A program made the position numbers and the translations under genes. The notes beneath the pieces were generated by a model. It was not told where the DNA came from and did no database searches. It was given only the letters and a program-made list of their open reading frames with translations. A stretch of 64,000 nt of DNA from Ulota crispa (Eukaryota; Streptophyta; Bryopsida; Orthotrichales; Orthotrichaceae), in the NCBI GenBank assembly GCA_963920765.1, contig OY987242.1, positions 22,530,002 through 22,594,001 of the forward strand, in the 5' to 3' direction. Every line of letters starts with the position of its first letter. Position 1 is the first letter of the stretch. Shown here piece after piece: positions 1 through 64,000 of the stretch.

Positions 1-2198
1 AAAGAACAATCCAAGTTTTGTAGAAATGGATGAATACTACAAAATCCTCAATCACGCAAGGAAGTTTCTGTAAAGCTTCTTGAAACCCTAATTTTGTAAA
101 AGGATATGCCATAAGGGAGATTTCCCTATGGTGGTTTATAGAAAACATTTCTATTTCTAAGGTTGCCCTTAAAAATCTAGAAAATAGATACTTGTTTTTA
201 AATTGCACAAATTCTATATATCAAAATTAGAATTTTGTTTTTCAAATGCACCACCTTGGATTTTTGAATGTTTTGAATTTTTGTACACGGTATTCAAAAA
301 CAAATCATTTATATGATTTAAAAATTTATATTTATTGACTATTTGCTAATAAGACCCAAAGGCGTTTTTGTCAATACAATCACAGCAACTGCTTTCAATG
401 GTTTGAACCCATAAAATATACATGTTTGAAAGTGTAGTTCTTTGCAAGCCAAATGAAAAGAGACCGCACAAGAAATATTAGTGCAGTAGTATTAAAATAA
501 GTTGTAAAATAAACTTATTTTTGTAAATGATGTTTAGTTGACCATTCATGGTCAAAGAATTACATTTGTATTTATTTGTTCAAATTACTTCTAAACTATG
601 AATGCATGTAATAACCGTATATTCACAAAAGTAAAATTGAAATCTAAAAACATTAAAGCTCATGTAATTGATGTTTATATAATACTTGATTATGAAAAAA
701 TAAAACATATAGTTGCTTATTAATCAATACTCTGACAAACACCTATTGAAATTTTGATTTACAATGTATAGTATCAAGAAGAAAATATACGTAAGCCCTC
801 TTATGGCATTCAAAAAAGTTTATATAATAAAGAATATACTGGGTATTTTATTCTCATGCTATTGGAATTTGATTCTTATGCAATTTCAATCAAGTATACC
901 AAATTTTAGTTACTAAAAATCAAAATCCTATTTTTGGAAAAGAATTAAATAAAATTTATGATTTTACATGATAATTGATTAAAAGACATTAGTAACAATA
1001 TTTTGAGATTTAATTGCATGGATATGTAGGAAACTTCCATATGTACATCTTTTATTTTAAGAGACATTTTCAAATAATTCCATTTCTTTCTATAGAGATA
1101 ATAATGCTAAGATGATCATGATCAAATTCAATAAGATATTTATCTCTAAAAAATTTCAAAAACATTGTAAAATACAAATACGTACATTTTGATGGATTAT
1201 TGATTATGAGTTTCTAATATACATGTATAATTTTTTTTTAAGTTAAAATAAAATATTATTGATTCTTTTAAATATATTATATAAACATTTAATAATTGAG
1301 ACTTATGACATTAAAAAACTTGGTCTTGTGGTAAATAATGAATTTCAGTTTTAAATTTTATATTTATCAACAAATTACAAGTACAGATTGTAAGTAAATC
1401 ACATATTCAAATATGAGTTTAATAGAAATCATTCAATTAGTTGTGTAAATGATTTAAAAAATAAAAATTTAAAGATTTGTATAGATTATGGCTTAAATGG
1501 TTTTTTGTTAAAAAATAAAAATTTGCAAACGATTGTATGATAATTGACCCTATAAGCAACATCTAGCCTTCAAATTACATTATTTTTGAGGTAGAGCGAC
1601 ATGCTCAATGCTAAGCACCAACAGTGCCACATTGGCAGTTTATTTTATTTTATTTATTTATTTTTTCCTCCTAGCTTTTCCATATTTTTGGTAATGAGAC
1701 TTTAGCCCACATTTTTTTTGCAAAGTAAGGTTGACATGGCAACTTCTATTACAAAGTAATGATGGCATTAGCTACCTACTTGTTTTTCAAGTGCAGTATG
1801 TGGCCACCTTTTCTTTTTTTAAATGTATCACATGGCGGCTGTGCTGTATTTAAATTAGGGTTTTATTCCAACGCCCTTCCTCAACGTATAAATTTGTTAG
1901 AAGTGCTTCTTAATGAATTAAGAGATTCTAAAATAGAAGATAGTGAAAAAACCTAAAAATTCATAACAATAGAACTATACATTAGCACTTTTAAAACACA
2001 AAAATTGAATGGTAATGGAATTCAAGAACAAAAATAAAACATTCAACAATTCCTTAGGGGAATTGTATCCTTCTCCATTAGAGCCTGCTCAACACAGAAA
2101 GGATTCGCACCACCCACTCCAACTCAATACTCCACACCTCAAAATAATCAATTCAAACCTTGAGCCCTAAAATTCCGGGTTCATTGTTAAAGGACAAG
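1..2198. other. AT-rich spacer, no gene seen
   Basis: Very AT-rich sequence with homopolymer runs and short, low-quality open frames only. I see no coding pattern, no recognisable protein family and no clear repeat boundaries. An (ATTT)-type run lies near 1640-1665. Confidence 0.6.
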
Positions 2199-5100
2199 TC
2201 ATTGTTTGGCCCCCATCCTTGATTGTATGTCCTTCCAAAATTCAAACACTTCTAAACATGTGAAGGACTTTGTGATGTAGAAGCTCTGTGAATACATATT
2301 CACAATAGTGTTCAGGTGACACTGAAATCTATTGCGAAATTTGCTTTTACAAAAGCTTAAGGTTGAGAATGTGCTCTCATTTTCAACGCTATTCAATATT
2401 GAGCAAATTGCAAACTCTCATAACTTCATGAATTCACTCATCTCGTGAAGGAAAATGACATTACAGCCCAATTGAGATCATAGTTTAGTAACTAGATTAA
2501 TAGAGAACACAGGCTCTGTTGCCTTCACAATTTGGGACTTTATTATCAATTTACATAATCTAGTTTGCAAATTGAGCGCTTGGGAGTCCAAAAGGTTGGT
2601 GCATTGCTGTTTCGCATCACCGGCCGGCTTTGACAAAGTGAGCTTTGTTGCACAGAACCGTGCACGTGCATTTAGAAAAAGTCATCAGCCTTGGGAATTA
2701 ACCAAAATTAAAGGAACCAAAGAATCCATAATCTCAAAATGGGGAAACCGGCAAATCAATTGCTTGATGAGGAGTTTGGTTCTTTAAATGCACTGGCATT
2801 TGACAAAAGACACTGCAACATCAAAATCCACCCAAGAGATGAAAAACCACTCCCTTGTGACATTATTGTTGCCGTGGCTAGCATATGTGTATCCGTGAAT
2901 GTAAAACGAGAGGGTATCGTCACCATTGTTCAAATCAATGACCCAATCCTGGAAAATCATTTGAGAATGATCATCAATAATGTCCAAAAAATGCTGGAAT
3001 TGTGTTGTCTAAAAAAACAATTCAATATCACAATATATCACATACAATTCAGACTGACAAATCTTCACTGCAACAATATAATTAGACATAAACACTGAAC
3101 CTGATTGAGCAAACTTTATTAGTGATTGCAAGGCCTCCAAAAATGGATAAATGCAAAAAAATGCAAGCAAAGTATACACATCATAAAGCAATGCAAGGTT
3201 TTGGAATGCAAGACTTTCTTGGTTAGAGTCAAAGTCTTCACTAAACTTCAAGATGACTTGAGGAGATCACTCCTTGTAATTTTATGGTATACACGTGAGT
3301 TAACAGGGTATTTGATGTAGGCCTATTTATCTAAAATATGGTGTTTAAAATGACCGTATTTTTATATAAAAAGCTACGTGCGTCATGTTTTTAGTACCCT
3401 GAGTTTTTTATAAATTCATTCATTTGGTTTTTAAATTGGGTTATTTTATGTATGAATTTTGTTTGTCCAATTTTATTCTACCTCCATTATTCATAAAGAA
3501 AAAGTATATTACTTTCTATTAAATACAAACGCATTATATTTACCATGTTACCAATAACAAGCATATGAATTAAAGGGCTATTGTTCAAGTGGAAATTTTT
3601 ATTAACAAGTGTTTAGTATTTCTCAATTCCATGGCATGCATTTAAAACAATTTAACATGGAGAGCAACAAACAACACTAAATTATTTTACAACCTTTATT
3701 TGTCAAGGCTAATTCATTAATAAAAAAATCCTACTACCTAATGTTTTTACATACCCTAATTTATGTATACTAAAATATATATTTTTTCATGAACCCTATA
3801 GTAGCTCTACATATTATATAATTTTTTTGTCTTTTGAATTAAATGGATCCTATCTTTTAACTCACGTGGTTCCTAAAACATAGGATAGTGATCTCCCCAA
3901 GCAAGATGAGTGTCTTGTAGTTTAGAAGAGTTATCTTCAGCAATTCTAAAAGCAATATCCACCTAGACAATATATGGTTTAGAATTTTCAAACCTTCGGC
4001 CTCCATCATTTTAGCCAATTTAATGAATTCCAAGTGCCGTTTGAAGAAATTGGAGAAATATGAATGCAACTATGCACATAGGGCTTCTAACCTTTAAGCT
4101 AACATAAAATTCAAAATGGTCTCAATTGCCAAATATGTTTGATGGGCTACCCAATGTATGTTCATTGTACAAAAGGCATATATTTGAATCAATTGTTGTG
4201 CGAGTCCCGTCCGGCAGCCTTTGAACATGGCAGCACTATTAGCACTGAAACATATAAGTTTTTGTCATATTTCAGAGTTTGTGAGGTTTTCACTTCCAGA
4301 GAATGTAGCATAGATCATCTCAAGCAGATTAGTGGCGTTTGAACATTCAAGAACACATTCCAATTGTAATAATATGGATTTCTTTCTAGAAAAATGTAAA
4401 ACGTAATTAAACATGCATGGAAAGCCTAAGCTAGTTATCAATAGATGTAACATCATCTGCCAAAACAGAAAAGCATGTTGCACGTTAAAGCTCCTCCTTG
4501 ACCTTGTTGGCAATTGTTTTCTCTATTGCTTTTGTCATCTCCCATCCAGATGGCTCGCACCAATACTTTTGAATAAAATTTAGTGCGTTCAAATGCTGAA
4601 AAAAATCTTCCATAGAAGTGTAGTTCCACATTAGACGCTCTTGAGTAAGTACTTGATACAAAATCCTAAACTGCACAACTTCCTTTTTCTGCTCCATCAC
4701 AATGCCTAGCTTTAATTTCTAGACAACCGTGTCACCTCCTTTGGTAAAGAACAAGAGTTTGTACTTCATATACTGATTTGTGCCAAGGTAATAGTGCTCT
4801 CCACATTTAATTTTCCCAATATCGCACATTGCCTTTTGTTGTCTCACATGCTTCTACATATTGTCTATCTTAGGTATCTACAATTTTTCTCTCCCCTCAA
4901 CATCCGAGCATACTTTGCAACGCAATTGCGTTATGCTATCGTTGGCACCTATCACAACCTCCGTCCAAGAAAGCTTAACAGTGCAAGAGTCCTGAAAGTG
5001 GCGTTTTAACTTATAGGAATTTTTCTTCTTTTTAGATAGCAACTCTAGCAATTGCACATCAAGCTCAAGAGTCATTATTGGAACATACATGTTCAATATT

Positions 5101-5282
5101 ACTATGTCCCAATCAGATTGCCCCAAATTGATGATCTCTACAGTCTCATTCTCAATAAACAAACAAGATTTTGCAGTTAAAATCTCTTTAATGACACCCT
5201 TAAGTCCCCTCGTCACAGCAAAAATGCAAAACCCGTACAAATTTTTTTGCAATGTAACATGTGTTTTAGAAGAGCTTGTCAT
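2199..5282 (-). pseudogene. Decayed hAT-like (ZNF862/DUF4371-type) transposase-derived gene
   Basis: Read on the minus strand from 5282 to 2199, consecutive blocks in shifting frames follow the order of the plant ZNF862-like hAT family. A zinc-finger block with CKVCSDVEGREKL is near 4880-4910. Then come a conserved helical block (4485-4700, MEQKKEVVQF), a CFSVLADDVTSIDN block near 4440-4490, YFSNFFKRHLEFIKLAKMME at 3990-4060, a LIKFAQSGSVF block at 3100-3150, DWVIDLNNGDDTLSFYIHG at 2890-2960, and a C-terminal NESTFSTLSFCKSKFRNR block at 2320-2380 resembling the hAT dimerisation region. At least three in-frame TAG stops and several frameshifts break it, so no intact protein is possible. A TATA box lies about 130 bp upstream of the first ATG at 5282. 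I am confident in the family type but not in the exact subfamily. Terminal inverted repeats and an 8-bp target duplication were not located. Confidence 0.7.
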
Positions 5283-5410
5283 TCTTGCAGTCTAACAAAC
5301 ACAACATATTTGCAAACAATAGCAGCAAAACAACTTAAACAGTAGCAAGAAAACAACTTCAAGAGAACTAAATGCAAGAGAACAGGTGAAGATCTCTCGG
5401 CAATACTTTG

Positions 5411-5419
5411 GTTTATATA
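5411..5419 (-). promoter_or_regulatory. TATA box of the hAT-like pseudogene
   Basis: Read on the minus strand the sequence is CTTCTATATAAACC, a consensus plant TATA box. It sits about 130 bp upstream of the first ATG of the transposase-like frame at 5282, leaving room for a short leader. Whether it is still used is unknown. Confidence 0.45.
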
Positions 5420-7790
5420 GAAGTTGCTGCAACAAGCCCTTGCACTCCTTGATGAGCCTCATCTTAAGCCCTAAATTGGCATAGAAGCACAATCGCATGC
5501 ATGACTTTGTGGATCTGAATTGAATTTACAGGGCGCTTTCGGATCCACCTCCATCTCTTCCAGAATCCAAATTCAATAAAAGCAAAACCTACACCTTACG
5601 GCATGGAATCCTAAATCTTGAAATTCTCATCCTTTAATGATGAGCAATAGTACACTACTACATATTTAGAAACCCTAGATTCTACTGCGACGACGCCTCC
5701 ATATCTCCACAACAAAACAACATGGAGTCGGGAAAATTAAAAAAAAACACAACTCCTCTACACCCTAGCCCAAATTTCAATCAGAACTTAGAAAATTAAA
5801 ATTCAAACAATAATGCGGCCCACATACTAAAGAGATGGGACGCAAATGAAATGTAAATCCGCCAAATTCCCTGCCTTTACAACGTAATTTTTAAAAGAAA
5901 GTATAGCACAACCAAGACAACATTAGTTATTCCTTCAACAGCTTTTAAGTCTCCCAAACTTGCAAATACATGAAGACAACAAGTTGCGGCACTAGTGCAA
6001 AGAAAAGAGAGAAGACAAAAAAATTATAGGAGACAGAATTGTAAACAAAGCTGGCAAAAGCAGCAACTCGAAGGAGGAGAAATCGCAAAGGATCAGCACA
6101 GTGACACGGCCAACTGGCAAAGAAAGAGGAGCACACAGATTTAAAAAAAATAGCGGCGACATACTCAATTGGACACTCCAAATATTGCAACCATTATTGG
6201 CTCCACTTGTGACATCAAGTTAAATAATTTTTGTTGATCATTTAATTTGCCATTTTTATTGTATCTCAGTATTTCTTAATTTTTCTCATGTGTATTTTGG
6301 ATCAATGATGTGTAAATACTTGTTCAACATTAAAAAATAGCCTCTTGACATAAAATTTGAAATAATAAGATAACAAAATAACAAACATGTCAATAGAATT
6401 TTACGTTTAGCTGGAGTTTCAAAGTCATGTATAAAATCATTGTTTTGAATACCCTCAATTCTTCAACAAAAAGTAATTTTCAATTTGAACCGCCATAATT
6501 TTTACCATTTACATTAGTTGCCAGTACATATCAAATGATTTTTATAAGATTGAAACACAAAATTTAATGTGGCTAAAATATTTCAAATAAATTGAGAAAT
6601 GTAAATAAATTTTGCCACGAAGAGTTTGATTTTTGATGAATCATAAAAAACTTGGAGTTGTGAATTATATGTTATAATTTTTTTATTCCATGTAGAATTA
6701 TGATAAACATGCCTCACATCAATCATATTTCAATCATATTGTTATAATGAATTTTGTTTTTCACTTAAATTTCCTTCCAAAAAGTTAAATTCAAAATCAC
6801 TTTAATATTGTAAAGTGAATGTAAATCTTTTTTCAAGTATTTTAAATTAAGTTTATACATGTGCCATGTGCCTTTCATTTTAAATTTGCTTCTTTCACTA
6901 TGTTCAACTTTAATGTTCTCACATTCTTAAGGCAAACTAAATGCACTATTTAGTGTAAGGTAGGCAACTCATATTTTGCTTAGGCTCTAAAACCGCCCGT
7001 TTTCTGAAATGAACCCAATTTATACATGCTGTTTTTCATAGCCTCCAACAATGTACAAGGAGTGTACATTTGAGGAGGTGGACAGTTTTAGAGCCCTATG
7101 CCTCTTCAACTTCAAAATTTCATAACTAATTCCACAAAGTTCCAAAAAATATGAAACAACTTGGTTTAGATGCCCATTCCTCTTGTCTTTTTAGAAAAAA
7201 TTACTGAAAAAATATTTCAAGAAGTTTCACCTACCCAAAATTCAATTTTAGCCCTTAGATGCTCCATTCATGAGCCTCTTACCTTAGAGCTAGGAATTTA
7301 GGCAATACGGAACTAAGAGGAGAATGAGGTGCGGATCAAGGCTTTTTATTTCTTTTTTTAAGAAGTGTGAAAGTGGCAGTTTAAAATGTTATAGTGGTGC
7401 TCCAAATTTCAACATTCATCCACATATTGGATAGAAAATACCACATTAGTACTACTACATATTACATGTCTATAATTTAATTTTCATCCACAATTTGACA
7501 ATTTCATCCAAGTTTTTGCCTTGTGGCAATTTCATCCAAAAAATTTGGCATTTTTTAACATTTTTTAATCAGATTTTTGTTTTGGGTGCAATGTAGCACT
7601 AAAAAGCAGTGTTTTTTTTCACCTACCGCATGCCACATGCCCTCACAGGAATAGAAAATTCTGAGAAGGAGAGAGGAGCATTGATCCAATTTCTGACATG
7701 GTAGCCTCATGAGGCAATAAATAAATAAATAAATAAATAAAAAACACTGGCAGAAAGCCAAAAAAAAGCCCTGGTGCGGAGATCGAGTGT
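5420..7790. other. Spacer between hAT relic and CDSP32; no gene seen
   Basis: Base composition is less AT-rich from 5520 to 5880, possibly the old upstream flank of the hAT-like gene, then becomes AT-rich again. No convincing coding region is visible. An (AAAT)n microsatellite lies at 7716-7743. Confidence 0.5.
7716..7743. repeat. (AAAT)n microsatellite
   Basis: Seven or so perfect units of a tetranucleotide repeat, about 320 bp upstream of the CDSP32 start codon. It is simple-sequence DNA with no evident function. Confidence 0.9.
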
Positions 7791-8066
7791 TCACGAGTGA
7801 CCAGCAAAGAATCGGCAAGATCACGAATCGACGACTCTTATCTTCTCCACGCCGCTGCGTATGTTTTCCCCTTCGCTGGCTCTGCCGCTACGACGATGAT
7901 GCCGTTTTCGAGGGCTGCTCCAATCCACTCTTTTTTTTCTTCCCTTTTGCACTTCACGTTGCGCTATGCGCCTGCTTCTCTGACACCCAATTGCGGTTGC
8001 TACGACACCGCCATAGCATCTGCACTGCGATTGCCCCTGTGATCGCCCTTGTGGGTTGTCTTCGTG

Positions 8067-11000
8067 ATGGCGATTTCCATATGCAAGCTCCCCACTTTGC
8101 AAGTCCTCTCCACGTCGTTGTCCACCAAATCCTCGACCGAGAGCAGTTGTGCGAAATTCGCTGTCAAGCTTCGTCGTCCGGGTTTTCTCTCTGGTGGTGG
8201 TAACAGGCGTAGCGTGCTCGGGACGAGCTATGGCAAGAGGAGTGGCTGCTTGACGACATGCGCGGCTACGACGCCAGCTGCGGCGCCCAAGACGTCGGCC
8301 GAGGAGCTCGACGACCGGGTGGTGCAAATCAACACCGTGGCGGAGTTCGACAAGGCTATTGCGGATGCTAAGCGGAAGCTTGTTGTGGTGGAGTATGCCG
8401 CCTCGCACAGTAAGAAGAGTAAGACAATTTATCCGGCTATGGTGGAGCTGAGCAGGATTTCCCAGAACGCCGTGTTTCTGCTTGTTATGGGGGACGAGAC
8501 CGAGGAGACCACGGAGATTTGTCGGCGTGCTGGCATTGAAAAGGTAACCATTGATGCCAACTTCTCACTACTAGAGTACCAATGGCTGTTCATGGAAATT
8601 GGTTCACTAGAGCATCAAAAAACATCAGGCATAGGAGGTTATGTACCTGAAAGAACTAGGAGCATGCTTACAATCTCTTGCTCATACACACAAAGAACGG
8701 CTTCTGCAGTTTGTTCGATTGAAATATTAGGGTGATCATACCTGTATGTCCGTCTATCTGAGTAAGGAAGATATAACTGCCTTTTTCTCATCCAAATTTT
8801 AGTGTCAAGGTTTTAAAATTGATGATGTTGAGATTCGGTATACTTTGAGATTTATGCTTCTGAATTTGATAGAATATCTAAAGGTTCAGCTTCCTTGGTT
8901 TGATTTCATAATTTGGATATGAATAGAGATTCATGTGCAGGATCAAAGCAAGCCCGAAATTTCATGGATACCCCTGAAGTTTGCAATATATACATAGATA
9001 CCCCAGCTTTTTCAGAAATTACACAAACACCATTGGACCAAAAAATATAGGCATTTGTTATATTGTGCATGTCACTTCCTTTTCCCATTGTGCGTTTGTG
9101 CGCACACTACTTCTTTCTTGTTATGCATGCGCACAAAGGAAGAAGGGAAGTGGCATGCACAACAAATCAAGCGCTTGCAAATTTTGGTCCAAGGCTATTT
9201 GTGTAATTTCTGAAAAAGCAGGGGAATCCATGTAAATATTGCACACTTCAGGGGTATCTATGAAATTTCCCCTTCTTTTGTTTTGTTTTGAGAGAGGTAT
9301 ATGATGTATACTGGATAGTGTGAGCTAAGGAAAGCTGAGCTAGCGTGAGTTGACGAGGAGGCTGGTCTTTGGTATTCCTTGTATTGATGGATTTTTTGAC
9401 TTTATTCCTGATCAAGTTGTCCTTCATATAGGACCAAGAGACCCAAATCGAACCCTATCTTTTTAGGTTATTTTGATCAACTGTTATTTAAGTTTTATCA
9501 CTAACACATGCAATGTTCTTTCACTGGTTCTGGTGATTTGGAAGTTGGGCAATATGATCAATCATAAAACTGTAATATTTCTGTAGTTTGGGGGTTAATA
9601 TCTTGTGACCAACGATTCTGAAGGTTGGGATGCACAGACCGATTGTATGTTGTTAGAATTCTGTAGACGAGCTTTGTGCAGGGCATGTTATGATCTCACA
9701 TACTTTGGATGGATGCACATGCGCAGGTCCCGCACTTCTCATTCTACAAGAACCAGCAACTGGTCCACGAGGAAGAGGGCATCGACGCAGAGCAGCTGGA
9801 AAACGATGTCCTGTACTACGGTGACCCGGACGCTCCAATCTATCAACTCCATGGTCGAACTGATTTCGAAGATCTGCTTCGGAGCCACAAAACTGATGAC
9901 AAACTCCTCGTTATTGACGTTGGCCTCAAGAATTGTGGCCCTTGCGTAAAGGTTAGTGTCCTAGTATCACCTCCATATTGATGTTTTAAAGCGCAATATT
10001 CGTTAATTTGGGAAAAGAATGCAATTTTGGGACTTTTGAATTTTATGTTTTAAGAGATTTTTTGGTGATTTAGAGTGAGTTTTATGATGATTTTGATAAG
10101 ATCTTACATCAATGATGAAATATCTTGAAGGAATTATCAAATAAACTCACTTCAAGTCATCAAAATGTTCTCACAAATGTAAAATTCAGTACCTCAAAAT
10201 TAGACTTCGGAAATACCTTTTTCCAAATTAATGAATAAGTAGATTTTTGTGGTAGAGTTATTTTGTGAGCATCCCTTAAGTTTTTCTATACTAGTACTAG
10301 CAGTTGGCGCTTGCTATGCTATGCATTCATCATTAAATTTTTAGTAGGATTTTCATGTGTTAAATACAATGCAGAGTAAAGATTTCAGTAAGTGGTCGGC
10401 ATGTGATATTCCAGAGGGCCTTATGATTTTAGTAGTATGATGATATTACTTTCATTCGGAAATCCCTGCAGAGCTTTATAGAGAGAGCACTTCAGGTACT
10501 AGAACCAAATCAATTTTTTTATCACTACCTATGACTTACTGATGCAATCGGAGATTGTAAAGAACTGTTGAAGAAACCCCATTTCCTTTCAAAGATTAGT
10601 GGCTATTGACACCCCCTGTTTTCACCGAACTTACTAATTCAGGGCCAAGCAAGTGAATGAATAGATGGGTTGCTATTGGTACTAATAATAGGAATACGCA
10701 AGACATGAAGTCTGTTTTCTAACAGTTTTACCATCCTCACCCTTTGGTTTCCTATAATACTCGCATTTCCATTCAAAGTTAAATGGCCACAAATATTGAA
10801 CCAAGACACGCATCATAAAACTTGCATCACTTGGTACTTGAAAACCAACGGATTGTATTGGAAGAGGTAACAGCAAGAAGTTTTTTTTTTTTTTTGTGTG
10901 TTTTCCATCGGTCGAGCAACAATCACCATAGTCGGAATGCACTTATGCAAGGGAAAAGAGAAGACATAGAATTATCTATTTGTGCACGTTCATCCATAAT

Positions 11001-11788
11001 TAACTAGCGGTTGGTTTGCTACGCTATTTATTCATCATTAGAATTTTATTAAGATTCTCATAAGTTAAAATAGAATGTAAAATAAGAATTCAAGAAATTT
11101 CAAATTGTATCTACAGTATCATAAAGATTGGAGATGTGATATTACAGAGATAGGGATGTGCTATTACAGTGATCATTGTGATTTTAGTAGTATGACTAGC
11201 TGTTGATGCTTGCTTTGCTATGCATTCACCATTAGATCAAATTTACAAATGACTCCTTGAATATTTAAATTGTTTTGAAATTCAAAATTACTTTAATGTA
11301 GCAAATGTTTCAAATCACTTGATAATAATAATAATGAAAGTGAAATCATGAAAATCCAAAACTCCCCAAATATTAAATGTGTGATATTCCAGAGGGGAAG
11401 ATGTGTTATTGCAGAGGTCCTTGTGATCTAGTAGTATGATTAATAAGAACTCATTTTCTCATCTCACCCAATTTTTGTTTAATGTTGAGGTAGCCACTGT
11501 CTAAACGAGGTAAAAGCTACGTACTGAACTGGAAGTGGTTTTTGCCATTCTCAGGTTTATCCGACGTTCGTGAAGCTGTCGAAGCGCATGGCGGACACAG
11601 CAGTGTTCGCTCGGTTGCATGGCGACGAGAGTGACGATTGCCAGGAGCTTCTCAAGATCATGGGCGTCTTGGAAGTGCCAACCTTCCTCTTCATCAAAGA
11701 GGGAAAACTCTTAGGCCGCTATGTCGGTTCCGGAAGAGGGTCTCTGATTGGGGAGATTCTGCGACACCAGGGTGTGCAAGTGACATAA
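8067..11788 (+). CDS. CDSP32: CDSP32: chloroplastic double-thioredoxin drought-induced stress protein
   Basis: Three exons give a 311-residue protein: 8067-8543, 9727-9951 and 11555-11788 (TAA), all junctions phase 0 with GT-AG introns. The start is the first in-frame ATG, followed by about 65 residues rich in Ser, Thr and Arg that look like a chloroplast transit peptide. Two thioredoxin-fold domains follow. The first (about 88-190) has AASHSKKS where a thioredoxin has its CxxC, so it is redox-inactive. The second (about 200-305) has CGPC at 229-232, then VPTFLF with the cis-proline and the ending [12 protein letters not shown]. This layout is the hallmark of CDSP32, known in angiosperms to reduce plastid peroxiredoxins (2-Cys/BAS1) under drought and oxidative stress. 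The length is close to the family (about 300 aa). Both introns contain repeats. Identification is by strong recognisable similarity to family members; nothing looks broken. Confidence 0.93.
8954..9271. mobile_element. MITE (family F) inside CDSP32 intron 1
   Basis: Ends are inverted repeats: the left reads GAAATTTCATGGATACCCC and the right is its near-complement ending in TTTCCC. Inner inverted segments carry GTGCATGTCACTTCC and GTGCGCACAC. Related copies occur in both arms of the hairpin at 17863-19424 and at 63172-63475. No transposase is present. No matching target duplication remains at this copy. Confidence 0.7.
9991..10236. mobile_element. Possible MITE in CDSP32 intron 2
   Basis: The left side (GCAATATTCGTTAATTTGGG, then TTTTGGGACTTTTGAATTTT) closely resembles one arm of the small palindrome at 41466-41617. 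A partial inverse of it (CCAAATTAATGAAT) occurs near 10220-10236. The boundaries are approximate and no target duplication was identified. Confidence 0.4.
10293..11440 (+). repeat. Degenerate dispersed repeats within CDSP32 intron 2
   Basis: A segment like TTGCTATGCTATGCATTCA recurs near 10310, 11016 and 11212. A second motif, GTGATATTCCAGAGG followed by TTTTAGTAGTATGA, recurs near 10404, 11130-11190 and 11382-11435. The copies alternate, as if one longer unit had been duplicated and then decayed. Confidence 0.5.
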
Positions 11789-13841
11789 TGCCGTGCTACT
11801 TCCCTTCACTTTTATATACTTGGATTTGCACAACTTGGAGCACACCCACTCTGCAAAAATATAAAGTCCTGCAGCAGAAATTTAATTGCCTTTTGCAATG
11901 GGGGGTCACTTAGAAGCCAGCTTATCCTAAGAAACATCGTCTTAAAACTGAGTTTGCTTCCACCTCAAATTTATAAGGAGGCATTTTAGAAATAGATGCT
12001 ATGATTCTGTGTCAATGTTCGATATAATGTGTACAATTGTGGTTGATTAGAGTTGTACCAGATATTCTACGTTTATTTGTTGGCTGTGACAGCAGGAAAG
12101 GCCTTGAAAGAAGTTACTTGCGGAAGTTTGAGTAAGTATTTTACACAAACACGTAGCTAGTGCTTTATTGACCTATCCTCTTGTAAGTTAACTTGTTATG
12201 TTATAATGGTTGGTATGAAGTCAACTTTCCTCAAAAGATTCATGGAATTATATTTTATCTTACTCGGACATGTGGAAGTCATTAGAAGGTGTCAAACAAA
12301 GTGTCAAACCTCGCAATCATTGTGGGGTTGTAGATTTGTTTTACCATATTGGGCACATATTGGGTACGATTTGATTTCATTAGAGTTATCCTAGAAGTAT
12401 CCATATCTAAGAGGTTATATTTTTTGTTTCGCAGAAAGAAAGGATTACTTTCCAAAGGTGAAATAAATACATTTAGTTTGAATATAGGCAGACTACTACA
12501 AAAAAAAGGTTGGCAAATTGAATATGATGTCAAGTTTGTAAGGGTTAAACTGGTGGGTTGACACATTTTTTTGAGGACATAACTTTGACATTTTTTTACC
12601 ATGTGAATCTTCTTTCACTTATTTTTAGTTAGTCCAAAAAAAAGAAACACACAATGACAATGGGTGTGAAACATGATTTGAATTTTAGAATAACCTTATT
12701 GTTCATCAATGTTTTAATTTTCTAGAAGAGTTTTGGAACTAGGGTTTGGAATTGTCTTCTCTTGTAGGCTAATTGTGATCTTCAAGCTTGCATGATATGA
12801 CCATTTTGTCTTTGAAGGGCTAGATCAATTCAAAAGTCTTGGAAAGTGGTTAAGCACTTGCCTTGTCTTTTTGGACAAATGCGACAACCCTTTCATAGCA
12901 TAGGTGGAGATTTGTGTCTTACAAAATTCTACAAAAACTATGATAATGAAATTGTGTTGCAAGTTTTAGAAACAATGTCATACAACATAATAATGACAAT
13001 GTCATTGTTAGTACTAGAGAGCAAGCTCTCTCTTAAAGTGAGTATCAAATTGTAGTAAATGTCTATTAATAAGTTGTCATGTACTTGATTACCATTAGCA
13101 AAAAAACAAGTCTTAAATCAAGACATCTTAATTTAAAAAAAGTGCTCTAATCAACATAATTGTGTTACAAATGTTCAAATGAAATTGTTCTAATCAATTT
13201 TGTTATGTTGGTTTTGATCTCATTTTTTAATCATACAATCTTTGCCCTAGCTTCATACTTTCTTATATGATTGCCTTCTTGGACATTGAGTTGGTTATTA
13301 GTGGAGAATGGGAATAAATACCTTATCATAATGCAATTCTCAAGTGCAATTCAAAGACTTGGGACATTAGGTTGGGTTGTGGAGTTCAAACTTGTGCAAG
13401 ACTTGAACCAAAAAGGATGTTGAATTTTTCTATTAGAAACTAAGAACTTTGATATCCTTATTCATATACTTGGTGTACCTTCAAAATTCATTTTGCTAAT
13501 ATCTATTGGCCCTAAGAAAATAATTTCAATAATGTTAAGAATATATAACGTTATATTCATTAAAATGGGAAAACTCTTACAAATTGGGACTCCTGGTTCT
13601 TCTTTTTTTCCAAGAACACCATATTCATTGAATTGGGAATCCATTGATTGTTTTCCAATGAAATGAGATGTATATCATCCAAAAATACGCTCTTTTTGGA
13701 CAAAAAGTCTAGAATTTTGAATAGAAGTTTATTAAGCAGGTTTCAAGTGACCTCCTTAATTGAATTAAGGGGGACTTTTTGGATTCAAGTGAAATACAAA
13801 ATGGGACCCATGTTTTTCCCATTTTAATGAATATGACGTTA
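11789..13841. other. CDSP32 3' region and AT-rich spacer
   Basis: The first few hundred bases are presumably the CDSP32 3' UTR. Beyond this I see only AT-rich sequence with short meaningless frames and no recognised family. Confidence 0.5.
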
Positions 13842-13849
13842 TATTGTTA

Positions 13850-14250
13850 GGGAATTGCTAACGCGACACCCTAAATTGCTAATGTGACACCCTTTGTGAG
13901 CTTGAAATGTGATTTTTAATGCTAATTTTTTTTATTTGGATCAAAAGGTTTATTTCATCTTTATCGTTCTAGGCTATACTAAAAATAATAATAGGTGTGC
14001 TTAAATTTGAAGCTAAAAATATAGGACTTTTGAGTTACTTAATGCAAAAATACATCAAAAAATAATATTGGTGCAATAATATTTCAGCAAAAAATTGTAT
14101 TTATCATGTTTTCTTTCAAAGAGGTGGTAATGCTATGATTGAATGAATGATGGACCACTTGAATTAATAAAAAATAGCACTAAATTATCAAATTTCATGC
14201 TCACACGGGATGTCTTGTTAGCAATTTAGGGTGTCCCATTAGCACTGCCC
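13850..14250. mobile_element. hAT-like MITE, copy 1 (8-bp target duplication TATTGTTA)
   Basis: The element runs from GGGAATTGCTAACGCGACAC to the inverse ending CACTGCCC. It is flanked by perfect 8-bp direct repeats TATTGTTA at 13842-13849 and 14251-14258. Both ends contain ACACCCTAAATTGCTAA or its complement. The same family occurs at 23017-23450, also with an 8-bp duplication, which points to hAT mobilisation. It has no coding capacity. Confidence 0.85.
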
Positions 14251-14258
14251 TATTGTTA

Positions 14259-17200
14259 AGGCAAATGGTTAAATGGTTTGTTTCCACATAGTTCACAAAC
14301 AATTACTAGCTACATTGCTTTCGTGAAACATGAATTTAGTTGCAAGTAGGCAAAATAGTTCTAAATTTAGTCAAAATGATGTTTCAATATCAAATTATAA
14401 AAAAAAAGTGGTCAAAGCTCAATTGATATATTTTCTAAATCCATATCCTAATATCGATGTCTTTTCATTGAATAATATATAAAGAACACATGTTTAATTT
14501 CTAAGCTTAGTAAAAAAATCAATTGGACATGGTTACGCAATGAGTGACCCTACTTCAAAACTATACCAGTACAGATTGATGCACTTCAACAATAGAGCAA
14601 GAATAAAGTAATCTTGGGGCAAACCTCCACGTTGGCCCTAAATCCAAAGGAGTCATCATGGAAGTTCACCCTAAATGCTTGCTAACTACTATTCACAAAT
14701 GTGGTCAAATTTAACAAAACACACCCTACCATGACTTTAGAAATTTTGAGTTCTTAATTCCAAATATTTATTATAAAATTCCCAATTCAATTTCCAGATT
14801 ATAAATTTCTAAATTCTTACTTGGTGAATTTCTAAGTTCTTACATTTTCACCAAGCGAGAAATTTGAGCGTTTCCATCCTAGATCCACAAACAAGTAACT
14901 TATGGTGCAGTATGCTCAGTGTTTTTTTTTGGGCAATTTAAGGCTCAATGGCCTCAAAAAAAAAGGGGTTAGCTTCAAGCCTACAGGAAAAAAAGGGTGA
15001 TTTTTTTTTCAAAAAATGCCAAATTGCAATAATGAAAATAGCTTTGCAGCCTAGGCTTTCATAAAATCTTTATCAAACTGAAAATTGATGTCATCATTTT
15101 AAAACCTTTTAAGCATTTTTTTTTTGAGGTGTTGCTTAATCCAATTCAATACAAAACTGAAGTAATGGCAATGGTTATAAGAATGTTTTCAAAAAAAGAC
15201 CAATGAATATTTTTTACCTTCAAAAAAAATCCCATGATGCTCCAAAAATCCATGAGTTGGGGCCACCTTCAACTCCAACCAAAATAGGGACGGAGCCAGC
15301 AAACTGCAAACCATTTTCAAAAAATGCCACCCAAGCATCGATGAGAAAACCAAAAACAAAACCTTGAGTATGCCAAATTGCATTGTACTATACAGTACAA
15401 CACATCCGGCTTCCAGTTGACCTACCATCGCTAAATATCTCTAGATTCACTATAAGATCACCTAGCAATTAGCTTGGTATAGTGCACATTAGAGATCTTT
15501 AACCCCTAATTGTCCAAGAGAACAAAGATTGTCCTTTCAATGCCAAATACACACCTCAAGGGTGGAAAAATATATTTTTTTTCATATTTTTTTTCTTGAA
15601 AATGGTCAGAGAGATGTGCCACATCACTAAATGCCAAAAATAACTGCTTTCAATGCCTCCATATTTTTTAAAACACCAATTTGTAAAAAGATATACAAGG
15701 TCCCTGCTCCCCTTTTTGTGAAGGTAGGATACACTATTGACTTTTCCTTCTTTTGGGGAGAATATTATCTCTCTTGGACACATGTCACAAGCTGTTCACT
15801 GCCCATGAACAGTGCACTCTCCCAAATTTGAGGCCCGGGTTGGTCACGGGTTCAGGATCAGTCCTTTAAGGGTTATACTAATTAAATTTTGCATGATTGC
15901 TACCAAAAATTTATGCATCTAAAAAACTTTTCAACTTTACTGTGTTAAATTTGAAAAAAATAACCTATTTAGCAGTGCTTTTAGCCACTTAAGCTAAAAG
16001 TAAAAATCGTATTTGGGATCACTGCTGCACATTTGTTTGCGGGACCACGGTGGAAGAGCTCAGATTTTCCACCCTTCAAAAAAATATGAGAGTTTAGAAA
16101 CTTATCGCCAAGAGATTGAATTTAGAAATTTGGAATTCATATTTAAATTCACAGACGATACTCTAAAGATAAAATCAACCAACTGAGGTCTTCCACCCTT
16201 GCCCCCACAAACATGTGTGTGCAGTAAGCATACACCAAGATCCTGCAACCGTGTGCATAGTCACTGTCCATTTCACTAAATGACACGTCATTTGTAGTGG
16301 GACATATACTAATAATAATGGTATCATAGCTGGCTTGCGTGAAGAAGGCGATTTCAAAATTATATTCTGAAGTACCAACGTGAGATAATCCTAAATCAAG
16401 TGAGTATCGAATAAATCCATACAATAAGCAGGTAAGTAACGTAAGTTACTCATTAGGGTTTCAAACATCAATTTTTTAGGTGATTGACGTCGTCGTTTAC
16501 CTCAATGGGTTCACTAGTGAATAGCGAGGTGATTCACCTTTGAAGTTCACTCTTAACAAGATCCACCTTATGAGAGAATTCCAAAAATTCACCTTCGCAG
16601 TTTTGTTGAGTAGTAGTTTGGACACGAGCATGAATGTGGGCGGAGGTGGCCACCCACCCATCTTGCACCCACCCATCTTGCTCCCACTCATGCCCTACTT
16701 CTTGTACTTGCGCTGCTTGTGCTTGTGCTACTTGTGCTTGTGCTGGTGTTGTTGTTGCAAAATCTGAACCCTAAACGCAAACTCACGGGTGTCTAAGACT
16801 TTGGGCATGTGAGTGAACAAAAATAATTCACTAGTGACCTAAATTCTTGTGAGGTGAGAAACTCGTAGGCTAGACTTTATGTTTGAAACCCCTAACACCA
16901 TATTAGGTAATTTGGGAAAAACAAGGGTACCATTTTATACTCCACCTTAAACCCAAAAAAGTTACCTTAAACCATATTTGAAGGTATCAGATTTAGTTTG
17001 AGCCACTAAGATTTTTTCCCTCACAAATTCCTCCTCTCAAGTGAAGGCACGTGTACCAAAAAAACCTGGAGCTTGGTTCAAGGTGATCACCTAAAACCTA
17101 AAAGTCCCAAAAAGTACCCTTTTGCCTAGATTACTTAATATGATGTTTCCTATATTGAAGAATGTTCAGTTGTAGGACATTAAAATGAGGACTTTGGATC

Positions 17201-17853
17201 CAAAAAGTGTACCATTTGATATGGGTTTTAATGAACTTTTGCGAATTATACTCAATACATTTTGGTTTACTTGACTTGAGTTTGTAAGTGCTTTATCATT
17301 AAAGTTGCCTGATAAAGAATGGATGTTACCAGAGAAATTTGTTTGATTCTAAATCAACAATTCCTATTTTTATGCCCAACGACTAGTCCTTATGCTTTTG
17401 GCCTAATGAATTGCAAGGAGTCACACCACATGATCTATACTAAGCAACAACATTGCTGCCCAAGTAATGGGCAAGGAAAGAAACTAGAAGTAAGTAAAGG
17501 AACAAATTGCAAATTGCAAGCAACATAAAAAGAGCAAAGAAGGAAGAGAAGAACTAACCAAGCTCAATGGAGTTCCTATAACCTATAGCCAAGTTGTATG
17601 GACTACTTTTAGAAAATCAAATCCCATATCCAACTTGTTAAGCTGTATTGTACTTTCAAATATCATAACATCATACTTGCAAAGAATATTTGCTTTTGTA
17701 TTCACATAATTCAACACTTTTGACATACACGGGTCTTCATAACTTTTGATATACAAGGGCCTTCATATAGGAATTACGTTGAGGTTCAATCTGCATTCCA
17801 AAGACCAAAGATCGCTACAACTGGTAAATTTGCAAATTGTAAAGCAAAAACTA
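14259..17853. other. AT-rich spacer, no gene seen
   Basis: No protein family is recognisable. A possible TTAA-flanked element lies at 15499-15876, and a low-complexity cysteine/leucine-like coding stretch occurs near 16620-16765 (repeated CTTGTGCT units), which is simple sequence rather than a gene. Confidence 0.5.
15499..15876. mobile_element. Possible degraded TTAA-flanked element
   Basis: It begins TTAACCCCTAATTGTCC and ends with GGATCAGTCCTTTAAGGGTTA, roughly the complement of the ends of the better-preserved TTAACCCC family in this window. The right flank is TTAT rather than TTAA, so the call is tentative. Confidence 0.35.
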
Positions 17854-17862
17854 TAATTTTAA

Positions 17863-19424
17863 GGGAAAAATTCATGGATACCCCTGAAGTTTGCAGTATT
17901 ATCACCAATATCCCTGAAGTTTCAGAAATATCATCAATACCCTTTGCCCAGAGACTTCTTTACTAATTTTTTGGCTTCTTTCTGGAGTTTGTGAAATCAC
18001 GGAAACTTCAAGGGTATTCATGGCAAACTTCAGGGGTCTCTGTGAAAGTTTCTCAAGTAATAATAATGATTCCTAGTTTGGTTGCAACATTATATTTTAA
18101 AGTAAAATGGGTACAGTCATGCTCATTTTCTACATATGAAAAATACTACTGCTTACATTACATGGCCACATGCAGATTTGGTATATATTGCACTAATTAA
18201 GTTGCTTGCACATTTGGTATATATTAATCCAAAAAATATTGATTAACCCCTAAAGCCCTGAACACTTTTTTTTGTTTTTTTGTTTTTTTGTTTTTTTGTT
18301 AATATGGCAATTTTGGGCAACTAATTACCAATGGGTTTTCCATTTCTTTTTCTTTGAAAATTTCTCACATGATGTGTCCAAGGAGTAGTTTTAAAGTCCA
18401 ACAAAATTTCATAACTTTTGACTTTATGGTTCAAAATTTATTGCATGATATGTTGTTTTCTTTGCTCGATGGGCAGCCCGGGCAGCTCATAAAAAATTCT
18501 TGGAAATTGACATTTTTAATTTTCTTTTGGTTTGAAATGGATTTTTTAGATTTATATATACATGTGAAGCTTTGAATCATTCAATTTCAACTAATGAGGT
18601 GAAAGTTATGAGAGGTTCTAGTTTGCGGGTAGATATGGAGTTTTGAGAATCTCCATAATTACCTACCCACAAACTAGAACCTCTCATAACTTTCACCTCA
18701 TTAGTTGAAATTGAATGATTCAAAGCTTCACATGTATATATAAATCTAAAAAATCCATTTCAAACCAAAAGAAAATTAAAAATGTCAATTTCCAAGAATT
18801 TTTTATGAGCTGCCCGGGCTGCCCATCGAGCAAAGAAAACAACATATCATGCAATAAATTTTGAACCATAAAGTCAAAAGTTATGAAATTTTGTTGGACT
18901 TTAAAACTACTCCTTGGACACATCATGTGAGAAATTTTCAAAGAAAAAGAAATGGAAAACCCATTGGTAATTAGTTGCCTAAAATTGCCATATTAACAAA
19001 AAAACAAAAAAACAAAAAAAAGTGTTTAGGGCTTTAGGGGTTAATCAATATTTTTTGGATTAATATATACCAAATGTGCAAGCAACTTAATTAGTGCAAT
19101 ATATACCAAATCTGCATGTGGCCATGTAATGTAAGCAGTAGTATTTTTCATATGTAGAAAATGAGCATGACTGTACCCATTTTACTTTAAAATATAATGT
19201 TGCAACCAAACTAGGAATCATTATTATTACTTGAGAAACTTTCACAGAGACCCCTGAAGTTTGCCATGAATACCCTTGAAGTTTCCGTGATTTCACAAAC
19301 TCCAAAAAGAAGCCAAAAAATTAGTAAAGAAGTCTCTGGTCAAAGGGTATTGATGATATTTCTGAAACTTCAGGGGTATTGGTGATAATACTGCAAACTT
19401 CAGGGGTATCCATGAAATTTTCCC
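17863..19424. mobile_element. 1.56-kb near-perfect hairpin element with 9-bp target duplication
   Basis: Two inverted arms of about 775 bp are separated by about 10 bp (TTTTGAGAAT near 18643). The arms are almost identical over their full length. The whole unit starts GGGAAAA and ends TTTTCCC, and is flanked by the perfect 9-bp direct repeat TAATTTTAA (17854-17862 and 19425-19433). A 9-bp duplication with very long terminal inverted repeats is typical of Mutator-like elements. Each arm carries a complete family-F MITE at its outer end and one half of a TTAACCCC element at its inner end, so the unit is nested. No transposase is encoded. Confidence 0.85.
18243..19044. mobile_element. TTAA-flanked foldback element inside the hairpin
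   Basis: It starts TTAACCCCTAAAGCCCTG and ends with the complement followed by TTAA, and is itself palindromic around 18643. Its ends match the elements at 42326-42959 and 45888-46808. A (T7G)n tract lies just inside each end (near 18268-18300 and 18993-19020). Confidence 0.7.
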
Positions 19425-19433
19425 TAATTTTAA

Positions 19434-20272
19434 ATACATGCTAATCATATACAGCATTACTAACCCAATACTTAGCATTGTTTACACGAGAAAGAGATGT
19501 CAGCATAACATACTTGACATTCAACTTCGTGAACTTTTACGGTAGCGGACAGTAGTATGTAGTTGAAATCAATGGTATCATTATTTATAATAATGTACCG
19601 AACCGTTTTATTTTTCTTTACAGCTCTACATAACGTATATCTTACTTGCCAAGGGGTACAAGTAACAATGATAAAACCAGACATAATGTACATGTATCGT
19701 AACTTGTACCCTAACTCGCAAAAGCAACCAATTCAATACTCTGGCTAAGAATTGACAAAATAATCCTGCACGTGAGAACCAAATACTGGAAATATATTGA
19801 CGAAGCAATTAACAAACTGCACTCACAACATCACAACGTGTGAACGCGGTATCTAACGGCAAGTAACCTGCTTCCAAGTAAAAGAATCTTTTGATGTTCT
19901 GAAACTGCTTGGTAACTATTGGCAGCAACAAATATATTCTTCAAGCTAAGATTTGATTGCTATTGAGATGAAAATTGTGCTCTCCGTAAAGACAAAGAAG
20001 GGTACTCGAGGCAAGTATCACCTTTGACTTACTTATACCGCCACTTATTGTACTACAATCAGACCAATGGCATCGAACACCTACAATGAATCACGCCTCT
20101 ATACCAATCAAAATATCGAATTCAAGAACTTTTAGTATTTTGATATACAATCTCACACTCGAGCGCTCTTGAGATATTAAAATCCTCCAGCAGCAGTGCC
20201 AGGTTGATTTGACAACAACGGGTTGTTTATAGCTAATACCAGATAACAAGCACATGCTTATTCACGATTGTA
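19434..20272. other. Spacer and probable 3' region of the DUF1223 gene
   Basis: No coding pattern is seen. The last few hundred bases, less AT-rich, are probably the 3' UTR of the minus-strand DUF1223 gene. Confidence 0.45.
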
Positions 20273-21497
20273 TCATGTGAACAAGTCTTCGGTAGTAAAT
20301 TCTTCAACATCTTCTCTAGGTACCATCGAATCAATAGATTCAGGTAATGGCACACGCTCGGCACCCTGAATTTCCAATGTCACTGGATTTTGAAGGAAGA
20401 CAACAAGGCCACACTTGGCCCTGACGAACCCGTCCCACAAAATAAATCGCACTCGTCCTGATATCGCCTTCTTGGCTGGTCTGTCTTGGAGTGTACAAGC
20501 CTTCTCCAAACCCCTTACCACATACTCATTTGTAAGGAATTTTCCTCTGTTTTCTCCTGCTGTACAGTCAGTAACCTCCCCGTTTTGGTAAATGGCTACC
20601 ATGACATCTAATCCCTGCTTTTCCACCCTTTTTCTGTAAGACAAAGTGAGAGAAACTTGCAGAGTTGATGTAAATGGGAGTTCGTAAGTGGCATCCTGCA
20701 TAACAAACAAACAAATGCTTGTAAAAACAGCAGATCGTTTACTATGCCAAGAAATACTGCGGGGGAAAGAAATTGCATATGGAGAAGGACAGGAATATGC
20801 AACTAGCTTTTACTCAAACAATTAATTGATCAGCAAACATATGGTTTCTTCAAACCTAGCAACGAACATAAATCAAAGCACACGTCTACGCCACGCATAC
20901 AACACCTAAACAAATACATCCCGGATGTTAGGACTGCTTGAAAATGTCCAGGTGCATGGTTTTTTGAGTGCACAATTACATACAGAGTTACGAGATGACA
21001 CGTACCAGCACATCTGGGCTAGGAAACCTTGACGCAGCTTTGATCAGATCCGCAAAAGACTCGACTCTATCACCAACAGCGTGCGCACATCCCTGTACAA
21101 CAATCTCAGGAGTGTAAATTGTATCCTGCTGAAGAGCCTCCCCATACGCTTTCTGCCTTAAGGTCCATGCAGCACTGGCAAATGGATCTCGCCAGCCGAG
21201 ATGATTCCAATAGTCTACGTGATACGCCAGAGTTACCACCGGAACATCTCCGGTTATATCTCTAGCCAATCCTTGACCGAGTCTCGCAAATTCAAGATCC
21301 GCCGGCGGACAAGAACTACATCCTTGTGAAGTGAAGAGTTCCACTAAAACAGGGCTCACGTTTTGCTTCTCTCTCCTCGCGTCTTCTTTCCCGTTCTTCG
21401 TTGGCTTAATTTTCTCCTTAGGTTCGCTCTCTTTTACTGCGCTGTCTGCACCATCATTCACTTTGCTTCGTCCGAAGCAACAAAAAAATCGGCTCAT
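20273..21497 (-). CDS. DUF1223-family protein (thioredoxin-like fold, secreted/redox-type domain)
   Basis: Two exons on the minus strand, 21497-21006 and 20695-20273, give 304 residues; the intron 20696-21005 begins GTACGT and ends TATGCAG, phase 0. The conserved start of the DUF1223 domain, VLVELFTSQGCSSCPPAD, lies at residues 50-67 with Cys60 and Cys63 as a CxxC pair. Further family motifs are the YHVDYWNHLGWRDPFAS block (about 92-108) and YTPEIVVQG. Residues 1-48 are charged and Lys/Glu-rich after a short MSRFFCCF start; I see no clear signal peptide. DUF1223 proteins are widespread in bacteria and plants, with a thioredoxin-like fold and unknown substrate. The start ATG is the first in frame. 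The gene looks intact. A tandem repeat lies upstream. Confidence 0.88.
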
Positions 21498-21803
21498 AGC
21501 TCTCTGCTCCCCCTACCGCAACTTGTATCTTCCTCTCTCCCGACTCCTCCTTCTCCCTCCCTAGTCTCTTCCTAACAAAATCGATGTAATCTTTCAAAAT
21601 CGTCTTGCTAAAATAGAAAGCATCACTCGTTTTTACAAACAATGGTCATACGATCTCTCCAGCTAAGCAGCTTTCAATTTCCTAGACGCAGATCAAAATA
21701 TCATAATCAACTCTAAATCCACTCTCAGAAGAACTCACGGTGTGCAATCCCGACTGAACGAAACCGGAGAACGTCTCGCTCCTAACTCAATCAAATCGAA
21801 GTA

Positions 21804-22497
21804 GTGCAACTTCTAGGATCTCCCTATTTTCAACTCCGCGTTCTCTCCCTCTTTATCACTATCCCTCTCTTAAACTAAACACAAGCATCAAATCGATCAA
21901 AGCCGCCTTATCAAACGAATCAAGCAACAGCTGCACGACCTCTCCAACTAAAAAACTTCGCGCAGATCACAGCTTCCTACGTAGCCTCTCGAAATCAGAA
22001 TCCACTTCCGAAGAAACTCCCTCTCGACTGTCTCAGAGCCAGCAAGCAACAAGAGTTTAGATGAAGTGCCAAGTTCCTAATAAAAGCCACACAATCTTTA
22101 GCCTTCTCTCTTAAACTAACACAAGCATCAAATCGATCAAAGCTGCCTTATCAAACGAATCAAGCAACAGCTGCCTAACCTCTCTAACTAAAAAACTTCG
22201 GGTGTGCAACTTCTTGGATCTCCCTATTTCAAACTCCGCGTTCTCTTCCTCTATATCTCTAGCCCTGTCTCTTAGACTAACACAAGCATCAAATCGATCA
22301 AAGCCGCCTTATCAAACGAATCAAGCAACAGCTGCACGACCTTTCCAACTAATTTTTTTGGCGCAGATCACAGTTTCCTACGTAACCTCTCGTAATAAGA
22401 ATCCACTTCCGAAGAAACTCCCTCTCGACTGTCTCAGAGCCAGCAAGCAATAAGAGTTTTGAAGAAGTGCCAAGTTCCTAATAAAAGCCACACAACA
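21804..22497. repeat. About 400-bp-period tandem duplication upstream of the DUF1223 gene
   Basis: Two near-identical blocks, 21804-22095 and 22204-22497, share GTGCAACTTCT at their start and AAAAGCCACACAA at their end. A partial third copy (about 22101-22200) lies between them and repeats the ACAAGCATCAAATCGATCAA section. A more diverged trace is visible near 21680-21740. The blocks lie 300-1000 bp upstream of the DUF1223 start codon, in its likely leader/promoter region. Confidence 0.8.
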
Positions 22498-22551
22498 GCA
22501 AACCCGACCGACAAAGCGACCGTCCACTATTCACTTCGTCAACAGACTCTT

Positions 22552-22983
22552 TCAGAATTCAGCCTCCTTCACCGAGAACTTGCCAATTCGTATCTCGACA
22601 TCGCCATAACCAGCAACCTCGACAACGGCGAATGTTCCCGAAGCCTGCTCTGGTAAAAGCAGGCCCGGCAACGGTGGCACTTGCCATTTGCCAAGCACTT
22701 CTTGAGGATGTACCTATGCACGTTGATATCACAACCACGAATCGTAGATTTCCAGTATCTGTCATCTGTGAGAGCAATCGTAGATATGGGATTTGCTGAG
22801 AATGTTCCGCAGTACAAAGATGGTTTCCGCACATGGTGGATCCTTGGAAATCTATGGATGGTGAACATAGATACGCGTGCACTGCGACGATGAACAAGGC
22901 AGCAACAATCAACCTCTGATGATTGCTTACAATGCCACGTGTAAGTCTTCACCCTCCCGAGTCAAGGTCGGAACTGCTCCTGC
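22552..22983 (-). CDS. Possible 3' exons of an unrecognised gene or gene fragment
   Basis: On the minus strand, 22713-22552 encodes 53 residues with good plant-like composition (contains GKWQVPPLPGLLLPEQ and GYGDVEIRIGKFSVKEAEF, then TGA). It is preceded directly by an AG acceptor. A candidate upstream exon, 22983-22939, encodes AGAVPTLTREGEDLH after a TGCAG acceptor. The donor between them is weak, and a MITE lies immediately upstream at 23017-23450, so the gene may be a fragment. I do not recognise the family. Longer frames here in other phases look like chance. Confidence 0.25.
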
Positions 22984-23016
22984 CTGCATTTTCCAAACAT
23001 TTCGTAATTAAGTTTA

Positions 23017-23245
23017 GGGAATTACTACAGCGACACCCTAAATTGCTAACGGGACATCCATCTGAGCATTAAAATGTTTTTAATGCAGATTTTGCTAATT
23101 TTTTTAATTTGGATCAAAGTATCTGCTTCACCTTTATCATTCTAAGGGTATACAAAAAAAAGGTGTGTTTAAATTTCAAATTAAAATATAAGACTTTTGA
23201 GTTACATAAAGCAAAAATATATAAAAAAAAAAATAGTATTGGTGC

Positions 23246-23299
<54 letters not shown>

Positions 23300-23450
23300 G
23301 TTTGTCATGTTTTCTTTCAAGGAGGTGATAATGTTGTGATTGAATGAATGATGAACCACTTAATAAATCAAAAATAGCACTAAATTATTGAATTTCATGC
23401 TCAGAGGAGGTGTCCCGTTAACAATTTAGGGTGTCGCTGTAGTAATTCCC
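23017..23450. mobile_element. hAT-like MITE, copy 2 (8-bp target duplication TAAGTTTA)
   Basis: The ends are GGGAATTACTACAGCGACAC and its complement, flanked by perfect TAAGTTTA repeats at 23009-23016 and 23451-23458. It belongs with the element at 13850-14250. A (TA)n tract at about 23251-23294 lies inside. Confidence 0.85.
23251..23294. repeat. (TA)n microsatellite inside the hAT-like MITE
   Basis: About 22 units of TA, a simple repeat likely to be length-variable. Confidence 0.9.
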
Positions 23451-23682
23451 TAAGTTTAACCCTTTAAAGATGGATCCTATGTGTCATGTAAGCAAATTTC
23501 AAAATTCTTCATTTGAAATGCTTCCTTCTTGTCACCATGCGTAGGAGATTTTTTTTTTTTTTTTGTATTTCTTGGGGTGAAATATATGTCCTGTAGGAGG
23601 TTGCAAAGTTATCAAAAAATTGTGAAGATTTTAAATTTTAAAAGTAGAAATAAAGAAAACATGTACTAGAATCATGCTTAAC

Positions 23683-24932
23683 TTAACCCTTAAAGGACAA
23701 GGCTACAACCATGGATTTTTTATGATATTGCAATAATCTTCCAAGAGTTAATTTGGCAATGTAACCAACTTCAGAATTTAATATTATAAGTTTAGTAGAA
23801 GAAGGTATGTGCATACTACTTGTATAATATATATTTTGGTGAAAACTTGAAATTATTGTAATTTTTTGAAGCAAATGTTAAAGAAATTCATATTAATTAC
23901 AAAATATATTTAGTTATGCCAATTTTTTATATCATGGATGTGAATCTCAATGAAGATCATCATGATGAAATTTTTCTTCCCATGTTGGTAAAATTAGAAA
24001 AGTAACCATTCCATGGTAATAGGTGTTCAACTTGTGATAGTAATAAAAATTTCAAAACTTAAATTTTTATAGGAATTTAAAGTATAGGGAGAAACAAGAT
24101 ACAATAAACTTTCTATTGCTGGTTATGATCAAACTAAAAATAAATCATTTTAATAACTCACACTGAGTTTTGGTAAAAAGATTCTCAAAATTCAAAATAC
24201 ATTACATGGTGGTGCATCTTTAAAACTCAATTGGCAAGTGTGACCCTTTTGTGAACATTGTGCATACAAAAGCTATCTATCTACATGCTCTAAATTGCAC
24301 TAATCATAATCCCAATGAAATCTTGGATGAGAAAAAATGTTATTCCACTATTAAAGCAATATTCCATCATCTAGAAGCCACAAAATGGCTACAACAATGT
24401 TTAAGGGGTAAAAATTCTGAATTTTGTCACTTTTGTATTCTACACTATAGACCGTCATGGTGCAAACAGTTCTAAATTTGGAAAAATGATAATAGGCTTG
24501 CAACTTCATATTGTTATGAATTCTTTGTTTTAGATTTTTTAAAAATTTATAGTGGAGAAAAAAATAGGATTAAAAAGCATTATTTCATTAGATGCGTTGA
24601 AAATCAAAGTTACTGTATTTAATACCAAATTTATTTTTTATGAACTAAGAGCCATAAGTATTAAAACTCATTGTACATACATGTTGTTTTACTTTGTTAG
24701 ATACTTTATATGCAATCCTATTTAACAAACGTGATTTGAAATTGAATTGATGTTTTATCATTTATAGAGGCATGCAAAAATATGGATGGTTTCTTTTGTT
24801 TATTCATTGGCCATATTCAAATTATAATTATTAATAAAAATAATTTGACTTTTACAAGGTTAAATTTGATGTTCACATTGTGCCCAAGGTCCATTGGTCT
24901 TTTAAGGGGACACTTGGGCCTTTAGGGGTTAG
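23683..24932. mobile_element. Possible TTAA-flanked element, 1.25 kb
   Basis: It begins TTAACCCTTAAAGGACAAGG and ends CTTGGGCCTTTAGGGGTTAG, matching the inverted ends of the TTAACCCC family with one changed base in the right flank. No transposase is recognisable in the AT-rich interior. Confidence 0.45.
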
Positions 24933-24995
24933 ATAACATTGTACAAAAAAATCAATTGCACAAAAAACATCATGCTAACTAAACTAATAAAAGTA

Positions 24996-25451
24996 GGAAT
25001 CAACTAGGGAGACACTCCCTATAGTCCAACCTCTTAAATCTAAGATGATTATTATGTCAAGATATGAAATAAAACCAAAACAATATTTTAGCACACATTT
25101 GTATCTGCAAGCGTTGCAAACATACAACAAATATGTCTCATTTGTGATTCGGTCAAGAGTTAAACTTACAAACAAAGGGGACAACTAGTTTTAACTCTTG
25201 ACCATGTCCCTATGAGACATATCTGTTATGTTTGCAATGCTTGTAGATGTAGATGTGCGCTAAAATATTTTTCTGATTTTTTTCATATTTCAATGATTGT
25301 AATAATAATCTCAATTTTAATAGGTTGGACTATACGGGTGTCTCCCTAGCAATTGGGGGTGTCTCCCTAGCAATTGGGGGTGTCTCCCTACTCATTCCCT
25401 AAAAATATTGTGGTATGCCTAGCAATTGGGGGTGTCTCCCTACTCATTCCC
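24996..25451. mobile_element. hAT-like foldback element with amplified right end
   Basis: About 190-bp inverted arms meet near 25180. Both contain TAGTCCAACCT, TTGCAAACAT and GTCAAGAGTTAAA or their complements. The ends (GGAAT...AGGGAGACAC) resemble the two hAT-like MITEs. Flanks TAAAAGTA (left) and TAAAAATA (right of 25399) match at 7 of 8 bases. The right terminus is repeated: three 21-bp units from about 25337, then a 52-bp tandem duplication covering ACTCATTCCCTAAAAATATT. Confidence 0.7.
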
Positions 25452-26560
25452 TAAAAATATTGTGGTATGTATAGAAAGAAATACAATCAACATAACTGAC
25501 ATGCTACTTGAGCTAACACTCTATATGTGGTATAAATGGAATGAATAAAGAAGTAACATAAATAGTACAGATATACCTACATAATCTCTTAGCGCCTAAA
25601 TCAATCAGTTGTCCACAATTGTTTTATGTAATTCATATAAAAAGAATCTCTTAGTATCCCCCCAGATGCTATTACAATTTTATAAACAATGAATCATCCT
25701 TACAAGATGGATGAATTCAATGGCTTTAACACAAATAAATAATAAATAACAAAAAATGGTACATGTTAATTTTGTGTTTTTGAAAAGGAACTGGAGATTT
25801 CCTCATAGAATGAATACATATATAGAGCATGCTTAAATGGATTTGTAAGATTTCGGACCTCCTAATCCTCAATACTCATGTAAATTTTGTCAGTCTGTTT
25901 CTGGATATGAAAACATACCCCCTATGTCATGGCACTAGGATCAGTTGAATTTTCTTCTTAATTTTTTTGATCCAAAAAAAATCATATTTAGATTGATATT
26001 TACAATTGGCCTTTAAAACTTCCTTTGGCCAGTTATGTTACATCATAATTTCTGTTGAAGCCATTTATTGGAACCAAAAAGGTTGATCACTCTAGCTTAT
26101 TGCGCACAAATGCACTAATGCATATGCATGGAAATCATTCAACAAAAATTGTGAGGTTTTGGGCCGTTTGAAAGATAAAGAAATTAAGCTCTCAAGTAGT
26201 ATTTGGAGACTCAAACCTTTGTATAATAATTCTTCAAGTAAAGAAAAGACAAAAATCATTCTTGGTAGAAATATACGTTAGCGCATCACATGTATGATGT
26301 ACAAAATCAGATGGTTTTGAATGATAGATAATTGAGGTATAATTTTTATTATTCAAATTTTTCTACGTCAACATTTACCATCTCATAAATTTCAAAAGTA
26401 ATCCAAAAGAAAGGATACGAACACAAAGTTTAAGATGCGGAGAGTCGCACTTCATGAGATCCCGACCGTGCATAAGAGCACAAGAACGATGCGGAGAGAC
26501 CGCAAAGGAAGCTAAACAAGTTTAATGGACGGCTGAGATGAAGGCATGACTCAAGGCCAG
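25452..26560. other. AT-rich spacer upstream of RBP45/47 gene A
   Basis: No gene is visible. Near 26435-26510 the composition shifts to GC-rich, and GATGCGGAGAG occurs twice, marking the approach to the promoter of gene A. Confidence 0.5.
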
Positions 26561-26695
26561 CAGATCGGGGCCGTCCACACGAGTCCATTCGGAGCCCTCG
26601 CCCCCTCGCAGCCTTGAGCCTTGCTCTTCGACGGCCTTGCTCTCACGCCTCGTCCTCCGTTGCCCTTGCTGTTCGCGATTGTGCTGCTGTCCCGC

Positions 26696-26748
26696 ATGGG
26701 AATGTTCGATCGTCGACCCCCGCCCTCGCTTTGCTCGCCCTCCTGCAC
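26696..26748 (+). CDS. Upstream ORF in the gene A leader
   Basis: ATG at 26696 opens a frame MGMFDRRPPPSLCSPSC that reaches the putative donor at 26748 after 53 nt. Spliced to the next leader exon at 27572 it would add T, S and stop: 19 residues, out of frame with the main ORF. Gene B has an equivalent of identical length (60892-60944, MGLFDRQPPRSLCSSRC). This is a candidate conserved uORF; translation is not shown. Confidence 0.4.
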
Positions 26749-27492
26749 GTAAGTCTTCGATCTCATCTCTTCACTCGCAAGCTCTCCTGTTTTTTTTTTT
26801 TTTTTTTTTTTCGCTCTTGCCACCTTCCCGAATACTTTTGTCGCAGTTTTTCAACTCGCCGAGACGATCCGGGGTTTGGGCAGGCTACTCTGGTCCGCAG
26901 CGATGGCCAAAGAGACCACGCAGACGAGAGAGCGATTTTTGCGTTTCTCGTCGGCGTTTTAGGAGTTGCAGTAAATTGCACGGGACTGCCTTCTCGTTTC
27001 TTCCCAGTCCATATCGGCCTGAGATAGTTGTTAGGGTTTAGAGCTTGTGTAGAAAGTGGCAGTGTACGGGAAGGGCCGCAGATGTACCGAAGCGTTTCAC
27101 ACACAGTGCGGTGGGCGTTCCTCGCCTTGTTAGAGGCCGGCATTGGTACGAATGATCATCACTAAACCGCGACGGACTCGCGAAACAACAGGGCTGCAGC
27201 TTTCGTGTCGATACTGTTGTGGAGACGCTGCCACCTTGGTTTTAGCTCGAGCAAACGGGCACGTAGACGCTGTGAAACTGGACTTTAGGCAGGGGCGTTG
27301 CTGTCGGGAAATCGCCGTGAGGAAGCAAGGATTGTTCCGAGAGCTGTCTGAGCGAGAGAGCGAGCGCCGGTGTAGTGGCGCGGGGTTAGCGTGGACTCGA
27401 GGCATCGTGCGCTACTGAGTGCATTGCCGTGGATTTCGCCGCGCCGGGTCTGGAGCTGGCGAGGGTTTTGTGGAGGCAGGACGGGGTTGCAC

Positions 27493-27513
27493 GGGGGGGG
27501 GGGGGGGGGGGGG
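27493..27513. repeat. 21-nt poly-G tract (leader intron of gene A)
   Basis: Twenty-one consecutive G residues. The mirror tract in the right arm (60072-60092) is exactly 21 C residues, although such tracts normally change length quickly. Confidence 0.95.
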
Positions 27514-27663
27514 CGAGTCGCAGGGGCAGAATCCGAGTAATGACGTGGTGAGGTGATTGTTTGGTGTACAGGAGTTGAAGCTTGCTGTGCGGTGTGAGGA
27601 CTTCAAAATCTTGGAAAGGGGGGTTTATTGGCGGGACCGTTCGGAGTGGAGAGCGCGGGGAGC

Positions 27664-30600
27664 ATGATGCAGTCGCCGGTAGGGGTTGGCCCCCCGAGCG
27701 CTCAGGCGGAGGGGCAGCCGCAGCAGTGGGTGATGATGCAGCAGTCGGGCATGCAGCCGCAGCATCACGAGGAGGTGAAGACGCTGTGGGTTGGAGATCT
27801 GCAGTATTGGATGGACGAGAACTACTTGCACACGGCCTTCGTGCATACGGGAGAGGTACTTGTTGGTGCATATGCGCGTTTGTTGGGGAAATGTGAGGGC
27901 TTGCTGTAGTTTGTCAAGAAGCGTCGGTGCAGGCTCCCCTTGGCCCGAACGCCGGGGGGGACGTGCAATATTTGGGTGCGCGAGCACTCTAGCCGCGGGT
28001 TCTGGAGTGGAGGCAGCCACCCGAGTTCCCGCCGTTTGTTATGGCGGAGCGAGTGAGGGCAGATTTGGATTTGCTAGTTCGGATGGATGTCTTGGAATCG
28101 GCATGTCCATGGGAGTGGTTGCGTGCGTTGTGTGTCTGGCGAGCGGTCGGTACAGACACGAGGAGTCGAGGAGCGATATGGGGTGGGAGGAAGGTTGGGA
28201 GGGTATCGGTTTCTCCGTTTTCCGGGGGTATCGTTCCGTGTGTTTCCGAACGCATCGGAATCGACCTTCTCCGCCGAAGGTGCTAGTCTATTGCGGCAGC
28301 GGGGCGCTCGTGCGCAAGCGATTCCCATGGTGGAGGAAGTTGTTCCATCAGGGAGGAAGCTGTCGGGAACTGAGCTTGTGCGCCGAGCCTGGGAAGTTTA
28401 GGGGCCGTCGGTCGAGCAGCGTGGTATCGTGGGGAGTCGGCGACGGGAGGGGCTTCGGAAGTTTGGGGATGCTTCGAGAGGTTCCGGGGATATGTGGGAG
28501 AGGGAGTTGCGGTCTTTTGAAAAAGGCGGTCCATTGACGGGTGGTTCGGGGACGGTGTTGCAGGTGCAGTCCGTGAAGATCATTCGCAACAAGCAGACGG
28601 GCTATTCGGAGGGGTACGGGTTTGTGGAGTTTGTGTCTCACGCGGCGGCGGAGAAAATATTGCAAGCTTACAACGGCACTCAGATGCCGAACACGGAGCA
28701 GCCTTTCCGGCTGAACTGGGCTTCTTTCGGCATAGGGGAGAGGCGTCCGGAGGCAGGGCCGGAGCACTCGATCTTCGTGGGAGACCTGGCTCCCGATGTG
28801 ACGGATTACATGCTGCAGGAGACGTTTCGCACTCGGTATCCGTCCGTGAAGGGCGCGAAGGTGGTGACGGATGCCAACACGGGACGGTCGAAGGGGTACG
28901 GGTTCGTGAGGTTTGGCGATGAAATGGAGAGGAACCGGGCGATGAGTGAGATGAACGGAATTTACTGCTCGAGCAGGCCGATGCGAATCAGCGCGGCGAC
29001 TCCGAAGAAGTCTCTGGGCCCCGCGCAGCTGAACCCGAAAGGAGGTGCGCGTTTTATCGTGTCCGTGTGTCGATACGTGTGTGGGCTTGTATCGTTTGTG
29101 AACCTTTGCACAGGCCGTGAGCACGGCAGAGCTTGTGGCTGGATGCAGCTCGTGGTCAAGCCAGTTAGGAGTGACACTCAGACGCCGTGCTGCTAGTTGC
29201 AGTTGCGTGTGCAATGCGGTGGGAGGATGTTTGGTGAGGGAATGTTTGGCGGAGGGCGAGTGAGGTCGTGTTGGTGAAAGTTTGATCTGGTGGGGTAAGC
29301 TTACGAAGTCAGTAATCTGTGTCGAAGCAGGAGGGGAAGAGGCTTGCTACCAAGGGTGGCTACAAAGAGAGCCCGGCAACTGGGAAAGCAGCGTCAGTAG
29401 TGGGTGGCCCGTGATTTAGGTCAGTGTCCCTGTTTGCACGTTTTGCTTGTGCATTTCGTGCTTTCGGTTTTAGTGTTTCCTTTGTGGCGCATGAAAGATG
29501 TTGACTTCGCAAGCCGTGCGGATTCGTCGTCCGCGTGTTCCACGAGTGTGGTCCAGGGTCCTGTCCAGCAGTAGCATCGGGAGGCGGATTTCGATTGCCG
29601 ATTCGCAGTTCTTTTGTTCGCGGGTGTCATATTGCCGCGTTCTGCGTCTGGATCGTTTAGGACCGAGGAGAGGGCAGTATGGTCGATGTCGTCCTGACGG
29701 GGTGGTATCGACCGTCCACCAAACGGCCGACACGGACGAGTGGTCGAAGTAGGAATCGTAGTTGTAACGGGCCACTCCAGGTCTGACGATGGTGAATTGA
29801 GTTGAGGTGTGTCGGTCGTGCCCCTGGGGCTCGGTTGTTGTGGGTGGCAGCGCAGCAACGGACCGGCCTGGGTCTGTGGCTGTTGAAGTCGGAGGTAGAT
29901 GGTACCGTGGAGACGTGAGGTGCGGTGTCTGGGGTTTGGCGGTGCGGTCGTTGGGTCCGTTGGGTAGCTGCCTAGCGACCGAAGCGTGGGTGGCATCTGT
30001 ATGCTGATCTGATGCGTGTTCCGGGCGGAGATGTTGTCTGACGGCGGTGATGTGGGTGGTGATTGAGTGGATGCAGCTTCTCCGGTAGCCGTTGCGACGT
30101 ACACGGCGTACGGGGCCCCGGCGCCGTCTCCGCAGTCGTTCCCCACGGACAACGACCCGAACAATACAACTGTGAGTTGATATCCTGGCGTTTTTGTTTG
30201 GAGTGGGGCGTTGGCCGGGCAGTTTTTTGCGTCTTTCGTGACATGAGAGTGCGCTTTCGGTTGTTTGCCTGGTCTTGTGTGTGCGGAGAGGTTGGCGGGT
30301 TTGTAATGTCGGAGGAAACGGAGATGGGCTGGCGCGGCGGAAATGGTGGGGCTTGTGGTTGGGCCCAGCGCCGGGAGCCAGCCCGAACCGGAAATGGTGG
30401 TATGTTCGGACGAGTAATCGGTTGTGATGGTGACATGTTGTGTGGATGGATTGTGTTAGCAGATATTCGTGGGAGGGCTGGATCCGGCTGTGGGCGACGA
30501 GGACTTGAGGAACGTGTTTGGGCAGTTCGGCGAACTGGTTTACGTGAAGATTCCTGCCGGGAAAGGCTGCGGTTTCGTGCAGTTCACTCACAGGTGCGTG

Positions 30601-33165
30601 CCTGGTTGTAGTTGCGTCTAGCCTGGTGTTGGGAAGGGCCTCTTTCCTGCAGAGGTATGTCGAAGGACCCGGTTTGACGTAGCGTTGGGTGCGTAGTGGT
30701 CTGGTTTTCTGCGACTGGGCAGCCGGCTCGACACCAAGCGTCATGGGAGTGGAATGAATACGCGCGTGATATTGGTAGGGTCCGGTTTAGGAACGGGGGC
30801 AGGAGTGGTCACAGCTGGCGTGTCGAAGGGGATGCTCTGGGCAGAGGAGCGGGTCCGCGTTGGGCCACGTGGGAGTGGTTTGCGGGAGTGAGTGGTGGAT
30901 GGCTTTTTCACGCGACCGTGGATGGAGGCTTACCGTTGTGCTCACGTGCGGTGGTGGTGTTTCAGAGCGTGTGCGGAGGAAGCCCTGCAACGGCTCCACC
31001 AGACGGTGATCGGAACGCAAGCGGTGCGGTTGTCGTGGGGCAGGAGCCCCGGCAACAAGCAGACAGCCGATGTAAGTGGAAGTCTTGAGGTGTATGGCTG
31101 AGTGCGGGGTGTGGAGTGTTGGAATATGCTGCAGGTTGACAGTGGGTTGTGGGTAGGGCGTGTGGAGTAATGGGTGTCGGTTTGTGTGGGAGCAGGCCGG
31201 TTGGGGGCAGCAGCAGGATCCCAATCAATGGAACGCAGCAGGCTATTACCAGGGGTACGCACAGGGGTACGACCAGTACGGATATCCGACGCAGCCCCCG
31301 CAGGACCCCGCATATGCTCAATACGGAAGCTACCCCGGTTATGGGAATTATCCTCAGCAGGTATGCTAGTGTTCTTATTCCCGGTTTCTCTCAGTTGTGT
31401 TTGTTTGGTGTCGCGGTTGGTGGGGGTCGGGGGAATCGTAGAGCGTGCCACCGCAACGCGTAGAGTGGGTCCGGTGTTGATGAATGCATAGACGGTCGGC
31501 GGTGGAGTGGAAGGTAGGGTTGCCTGGGTCCGTGCGGGGACTGTGAGTGCTGTTCAGTTGAGGGGTGTCGGGCCGTGCCGGTCTAGCGACGGCGTTGAGT
31601 TTGGGTGAGTACTGCTACGACCGAGTGGGTGGAATGCAGGGGCTCGTGGAGTTTTTCGACAGAATGTAGGTTGTGAAGTAGGGGAGAGAGTAGCGGTTTA
31701 GGTCCGTTTTCGGGGTCTCCGTGAAGGCGCAACGTGCACAATGTAGATTCCAAGCGCCGAGGATTGGGTGTAGTTTTTGCACTGGCGTTCCAGAGTGGCA
31801 GGGGAGTGGATGTTGTTGGGGTGGTTGTGCAAAGCAGCAGATGGTTTGTGGTGAGTAGGAGCGGGTTTGTTTGATGGTACAGTAGGTGTGTGGTGAGTGG
31901 TGGTGTTGTGATCCTGGTAGCGCTGCGCGTGAATGATTTTCTGAGGCTGGCTCTTCTGTGGTCGTATATTACAGTGAAGAGTTGAGCAACTGTGAGAAGT
32001 AATTCTCGGTGGAGCGTTTTTGGCGTGTGTGATCTATCTCAGTGCAGAATAGTTGTCGAAACTTGGAATGCCTTAAAAACCCCCACTTGTAATGATGGCA
32101 AGGCAATAGATGTTCAACTTTTTCAAGTCATAAGACGCCGACCTTGAAGCTGGTGTTGCAAGGCTTGCGGGGAACTGTGTATCTATGCTAGATTAGTCTG
32201 GTTGGACATGATTAGACGTATTGGGCTAGCTTTGAATGTCTCTATGGACTCCCCCCTCAGCAATCAAAAGTGTGAAGTGATTAGTCGACAAGGGAGGGAT
32301 CCGGTCCTCTTCTTTTCTGTTGTATTGGCGTACGAGGCACGCGGGTGGCGTTTCCTGTCATTTTGTCTGTGTGCTACTATTGGGTTGAGTTGAGTTGAGT
32401 TGTGAGGGTTAGGGTTGTTTTGCAAAAGTTGTTTCACGGTGGAAGGCTTGGATGATCGAGTCGCGTTCTGCTTGTCGCACATGGTAATTTGATGCAAGGA
32501 AGCTCTGTGCATTGTTATCCAGCGGGTTACGGTGTGGACGGTTTGATGTTGTGGATGCTGTTAGTTTTGTGGAGGATGACTAGTTCCAAGGGCTCTCGGA
32601 GGGAGAGGGAGGGTGTTGTAGGTGAATTATGAGTGGTAGGAGGTCGTGGCAATGGCCAAGGCTGGGGAAGAGAGCTTCAAGTGCGGGAGCTGTGTGGACT
32701 CCTCTTTATTTGTATATTCTGGGTATCGCATATATGTGCACATCACTATCGTTAGGGTGACGCACAGGCTTCAGTTGCTGTAAGCGCCATCCCTTCGGCG
32801 GAGCAGAAGGAGGAGGAGATCTTTGACCCGCTGGCCCCTCCCGATGTGGACAAGTAAGTTCGCCCCAGAGTTGTTTTCGTGTCTTGTGGTGACCCTGTCG
32901 AGGTCGGAGCCGGTTGCCGTATGGTGTGCTCGGCAGCGTCTTTTTTCTTTCTTTGTGCGGGTGTTCGTGCTGCTGTATCTGTGTCGCCTCAAACCGTGTA
33001 TGGGGCACTAGTAAGGTTACGAGGGCCGGGAGGTGGATGTCCGACTCACGCGGGGCTGGCGGGTGCAGGTTGAACGCGACGTACATGGCGGTTCACACAG
33101 CTCCTTTGCTGGGTCGCCATTTGTGGCTGAAGACGTCCGACCACGGTCAAGCGCCGATTAGCTAG
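27664..33165 (+). CDS. RBP45/47: RBP45/RBP47-type triple-RRM RNA-binding protein, copy A
   Basis: Eight coding exons (27664-27855, 28564-29044, 30077-30171, 30463-30593, 30966-31071, 31196-31360, 32768-32853, 33069-33165) give 450 residues, stop TAG; all introns GT-AG and all phases agree. After a Gln-rich N terminus come three RRMs. RRM1 has RNP2 LWVGDL at 41-46 and RNP1 EGYGFVEF at 80-87. RRM2 has IFVGDL at 134-139 and KGYGFVRF at 174-181. RRM3 has IFVGGL at 257-262 and KGCGFVQF at 290-297. A Gly/Tyr/Gln-rich tail (336-390) and a conserved end with APPDVDK and LNATYMAVH follow. Plant RBP45/47 proteins bind U-rich or poly(A) RNA, act in pre-mRNA maturation and enter stress granules. The ATG at 27664 follows an in-frame TGA near 27595. 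An identical protein is encoded by gene B. Confidence 0.93.
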
Positions 33166-34007
33166 GTTTACACGTGGTCTGCTTGTGCCGGGTTTACAAC
33201 CGATCACGGGGCTCTGATTGCGCAGCGCTGTCCGGTTGTAGACCGGACGCGCCCGCCGAGATGAGATGAGATGGAGGCAGAGAGGATCCGTGTTCTGGTT
33301 TTTCTGTTTTTTTTTGCTTCTTCTTTTGTTTCTTCAAAGTCATAATAGGGAGGATATCTAGAGTTGAGAGACCGCACATGCCTGTCGTTTCTGCTTCGTC
33401 GTGGCGTTGGTGGGTATCTGGTAGAGTGGGGTGGTATGCGTTGCTTGCCGGTGCGTGGCCTGCAGTCTTGTTGGATTCCATGATTGTTGAATGTCTTTGT
33501 GGTCGTGGCAAGCTGGCGTCTCAAGGAGTCGCTTATAGTGCGTGGTCCATTTGTCCGGTGGAACTTCCTCAGGCATGTATGTCGTGCGCATGGTTTTCCT
33601 GCTTTGGCGGAGCGGTCCGGATCACCGGTATAATGCATTCCGAGGATGAAGTTTGGATTACCGCATCCTTGAATCAACCGGAGTGACTTTGGAATTTTAG
33701 TGTCGGTAATGTTGAATCTGAAACCTCATGCACTAAATGTACATCCTACCGATGTTTCCCACACTAACTGCCACCACGGCATGGCAGCCAGACGTTGGGA
33801 GTTTTGTCACGTCACTATGTCCAGCGGCAGGTTTGACCAGGGATGGATAAAATTCTACTACTGTAGGATAGCAAGGTGTGCGGTGTCTTGTGGGATCCTT
33901 ACAGAGGGCCCCTCCTCTCCCTTTGCATCCAAAGCATCCGTAGAGGGCACGCTTATTGTGATGCTGCCTCTGATGGAGGCATTGCACACTTACATCATCA
34001 CACTTAC
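33166..34007 (+). other. 3' region of RBP45/47 gene A and inner end of the arm
   Basis: No further coding exon is supported. Open frames here on both strands are by-products of GC-rich sequence. The 3' UTR probably lies in the first few hundred bases. Confidence 0.5.
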
Positions 34008-34318
34008 AGCATCTCCACCGGTTCAGACTCGCTTAAAGTTTTCCATCTGGTTTGGCGAGTACTGAAGGCTCCCAATCTCCGGCCATGCTCTTTGAAAAGG
34101 TGGCCCAACACTCCAAGACACTCCATAAATAAGCAGTTGACCACTTATCTAGGGAAGTATAGGATAAAGTTCACTAAAGTTAGGGTGAATAGTGCATTAA
34201 TAGTGGTTGAAGAGTGGCTTGCTAGACTCGTCAAATAAGAGAGTTTGAGTGTGGCATGAGAGGGACTTGGCTGTTTTTCATCCACTTTGAGCGAGCCAGA
34301 GTCATTGGTGGAGATGCT
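34008..34318. mobile_element. MITE with AGCATCTCCACC terminal repeats
   Basis: It starts AGCATCTCCACCGGTTCAGA and ends with the complement GGTGGAGATGCT; the inner parts GACTCGCT and AGCGAGCC are also inverted. This end type is common among short plant MITEs. It sits 13 bp beyond the inner end of the left arm. No clear target duplication was found. Confidence 0.55.
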
Positions 34319-36109
34319 CTTTCATCATCTCTTGCAGAATGTTACCTAAGCCCTGTGCTCCTCAACTGTAATGGCTTCCTCATTTTCAATGCCCAACAAT
34401 GTTGAACATGCCCCTATGTAGGCTGTGGGGCTTCTGACTTGAGTTGCAACTTTTCAGCTTTTAATAGGTCCCCTTCACGGTTTGTAGTGAGCATTGTACA
34501 GGCACTAGCATTGTTAGGTATTGTCCATGCACAATCCCACTCCATAGGCAAGTGTGCCCTTGTGATTTGTTGTAACGTAGGTACATGTCTTGAAGGTTTC
34601 AGGGTTACAAAAGAACTTCAAGCCTCATCGTGAAGGTTCCCAACATTCTCTCGGTGAAGTCTCATTTATCCGGGTGTTGCATAGCATGTTATAGGAGATG
34701 TTCTTAGGGCCAATTTAGACCAAGATGTCTAGCGGTTTTGGACAAAAGCTCGTGTCTTGTAGTTTGTCAAGTAGGCTTTGGAGGTAATTTGCCATGTTAG
34801 CATGGATTTTGTGTGTCCATTGAATGGGTTCATACGAAGCACTAGATATCTAGTACTTTAGGTTTTTGCACGTTGATTTGATAAATTCTAGAAACACCAT
34901 GTATGAAGTGAGAATTGAATTATAATGATGTAGTAATTGATTGTATAAATCTTTATTTCGGTAATGGACATTGTTCTTAACCTCTTTCTTTTGTCATTGA
35001 TGTAAGAAATTGCTCTAGAAGTAAGATAGGAACATTGATAACCGTCAAATTAAGAGCTTTGAACATGACTATTAATAAATATCTAGCAAATTATAAGATC
35101 GTATTAACAACAGAAAAATTATAAGTTTGCACTTTTGAATGTATTATTTGGATATTGTGAGAATAAGTTGTGAATTTTCAAGGAGCAAACTGCCATTACA
35201 CCCATAACCAACACTGAGGTTTCATGTTCACATGTTGTACATACTTGTCATTACATCTATTTACTTCCACAAATTTTTCAAAATTTCAGAGGTGATGGTT
35301 ATGTGGACCCTGGGTGGTCCTACTTTATCCTAACAATGAATTGATACAACTCTAAAGACATACTAATAATATTTTATATGCTTTCTAAATATATTTCAAA
35401 AACACCAAATTTTTTTTCAAAAGTATTTCTTTAGAAAACTGAAGTAATCAATAATTTTGTAAGATTTTATAAAAATATATTTTTTAAATTGAATCAATCA
35501 AAAAATTAGAACATGTTACCTCACATATTATTGAGAATCTCCAACAAATTGTATACTTGAAAGTTTGAATGTAGAATCTTATTATTCCTTCCATATTAAA
35601 AGTTTGTGAGTATTTTGTATCATATTTTTGCACTTTTTTTACATGAGTGCCTAATTTAGATTATATATATATTATTTTCAACTTTTTGGTCACATAGTCA
35701 TTTTGAAGAAGTCATCATTTTACTTCTACTTTTTCTTTCCACAATAACGTTAAATATCAATTTCAATCTTTGAAATTTTCTAAGTTCAAATAGTTTGAGC
35801 AACATAGTTCAATAGAAGCATTTGTAAACTATAATAACACCACTTTACACAAACATTAAATTTCAAAAGCATATGAAGTAGCAGTTGTGCAAAGATTCCA
35901 TGTAGTTTGGTAGTAATTACATGAAGTGGTAGTTTTTATTGCCTTCTATATAATTAAATGAAAGTAAAGTACAGCACATGCATGTGAAGTGCAATTTAGT
36001 TAAACTAACTTCATGACTTTTTTAAAATTGACATATGAATTTGTAGTGTTGGTTGCATTAATCTCTAGTTATCTTTCTTTAATTCCACATTAAGTATAGT
36101 TTGGACATT
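34319..36109. other. AT-rich spacer, no gene seen
   Basis: The section to about 34850 is less AT-rich and may be old TE sequence; I could not assign it to a family. From 34850 on the sequence is strongly AT-rich without coding pattern. Confidence 0.45.
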
Positions 36110-36269
36110 CACTAGTAGAAAAACTCCATCCAAAGCAACAAAAAATCAACAATTTCTTGTTGCTTTGGGCACTTGCACACGCTAATTGACTAATTTAACA
36201 TAATTATGTAGAAAACTACTTACATTCTGTTGATTTGGACACCATTGACTAAATCAACAAAAAAAAATT

Positions 36270-36990
36270 TGGAATCTTTGAGAACCTATGAAGATCTTTT
36301 GGAATCTTTGAGAATCTTCTTAGATTCTATAGAACTTGTGAGAATCTTTGAGAATATTTGAAAAATATGAGAATTTTTTTAGAATCTTTTAGGATTCTTT
36401 AAGGATCTTTTTGGAATCTTTTTGGAATCTATGAAGACCTTTTGGAATCTTTCATAATCTTTGTGGATTCTTTTAGAATCTTTTGGAAAATTTTGAGAGA
36501 ATTGAGAAATCTTTGAGAATCTTTGAGAATCTTTTAGGATTCTTCAAGAATCTTTTTGGAATATTTTAGAATCTTTGAGAATCTTTGGGAATTTGTTCCA
36601 AGTTTTTAAGGAATCTTTGAAAATCTTTGAGAATCTTTGAGAATTTTGGAGAATCTTTGAAACCTTTGAGAATCTTTTGAAGTTTTAAGGAATCTTTTAG
36701 AATCTTTTTAGAATCTATGAGAATCTTTTTGGAATCTTTGAAAATCTTCTTTGGAATCTTGAGAATCTTTTTGAATTTTTAATTATGAAATTTGAAAAAT
36801 TACTTCAAAATCTTCATTAAAGTAGAGTCTCTTAAACTCAATTAGAGTTGTTTTAGGATCTTTTTGAAATTCATTAAAATACTTTAAATATTTTTTCATA
36901 AAAAACTATTAGAGTAGTTTGGGTTGTTTTTGAAATCTTTCTAGAATCTTTTTGGATTGCATGAAAATGTTTTGAAGTTTTGAAAAATAA
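36270..36990. repeat. Degenerate GAGAATCTTT minisatellite
   Basis: The 10-bp unit GAGAATCTTT is repeated many times with substitutions and small indels, densest at 36270-36770. It is flanked on both sides (36140-36260 and 37115-37230) by inverted AACAAAAAATCAACAA and TTGTTGATTTGGACA motifs, as if it lies inside a TE. Confidence 0.8.
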
Positions 36991-37199
36991 AAGAATTTTT
37001 CAAAAAAATCAGAATCTTTTAAAATTTTGAGTGTGGCTTTTTTCTCCATTTTTCACAATTTGTTATGATTTAACATTAGTAGCTTTTAATTAAAGTCTTC
37101 TAAAAACATGACCAATACAACAAAAAATCAACAATTTTTGTTGATCTGGACACTTTTGGACACAACAAAACAACAGAAAATCCATGGTTTTATGTTGAT

Positions 37200-38600
37200 T
37201 TGGACAATTTTGAACACAACTTAATTAAGTCAACAAAATTTTGTATAAAATGTACTGTGCAAGGTGCAGTAGACCATGCTTGTTGCTTTTGGGATAACAA
37301 TGTAGGGTGGCGTAGTAGTATTCATGATTATAATTTGTTTAGTAAATCCCTTATAGGTAAATATTATAATGGAGGGAAACTCAATCTTTATGCCTTGCTT
37401 GATGACGTTGCTTGATGATGTTGCTTATCAACCTTGTCCTTGGATGTTGACACCTTACCTCAGTAACAAAGATGGTTTTAGTAGGGAATAAGCCCATTAG
37501 AATATTATCCAATCAAGTTATTGGATGTGTGTGGAGCATGCATTTAGTATATTGAAGTCACAATGGAGAATATTGTTAAAACAAATGGATTGTCCATTAA
37601 AGCATTTACCAGTTCATGTTACGATGTCGTGATGTAAATCATAGCATATAGTAAAAATAAATAAAGTCATTAGATTATAGTATGTGTAAAATGTACTCTT
37701 TTCCGTTCATTTGCAGTTTTATCCTTGATTAGTAACGTTATCCCGGATAAGGCTTTGATGAGACAACAACCTTTTAGAAGTGTTAGTTTACTGGAGTTAT
37801 TAGAGTTTATTTTAGTGAAAGGATTCATAAAGCAATGGTCTAGAAAGACTTTTACTTTGGAGTTTATTTTAGGTAAAATATTTCATAGACCAATGGTAGA
37901 AGAGGACCTTTTACTTTATATCATCTCTCCATAGTATATATAGGAAACACAATTGAAAGAGGGTGTTCTTTGAAACTAAATTTTATTCTATACTTTGAAA
38001 CATATTTCATTTTGTTTGTTCTCTTAAGCTTTTGATTTCTTATCATCTTGAAGTTTTTATTTTGAGAGGATTTTGTGCATACTATCTCTCACTTGATTCT
38101 TTGATACAGTTGCAACCAGATACCATGCGTGTTCTCAAAGCGTGCTCTTCTCTACCTGACAACGACGTGCTTAATTTTGCAAAATCTAACTAGAATACAT
38201 AATGATGCATTTCATGTGCCATTGAATTTATGAGGCTAAATGTGAGCTACAACAAGATTTGTCAACATCTTCAGAAACTGCTGCTGCATCAACTACATTG
38301 TTGGAAGCTCAAAATGTTACTATAACGGTTGATGATTTTTACAACCATGCTTCATATGAAGTTGAAGCTTTGGGATGGAACTCAACTCCATCATATGCTA
38401 AAGAGCAAATGTGCATGCATCGAGATGCTATAGCTAAGTCATTATTTAGTAGAAAGCAACTTAGGGATATAGCAAGGGATGTAATATTCACTTTAGATTA
38501 TTGTCTTCAAAGAGTGACTAAGGTTCCCATATTGTTTACAAGTTTTTCTTGTTCAAAAACTAACGTAAATAAAGCATTAGTTCAATTAAAAATGAATTAA
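37200..38600 (+). pseudogene. PIF/Harbinger (HARBI1-like, DDE_Tnp_4) transposase relic
   Basis: The conceptual product carries VQGAVDHACCFWDNNVGW, SIHDYNLF, LLDDVA..YQPCPWMLTPY and VEHAFSILKSQWRILLKQMD in the order of the Harbinger nuclease, with candidate D, D and E catalytic residues (VDH, LDD, VEH). A 13-bp tandem duplication of GATGACGTTGCTT near 37401-37425 shifts the frame just after the second Asp. Other stops follow (for example in SREXAH near 37490). The frame at 38259-38600 (LGWNSTPSYAKEQ, HRDAIAKSLF) may be its C-terminal part. The element is inactive. Confidence 0.65.
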
Positions 38601-40633
38601 ATTTTTATCTCCCAAGTTTTGATTTTTTTTTTCCGTAAATATGTTATTTTGAACACATCTTTTTGTATTTAATAATGAGTATAATAATCTACAAATATTG
38701 CATGCACTATGGTACATTTTGCTATAATGAATTTATAAATAGTCTTTTTCTTTAAAACTTCATGAGAGTTATTATAAATTGAATATAAAATCAAGTTTTT
38801 ATTAAACCATACAAATTCAAACTAGATATAGCAAATATTACATGGAAAAATTAAACACAACAATCTAAACATTATCATGTATTCATTGAAAGATTGTAAA
38901 GTATGACTATGACATTTTTAAAAGAGTAGAAGTTATTTGAGGTTTTAGATGCTTAAAGTAGACTTTAAAACAACTTATCAAACCACAAACTACTACATGT
39001 AAGAATTTCATAAGGTTTTTTTTTACTTAAAACCATTCTAAATACAACAAGATTGATAGTTTTGATTCCATAAATTTTTTTTCCCATCAATTTCAATAGT
39101 TTTTACTCCATATATATATTACATGAACTAGTTCAATTCCTGTAGAAACATATGCATTTGATTTCAGCAGTACGCTAATGCGTCCTAGTCCATACAATTT
39201 GTATTTTTTTTAATTAATTTTTTAGAAAATCAAAGAAAAGTTATAACAAATAGAATGTAATAAATGGTAAAAGAGCGCCTCAATTTTGAAATGCAATAAT
39301 GTATTCAATTCAATAAAATTAAGAAACATATTATACTAGATGACCATTCATTCCATTAGTTATATTCAAACTACACATATGTTTTGTTTCTTTGTTGAAA
39401 TCTTAAATTTTATACAAAGACTAAGATTAATTTAAAATGCACTAACATAGCATGCTTAGGGTTTGTATCCTCATGAATCTTTCATTTATATGAAGACAAG
39501 GAACGGCAAGAGTTGAAATTCAATTAAAAGGTTTTTATAACCTACCATGAAAGGACCAAATTTTTCTTTTAATAAATACTACATTTTGTTTTATTTTTGG
39601 GTTACTACAATATCATGAAATGTCAAAACATGGCATCTTTGGCAATGTAGGATGTTCATATTGTAAAAAATTTATTTTGACATTAATTGTTTTACTAATT
39701 AATACAAGATGAAAACAAACAAACATTATGTTACTTATGAGGCCATCCAAGTAATTTAGCCCTTCCATGTTTGAGCATGCCATTGTGACCAGTATAATAC
39801 AAGATATCCTCCTTGTATTTGGAAAGGATCCACACTTTTATTATGTATGAGATCAGGAAAGAAGTAGAAATATCATAAATGCAATTCTACTAAGCTATTT
39901 GAGATCTCAAATTAAAATTTCTTATTGGTGGCAATTGCCAATTATACAACATTATATAAGTTGCCCTATGGGCTACACTCATTTACAAAGAATCCCATGG
40001 TCAAAGCATAGATCTTTTTGAAGCATATAAGTGAAACAATATCTAGTATGTGTTGCTCTAGAGGAACAAATTGAAGGAAGGGCTCCTTTTGATACCGTAT
40101 TGCCATTGCAAATAGAAATTTGTCACTGAGAGTTTGAGACATAAAGAAACCAAGTGATATTAGTAATAGCCCCATAAAATGGTTACCTCTTAAACAATCA
40201 ACTCAAAAATGTCAAATGACAAAAAACAAAGAAATGCAAAAACCATTCATATACTACACAGACTAACAAATAGTACACCTCACAAGAGCCAGGAGCCCAA
40301 GATCATAGTCCATCTAGATGAAATAACCAAAAAACAAGGAGCACAAACAAAAAAACATTGCAACCACAAACAAACACAATTGGCCGCAACTAAGGTCAAT
40401 ATAACACATCAATAGAAAAAAGTGGTTGCCAAAACAATAGCGGAAAGCCCAAACAAATGATTCCATAGTTGCCATAATCCTAGATCCGATTCCCATTGCG
40501 AGCGCCCTGTTGAACTCAATCGAACCATAGGATGCAAAGTCCATCACAATTGCAACAAACAAATGGCAACTCTTTCTTTTCAAAAGATCATTGTGCAAAA
40601 AAATAAAATCCCTACTGCATGACGACGACACCA
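38601..40633. other. AT-rich spacer, no gene seen
   Basis: No coding pattern is visible. A dispersed repeat copy lies at 39786-39975, matching 61289-61605. Confidence 0.5.
39786..39975 (+). repeat. Dispersed repeat, copy 1
   Basis: It begins GTGACCAGTATAATACAAGA and continues with spaced matches (TTTTATTA, GAGATC, TTCTTGTTGGTGGC-like, GCCAATTATA) to the copy at 61289-61605 in the same orientation. It is probably a decayed TE fragment of unknown class. Confidence 0.5.
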
Positions 40634-41465
40634 AGGTTGCTAAACCATGAGCGGAGAGCAATGAGCGTTGAGCGGTGGGCAGACTTTTCATAAAATTTTG
40701 AAAATTGAAAATCATATTATAAAAAGTTTCATATTATTGTAAGTAGACAAAAATGATCATTATATGAATAAATGCTTTGGATGATATTTGAAATTCATCC
40801 ATTGAAATAAACAAATGAAAAATCATATTGAATGAATGAAAATTGAAATGGATGAATGTAAATGAAAAGAAGGCAACAAACATGCTGCAAATCCATTTAA
40901 AAAGATATATATTACAAAAACAAATCAAGGCATCATACTCAAAATTAGAGAATACAAACTTTCATAGATACCCATTTTTTCAATAAAAGAAAATCCAGTA
41001 CAAGATTTCTTCCATTGCCAACAAATTCAAAAATAATAAATCAAGTACAAATTCACATTAAACCTTTCATGTACCATTGCTATATTCTTGTGGTACTCTC
41101 AATTCCAATGAACCCAAAGTCCTTAATTTTCACTTTACAATTTTGAGCACATTCAAATTTTACAAATACAAGTCTACAATGATAGCAATGAAATAATGTT
41201 ATAATCTCTATTAAAAAAGGATTTAATTTTATATCTCAAATTCCAAAATTAAAGTATACTTTTAATTGCCAATTTAACATTTTTTAGTGTTAATATAATA
41301 TTTCTTTTAATATGTTGAACACATTTTCAAAAAAAAACTGAACAAAAATTCAATTAAGAAACATTTTATGGTGAAAAGTTTAAACCCAAATAAACTTGTA
41401 AAATTATTAAACATAAGATTGACTATGATTTATTCATTTGGTAATTTACCACATTAAAGTACTAC

Positions 41466-41617
41466 AAACGCAATATTTAATCAATTAGAAAAAATGAAAT
41501 TGTGGGACTTTTGGATTTTTTGTTTTATAAAGAGAATTCAATGAATTCATTTTATAAAACATAAAATCCAAAAGTCCCAAAATGTCACTTTCTCCTAATT
41601 TAATAAATATTGCGTTG
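41466..41617. mobile_element. Small palindromic MITE
   Basis: A near-perfect foldback of about 150 bp with arms of about 70 bp, centred near 41541 (GAATTCAATGAATTC). Arms run from CAATATTTAATCAATTAG inward to GGGACTTTTGGATTTT. It is related to the sequence in CDSP32 intron 2 (9991-10236). Confidence 0.7.
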
Positions 41618-42325
41618 AAGACATCTTCTCACTCTTTATTAAATAAGAAGAATGCCAAAAAATGTAAATTGACTTTTCATTGTGGATAATTATAGAAATT
41701 GAAAAAAATCAATGAATGCATAAATAGAAATCTAATTTACAAAAACTTTGGAGGCACTTCAAGGCATTTTTAAAACCTAAGGGGGCATTTGGCATGGCCA
41801 CAGTACCATTACATGAAAAGTGGACTAAAATTGTGAACCAAACATCTTGAGTAATTCACAATGCTATGCCAAATGCTGCCAATGCACTACTGCGTATTGC
41901 CCTTTACTTCAAGTTTGTTAAAAATGGCCCTATGTTAATGAAGATTGTCAAAACCACAATTCTTGGCCAATTTGCCATTTTCTTTTCCCCTCCTCTAAAG
42001 CTAGCTAAAATTTAAAGCTCCATCATTCATATTTTGAATTTTTTCTTCTATGTGGAAGCTATAAACTAATGAAATAATGATTTTATATGAGAACTTGATT
42101 GAAGCTAGCTTCTCATTCTAAATTTTTAGTATACGTTTCTCAATTCTAAATGTTATGAATTTTTTTAGAAATAAGACCAAGTTTGATACAAAGACATGCT
42201 AAAAATTAGAAAGAAAAAAACTAAAAACAATTGCTGCAAAAGCCTCCCCAAATTATATCATTGAGTTTTATTATAATTATTTGAAGAGAATTTATTTTGA
42301 CAATTATTATTTTGACAACTATATG

Positions 42326-42959
42326 TTAACCCCTAAATGCCCAAGCCCTATATGGGCTCTTTGGACTTTCCATGAAACTGAACAATCAATCAACCTTTTC
42401 ATAAATTCCATCAAGTTTTTTTCAATTGTAACCGTACAAATTTAAACCAAACATGTTAGAGATTGTATGGAAAAAGAAAACACATCAATATCACTTATAA
42501 TTTGAAAGATTATAACATTTGAACATGAGGGTGTTAAAAGTGCAAAAGTGACTTAAAGCTTTCTCATCCTCATTTCACATGTCAAATCTGAAAAGTTGGT
42601 GACTAAAAAAATATGGGGTTTAAGATCATTACATGTCTAACTCTAATCAATTTACAATTTTTGAAATCTACTCCTACATTAATTTAAATGGATTTCTAAT
42701 GTGGATTTTTCTCCAAGCTCTAGTATATTTAAGGCTCATTTTCAAGATCTTCCTACACTAGAAAAGTCAAGATTGCAGTGGACACCTTTGTACAAAATCT
42801 CGAGTAAATCACCAACTTTCATTTTCAAAATCAGATTTTTGATGTTGAAAGTAGACTTCAAAACAAACTTATACTGAAAATAATGATTTGATAAGGTTTT
42901 ATTCATCTTCAAAGTTTTGTAAAGACCCAAGTATGGTCGCTTAGGCATTTAGGGGTTAA
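42326..42959. mobile_element. TTAA-flanked element with perfect 16-bp ends
   Basis: The ends are TTAACCCCTAAATGCC and the exact complement GGCATTTAGGGGTTAA. The inner part after the left end (GCCCTATATGGGCTC) resembles the right end of the element at 45888-46808. TA- or TTAA-type target duplication is indicated. No transposase is encoded in its 634 bp. Confidence 0.75.
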
Positions 42960-43088
42960 GGTAGTTTGCGTAGAATCTTAAATATTGTTGGCTTCATATG
43001 CTTTTGCAACACAAATCTTTTTTACATTGAGCACGTTAAGAGCAATCTTTTTTGTTTTGCATAATAGAATAAAGGCCATTTGGAACCA

Positions 43089-43672
43089 ACTCGGAACCTA
43101 GGTGGGGTATATGAGGGTACAACTAATTTGTGTTTTGAACAAAGTTTCATTTTCATTGGCTGTAGAAGCACAATTTATTTGTTGTTTTGTTTTTTGTTTT
43201 GCATCCAAATTCTTTTTTTGCTTTTTACAAATTTGGTTTTTGTGTCATAGGACCCATCTCATAACCTAAGAGGTCTACTTATGCTCAATACAAGTTTTGT
43301 AAAGAGCCTTATTGGAATCCGATAGGGCTCTTTAAAATAATAATTTTATTTTATTCTATTTTGTTTTGGATTTTTTTCACAAATTTATTTAATTTAAATT
43401 TTTTTTATAGATTTTGTTTTTGTGTCTTGGGACCCTTCTTGGAACCTAAGAGGCCTACTTGTGATGGATAAGGATTTTGTAAAGGGCTCCTCGGATTTTG
43501 AGGAACACTTCTAAAAATAGTTATTTATTATTTATTTATTTTCAAATGTTTTTTTGCCAAAATATTAAAAAAAAATATATTTTTATTTTTACATTTCTCA
43601 GTTTTGTATCTTAGGACCTTTCTTGGAACCTAGGAGGCCTACTTATTCACGTTATGGATTTTGTAAAGGAGT
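43089..43672 (+). repeat. About 180-bp tandem repeat, three to four decayed units
   Basis: The block GGAACCTAAGAGGCCTACTT, followed by TTTTGTAAAGGGCTC, recurs near 43265, 43442 and 43625, about 180 bp apart. An older copy (GGAACCTAGGTGGGGTAT) lies near 43094. T-rich spacers separate the blocks. Confidence 0.75.
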
Positions 43673-45289
43673 CATAAAATTTGTCAAAATTGCAAAATTC
43701 ATGAAATCTCAACAAAATTTAGTGTATTTAAAAAAAGACTTAGTTGTTTTTGCTATGAATAAGTTAAAATGACCTTTTTAGAGAGGAAATTGTCAAATTT
43801 ATCATTTTATTGCCTGGTAAGGCAATCATTCCAATGAATTGTGGATGAATTTTAAATATCATCCAAAAATTTTATTCATATAGTAATCACTTTTGTCTAT
43901 TTATAATCATATGAAACTCCCTATAATATGATTTTCAATTTTCAAAATTTCATGAAAAATCTGCCCGCCGCTCAAAGCTCATTGCTCAACGTTTATTGCT
44001 CCCTACTCACAGTTAGTAACCTCGCTTCGATAGGCATGTGCAAAAATGTGGTATCATGCCTAGCTGCCTGCACTATCACAACACTCCCAGAAGCATAAAT
44101 TCCGGCAACATCAAAATGAGGTGAAGAGCAGAATGTACAAGTTTCACAACAAAATAGACAACGCAAAAGGCAACAACGATTTAAAAAACTTCAATTGCAA
44201 TACAATGAAGATCAAGAACCAGGAGATTTTTGAAGCAATTGAACATTTATCTCAAAATATTGAGTTGGAGCTTTCACAAGATGGTGTACTTAAGCTTAAA
44301 GACCATTAATTGGATCTTTTAAATTATCTCAACAGCTTGATGAGGTTGCACATGAACTTGACCTTTCTCAGCCAGTTGAAGGAGTTAGTCTTCCACAATA
44401 ACTACAAACACGGCAAAGGGAACATTGCAAAAAAAATTGCACAAGTCAACATTGAAATGTCTTTGTTGATGAAGAGCTAGCCTTCCATTATTGCGGTGAA
44501 TGTTCTTGTCAAAAGCTTCTTCAAGAGCAAAGTGAAAGGCCATCCACCACTAATATTGCAAAGAGAGGTGAATTTTCACAAATTACTTGCCATGTTTTGG
44601 ATGGAATGAACATTATTTGCAAACATTGTCATGCAAACATATTCTTAGAAGAAAAGACATCAAGTACCAAACAAAACATCCTTTAGCCTTTGTTGTCAAT
44701 ATGGAAAAGTTGCATTACCGGCTCATCAACCACTTCCACCATTGTTGAATTCTTTGATAACCAATCAAGGTGGACATATTCAAAACTTTTGGCAAAAGTT
44801 TAAGCTTAAAATATTCCTTTTGTTTGCATCCATGGATCATGCATTTGGGCCTTTGTTTCCAAAAGATGCAAATGACCCTAAATTTGCTCAAATTTACATT
44901 ATGGATCTTCAAGCTCAAGTATCTCATAGATCTAAAATATTTCAAGACCCGGATGTTTTGCTTTTGAGTGATCTAAAAGAATGGATGCTTACCAACAATC
45001 CATTTGCACAAACTCTTCAAAATATTAGTCAATTGAAGTAACTACTATCATCAAGGAAAGCAATGGCTTTAATAGAAGACATTACAACACCCCTATTGTT
45101 GAAGAAGTGGCAAAATTACTACTTAGAAATGGTGAATGTGGCCAACACCATATTGGTGTTCAGATGGAAGAGGGAGGAATTTGACGTATATCAACCCTAC
45201 ACCCTTCATATGGCCCTTTGCACTAAGTGTTGATGTTCCCCTATGGAGACAAAGGTTGGGCAATTGGCATTCACCATACAAATGTTATC

Positions 45290-45891
45290 TTAACCCTTGA
45301 AGGGCCCAAACACCCTTTGTGGCCAAAAGTTGCGGTCTTTGCTGTATTTGAGCAAGTTGGGTGCATTTTTTGGATTTTGTGTTCACTGGGAATTTGTTGC
45401 CCTTGCTGATATGGTTCAGGATCTATTCACTCATTTGTTGAATACCTTGTATAGTAGAGTTGGTTAGGGATAGTATGCCTTGGATTATACGGTCCATGTA
45501 CAAATACATATTTCTAGGCATACAATCAAACCGCAAATTCAAGCCACCTTACTTCGGTGATTGAGCGGAATTTTTTTCTATGAATCACAACAGGCAATTC
45601 TAGGCCTCCCTCCGCAGGGATAGATGATTCAACCTTCTTTAACTGAAAACAAAAATGCTTGTGAATATGAGAGAGGAGAGCACATACCCTTACTTTCTGC
45701 AGTGAATCTTCAAATCCACGACGAGATGGCCAAAACCAAAAAACACAAGTACTTAGCAACCCAAGACTTTGCAATCCATGCAGCTACCCAAGCAAAGAAG
45801 TGCAATTTGACATGCCTCCAGAATTGAAAAATACGGTACTCTTCAAATACAAAACCGTATCCACAAAGCCCAAGGGCCCTTTAGGGGTTAA
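45290..45891. mobile_element. TTAA-flanked element inserted in the Helitron, first of two
   Basis: It starts TTAACCCTTGAAGGGCCCAA and ends GGGCCCTTTAGGGGTTAA. Its right-hand TTAA (45888-45891) is also the left-hand TTAA of the next element. It splits the Helitron reading frame after FPYGDKGWAIGI. Confidence 0.7.
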
Positions 45892-46808
45892 CCCCTAAAA
45901 TTCTTTTGTGTTTAGAGGCCCAAAACTGCTTCAAAATACTAGTCCCCATACCAAAGTCAAAATCTTCATTGAAACCTATATTTTAACAAATCCAACCATA
46001 GGATCCTTTGGTTGACTTGCACAAGTACATTGTCCCAAAATTTTAGAATGAATATCCCCACCAATTGCAAGATCAATGTGCCTAAACTTCAAAATGTAGG
46101 TTTTTCTAGTCCTTCCAAAAGGTGAATTTTTGAGATTCAAACTTTTTAGAAAAAAACACATATGTTGTATTTCTTGTGCAATTTTTGCAATATGTCGAAA
46201 GATGGGTTGAAAGCATATATAAAAAAATTTAACCAAAAAAAATTTTGGATTCATTTTTATAAAAAGTTGTAAAGTGAAAGGTATTGATGAATGAAAGATA
46301 TAACTAATATGCTAATAAGTTTTGGAAGAATTTAAAAATTGTTAATCCCAATGGTGAGAATGCTCTAATAGACAACTAGTAACTTTCATTTTCATTTTCA
46401 TTTGTAATTTTTCAAAATTGAGAGTAAAAGATAACTTTATATGTTTTTTCTACCCTCTTCCTACCTTCATTGCCCGCAAAAGAAAACTCCTTGTAACTCT
46501 TACCTCATTATTTGGAATAGAGTGATTCAATTTTTTTTGAGTAGGTATCAATTTATACAATTCTATAAAAAAATAAAATAAAAAATTAGAATATGTTTTT
46601 TGCTGCCCGGTTTGACATTGAAATTGAAAAAACCTTCTAACTTTTGCAATACTTATCTGAATGACATGAAATAAAGTTTCACATATAGATTTTGATGAGT
46701 AGCATCCATCCTAAAATTTCATGAAAAATTTCCAAATTATGAAGTCAACAAAACCTGCCCGAATTCTCATAAAGCCCAAAGTGGGCTCCTTGGGCCTTTA
46801 GGGGTTAA
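45888..46808. mobile_element. TTAA-flanked element inserted in the Helitron, second of two
   Basis: It starts TTAACCCCTAAAATTC and ends TTGGGCCTTTAGGGGTTAA. Interior sequence (CTGCCCGG, TCATTATTTGGAATAGAGTG) resembles the inner part of the foldback at 18243-19044. It shares a single TTAA with the element to its left. Confidence 0.7.
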
Positions 46809-47790
46809 GCCAATCTCTCAATTCTACGGTTACTATAATGGAATATTATAGTTTTTGTTTGATGCTTCAAAGAGATTTGTACATTCACTCACTTAGCAAG
46901 TTATTTCAAGAACATATTGTTGACCAATATGCCAAAATGAAAGAGCAACATTGATGTTTATCCGTTATAATCAAATCCAACTTAGGGTAGAGCTATATCA
47001 AGGTCTACAAGATTTAGTTTCAACAAGTGGTGCAAATCCAAGGACTCCTGGAAAACAAAATAGTCCTACCATCATAATTTGAAGGACCTCCATGTCAAAT
47101 ACAACAACTCTATCAAGATGCCATGGCCATTATACATTGACATGGTAAGCTTGACTTTTTCATTACTTTCACATGTAACCGAATTGGCCAGAGATCCAAA
47201 ATAACTTATTTTCAAGCTAACAAGTAATTGATAGGCCGGATTTAGTAACTAGATATTCAATTTGAAGCTTAAGGAGTTATTAGATGATCTTTTCAAAAAG
47301 TTAGTGTCTGGGGTGGTGGTTGGAGATATTTGGACAATTGAGTTCCAAAAGCGTGATTGTCCACTTGCACACATTCTCATTGTGACAACCAAATTGAATA
47401 AGCCTCAAAAAGCAGATGGTTACGATTTGTGGGTTAGTGCAGAAATTCCAGATCAAATTGAAGAACCATTGCTTCATGACACTATTTCAAGGTGTATGGT
47501 GCATGGCCCATGTGGTTTTGCAAATCCATAAGTCCCTAGCATGGTTGATAGAAAATGTTGGAAGGGATATCCAAGATTATTTTCTGAAGAAACACAAACT
47601 GAAGATAGTTTGCCTTCATATAATTGAAGAGACAATGGATGGCATAGCAAGGAGTTGCATGTGACAATAGGCGGATAGTTCCTTATAACCGGTATTTTGT
47701 TGGTGAAATACAATACCCATATCAACGTAGAAATTTGTTCTACAATTAAGAGTGTAAAATACTCATACAAGTACATACACTAGGAACACG
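46809..47790 (+). pseudogene. Helitron Rep (HUH endonuclease) domain relic
   Basis: Pieces in order include TVTIMEYYSF, LFQEHIVDQYAKM, LYQDAMAI, FFITFTCN, LVTRIFNLKLKELLDDL, EFQKRDCPLAHIL (47341-47381), CMVHGPCG and the tyrosine motif KYSYKYIH (near 47757-47780). In the HUH motif the first His is replaced: CTT (Leu) at 47364-47366 gives LAH instead of HAH or HVH, so the metal site is lost. An in-frame TAG follows the KYIH motif. Confidence 0.8.
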
Positions 47791-47798
47791 ATCAGGCA

Positions 47799-48640
47799 TT
47801 GGCACAACTTCAACCAACTCAAGAGCATGAAGAGACATTGCCACAAATACATGTTGACGAAATTCAAGAGTTCTTGGATTCTCAAAATGTTTCACCAAGT
47901 GAAGCTTCATTTCAAATTTTTGGAGGAAACATGCATGGTCATTCCCCTGCTGTAACATGTTTGGCAATTCATCTGCCAAACCAATATTTAGTTGTTTTTA
48001 ATGACAACAATGACTTGAGAGAAATTTTGCAAAGAATTTCTATGTCAACATTGGAAGCTTGGTTTTTGCTCAACAAATTTGATCCAAATGCAAGAATGCA
48101 TCATTATGTGGATATCTCGGAGCATTACACTTGGAGAGGCAACAAGTGGCATCCCAAAAAAAAAATGAAGTTGTCTACCATTGGTCATATGTATTTTGTT
48201 CCTCCTACAAAATTAGAAAAAATTGTCTAAGGATTTTGCTCCATTTAGTTAAAAGAGCTTGCTCATTTGAAGATTTACAAACACTTGAGAGAATAATCCA
48301 TTCTTCGTTTAGAGTTGCATGTTAAGCTCTCAAGGACTTTTAGGGATCGATGAAGAATGGGACTTAGGTTTACAAGAAGCCACTACTACGACTTTTTAGC
48401 AAATCTACTGAGTCAACTTTTTGTAACTGTATTGGTTTTTTGCAATCCCTCTGACCCAAGGATCCTTTGGGATTATTATCAAGATGAGCTTGCAGCTAAT
48501 TTTCTTTACAGGCATTGTGTAGCAATTGAAGATCAAAATGCACCTCCAAAAACTTCATCATTTGATGAAAAGCATTATTTGAAATTGATCAACTTTTACA
48601 AGTATAATTTTCAAAGATTTCCTTATAAATAAATATACAT
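47799..48640 (+). pseudogene. Helitron linker region between Rep and helicase
   Basis: The longest open part (47799-48230) carries DEIQEFLDSQNVSPSEASFQ, HGHSPAVTCLAIHLPNQYLVV and YTWRGNKWHPKKK, typical of the region between the Rep and helicase domains. Shifted frames continue with SFEDLQTLERIIHSSF and a LFVTVLVFCNPSDPRILW block at 48410-48470. The end near 48632, followed by a TTTTGCAG at about 48755, could be an old intron. Confidence 0.8.
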
Positions 48641-48762
48641 ACACAAAGAAATGTAAAGAAAAAAATGAATGTCAATATTTAAAATTTATTACGTTTTTTT
48701 TGTTTTAAATGTTGTATAAAATTTGATCTTTAAAAAATATTGACCTGAGCCAATTTTGCAGG

Positions 48763-51262
48763 GATATTCAAAATGCTTAAGGGATTTTTATGGAATGCCG
48801 TTAGCTCTAACTCTTCATGACAGTAACATGATTCCAATTACTATGATGGTTTTGAAGAGAATGCAATATTTTGACCGTGAAATCTAAGAAGGTATTGTTG
48901 ATAGTAATCTCACATTTATGAATAGTGGTCAAAGAAATATATTTGATGCTATTATGAGTTGCCAAGAGAAAAGATAGCCAAAATCTCATGGGGTAATTTT
49001 TATCTAAGGTCCTAGAGGTACCGGAAAAACTTTTTTATACAATACACTAACTCGTACACTTCTTGCAAAAAATAGGAGCCAAGGGAGGATTATATTGGCA
49101 ATTGCATCATCGGGAATTGCTACTACTTTCTGAAGGAAGGATTGCTCATAGTTGTTTCTTAGAGGGTAACTTATTGCATTTTAGAAACAACATGTGGCAA
49201 AATATAGATAGCCTTTTATTCATTTTGGATAAAATTTATAACAAATTTACAAATAAAATAAAGGTCATTCAAAGTCAAAAATCATTTATAAGTAAAATAG
49301 GTAGCCTCCAAATGCAAGTCATTAGTATTTTGTACATATAGTTTAGTGTGTCATATATTAGATCCTCTAAATTGAATTTACTATAGCATGTGTGTAGAGC
49401 TAGGTGCATAGTTGGGTTAGACGCATTGTTTCTATTTGAGCAATTAAATGCCCAATTTCTTCAAAATATAACAGGTAGCTTCAAGGCTTTAGGGAAAAAA
49501 AGGGTTTTATACTTATTTTTCTAAACCTTTTCCTTTCAACTATTTTTTCAATTCTTAGGTTTTTCTTTATAAAGAATATAGCCTAGAATAAATTACACTA
49601 AATGAAAAGTACTAGTAATGGTAGAGTTCCATCAAATAAGTCATTTTGCCAATTATAAGTAATCATTGGTATCCTTTAATTCTAGCCTACAAGATAAATA
49701 GCCCCCCTCCAAAAAAGCCCCATACCGCACGGGGTACTAAAAAAATAGATAGAGTGCCCTCCCCCCAAGAGTTGTTTTAAAATCCTATTTTTATAAACAA
49801 TGATTCATCATGCATGTTCCCTTTCACTCCAATTTGACCATGCAAAACTCATCCATGAAGCTTCACTTATAGTGTGGGATGAGGTACCAATGATGCACAA
49901 ACATGTATTTGAAAGTGTAGATAGAGTATGTAGAGATATCATGGATGCAGAGAATCCAATACTTGACCATGTATTATTTGGTGGTAAGATTTTTGTTTTT
50001 GGTGGAGTCTTTTGCCAAGTGCTCCCAGTGGTGAAGCGAGGTGGTAGAGGAGATATTGTATCAACATCACTATCAAGATCTACTATGTGGCATTATATCA
50101 AGGTTATGCAATTGACTATCAATATGCAAGTTGCACTGCTTACATCTGAAGGGCGTGATGCAAATGAGCAAGAATTGTTTGCAAGTTATTTATTGGATTT
50201 GGGAGAAGGACAATTACCTCTTCCATATTTGGGTTAGTGCCACAATTATCAAATTCATGTTAATTTGACCTATTAGTGAAAGTATTGAAGTATCCAAAAA
50301 TTGGGTTTTTGTGAAAAACCAAGTTTATATACCATTGGTTAAGTTGTACAATGATATAGATATGTTGAAAATTATTTACCAAGTTAGTTACTATACTATT
50401 ATCTTATATAATATCATTTTAAAAATAGAATAAATATGTATTTATGAATTTGAAAAAATATTTGATATTTAAATTGCACTTGAGTTTGGAATCAACTTAT
50501 TTGTGATCCACATTGCCAATAGCTGGATGTTATTGCACTTCTAGTTTCAATTTGTATACCAATAGACAAATGCATGAACACAACTATCAGAAAGATAGTT
50601 TGTGAATTGTATCTAGATTTTTTGAACGACTTCAATGATGCAAAGTATATGATGGAATGTGCAATACTAGCCCCTACAAAGAAGGTGGTGGATCAACTCA
50701 ATACTTTTGCTTGTGCATTATTACCAAGGATTCATGTTGAACACCTTTCAATAGATTCAGTTTCCATAGAAGACGGACCTAATGCATCTTTATATCTAGT
50801 TGAATTTTCAAATTCATTGACACCAGGAGGATTACCACCTCACAAGTTGATTCTCAAAGTTGGACTACCAATCATTTTATTGAGAAATCTAAACTCTAGT
50901 GAAGGACTACATAATGGAACTCAATTAATATACCGTGGCATCCAAGGACGTGTGATTGATGCTAAAATTACTATTGGTGACCATAAAGGAAAACAAATTT
51001 TGATTCCAAGGATATCATTGATTTCTATAGAATCTGATTGCCCATTTTCATATTGATGACTCCAATTTTGCATAGCTCTAGCATTTGCTATGACTATAAA
51101 TAAAGCTCAAGGTCAATCACTCAACTTTGTTGATATTCACCTTTAAGAATCATGTTTTACACATGGTCAATTGTATGTGACCATGTCCAAAGTGAGTGAG
51201 AAGAAAAGTTTGAAGTGCATATTACCACTCACAAAATGCCCAAATGGTGAATTTTGATTTGT
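48763..51262 (+). pseudogene. Helitron PIF1-type helicase relic
   Basis: Walker A GPRGTGKT lies at 49008-49031 and ASSGIATT follows. Walker B is seen as LIVWDEVPMMHKHVFE near 49870-49915, then FGGVFCQVLPVVKRGGRGD. Later motifs are CAILAPTKKVVDQLN (near 50665), LPPHKLILKVGLPIILLRNL, and ALAFAMTINKAQGQSLNFVD with HGQLYVTMSKV near 51080-51195. Two AT-rich stretches, about 49190-49800 and 50240-50540, interrupt it and look like insertions or introns. Stops and frameshifts are frequent. The motif order matches PIF1-family helicases of Helitrons, not the cellular PIF1. Confidence 0.82.
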
Positions 51263-52289
51263 GACTAGAAATGTTGTCTACAAAGAAGTATTACAGATTT
51301 GAGAAGGTGAGATTTGTTCTTCCAACAAATTAAAGGTTTGCCATAACGGGTATATTTTTAACATTCCATCTGATCATTTGAATGGGTAATTTGATCAAAT
51401 GACCAAGATATTTTAGGTGCACACCTTATTCTATAGTAGTGTTGGTTTAATCTAATTTTTCTTTACAAGTGAGATTGAATTGCTAGGTCCTCTCCAATTG
51501 TGCATCAAATGGAATGCTTGCCCAATCAAGAGTGTTCTTTCTTTTCAAGTAGTTGTTACCATGGATAGCTTTGATTGCTAAATTCTAAGAAGATTTTGTT
51601 TGATAATAACTAATCCAATTGATCATAATGTGAAAATAATGGAATTTTGACATGTCTAAGCTTTATAATAACAAGATCAGCAAAGGGTATTATGTGTCTC
51701 AAATGATCAACAAGATTGGACAGAAGAGAATTTGTATTTGGCCTTTCTAGAACAACATAGAGGCCCAATTTGAATCCTTTTGGTTTCTTTTTGAGGTAAT
51801 CTCTCTACCATTTCTTTGGTTTTAAGAAGTTTTTGCAAATGGGCTCTAGAATCTTAGCTCAGAGTTTCATTTGCAATGGAGTTCAATTAAATCACAAGAT
51901 ATTAACCAAGAATTAGTGGCATAGCTAGTTGCAATTATGTAGGAGTGTTAAAACTTTTTTGTGATGTTGATGGAACAGGTTTTACAAACTAGCTCAAAGG
52001 AAGAGGCAAGCTCCTTTTACATAGTAGGTTTTCAAATCCTTCCCATCAAGTTTCAAGATAGTTGAATTTGTTGCATTCTATTTCTTAGAAGTGTTGTTCT
52101 ACTACCTAACTTGCCATGAAGTTGAATTTAAGGTGATTTGGTTAGAAAGCATTTTGAACTTGATAGTTTTAGAAACAACCACCACATCTCAAATTTTGTG
52201 TTTTGAAGAATGCAACGCATCTGTTCAATATTTGAGTTCTAAAAACTCTATTGAGTTTGGATTTGCAAGGAGGTACATTCCTATGAAGG
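51263..52289. other. Old TE sequence, not assigned
   Basis: Moderately AT-rich and without a clear family. A frame at 52091-52270 faintly resembles a copia RNase H region but is too weak to call. Confidence 0.35.
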
Positions 52290-52510
52290 CATGTAATCAA
52301 GGTCAAAATTTCCTATTCAAATGGCCAAACCAATGGGCAATTCATAGGCTAGATTTGGTGATTTAGATATTGAATATGAAGCTCAAGGAATTACTTGATC
52401 TTCTCAAAAAGTCAATGTATGGGGTCGTAATTGGAGATAATTTAACAATTAGTTCCATCAGTGTGGTTTGCCACATGCACACATTCTCATTGTGAAAGCC
52501 AATTGATTCT
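52290..52510 (+). pseudogene. Second, short Helitron Rep fragment
   Basis: The DNA is clearly similar to 47225-47400: KLKELLDLLKK followed by CGLPHAHIL. Unlike the main relic it keeps both His codons of the HUH motif (CAT and CAC within 52474-52482). No other Helitron domain follows, so it is a fragment from a related copy. Confidence 0.65.
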
Positions 52511-53156
52511 TTTTGTGACAATAGAAATGGATGAAGAGTAACAATTTGTGTTGATTAGATGGTTACAATTTGTATGCATTTAGATTTGCTTAAATACAAC
52601 CATCAATTTTATCATAGTTGTGTTGATGTGGCATTGCAAAAGGTTTTGTTCTAGTATACTATATCTAGACAAAAAAGCAAAAGTGTGTTGACCATAGACA
52701 AGTAGACAAATACACCAAGTCCAACAAGGGGCAGTTCACAATAGATTCCATATCCCAAGTCTCATTGAAATCTGAGAATCTGATTGGAGTAACACAAAAA
52801 TTGGGACTTGGCATTTCAAACTACATTCCTAGTCTCATAGCCCAATTGCTTACATTGCAACACTTCTTGCAAGTTTTGACACCAAAGGTGGGACTTGACT
52901 CAAGGTTTGGGTTTTTAGAATTGCTTTCGCTTCTAATAACCCAACTAAGTTGGGATTTGGGATCTGGTGTTGCAATGGGACTTACAAAGATGGACATACA
53001 CATACTATGAACTGGCTGTAAGTGTGCAATGCCTCCATCAAAGGCAGCATCACAATAAGCATGCCCTCTACAAATGCGCTTAGATAAAAAGGGAGAGGAG
53101 GGACCCTCTATAAGGATCCCACAAGACACCGCACACCTTGCTATCCTATAGTACTA

Positions 53157-53727
53157 CTCCCTTTGTCCCAATATAAAGCTCCATATTAGGCATAGTTCTT
53201 ATCCCACTAGAAAGCTCCATTTTGCTACTTTCAATTGTTGAGAAAATATTTGTCATGTCCAATGATCTCATGGGGGCAAGGTAAGCAACTAGAGAGCATT
53301 CCTCTCCTAACAAGCTTGGCCTTGCCCATATGAGGTACCATTCTTGCTACTAATCTTTAAATCACCAATAATGAGGAGCTAGCAACACGTACAAATATGG
53401 TACACGGAATTTGGGTGTCCAAATGGCAACATCAAAACTAGAGATTCTGAACACATTTGGTAGATGGTATATTCATTCTACAACACAAGTGTCATTAGTA
53501 CAAAGACTAAAATAATGAGGAACCGACAGCCTTCACAAACCATGCACAAATATGATACTTTTTGCGTGGAATTTGGATGTCTAAACAACCTGAAAACTTG
53601 AGATTTTGCAGATATTTGGTAGGTGGTAAATTGATTCTATAATGATTTTGTCACTAGCAAATGACTACAATTACAGTTAATCCCTCATGGAGAAGTTTTT
53701 TGGACCTTTGTATTCGGACAGAGGGAG
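53157..53727. mobile_element. Stowaway-like (Tc1/mariner) MITE present only in the right arm
   Basis: The ends CTCCCTTTGTCCCAATA and the complement of CGGACAGAGGGAG are the Stowaway consensus type, flanked by TA at 53155-53156 and 53728-53729. The left arm shows the empty site with a single TA (near 33857). The interior holds a tandem duplication of about 150 bp (about 53370-53510 and 53512-53665, each with GAATTTGG.TGTC and ATTTGGTAG). Confidence 0.88.
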
Positions 53728-54419
53728 TAGAATTTTATCCATCCCTGGTCAAACCTGCCGCTGGACATAGTGACATGACAAAACTCCCAACGTCTGGCTG
53801 CCATGCCGTGGTGGCAGTTAGTGTGGGAAACATCGGTAGGATGTACATTTAGTGCATGAGGTTTCAGATTCAACATTACCGACACTAAAATTCCAAAGTC
53901 ACTCCGGTTGATTCAAGGATGCGGTAATCCAAACTTCATCCTCGGAATGCATTATACCGGTGATCCGGACCGCTCCGCCAAAGCAGGAAAACCATGCGCA
54001 CGACATACATGCCTGAGGAAGTTCCACCGGACAAATGGACCACGCACTATAAGCGACTCCTTGAGACGCCAGCTTGCCACGACCACAAAGACATTCAACA
54101 ATCATGGAATCCAACAAGACTGCAGGCCACGCACCGGCAAGCAACGCATACCACCCCACTCTACCAGATACCCACCAACGCCACGACGAAGCAGAAACGA
54201 CAGGCATGTGCGGTCTCTCAACTCTAGATATCCTCCCTATTATGACTTTGAAGAAACAAAAGAAGAAGCAAAAAAAAACAGAAAAACCAGAACACGGATC
54301 CTCTCTGCCTCCATCTCATCTCATCTCGGCGGGCGCGTCCGGTCTACAACCGGACAGCGCTGCGCAATCAGAGCCCCGTGATCGGTTGTAAACCCGGCAC
54401 AAGCAGACCACGTGTAAAC

Positions 54420-57400
54420 CTAGCTAATCGGCGCTTGACCGTGGTCGGACGTCTTCAGCCACAAATGGCGACCCAGCAAAGGAGCTGTGTGAACCGCCAT
54501 GTACGTCGCGTTCAACCTGCACCCGCCAGCCCCGCGTGAGTCGGACATCCACCTCCCGGCCCTCGTAACCTTACTAGTGCCCCATACACGGTTTGAGGCG
54601 ACACAGATACAGCAGCACGAACACCCGCACAAAGAAAGAAAAAAGACGCTGCCGAGCACACCATACGGCAACCGGCTCCGACCTCGACAGGGTCACCACA
54701 AGACACGAAAACAACTCTGGGGCGAACTTACTTGTCCACATCGGGAGGGGCCAGCGGGTCAAAGATCTCCTCCTCCTTCTGCTCCGCCGAAGGGATGGCG
54801 CTTACAGCAACTGAAGCCTGTGCGTCACCCTAACGATAGTGATGTGCACATATATGCGATACCCAGAATATACAAATAAAGAGGAGTCCACACAGCTCCC
54901 GCACTTGAAGCTCTCTTCCCCAGCCTTGGCCATTGCCACGACCTCCTACCACTCATAATTCACCTACAACACCCTCCCTCTCCCTCCGAGAGCCCTTGGA
55001 ACTAGTCATCCTCCACAAAACTAACAGCATCCACAACATCAAACCGTCCACACCGTAACCCGCTGGATAACAATGCACAGAGCTTCCTTGCATCAAATTA
55101 CCATGTGCGACAAGCAGAACGCGACTCGATCATCCAAGCCTTCCACCGTGAAACAACTTTTGCAAAACAACCCTAACCCTCACAACTCAACTCAACTCAA
55201 CCCAATAGTAGCACACAGACAAAATGACAGGAAACGCCACCCGCGTGCCTCGTACGCCAATACAACAGAAAAGAAGAGGACCGGATCCCTCCCTTGTCGA
55301 CTAATCACTTCACACTTTTGATTGCTGAGGGGGGAGTCCATAGAGACATTCAAAGCTAGCCCAATACGTCTAATCATGTCCAACCAGACTAATCTAGCAT
55401 AGATACACAGTTCCCCGCAAGCCTTGCAACACCAGCTTCAAGGTCGGCGTCTTATGACTTGAAAAAGTTGAACATCTATTGCCTTGCCATCATTACAAGT
55501 GGGGGTTTTTAAGGCATTCCAAGTTTCGACAACTATTCTGCACTGAGATAGATCACACACGCCAAAAACGCTCCACCGAGAATTACTTCTCACAGTTGCT
55601 CAACTCTTCACTGTAATATACGACCACAGAAGAGCCAGCCTCAGAAAATCATTCACGCGCAGCGCTACCAGGATCACAACACCACCACTCACCACACACC
55701 TACTGTACCATCAAACAAACCCGCTCCTACTCACCACAAACCATCTGCTGCTTTGCACAACCACCCCAACAACATCCACTCCCCTGCCACTCTGGAACGC
55801 CAGTGCAAAAACTACACCCAATCCTCGGCGCTTGGAATCTACATTGTGCACGTTGCGCCTTCACGGAGACCCCGAAAACGGACCTAAACCGCTACTCTCT
55901 CCCCTACTTCACAACCTACATTCTGTCGAAAAACTCCACGAGCCCCTGCATTCCACCCACTCGGTCGTAGCAGTACTCACCCAAACTCAACGCCGTCGCT
56001 AGACCGGCACGGCCCGACACCCCTCAACTGAACAGCACTCACAGTCCCCGCACGGACCCAGGCAACCCTACCTTCCACTCCACCGCCGACCGTCTATGCA
56101 TTCATCAACACCGGACCCACTCTACGCGTTGCGGTGGCACGCTCTACGATTCCCCCGACCCCCACCAACCGCGACACCAAACAAACACAACTGAGAGAAA
56201 CCGGGAATAAGAACACTAGCATACCTGCTGAGGATAATTCCCATAACCGGGGTAGCTTCCGTATTGAGCATATGCGGGGTCCTGCGGGGGCTGCGTCGGA
56301 TATCCGTACTGGTCGTACCCCTGTGCGTACCCCTGGTAATAGCCTGCTGCGTTCCATTGATTGGGATCCTGCTGCTGCCCCCAACCGGCCTGCTCCCACA
56401 CAAACCGACACCCATTACTCCACACGCCCTACCCACAACCCACTGTCAACCTGCAGCATATTCCAACACTCCACACCCCGCACTCAGCCATACACCTCAA
56501 GACTTCCACTTACATCGGCTGTCTGCTTGTTGCCGGGGCTCCTGCCCCACGACAACCGCACCGCTTGCGTTCCGATCACCGTCTGGTGGAGCCGTTGCAG
56601 GGCTTCCTCCGCACACGCTCTGAAACACCACCACCGCACGTGAGCACAACGGTAAGCCTCCATCCACGGTCGCGTGAAAAAGCCATCCACCACTCACTCC
56701 CGCAAACCACTCCCACGTGGCCCAACGCGGACCCGCTCCTCTGCCCAGAGCATCCCCTTCGACACGCCAGCTGTGACCACTCCTGCCCCCGTTCCTAAAC
56801 CGGACCCTACCAATATCACGCGCGTATTCATTCCACTCCCATGACGCTTGGTGTCGAGCCGGCTGCCCAGTCGCAGAAAACCAGACCACTACGCACCCAA
56901 CGCTACGTCAAACCGGGTCCTTCGACATACCTCTGCAGGAAAGAGGCCCTTCCCAACACCAGGCTAGACGCAACTACAACCAGGCACGCACCTGTGAGTG
57001 AACTGCACGAAACCGCAGCCTTTCCCGGCAGGAATCTTCACGTAAACCAGTTCGCCGAACTGCCCAAACACGTTCCTCAAGTCCTCGTCGCCCACAGCCG
57101 GATCCAGCCCTCCCACGAATATCTGCTAACACAATCCATCCACACAACATGTCACCATCACAACCGATTACTCGTCCGAACATACCACCATTTCCGGTTC
57201 GGGCTGGCTCCCGGCGCTGGGCCCAACCACAAGCCCCACCATTTCCGCCGCGCCAGCCCATCTCCGTTTCCTCCGACATTACAAACCCGCCAACCTCTCC
57301 GCACACACAAGACCAGGCAAACAACCGAAAGCGCACTCTCATGTCACGAAAGACGCAAAAAACTGCCCGGCCAACGCCCCACTCCAAACAAAAACGCCAG

Positions 57401-59921
57401 GATATCAACTCACAGTTGTATTGTTCGGGTCGTTGTCCGTGGGGAACGACTGCGGAGACGGCGCCGGGGCCCCGTACGCCGTGTACGTCGCAACGGCTAC
57501 CGGAGAAGCTGCATCCACTCAATCACCACCCACATCACCGCCGTCAGACAACATCTCCGCCCGGAACACGCATCAGATCAGCATACAGATGCCACCCACG
57601 CTTCGGTCGCTAGGCAGCTACCCAACGGACCCAACGACCGCACCGCCAAACCCCAGACACCGCACCTCACGTCTCCACGGTACCATCTACCTCCGACTTC
57701 AACAGCCACAGACCCAGGCCGGTCCGTTGCTGCGCTGCCACCCACAACAACCGAGCCCCAGGGGCACGACCGACACACCTCAACTCAATTCACCATCGTC
57801 AGACCTGGAGTGGCCCGTTACAACTACGATTCCTACTTCGACCACTCGTCCGTGTCGGCCGTTTGGTGGACGGTCGATACCACCCCGTCAGGACGACATC
57901 GACCATACTGCCCTCTCCTCGGTCCTAAACGATCCAGACGCAGAACGCGGCAATATGACACCCGCGAACAAAAGAACTGCGAATCGGCAATCGAAATCCG
58001 CCTCCCGATGCTACTGCTGGACAGGACCCTGGACCACACTCGTGGAACACGCGGACGACGAATCCGCACGGCTTGCGAAGTCAACATCTTTCATGCGCCA
58101 CAAAGGAAACACTAAAACCGAAAGCACGAAATGCACAAGCAAAACGTGCAAACAGGGACACTGACCTAAATCACGGGCCACCCACTACTGACGCTGCTTT
58201 CCCAGTTGCCGGGCTCTCTTTGTAGCCACCCTTGGTAGCAAGCCTCTTCCCCTCCTGCTTCGACACAGATTACTGACTTCGTAAGCTTACCCCACCAGAT
58301 CAAACTTTCACCAACACGACCTCACTCGCCCTCCGCCAAACATTCCCTCACCAAACATCCTCCCACCGCATTGCACACGCAACTGCAACTAGCAGCACGG
58401 CGTCTGAGTGTCACTCCTAACTGGCTTGACCACGAGCTGCATCCAGCCACAAGCTCTGCCGTGCTCACGGCCTGTGCAAAGGTTCACAAACGATACAAGC
58501 CCACACACGTATCGACACACGGACACGATAAAACGCGCACCTCCTTTCGGGTTCAGCTGCGCGGGGCCCAGAGACTTCTTCGGAGTCGCCGCGCTGATTC
58601 GCATCGGCCTGCTCGAGCAGTAAATTCCGTTCATCTCACTCATCGCCCGGTTCCTCTCCATTTCATCGCCAAACCTCACGAACCCGTACCCCTTCGACCG
58701 TCCCGTGTTGGCATCCGTCACCACCTTCGCGCCCTTCACGGACGGATACCGAGTGCGAAACGTCTCCTGCAGCATGTAATCCGTCACATCGGGAGCCAGG
58801 TCTCCCACGAAGATCGAGTGCTCCGGCCCTGCCTCCGGACGCCTCTCCCCTATGCCGAAAGAAGCCCAGTTCAGCCGGAAAGGCTGCTCCGTGTTCGGCA
58901 TCTGAGTGCCGTTGTAAGCTTGCAATATTTTCTCCGCCGCCGCGTGAGACACAAACTCCACAAACCCGTACCCCTCCGAATAGCCCGTCTGCTTGTTGCG
59001 AATGATCTTCACGGACTGCACCTGCAACACCGTCCCCGAACCACCCGTCAATGGACCGCCTTTTTCAAAAGACCGCAACTCCCTCTCCCACATATCCCCG
59101 GAACCTCTCGAAGCATCCCCAAACTTCCGAAGCCCCTCCCGTCGCCGACTCCCCACGATACCACGCTGCTCGACCGACGGCCCCTAAACTTCCCAGGCTC
59201 GGCGCACAAGCTCAGTTCCCGACAGCTTCCTCCCTGATGGAACAACTTCCTCCACCATGGGAATCGCTTGCGCACGAGCGCCCCGCTGCCGCAATAGACT
59301 AGCACCTTCGGCGGAGAAGGTCGATTCCGATGCGTTCGGAAACACACGGAACGATACCCCCGGAAAACGGAGAAACCGATACCCTCCCAACCTTCCTCCC
59401 ACCCCATATCGCTCCTCGACTCCTCGTGTCTGTACCGACCGCTCGCCAGACACACAACGCACGCAACCACTCCCATGGACATGCCGATTCCAAGACATCC
59501 ATCCGAACTAGCAAATCCAAATCTGCCCTCACTCGCTCCGCCATAACAAACGGCGGGAACTCGGGTGGCTGCCTCCACTCCAGAACCCGCGGCTAGAGTG
59601 CTCGCGCACCCAAATATTGCACGTCCCCCCCGGCGTTCGGGCCAAGGGGAGCCTGCACCGACGCTTCTTGACAAACTACAGCAAGCCCTCACATTTCCCC
59701 AACAAACGCGCATATGCACCAACAAGTACCTCTCCCGTATGCACGAAGGCCGTGTGCAAGTAGTTCTCGTCCATCCAATACTGCAGATCTCCAACCCACA
59801 GCGTCTTCACCTCCTCGTGATGCTGCGGCTGCATGCCCGACTGCTGCATCATCACCCACTGCTGCGGCTGCCCCTCCGCCTGAGCGCTCGGGGGGCCAAC
59901 CCCTACCGGCGACTGCATCAT
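54420..59921 (-). CDS. RBP45/47: RBP45/RBP47-type triple-RRM RNA-binding protein, copy B
   Basis: Eight coding exons on the minus strand (59921-59730, 59021-58541, 57508-57414, 57122-56992, 56619-56514, 56389-56225, 54817-54732, 54516-54420) encode the same 450 residues as copy A, with the same splice sites and identical introns as far as I can see. The three RRMs, Gly/Tyr/Gln-rich tail and C terminus are therefore as in copy A. The two genes point towards each other, tails about 21 kb apart. The leader exon and promoter (60900-61120) differ substantially from those of copy A, so the two could be expressed differently while making one protein. Nothing is broken. Confidence 0.92.
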
Positions 59922-60071
59922 GCTCCCCGCGCTCTCCACTCCGAACGGTCCCGCCAATAAACCCCCCTTTCCAAGATTTTGAAGTCCTCACACCGCACAG
60001 CAAGCTTCAACTCCTGTACACCAAACAATCACCTCACCACGTCATTACTCGGATTCTGCCCCTGCGACTCG

Positions 60072-60092
60072 CCCCCCCCCCCCCCCCCCCCC
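60072..60092. repeat. 21-nt poly-C tract (leader intron of gene B)
   Basis: This is the exact mirror of the 21-nt poly-G in gene A; the equal length is notable for such an unstable tract. Confidence 0.95.
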
Positions 60093-60891
60093 GTGCAACC
60101 CCGTCCTGCCTCCACAAAACCCTCGCCAGCTCCAGACCCGGCGCGGCGAAATCCACGGCAATGCACTCAGTAGCGCACGATGCCTCGAGTCCACGCTAAC
60201 CCCGCGCCACTACACCGGCGCTCGCTCTCTCGCTCAGACAGCTCTCGGAACAATCCTTGCTTCCTCACGGCGATTTCCCGACAGCAACGCCCCTGCCTAA
60301 AGTCCAGTTTCACAGCGTCTACGTGCCCGTTTGCTCGAGCTAAAACCAAGGTGGCAGCGTCTCCACAACAGTATCGACACGAAAGCTGCAGCCCTGTTGT
60401 TTCGCGAGTCCGTCGCGGTTAAGGAATAAATTATGCGCGTCTGCAAAGACTGGAAACCAGCGACCACGTTGAAACTTTTGCTGCGTCGTCAAGAATTCGT
60501 GGCGCGTCACCGCCAAACCTTTCCGAACCAACATCAAAATGAGCAATGCCGAATGCCAATAAACTGAATATCGCCCGCCGCATTACACTCTTGTCAAAAA
60601 CTGGTCGCCTCCATATCTACCTCCACTATCTAAAAGAGCCCCTAAACCCTAACAGCAATTCTGGAATAATCTGCACGGGGAAGTGAAGTGAAGGCAATCG
60701 TCTAAACGTACGGCGAGGTGCGAATCCATGACGAGAAACGCATAATCTGCTCCATCACCTTCGACAAGGAGCTCCGCAGCTCGTTCAAGGCGTGGACCCG
60801 CGAGGCGAGCTGAAAGCGGCGACTGTAGGAGCGGAGGCATAGTAAGAAAAAAAAAATCGGGGTTGAGGAAGAAGAGAGGGAGATTACTGAC

Positions 60892-60944
60892 CTGCACCGA
60901 GACGAGCAGAGCGAGCGCGGGGGTTGGCGATCGAACAATCCCAT
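60892..60944 (-). CDS. Upstream ORF in the gene B leader
   Basis: MGLFDRQPPRSLCSSRC over 53 nt to the putative donor, equal in length to the gene A frame. Spliced to the shared second leader exon it ends R, S, stop. The length and much of the sequence are kept although the surrounding leader has diverged. Confidence 0.4.
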
Positions 60945-61073
60945 GCGGGACAGTAGGCGGAATCGCGAGCAGCAACGACGACGGGCGACAAGGCGGGAGA
61001 GGCAGACCGTCGAAGAGCTTTGCTGCGGAAGGTTTGCGAGTCGGGCGCTGGCTCCCGTTGGACCGGTCTGGAC

Positions 61074-61115
61074 GGCTACGATGCAGTGCCTTAATGGGAT
61101 GCTCGCATCGTAGCC
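61074..61115. repeat. 11-bp inverted repeat upstream of gene B
   Basis: GGCTACGATGC at 61074-61084 and its exact complement at 61105-61115, separated by 20 bp. It could form a stem-loop or be a paired protein-binding site. Gene A lacks it. Confidence 0.5.
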
Positions 61116-61288
61116 TTCCGTTGGTTCCGTCTCCGGTCTCGTCTCTCTGGTTTAGTTGGCAGGTTTTAGTTCTTTGGTCGCTCTCTTGGCTGCTGCTGTT
61201 TTGCAGTAGCTTAGTTTGAGGGGGAAAGGTCAGTTTGATGTTTATGGGCACTGAAGGGTGAACCCTTCGACGTCTGAGCGTGCCTACT

Positions 61289-61605
61289 GTGACCAGTATA
61301 ATACAAGATACTTTTCTTGGAATATACTCATAATTTTATTACATTTGAGATCAACGAAGAATTTTACATGCAAATGGTATCCAAATTGACATGTCCTTAT
61401 TGTCTATGAGTTCAAATTGATAAAAAAGTGTCCTAATTGACAAAAAAATGTCCTAATTAACAATAATGACCAAATTGACCTTGTTCTCTTGTAGTCAAAG
61501 TTGGAATATAAATCAATGTAAATCTAATGAGCTTTGTGAGATCACCACTTTAAACTTCTTGTTGGTAGTAAATGCCAATTATATGTTAGTGTATATGCTA
61601 TGCCC
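61289..61605 (+). repeat. Dispersed repeat, copy 2
   Basis: The copy begins GTGACCAGTATAATACAAGA and corresponds to 39786-39975. It contains an extra internal stretch with TGTCCTAATTGACAAAAAA-type short repeats around 61420-61470. Confidence 0.5.
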
Positions 61606-63171
61606 TATGATTGTTTAAGAGGGGAGGAGGCTTTGCTTTGAGATGCTACCTTAAGTTAAGAAAAGCAAGCTAGTGGTGAAGGGGCATAGCCTTTTGTAGC
61701 CTAACTGTTTGTTGATTATAATTTGTTTTGTTCTTTTTGACAATATATTATTGAGCATTAGATGTTTGGGTATTGTTTGATTTTATGTAATTGACAAAAA
61801 TATGAGAGTTTATTTCTTGTTTTATGACTACATGACCGTGAAGTGTTTCTCCAACAATTCATATGTTTACTATTTGAATTTGTTTTAATAGTATTCACTT
61901 GCAAATGCCCTTTTTCTTTGTCCTTTTTATTTTCATTTTGGATTTTCAACTCTCAACAATGGCCAAACAGTTGGGCTCTTAGAATTTAGTGTAGGGATTT
62001 TTTTTTAGCCTCAATGAACAATGCAATAAATGTGTCACATGAAATTGGAATTTTATATTGTTTTGTAAGCTCAATGATTCTATAGTATATAAATATACAC
62101 TAACCATTTTGTTGTTTTTTTAATTTATTACTTAAACTCAAGATTTCATACTTGCTTGTAAGCATGATATAATTTAGGTGATACTTGTGCCTCTATTAGG
62201 CTTTTTGATGTTTGTGTTTCCCTTTTAGATTTTACTATTAAGATTTTATGCTTGATCTTTTGTTATTCTTTGAGTTCTTAGGCTTTAGCAAAAAAAAGGA
62301 TTTGTTTTGTTTCCCTTCTTAAGACAAAATATTGACCATGTAGTATAGCCATATTGACATGGATAGAGGGAGTTGGAGCATTCAAATGGTTAGAAAATAA
62401 CTAAAGAGAGCATGTAAAAGTAGATTAATTTCCTTTATGAACACAATGATCTTTCATTACAAAAACATATATATAAATATCTAACAATGTTTCAAATACA
62501 ATGTCATTCACAAAATCAATTATAATTCTGATCCATACATGATGTCATATCAAGCAGGACTGCATAAAAAAATTATATCATATAACCACAATGTAAATGA
62601 ACTTACTATTTCATAATCTTGAGGATGTTAATTCTTATTTTTAATTCAAATAAATTAATGCTTTAGCCGTGATATCTTAGATAAAATATGTATATACTTG
62701 TTGATCTTATATACAAGACATTGCAAATATCATGTAGCAATTAATTATTTTTCATGGAAAATGCACCTGATTAGGAAACATATTTAAAAACAATATCTAT
62801 ACAATGTTTGCTAAAGAATACATAGTTTCAAAATGAAAGCCTACATTGAAATTAAAATGCACTTGTAATCAATATTTTGTGAAATTGTATTTCATATGTG
62901 ATATGTCTATGAATACATTTGCTAACTTGCAATAGAGCCTCATTCAATGATCATGAAGATACAACAGATTTAAATTAGTAAAATAAAATCCTCTAAAAAA
63001 GTTTCCCAAATCTAATTTCGACCTAAACAACAATATTTGATTAGCTAACAGAATCCAATTGTTAAAACTTGTAAAGCAAACACATAATTCCCCTCTTAAT
63101 TAGTAAAGTAACATCTCAAAAGGGAATAGTATCAAACCAATTCCAAATGTCTAATGAACGTATTTATTCTA
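61606..63171. other. AT-rich spacer, no gene seen
   Basis: Strongly AT-rich; only short chance frames. No recognisable repeats or genes. Confidence 0.55.
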
Positions 63172-63475
63172 GGAAAAATTTCATGGATATCCCTGAAGTT
63201 TGCAATATTTTCACAAATACCCTTACTTTTTTAGAAATATCACAAATACTCTTGAACCAAAAAAATTAGGTGTTTGTTGTTGTGCATGTCACTTCCTTCT
63301 CCCTTTGTGTGCACACTATTTCTTTTTATGAATGCACACAAGGAGAAAAAGAAGTACCATGCACAACAAAACAATCGCCTAAATTTTTTGGTCCAAGGGT
63401 ATTTGTGATATTTCTCGAAAAGCAGGGGTATCTATGAAATTATTGCAAACTCAGGGGTATCCATAAAAATTTTCC
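63172..63475. mobile_element. MITE (family F), intact-looking copy
   Basis: It runs from GGAAAAATTTCATGGATATC to the inverse ending AAATTTTCC. The interior is inverted too: TTGTGCATGTCACTTCCTTC against GAAGTACCATGCACAACAA. It matches the copy in CDSP32 intron 1 (8954-9271) over its whole length. Flanking duplications have decayed. Confidence 0.72.
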
Positions 63476-64000
63476 TGTGTTAAAATGCCAAAGAATACTC
63501 ACTAGACTAACAAAGATGATGTAGTTTTGAAAACCCAGTTGAATTAGAAATCTATATCAATTCTAGATCTGGTTTTAACGTCATATTTTTGGCACTTCGA
63601 AACATATATCTTTTACAAGTACCACCATCCTAACGCAACTTCTCACATCACTCTCAATGGCAAGAAGAGGAAGCCATAGTAGAAGACAAATGAACAAATC
63701 AGATGTTGTTTTTCATCACTATTATATAACTTAAAATGCTATTGCAAAATGGTGTACTTTTCCTATACACGGTCATTGGATCACACAAACACGCACAACA
63801 ATCTCTCGCTATGAATGTGATCTCAACAATTTCTAATTCTGTCCATGTGCCAAAGGTAGTAGAACTAACCCTAAGCACAAAAAGTGAGCCCTCGCTATTT
63901 ACACCACCTCAAAAATTGTTATATACATCCTTGTGATGTAGTGAAATTACCGCCAGAAAAATGTATATTGAACCCTAATTGTGGGTGGTATCTACATCCA
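63476..64000. other. Spacer to the end of the window
   Basis: No coding pattern, RNA gene or repeat boundary is visible. Confidence 0.5.

Follow-up and report, generated by a model that had tools for sequence, protein, structure and literature searches.

In the moss Physcomitrella patens, nearly identical or highly similar genes in tandem arrays have been described (PMC3045890 and PMC3729371, citing earlier papers), and one of these two papers suggests concerted evolution of the arrays via gene conversion. The willow W chromosome carries palindromes with arm-to-arm gene conversion (PMC7023750), and GC-biased conversion has been reported for primate X palindromes (PMC8981503). We found no report in the open-licence literature of genome-wide homogenised inverted gene pairs in a moss, and the excerpted text of the Sphagnum genome paper makes no mention of gene conversion (PMC9946827). 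Here, we analyzed an inverted gene pair of Ulota crispa in a window of 64,000 bp (assembly GCA_963920765.1, contig OY987242.1, positions 22,530,002 to 22,594,001; all positions below are those of the window). The genome note describes a haploid gametophyte of this monoicous moss, PacBio HiFi data of 21.28 Gb in 2.18 million reads with coverage given as 117-fold, and an assembly, cbUloCris4.1, of 275.0 Mb in 408 scaffolds (PMC11803377). Our genome searches covered 274,817,297 bases in 157 contigs.

The U. crispa pair resembles the P. patens arrays in that near-identical neighbouring paralogues occur in a moss and conversion is proposed for them; unlike the arrays as described, it is inverted, 19.9 kb of spacer filled with transposons separates its copies, and the edges of identity are set against diverged homologous flanks (PMC3045890, PMC3729371). 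With the willow W palindromes it shares a plant host, inverted arms that appear older than their identity, and a case for conversion that draws partly on transposon ages. The willow system, however, lies on a sex chromosome, where two palindromes contain four arms with conserved stretches of 20 kb among them, whereas the U. crispa pair involves one gene and two arms in a monoicous species (PMC7023750). Large palindromes typically, though not by strict definition, occupy sex chromosomes; judging from the species description this one does not, because the genome note describes the moss as monoicous and lists no sex chromosome in its chromosome table (PMC11803377). The initial annotation had proposed a plant counterpart of palindrome conversion. 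As a working analogy this is fair, but the idea is not new given the willow W chromosome (PMC7023750), and here it concerns a monoicous species and a single-gene unit.

We compared the left arm (27165-33809, plus strand) base by base with the reverse complement of the right arm (53776-60420, minus strand), pairing position x with 87585-x. The two cores of 6,645 bp differed at 0 of 6,645 positions and contained no indel, just as the initial annotation had claimed, and the 95% upper limit on their divergence is 0.045%. The mirroring of exons and introns that it described also held, since the core is identical throughout, including 4.1 kb of intron that is unchanged between the arms. Introns and untranslated DNA are thus as homogenised as the exons, and a run of 21 G within the core is equally long in the two arms. 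Past the core, a sole mismatch at position 33810 (C on the left, T on the right, in gene sense) is followed by renewed identity through 33859, so that the inner edge of the left arm (33810-33859, plus strand) holds 1 difference in 50 bp; it ends at the empty TA target site of a MITE found in the other arm. Inverted arms at least 99% identical thus surround a spacer, as in a palindrome, and the long identical tract ends sharply within diverged colinear homology, as expected of ectopic gene conversion.

Each arm contains one intact gene. Our manual exon model, based on GT/AG sites and the reading frame alone, gives the left gene a coding span of 27664-33165 on the plus strand with eight exons (27664-27855, 28564-29044, 30077-30171, 30463-30593, 30966-31071, 31196-31360, 32756-32853, and 33069-33165). 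The right gene (54420-59921, minus strand) has the same coding sequence, and according to the model both encode one identical protein of 454 amino acids. This protein contains three RRM domains (Pfam), and its top match among solved structures is NAM8, which places it in the RBP45/47-NAM8 class. The name RBP45/47 itself comes from the initial annotation. A protein search for a third gene of this kind, which could serve as an outgroup to tell donor from recipient, found none among 65 candidates, all of which were scored; the matches outside the pair were 27-47% identical.

Homology continues beyond the core on both sides, at much lower identity. On the upstream side of the gene, the left outer flank (26560-27164, plus strand) and the right outer flank (60421-61090, minus strand) are 64.5% identical over 555 aligned columns, with indels; the best block of 239 bp (26564-26802 against 60844-61082) reaches 73%. 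In the MAFFT alignment, some 105 gap columns lie close to the outer boundary, at most about 16 aligned bases from it, corresponding to approximately 100 bp of right-arm DNA with no left counterpart. On the inner side, the left flank (33860-33994, plus strand) is homologous to 53017-53156 (minus strand) at 91%; aligned from 33856, the comparison gives 12 substitutions and one gap. The initial annotation had proposed a base-by-base alignment of the arms, and it shows that divergence in core and flank is not alike: 0 of 6645 positions differ in the core compared with 12 of 139 in the inner flank (Fisher p = 3e-21). Its description of the flanks as homologous but diverged is correct, but the inner stretch of about 140 bp does not adjoin the right arm, because a MITE of 569 bp lies between them. 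Eight of the 12 inner substitutions are left C/right T, so mutation may have been rapid here, and the 9% divergence may make the inner flank look older than it is. The unequal divergence of the outer (35%) and inner (9%) flanks makes more than one past event likely.

Flank specificity was assessed by searching the whole genome with two queries. Besides the two loci, the query 26560-26860 matched a single 40-bp stretch on C10; the query 33850-34000 matched the two loci only. The lack of further matches does not prove rarity. As the matches are confined to the two loci apart from those 40 bp, the flanks look like remains of an old duplication and not like dispersed repeats. Sensitive searches for homology past the unit, with parts of the spacer and of the outer sides, gave weak chance-level matches and one 90-bp match of transposon type. 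With no clear homology further out, the duplicated unit would comprise approximately 26560-33994 and 53017-61090.

The MITE (53157-53725, minus strand, 569 bp, with CTCCCTCTGTCC-type ends and TA flanks) is present only in the right arm, where it borders the identical tract and separates the arm from its inner flank; the left arm carries the corresponding empty site. Identity between the arms reaches the MITE, and differences begin at most 3 bp beyond its far side. Scoring 40 of 2,756 candidates gave at least 39 other near-full-length matches, 87-90% identical to it. We aligned the right-arm copy with 27 of the 41 other matches listed, which are among those most similar to it. It differed from the majority of these 27 relatives at 42 of 558 positions (7.5%), the most of any of the 28 aligned copies; the nearest of these relatives was 8.6% away, and 18 differences were private to the right-arm copy within the aligned set. 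Set against a core divergence of at most 0.045%, the 7.5% suggests that the MITE is probably older than the homogenisation, although it may carry old differences from its source. A MITE inserted after homogenisation would leave identity running past it, unless the tract happened to end at the same place, and the order with the MITE first fits best.

Between their inner ends (33860-53725) the arms are separated by 19.9 kb, slightly more than the 19 kb of the initial annotation. Its statement that the spacer is filled with transposable elements agrees with the transposon remains in the AT-rich spacer (33995-53016), which include PIF1 helicase fragments at 49797-50234 and 50523-51053 (plus strand). 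Like mammalian sex-chromosome palindromes, the pair has arms more than 99% identical with a GC content above that of the surroundings (56.6% in the arms versus 32% in the spacer), but those palindromes are large and located on sex chromosomes (PMC8981503). GC3 and surrounding GC were higher at one locus from each of three inverted RRM pairs than at 10 other RRM loci (p = 0.03, 0.05). These values are only suggestive of GC-biased conversion, because the outer unconverted flanks are GC-rich too (54.5-55%) and a bias is inseparable from gene content.

An old inverted duplication followed by divergence, MITE insertion, and a recent whole-gene conversion between the arms is very probably the history of this locus. 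According to this scenario, an ancient inverted duplication would have copied a unit of approximately 7.4 kb with one complete RBP45/47-type gene, from its upstream side to its 3' flank. Divergence of the two copies would have followed while transposons filled the spacer, and the MITE would have inserted into the right arm on the 3' side of the gene. Later, ectopic gene conversion would have overwritten approximately 6.65 kb of one arm, the entire coding body and the introns included, with the sequence of the other. The simplest route would be a break in one arm repaired by homologous recombination with the other arm as template, the tract ending on the inside at the MITE and on the outside near the length difference. 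We infer from this pattern that the process was conversion, that it came after the MITE, and that it was a single long event as opposed to many. The initial annotation had likewise proposed an old duplication with a recently homogenised core, and the pair-specific, colinear but diverged flanks, the identical introns, and the MITE at the boundary lend support to this proposal. The result is that two diverged upstream regions each precede a gene for the same protein.

A single recent inverted duplication, in which a 6.65-kb segment arrived at a second site that held no older copy, would likewise yield identical introns, as recent duplications generally do. We consider it very unlikely, because both flanks are homologous, colinear, and diverged in register, and are specific to the two loci where searched. 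The second site hence held a copy beforehand, which makes the event a replacement, that is, a conversion. The intact state of both genes would also agree with an old duplication whose copies were kept alike by purifying selection over the entire transcription unit. Selection on the protein, however, does not explain 4.1 kb of introns without differences, nor does selection keep a run of 21 G unchanged and release its hold a few bp from a MITE, and we give this explanation practically no weight.

The initial annotation had named an assembly artefact as the main alternative to conversion: the consensus of one arm would have been used at both loci, and the true arms would differ more. The complete lack of differences over 6,645 bp, the run of 21 G in both arms, and the position of the only mismatch, 50 bp from the arm end, do have the look of a collapsed repeat; in addition, contig N50 stands at just 0.6 Mb, and mean HiFi read length is approximately 9.8 kb (PMC11803377). 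Against these points, the assembly was produced with hifiasm from HiFi reads of a haploid gametophyte and has a QV of 60.9, and the available text of the genome note mentions no polishing step (PMC11803377). There is no N across 144 kb (the window plus 80 kb of neighbouring sequence), and a rough estimate that assumes a fixed read length and 77-fold coverage gives approximately 16 reads that cross each arm with anchors of 500 bp. Other inverted pairs of the genome were assembled with differences of 1-20% retained, and even a collapse would require the arms to be much more alike than their flanks. The HiFi and hifiasm data, the haploid sample, and the lack of N weaken the standing of this alternative, and we regard an artefact as unlikely. 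Conversion between the arms of an older inverted duplication remains the explanation we favour.

Conversion of a similar kind may have acted at other pairs in U. crispa, as their alignments suggest. We aligned five further inverted pairs, selected for equal scores or as query matches and not at random; all five had long identical or near-identical tracts, four of them beside diverged homology. Two are RRM pairs that surfaced in the protein search with the RBP45/47 query. In the C8 pair, whose copies lie 31-33 kb from each other, two runs of 1,290 and 937 bp are identical, one towards each end of a homologous unit of 5.5 kb; windows in the middle part of that unit are 79-99% alike. In the C2 pair, with copies separated by 64 kb, 565 bp are identical close to one end of a homologous unit of 2 kb, the rest of which is mostly 84-98% alike. 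Two LHC pairs, picked for equal scores on C6 (33 kb apart) and C7 (98 kb apart), share approximately 1.5 and 1.4 kb, respectively, at 98-100% per 100-column window; each tract has a homologous flank of 62-87% on one side and none that is clear on the other. A P450 pair on C8 was identical over 2,488 comparable bp, with no flank seen. Among pairs in direct orientation, an RRM pair on C6 was 72% identical over 901 columns, and an LHC pair on C1, approximately 126 kb apart, was identical over at least 1,675 bp.

We surveyed the orientation of same-family neighbours at most 150 kb apart, calling pairs equal-scoring when their profile scores were within 1% over the same profile interval; the candidates scored were 150 of 228 for RRM, 92 of 213 for P450, and 124 of 1009 for kinases. 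For LHC, RRM, and P450 together, leaving aside the C4 LHC cluster and joining same-strand hits at most 3.5 kb apart, equal-scoring pairs were 13 inverted to 2 direct and other pairs 19 to 38 (Fisher p = 0.0003); these three families were explored first, pairs within one cluster are not independent, and some of the direct other pairs are probably far-apart exons belonging to a single gene, so that the contrast is inflated. With close hits kept separate, the ratios were 13:2 against 19:41 without the C4 cluster and 25:11 against 19:41 with it. The equal-scoring counts taken alone gave binomial p values of 0.007 (13:2) and 0.03 (25:11). The RBP45/47 pair is one of the 13 inverted pairs, and its removal left 12:2 without and 24:11 with the C4 cluster. 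For kinases, for which the prediction was written down beforehand, equal-scoring pairs were 7 inverted to 4 direct and others 13 to 17, which is in the predicted direction but not significant (p = 0.31); separating close hits changed the others to 13:19 (p = 0.29). All four families combined gave 20:6 against 32:60 without the C4 cluster and 32:15 against 32:60 with it.

Orientation is not an absolute rule, as the identical direct LHC pair on C1 demonstrates. We rejected the stricter idea that only inverted pairs are homogenised on account of this pair, four direct kinase pairs that score alike, and the mixed C4 LHC cluster. A broader possibility, which we put forward tentatively and consider rather doubtful, is that conversion operates as a standing process throughout the genome between inverted paralogue pairs spaced approximately 10-100 kb from each other. 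It would maintain identity of the gene bodies as the regions upstream drift, and would parallel palindrome conversion off the sex chromosomes. Inverted pairs would be favoured since direct near-identical copies tend to lose one copy by recombination.

Ectopic conversion between inverted duplicates is already known, and this pair is a clear further case, in a monoicous moss. It places the two ends of a natural whole-gene conversion tract of 6.6 kb to within a few bases, and one end, at the MITE, orders the events. The identity of moss paralogues need not date their duplication. The interesting part is the recurrence of ectopic conversion within a moss. If this recurrence is genome-wide, mosses would offer a simple haploid system for studying the rate at which paralogues overwrite each other, the role of orientation, and the way in which duplicates retain one protein while their control regions separate.

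The introns of the RBP45/47-like gene (within 27856-33068) have a GC content of 55.7% and a CpG observed/expected ratio of 1.02, compared with 32% and 0.26, respectively, in the AT-rich spacer between the two inverted arms. They are strongly G-rich on the sense strand, where GGG occurs 116 times and CCC 18 times. When the homologous inner flanks of the arms were compared (33856-33994 on the left and 53017-53156 on the right), 8 of the 12 substitutions, read in gene sense, paired a C in the left flank with a T in the right flank. This excess represents a strand-biased pattern, and the single difference at 33810 runs the same way.

Separate from the RBP45/47 inverted pair, a self-complementary element of 1.56 kb lies at 17862-19425 and is 97% identical to its reverse complement over this length. 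It is probably a fold-back transposon, because one end resembles a hairpin element at 63171-63476. The window also contains a DUF1223-family exon (20991-21512, minus strand) and, in the spacer, PIF1 helicase and 2B domain fragments (49797-51053, plus strand), which we take to be Helitron-like.

Inverted pairs are present elsewhere in the genome. With 150 of 228 RRM candidates scored, an equally scoring inverted RRM pair was located on contig C5 (7.13 and 7.15 Mb), and a third copy with the same score lies on the small contig C75 (1587-2345); C75 may be a leftover contig, or this may be an additional copy. An inverted P450 pair on contig C8 (12649801-12652300 and 12662301-12664800), with 11 kb between the copies, showed no difference across all 2,488 bp compared.
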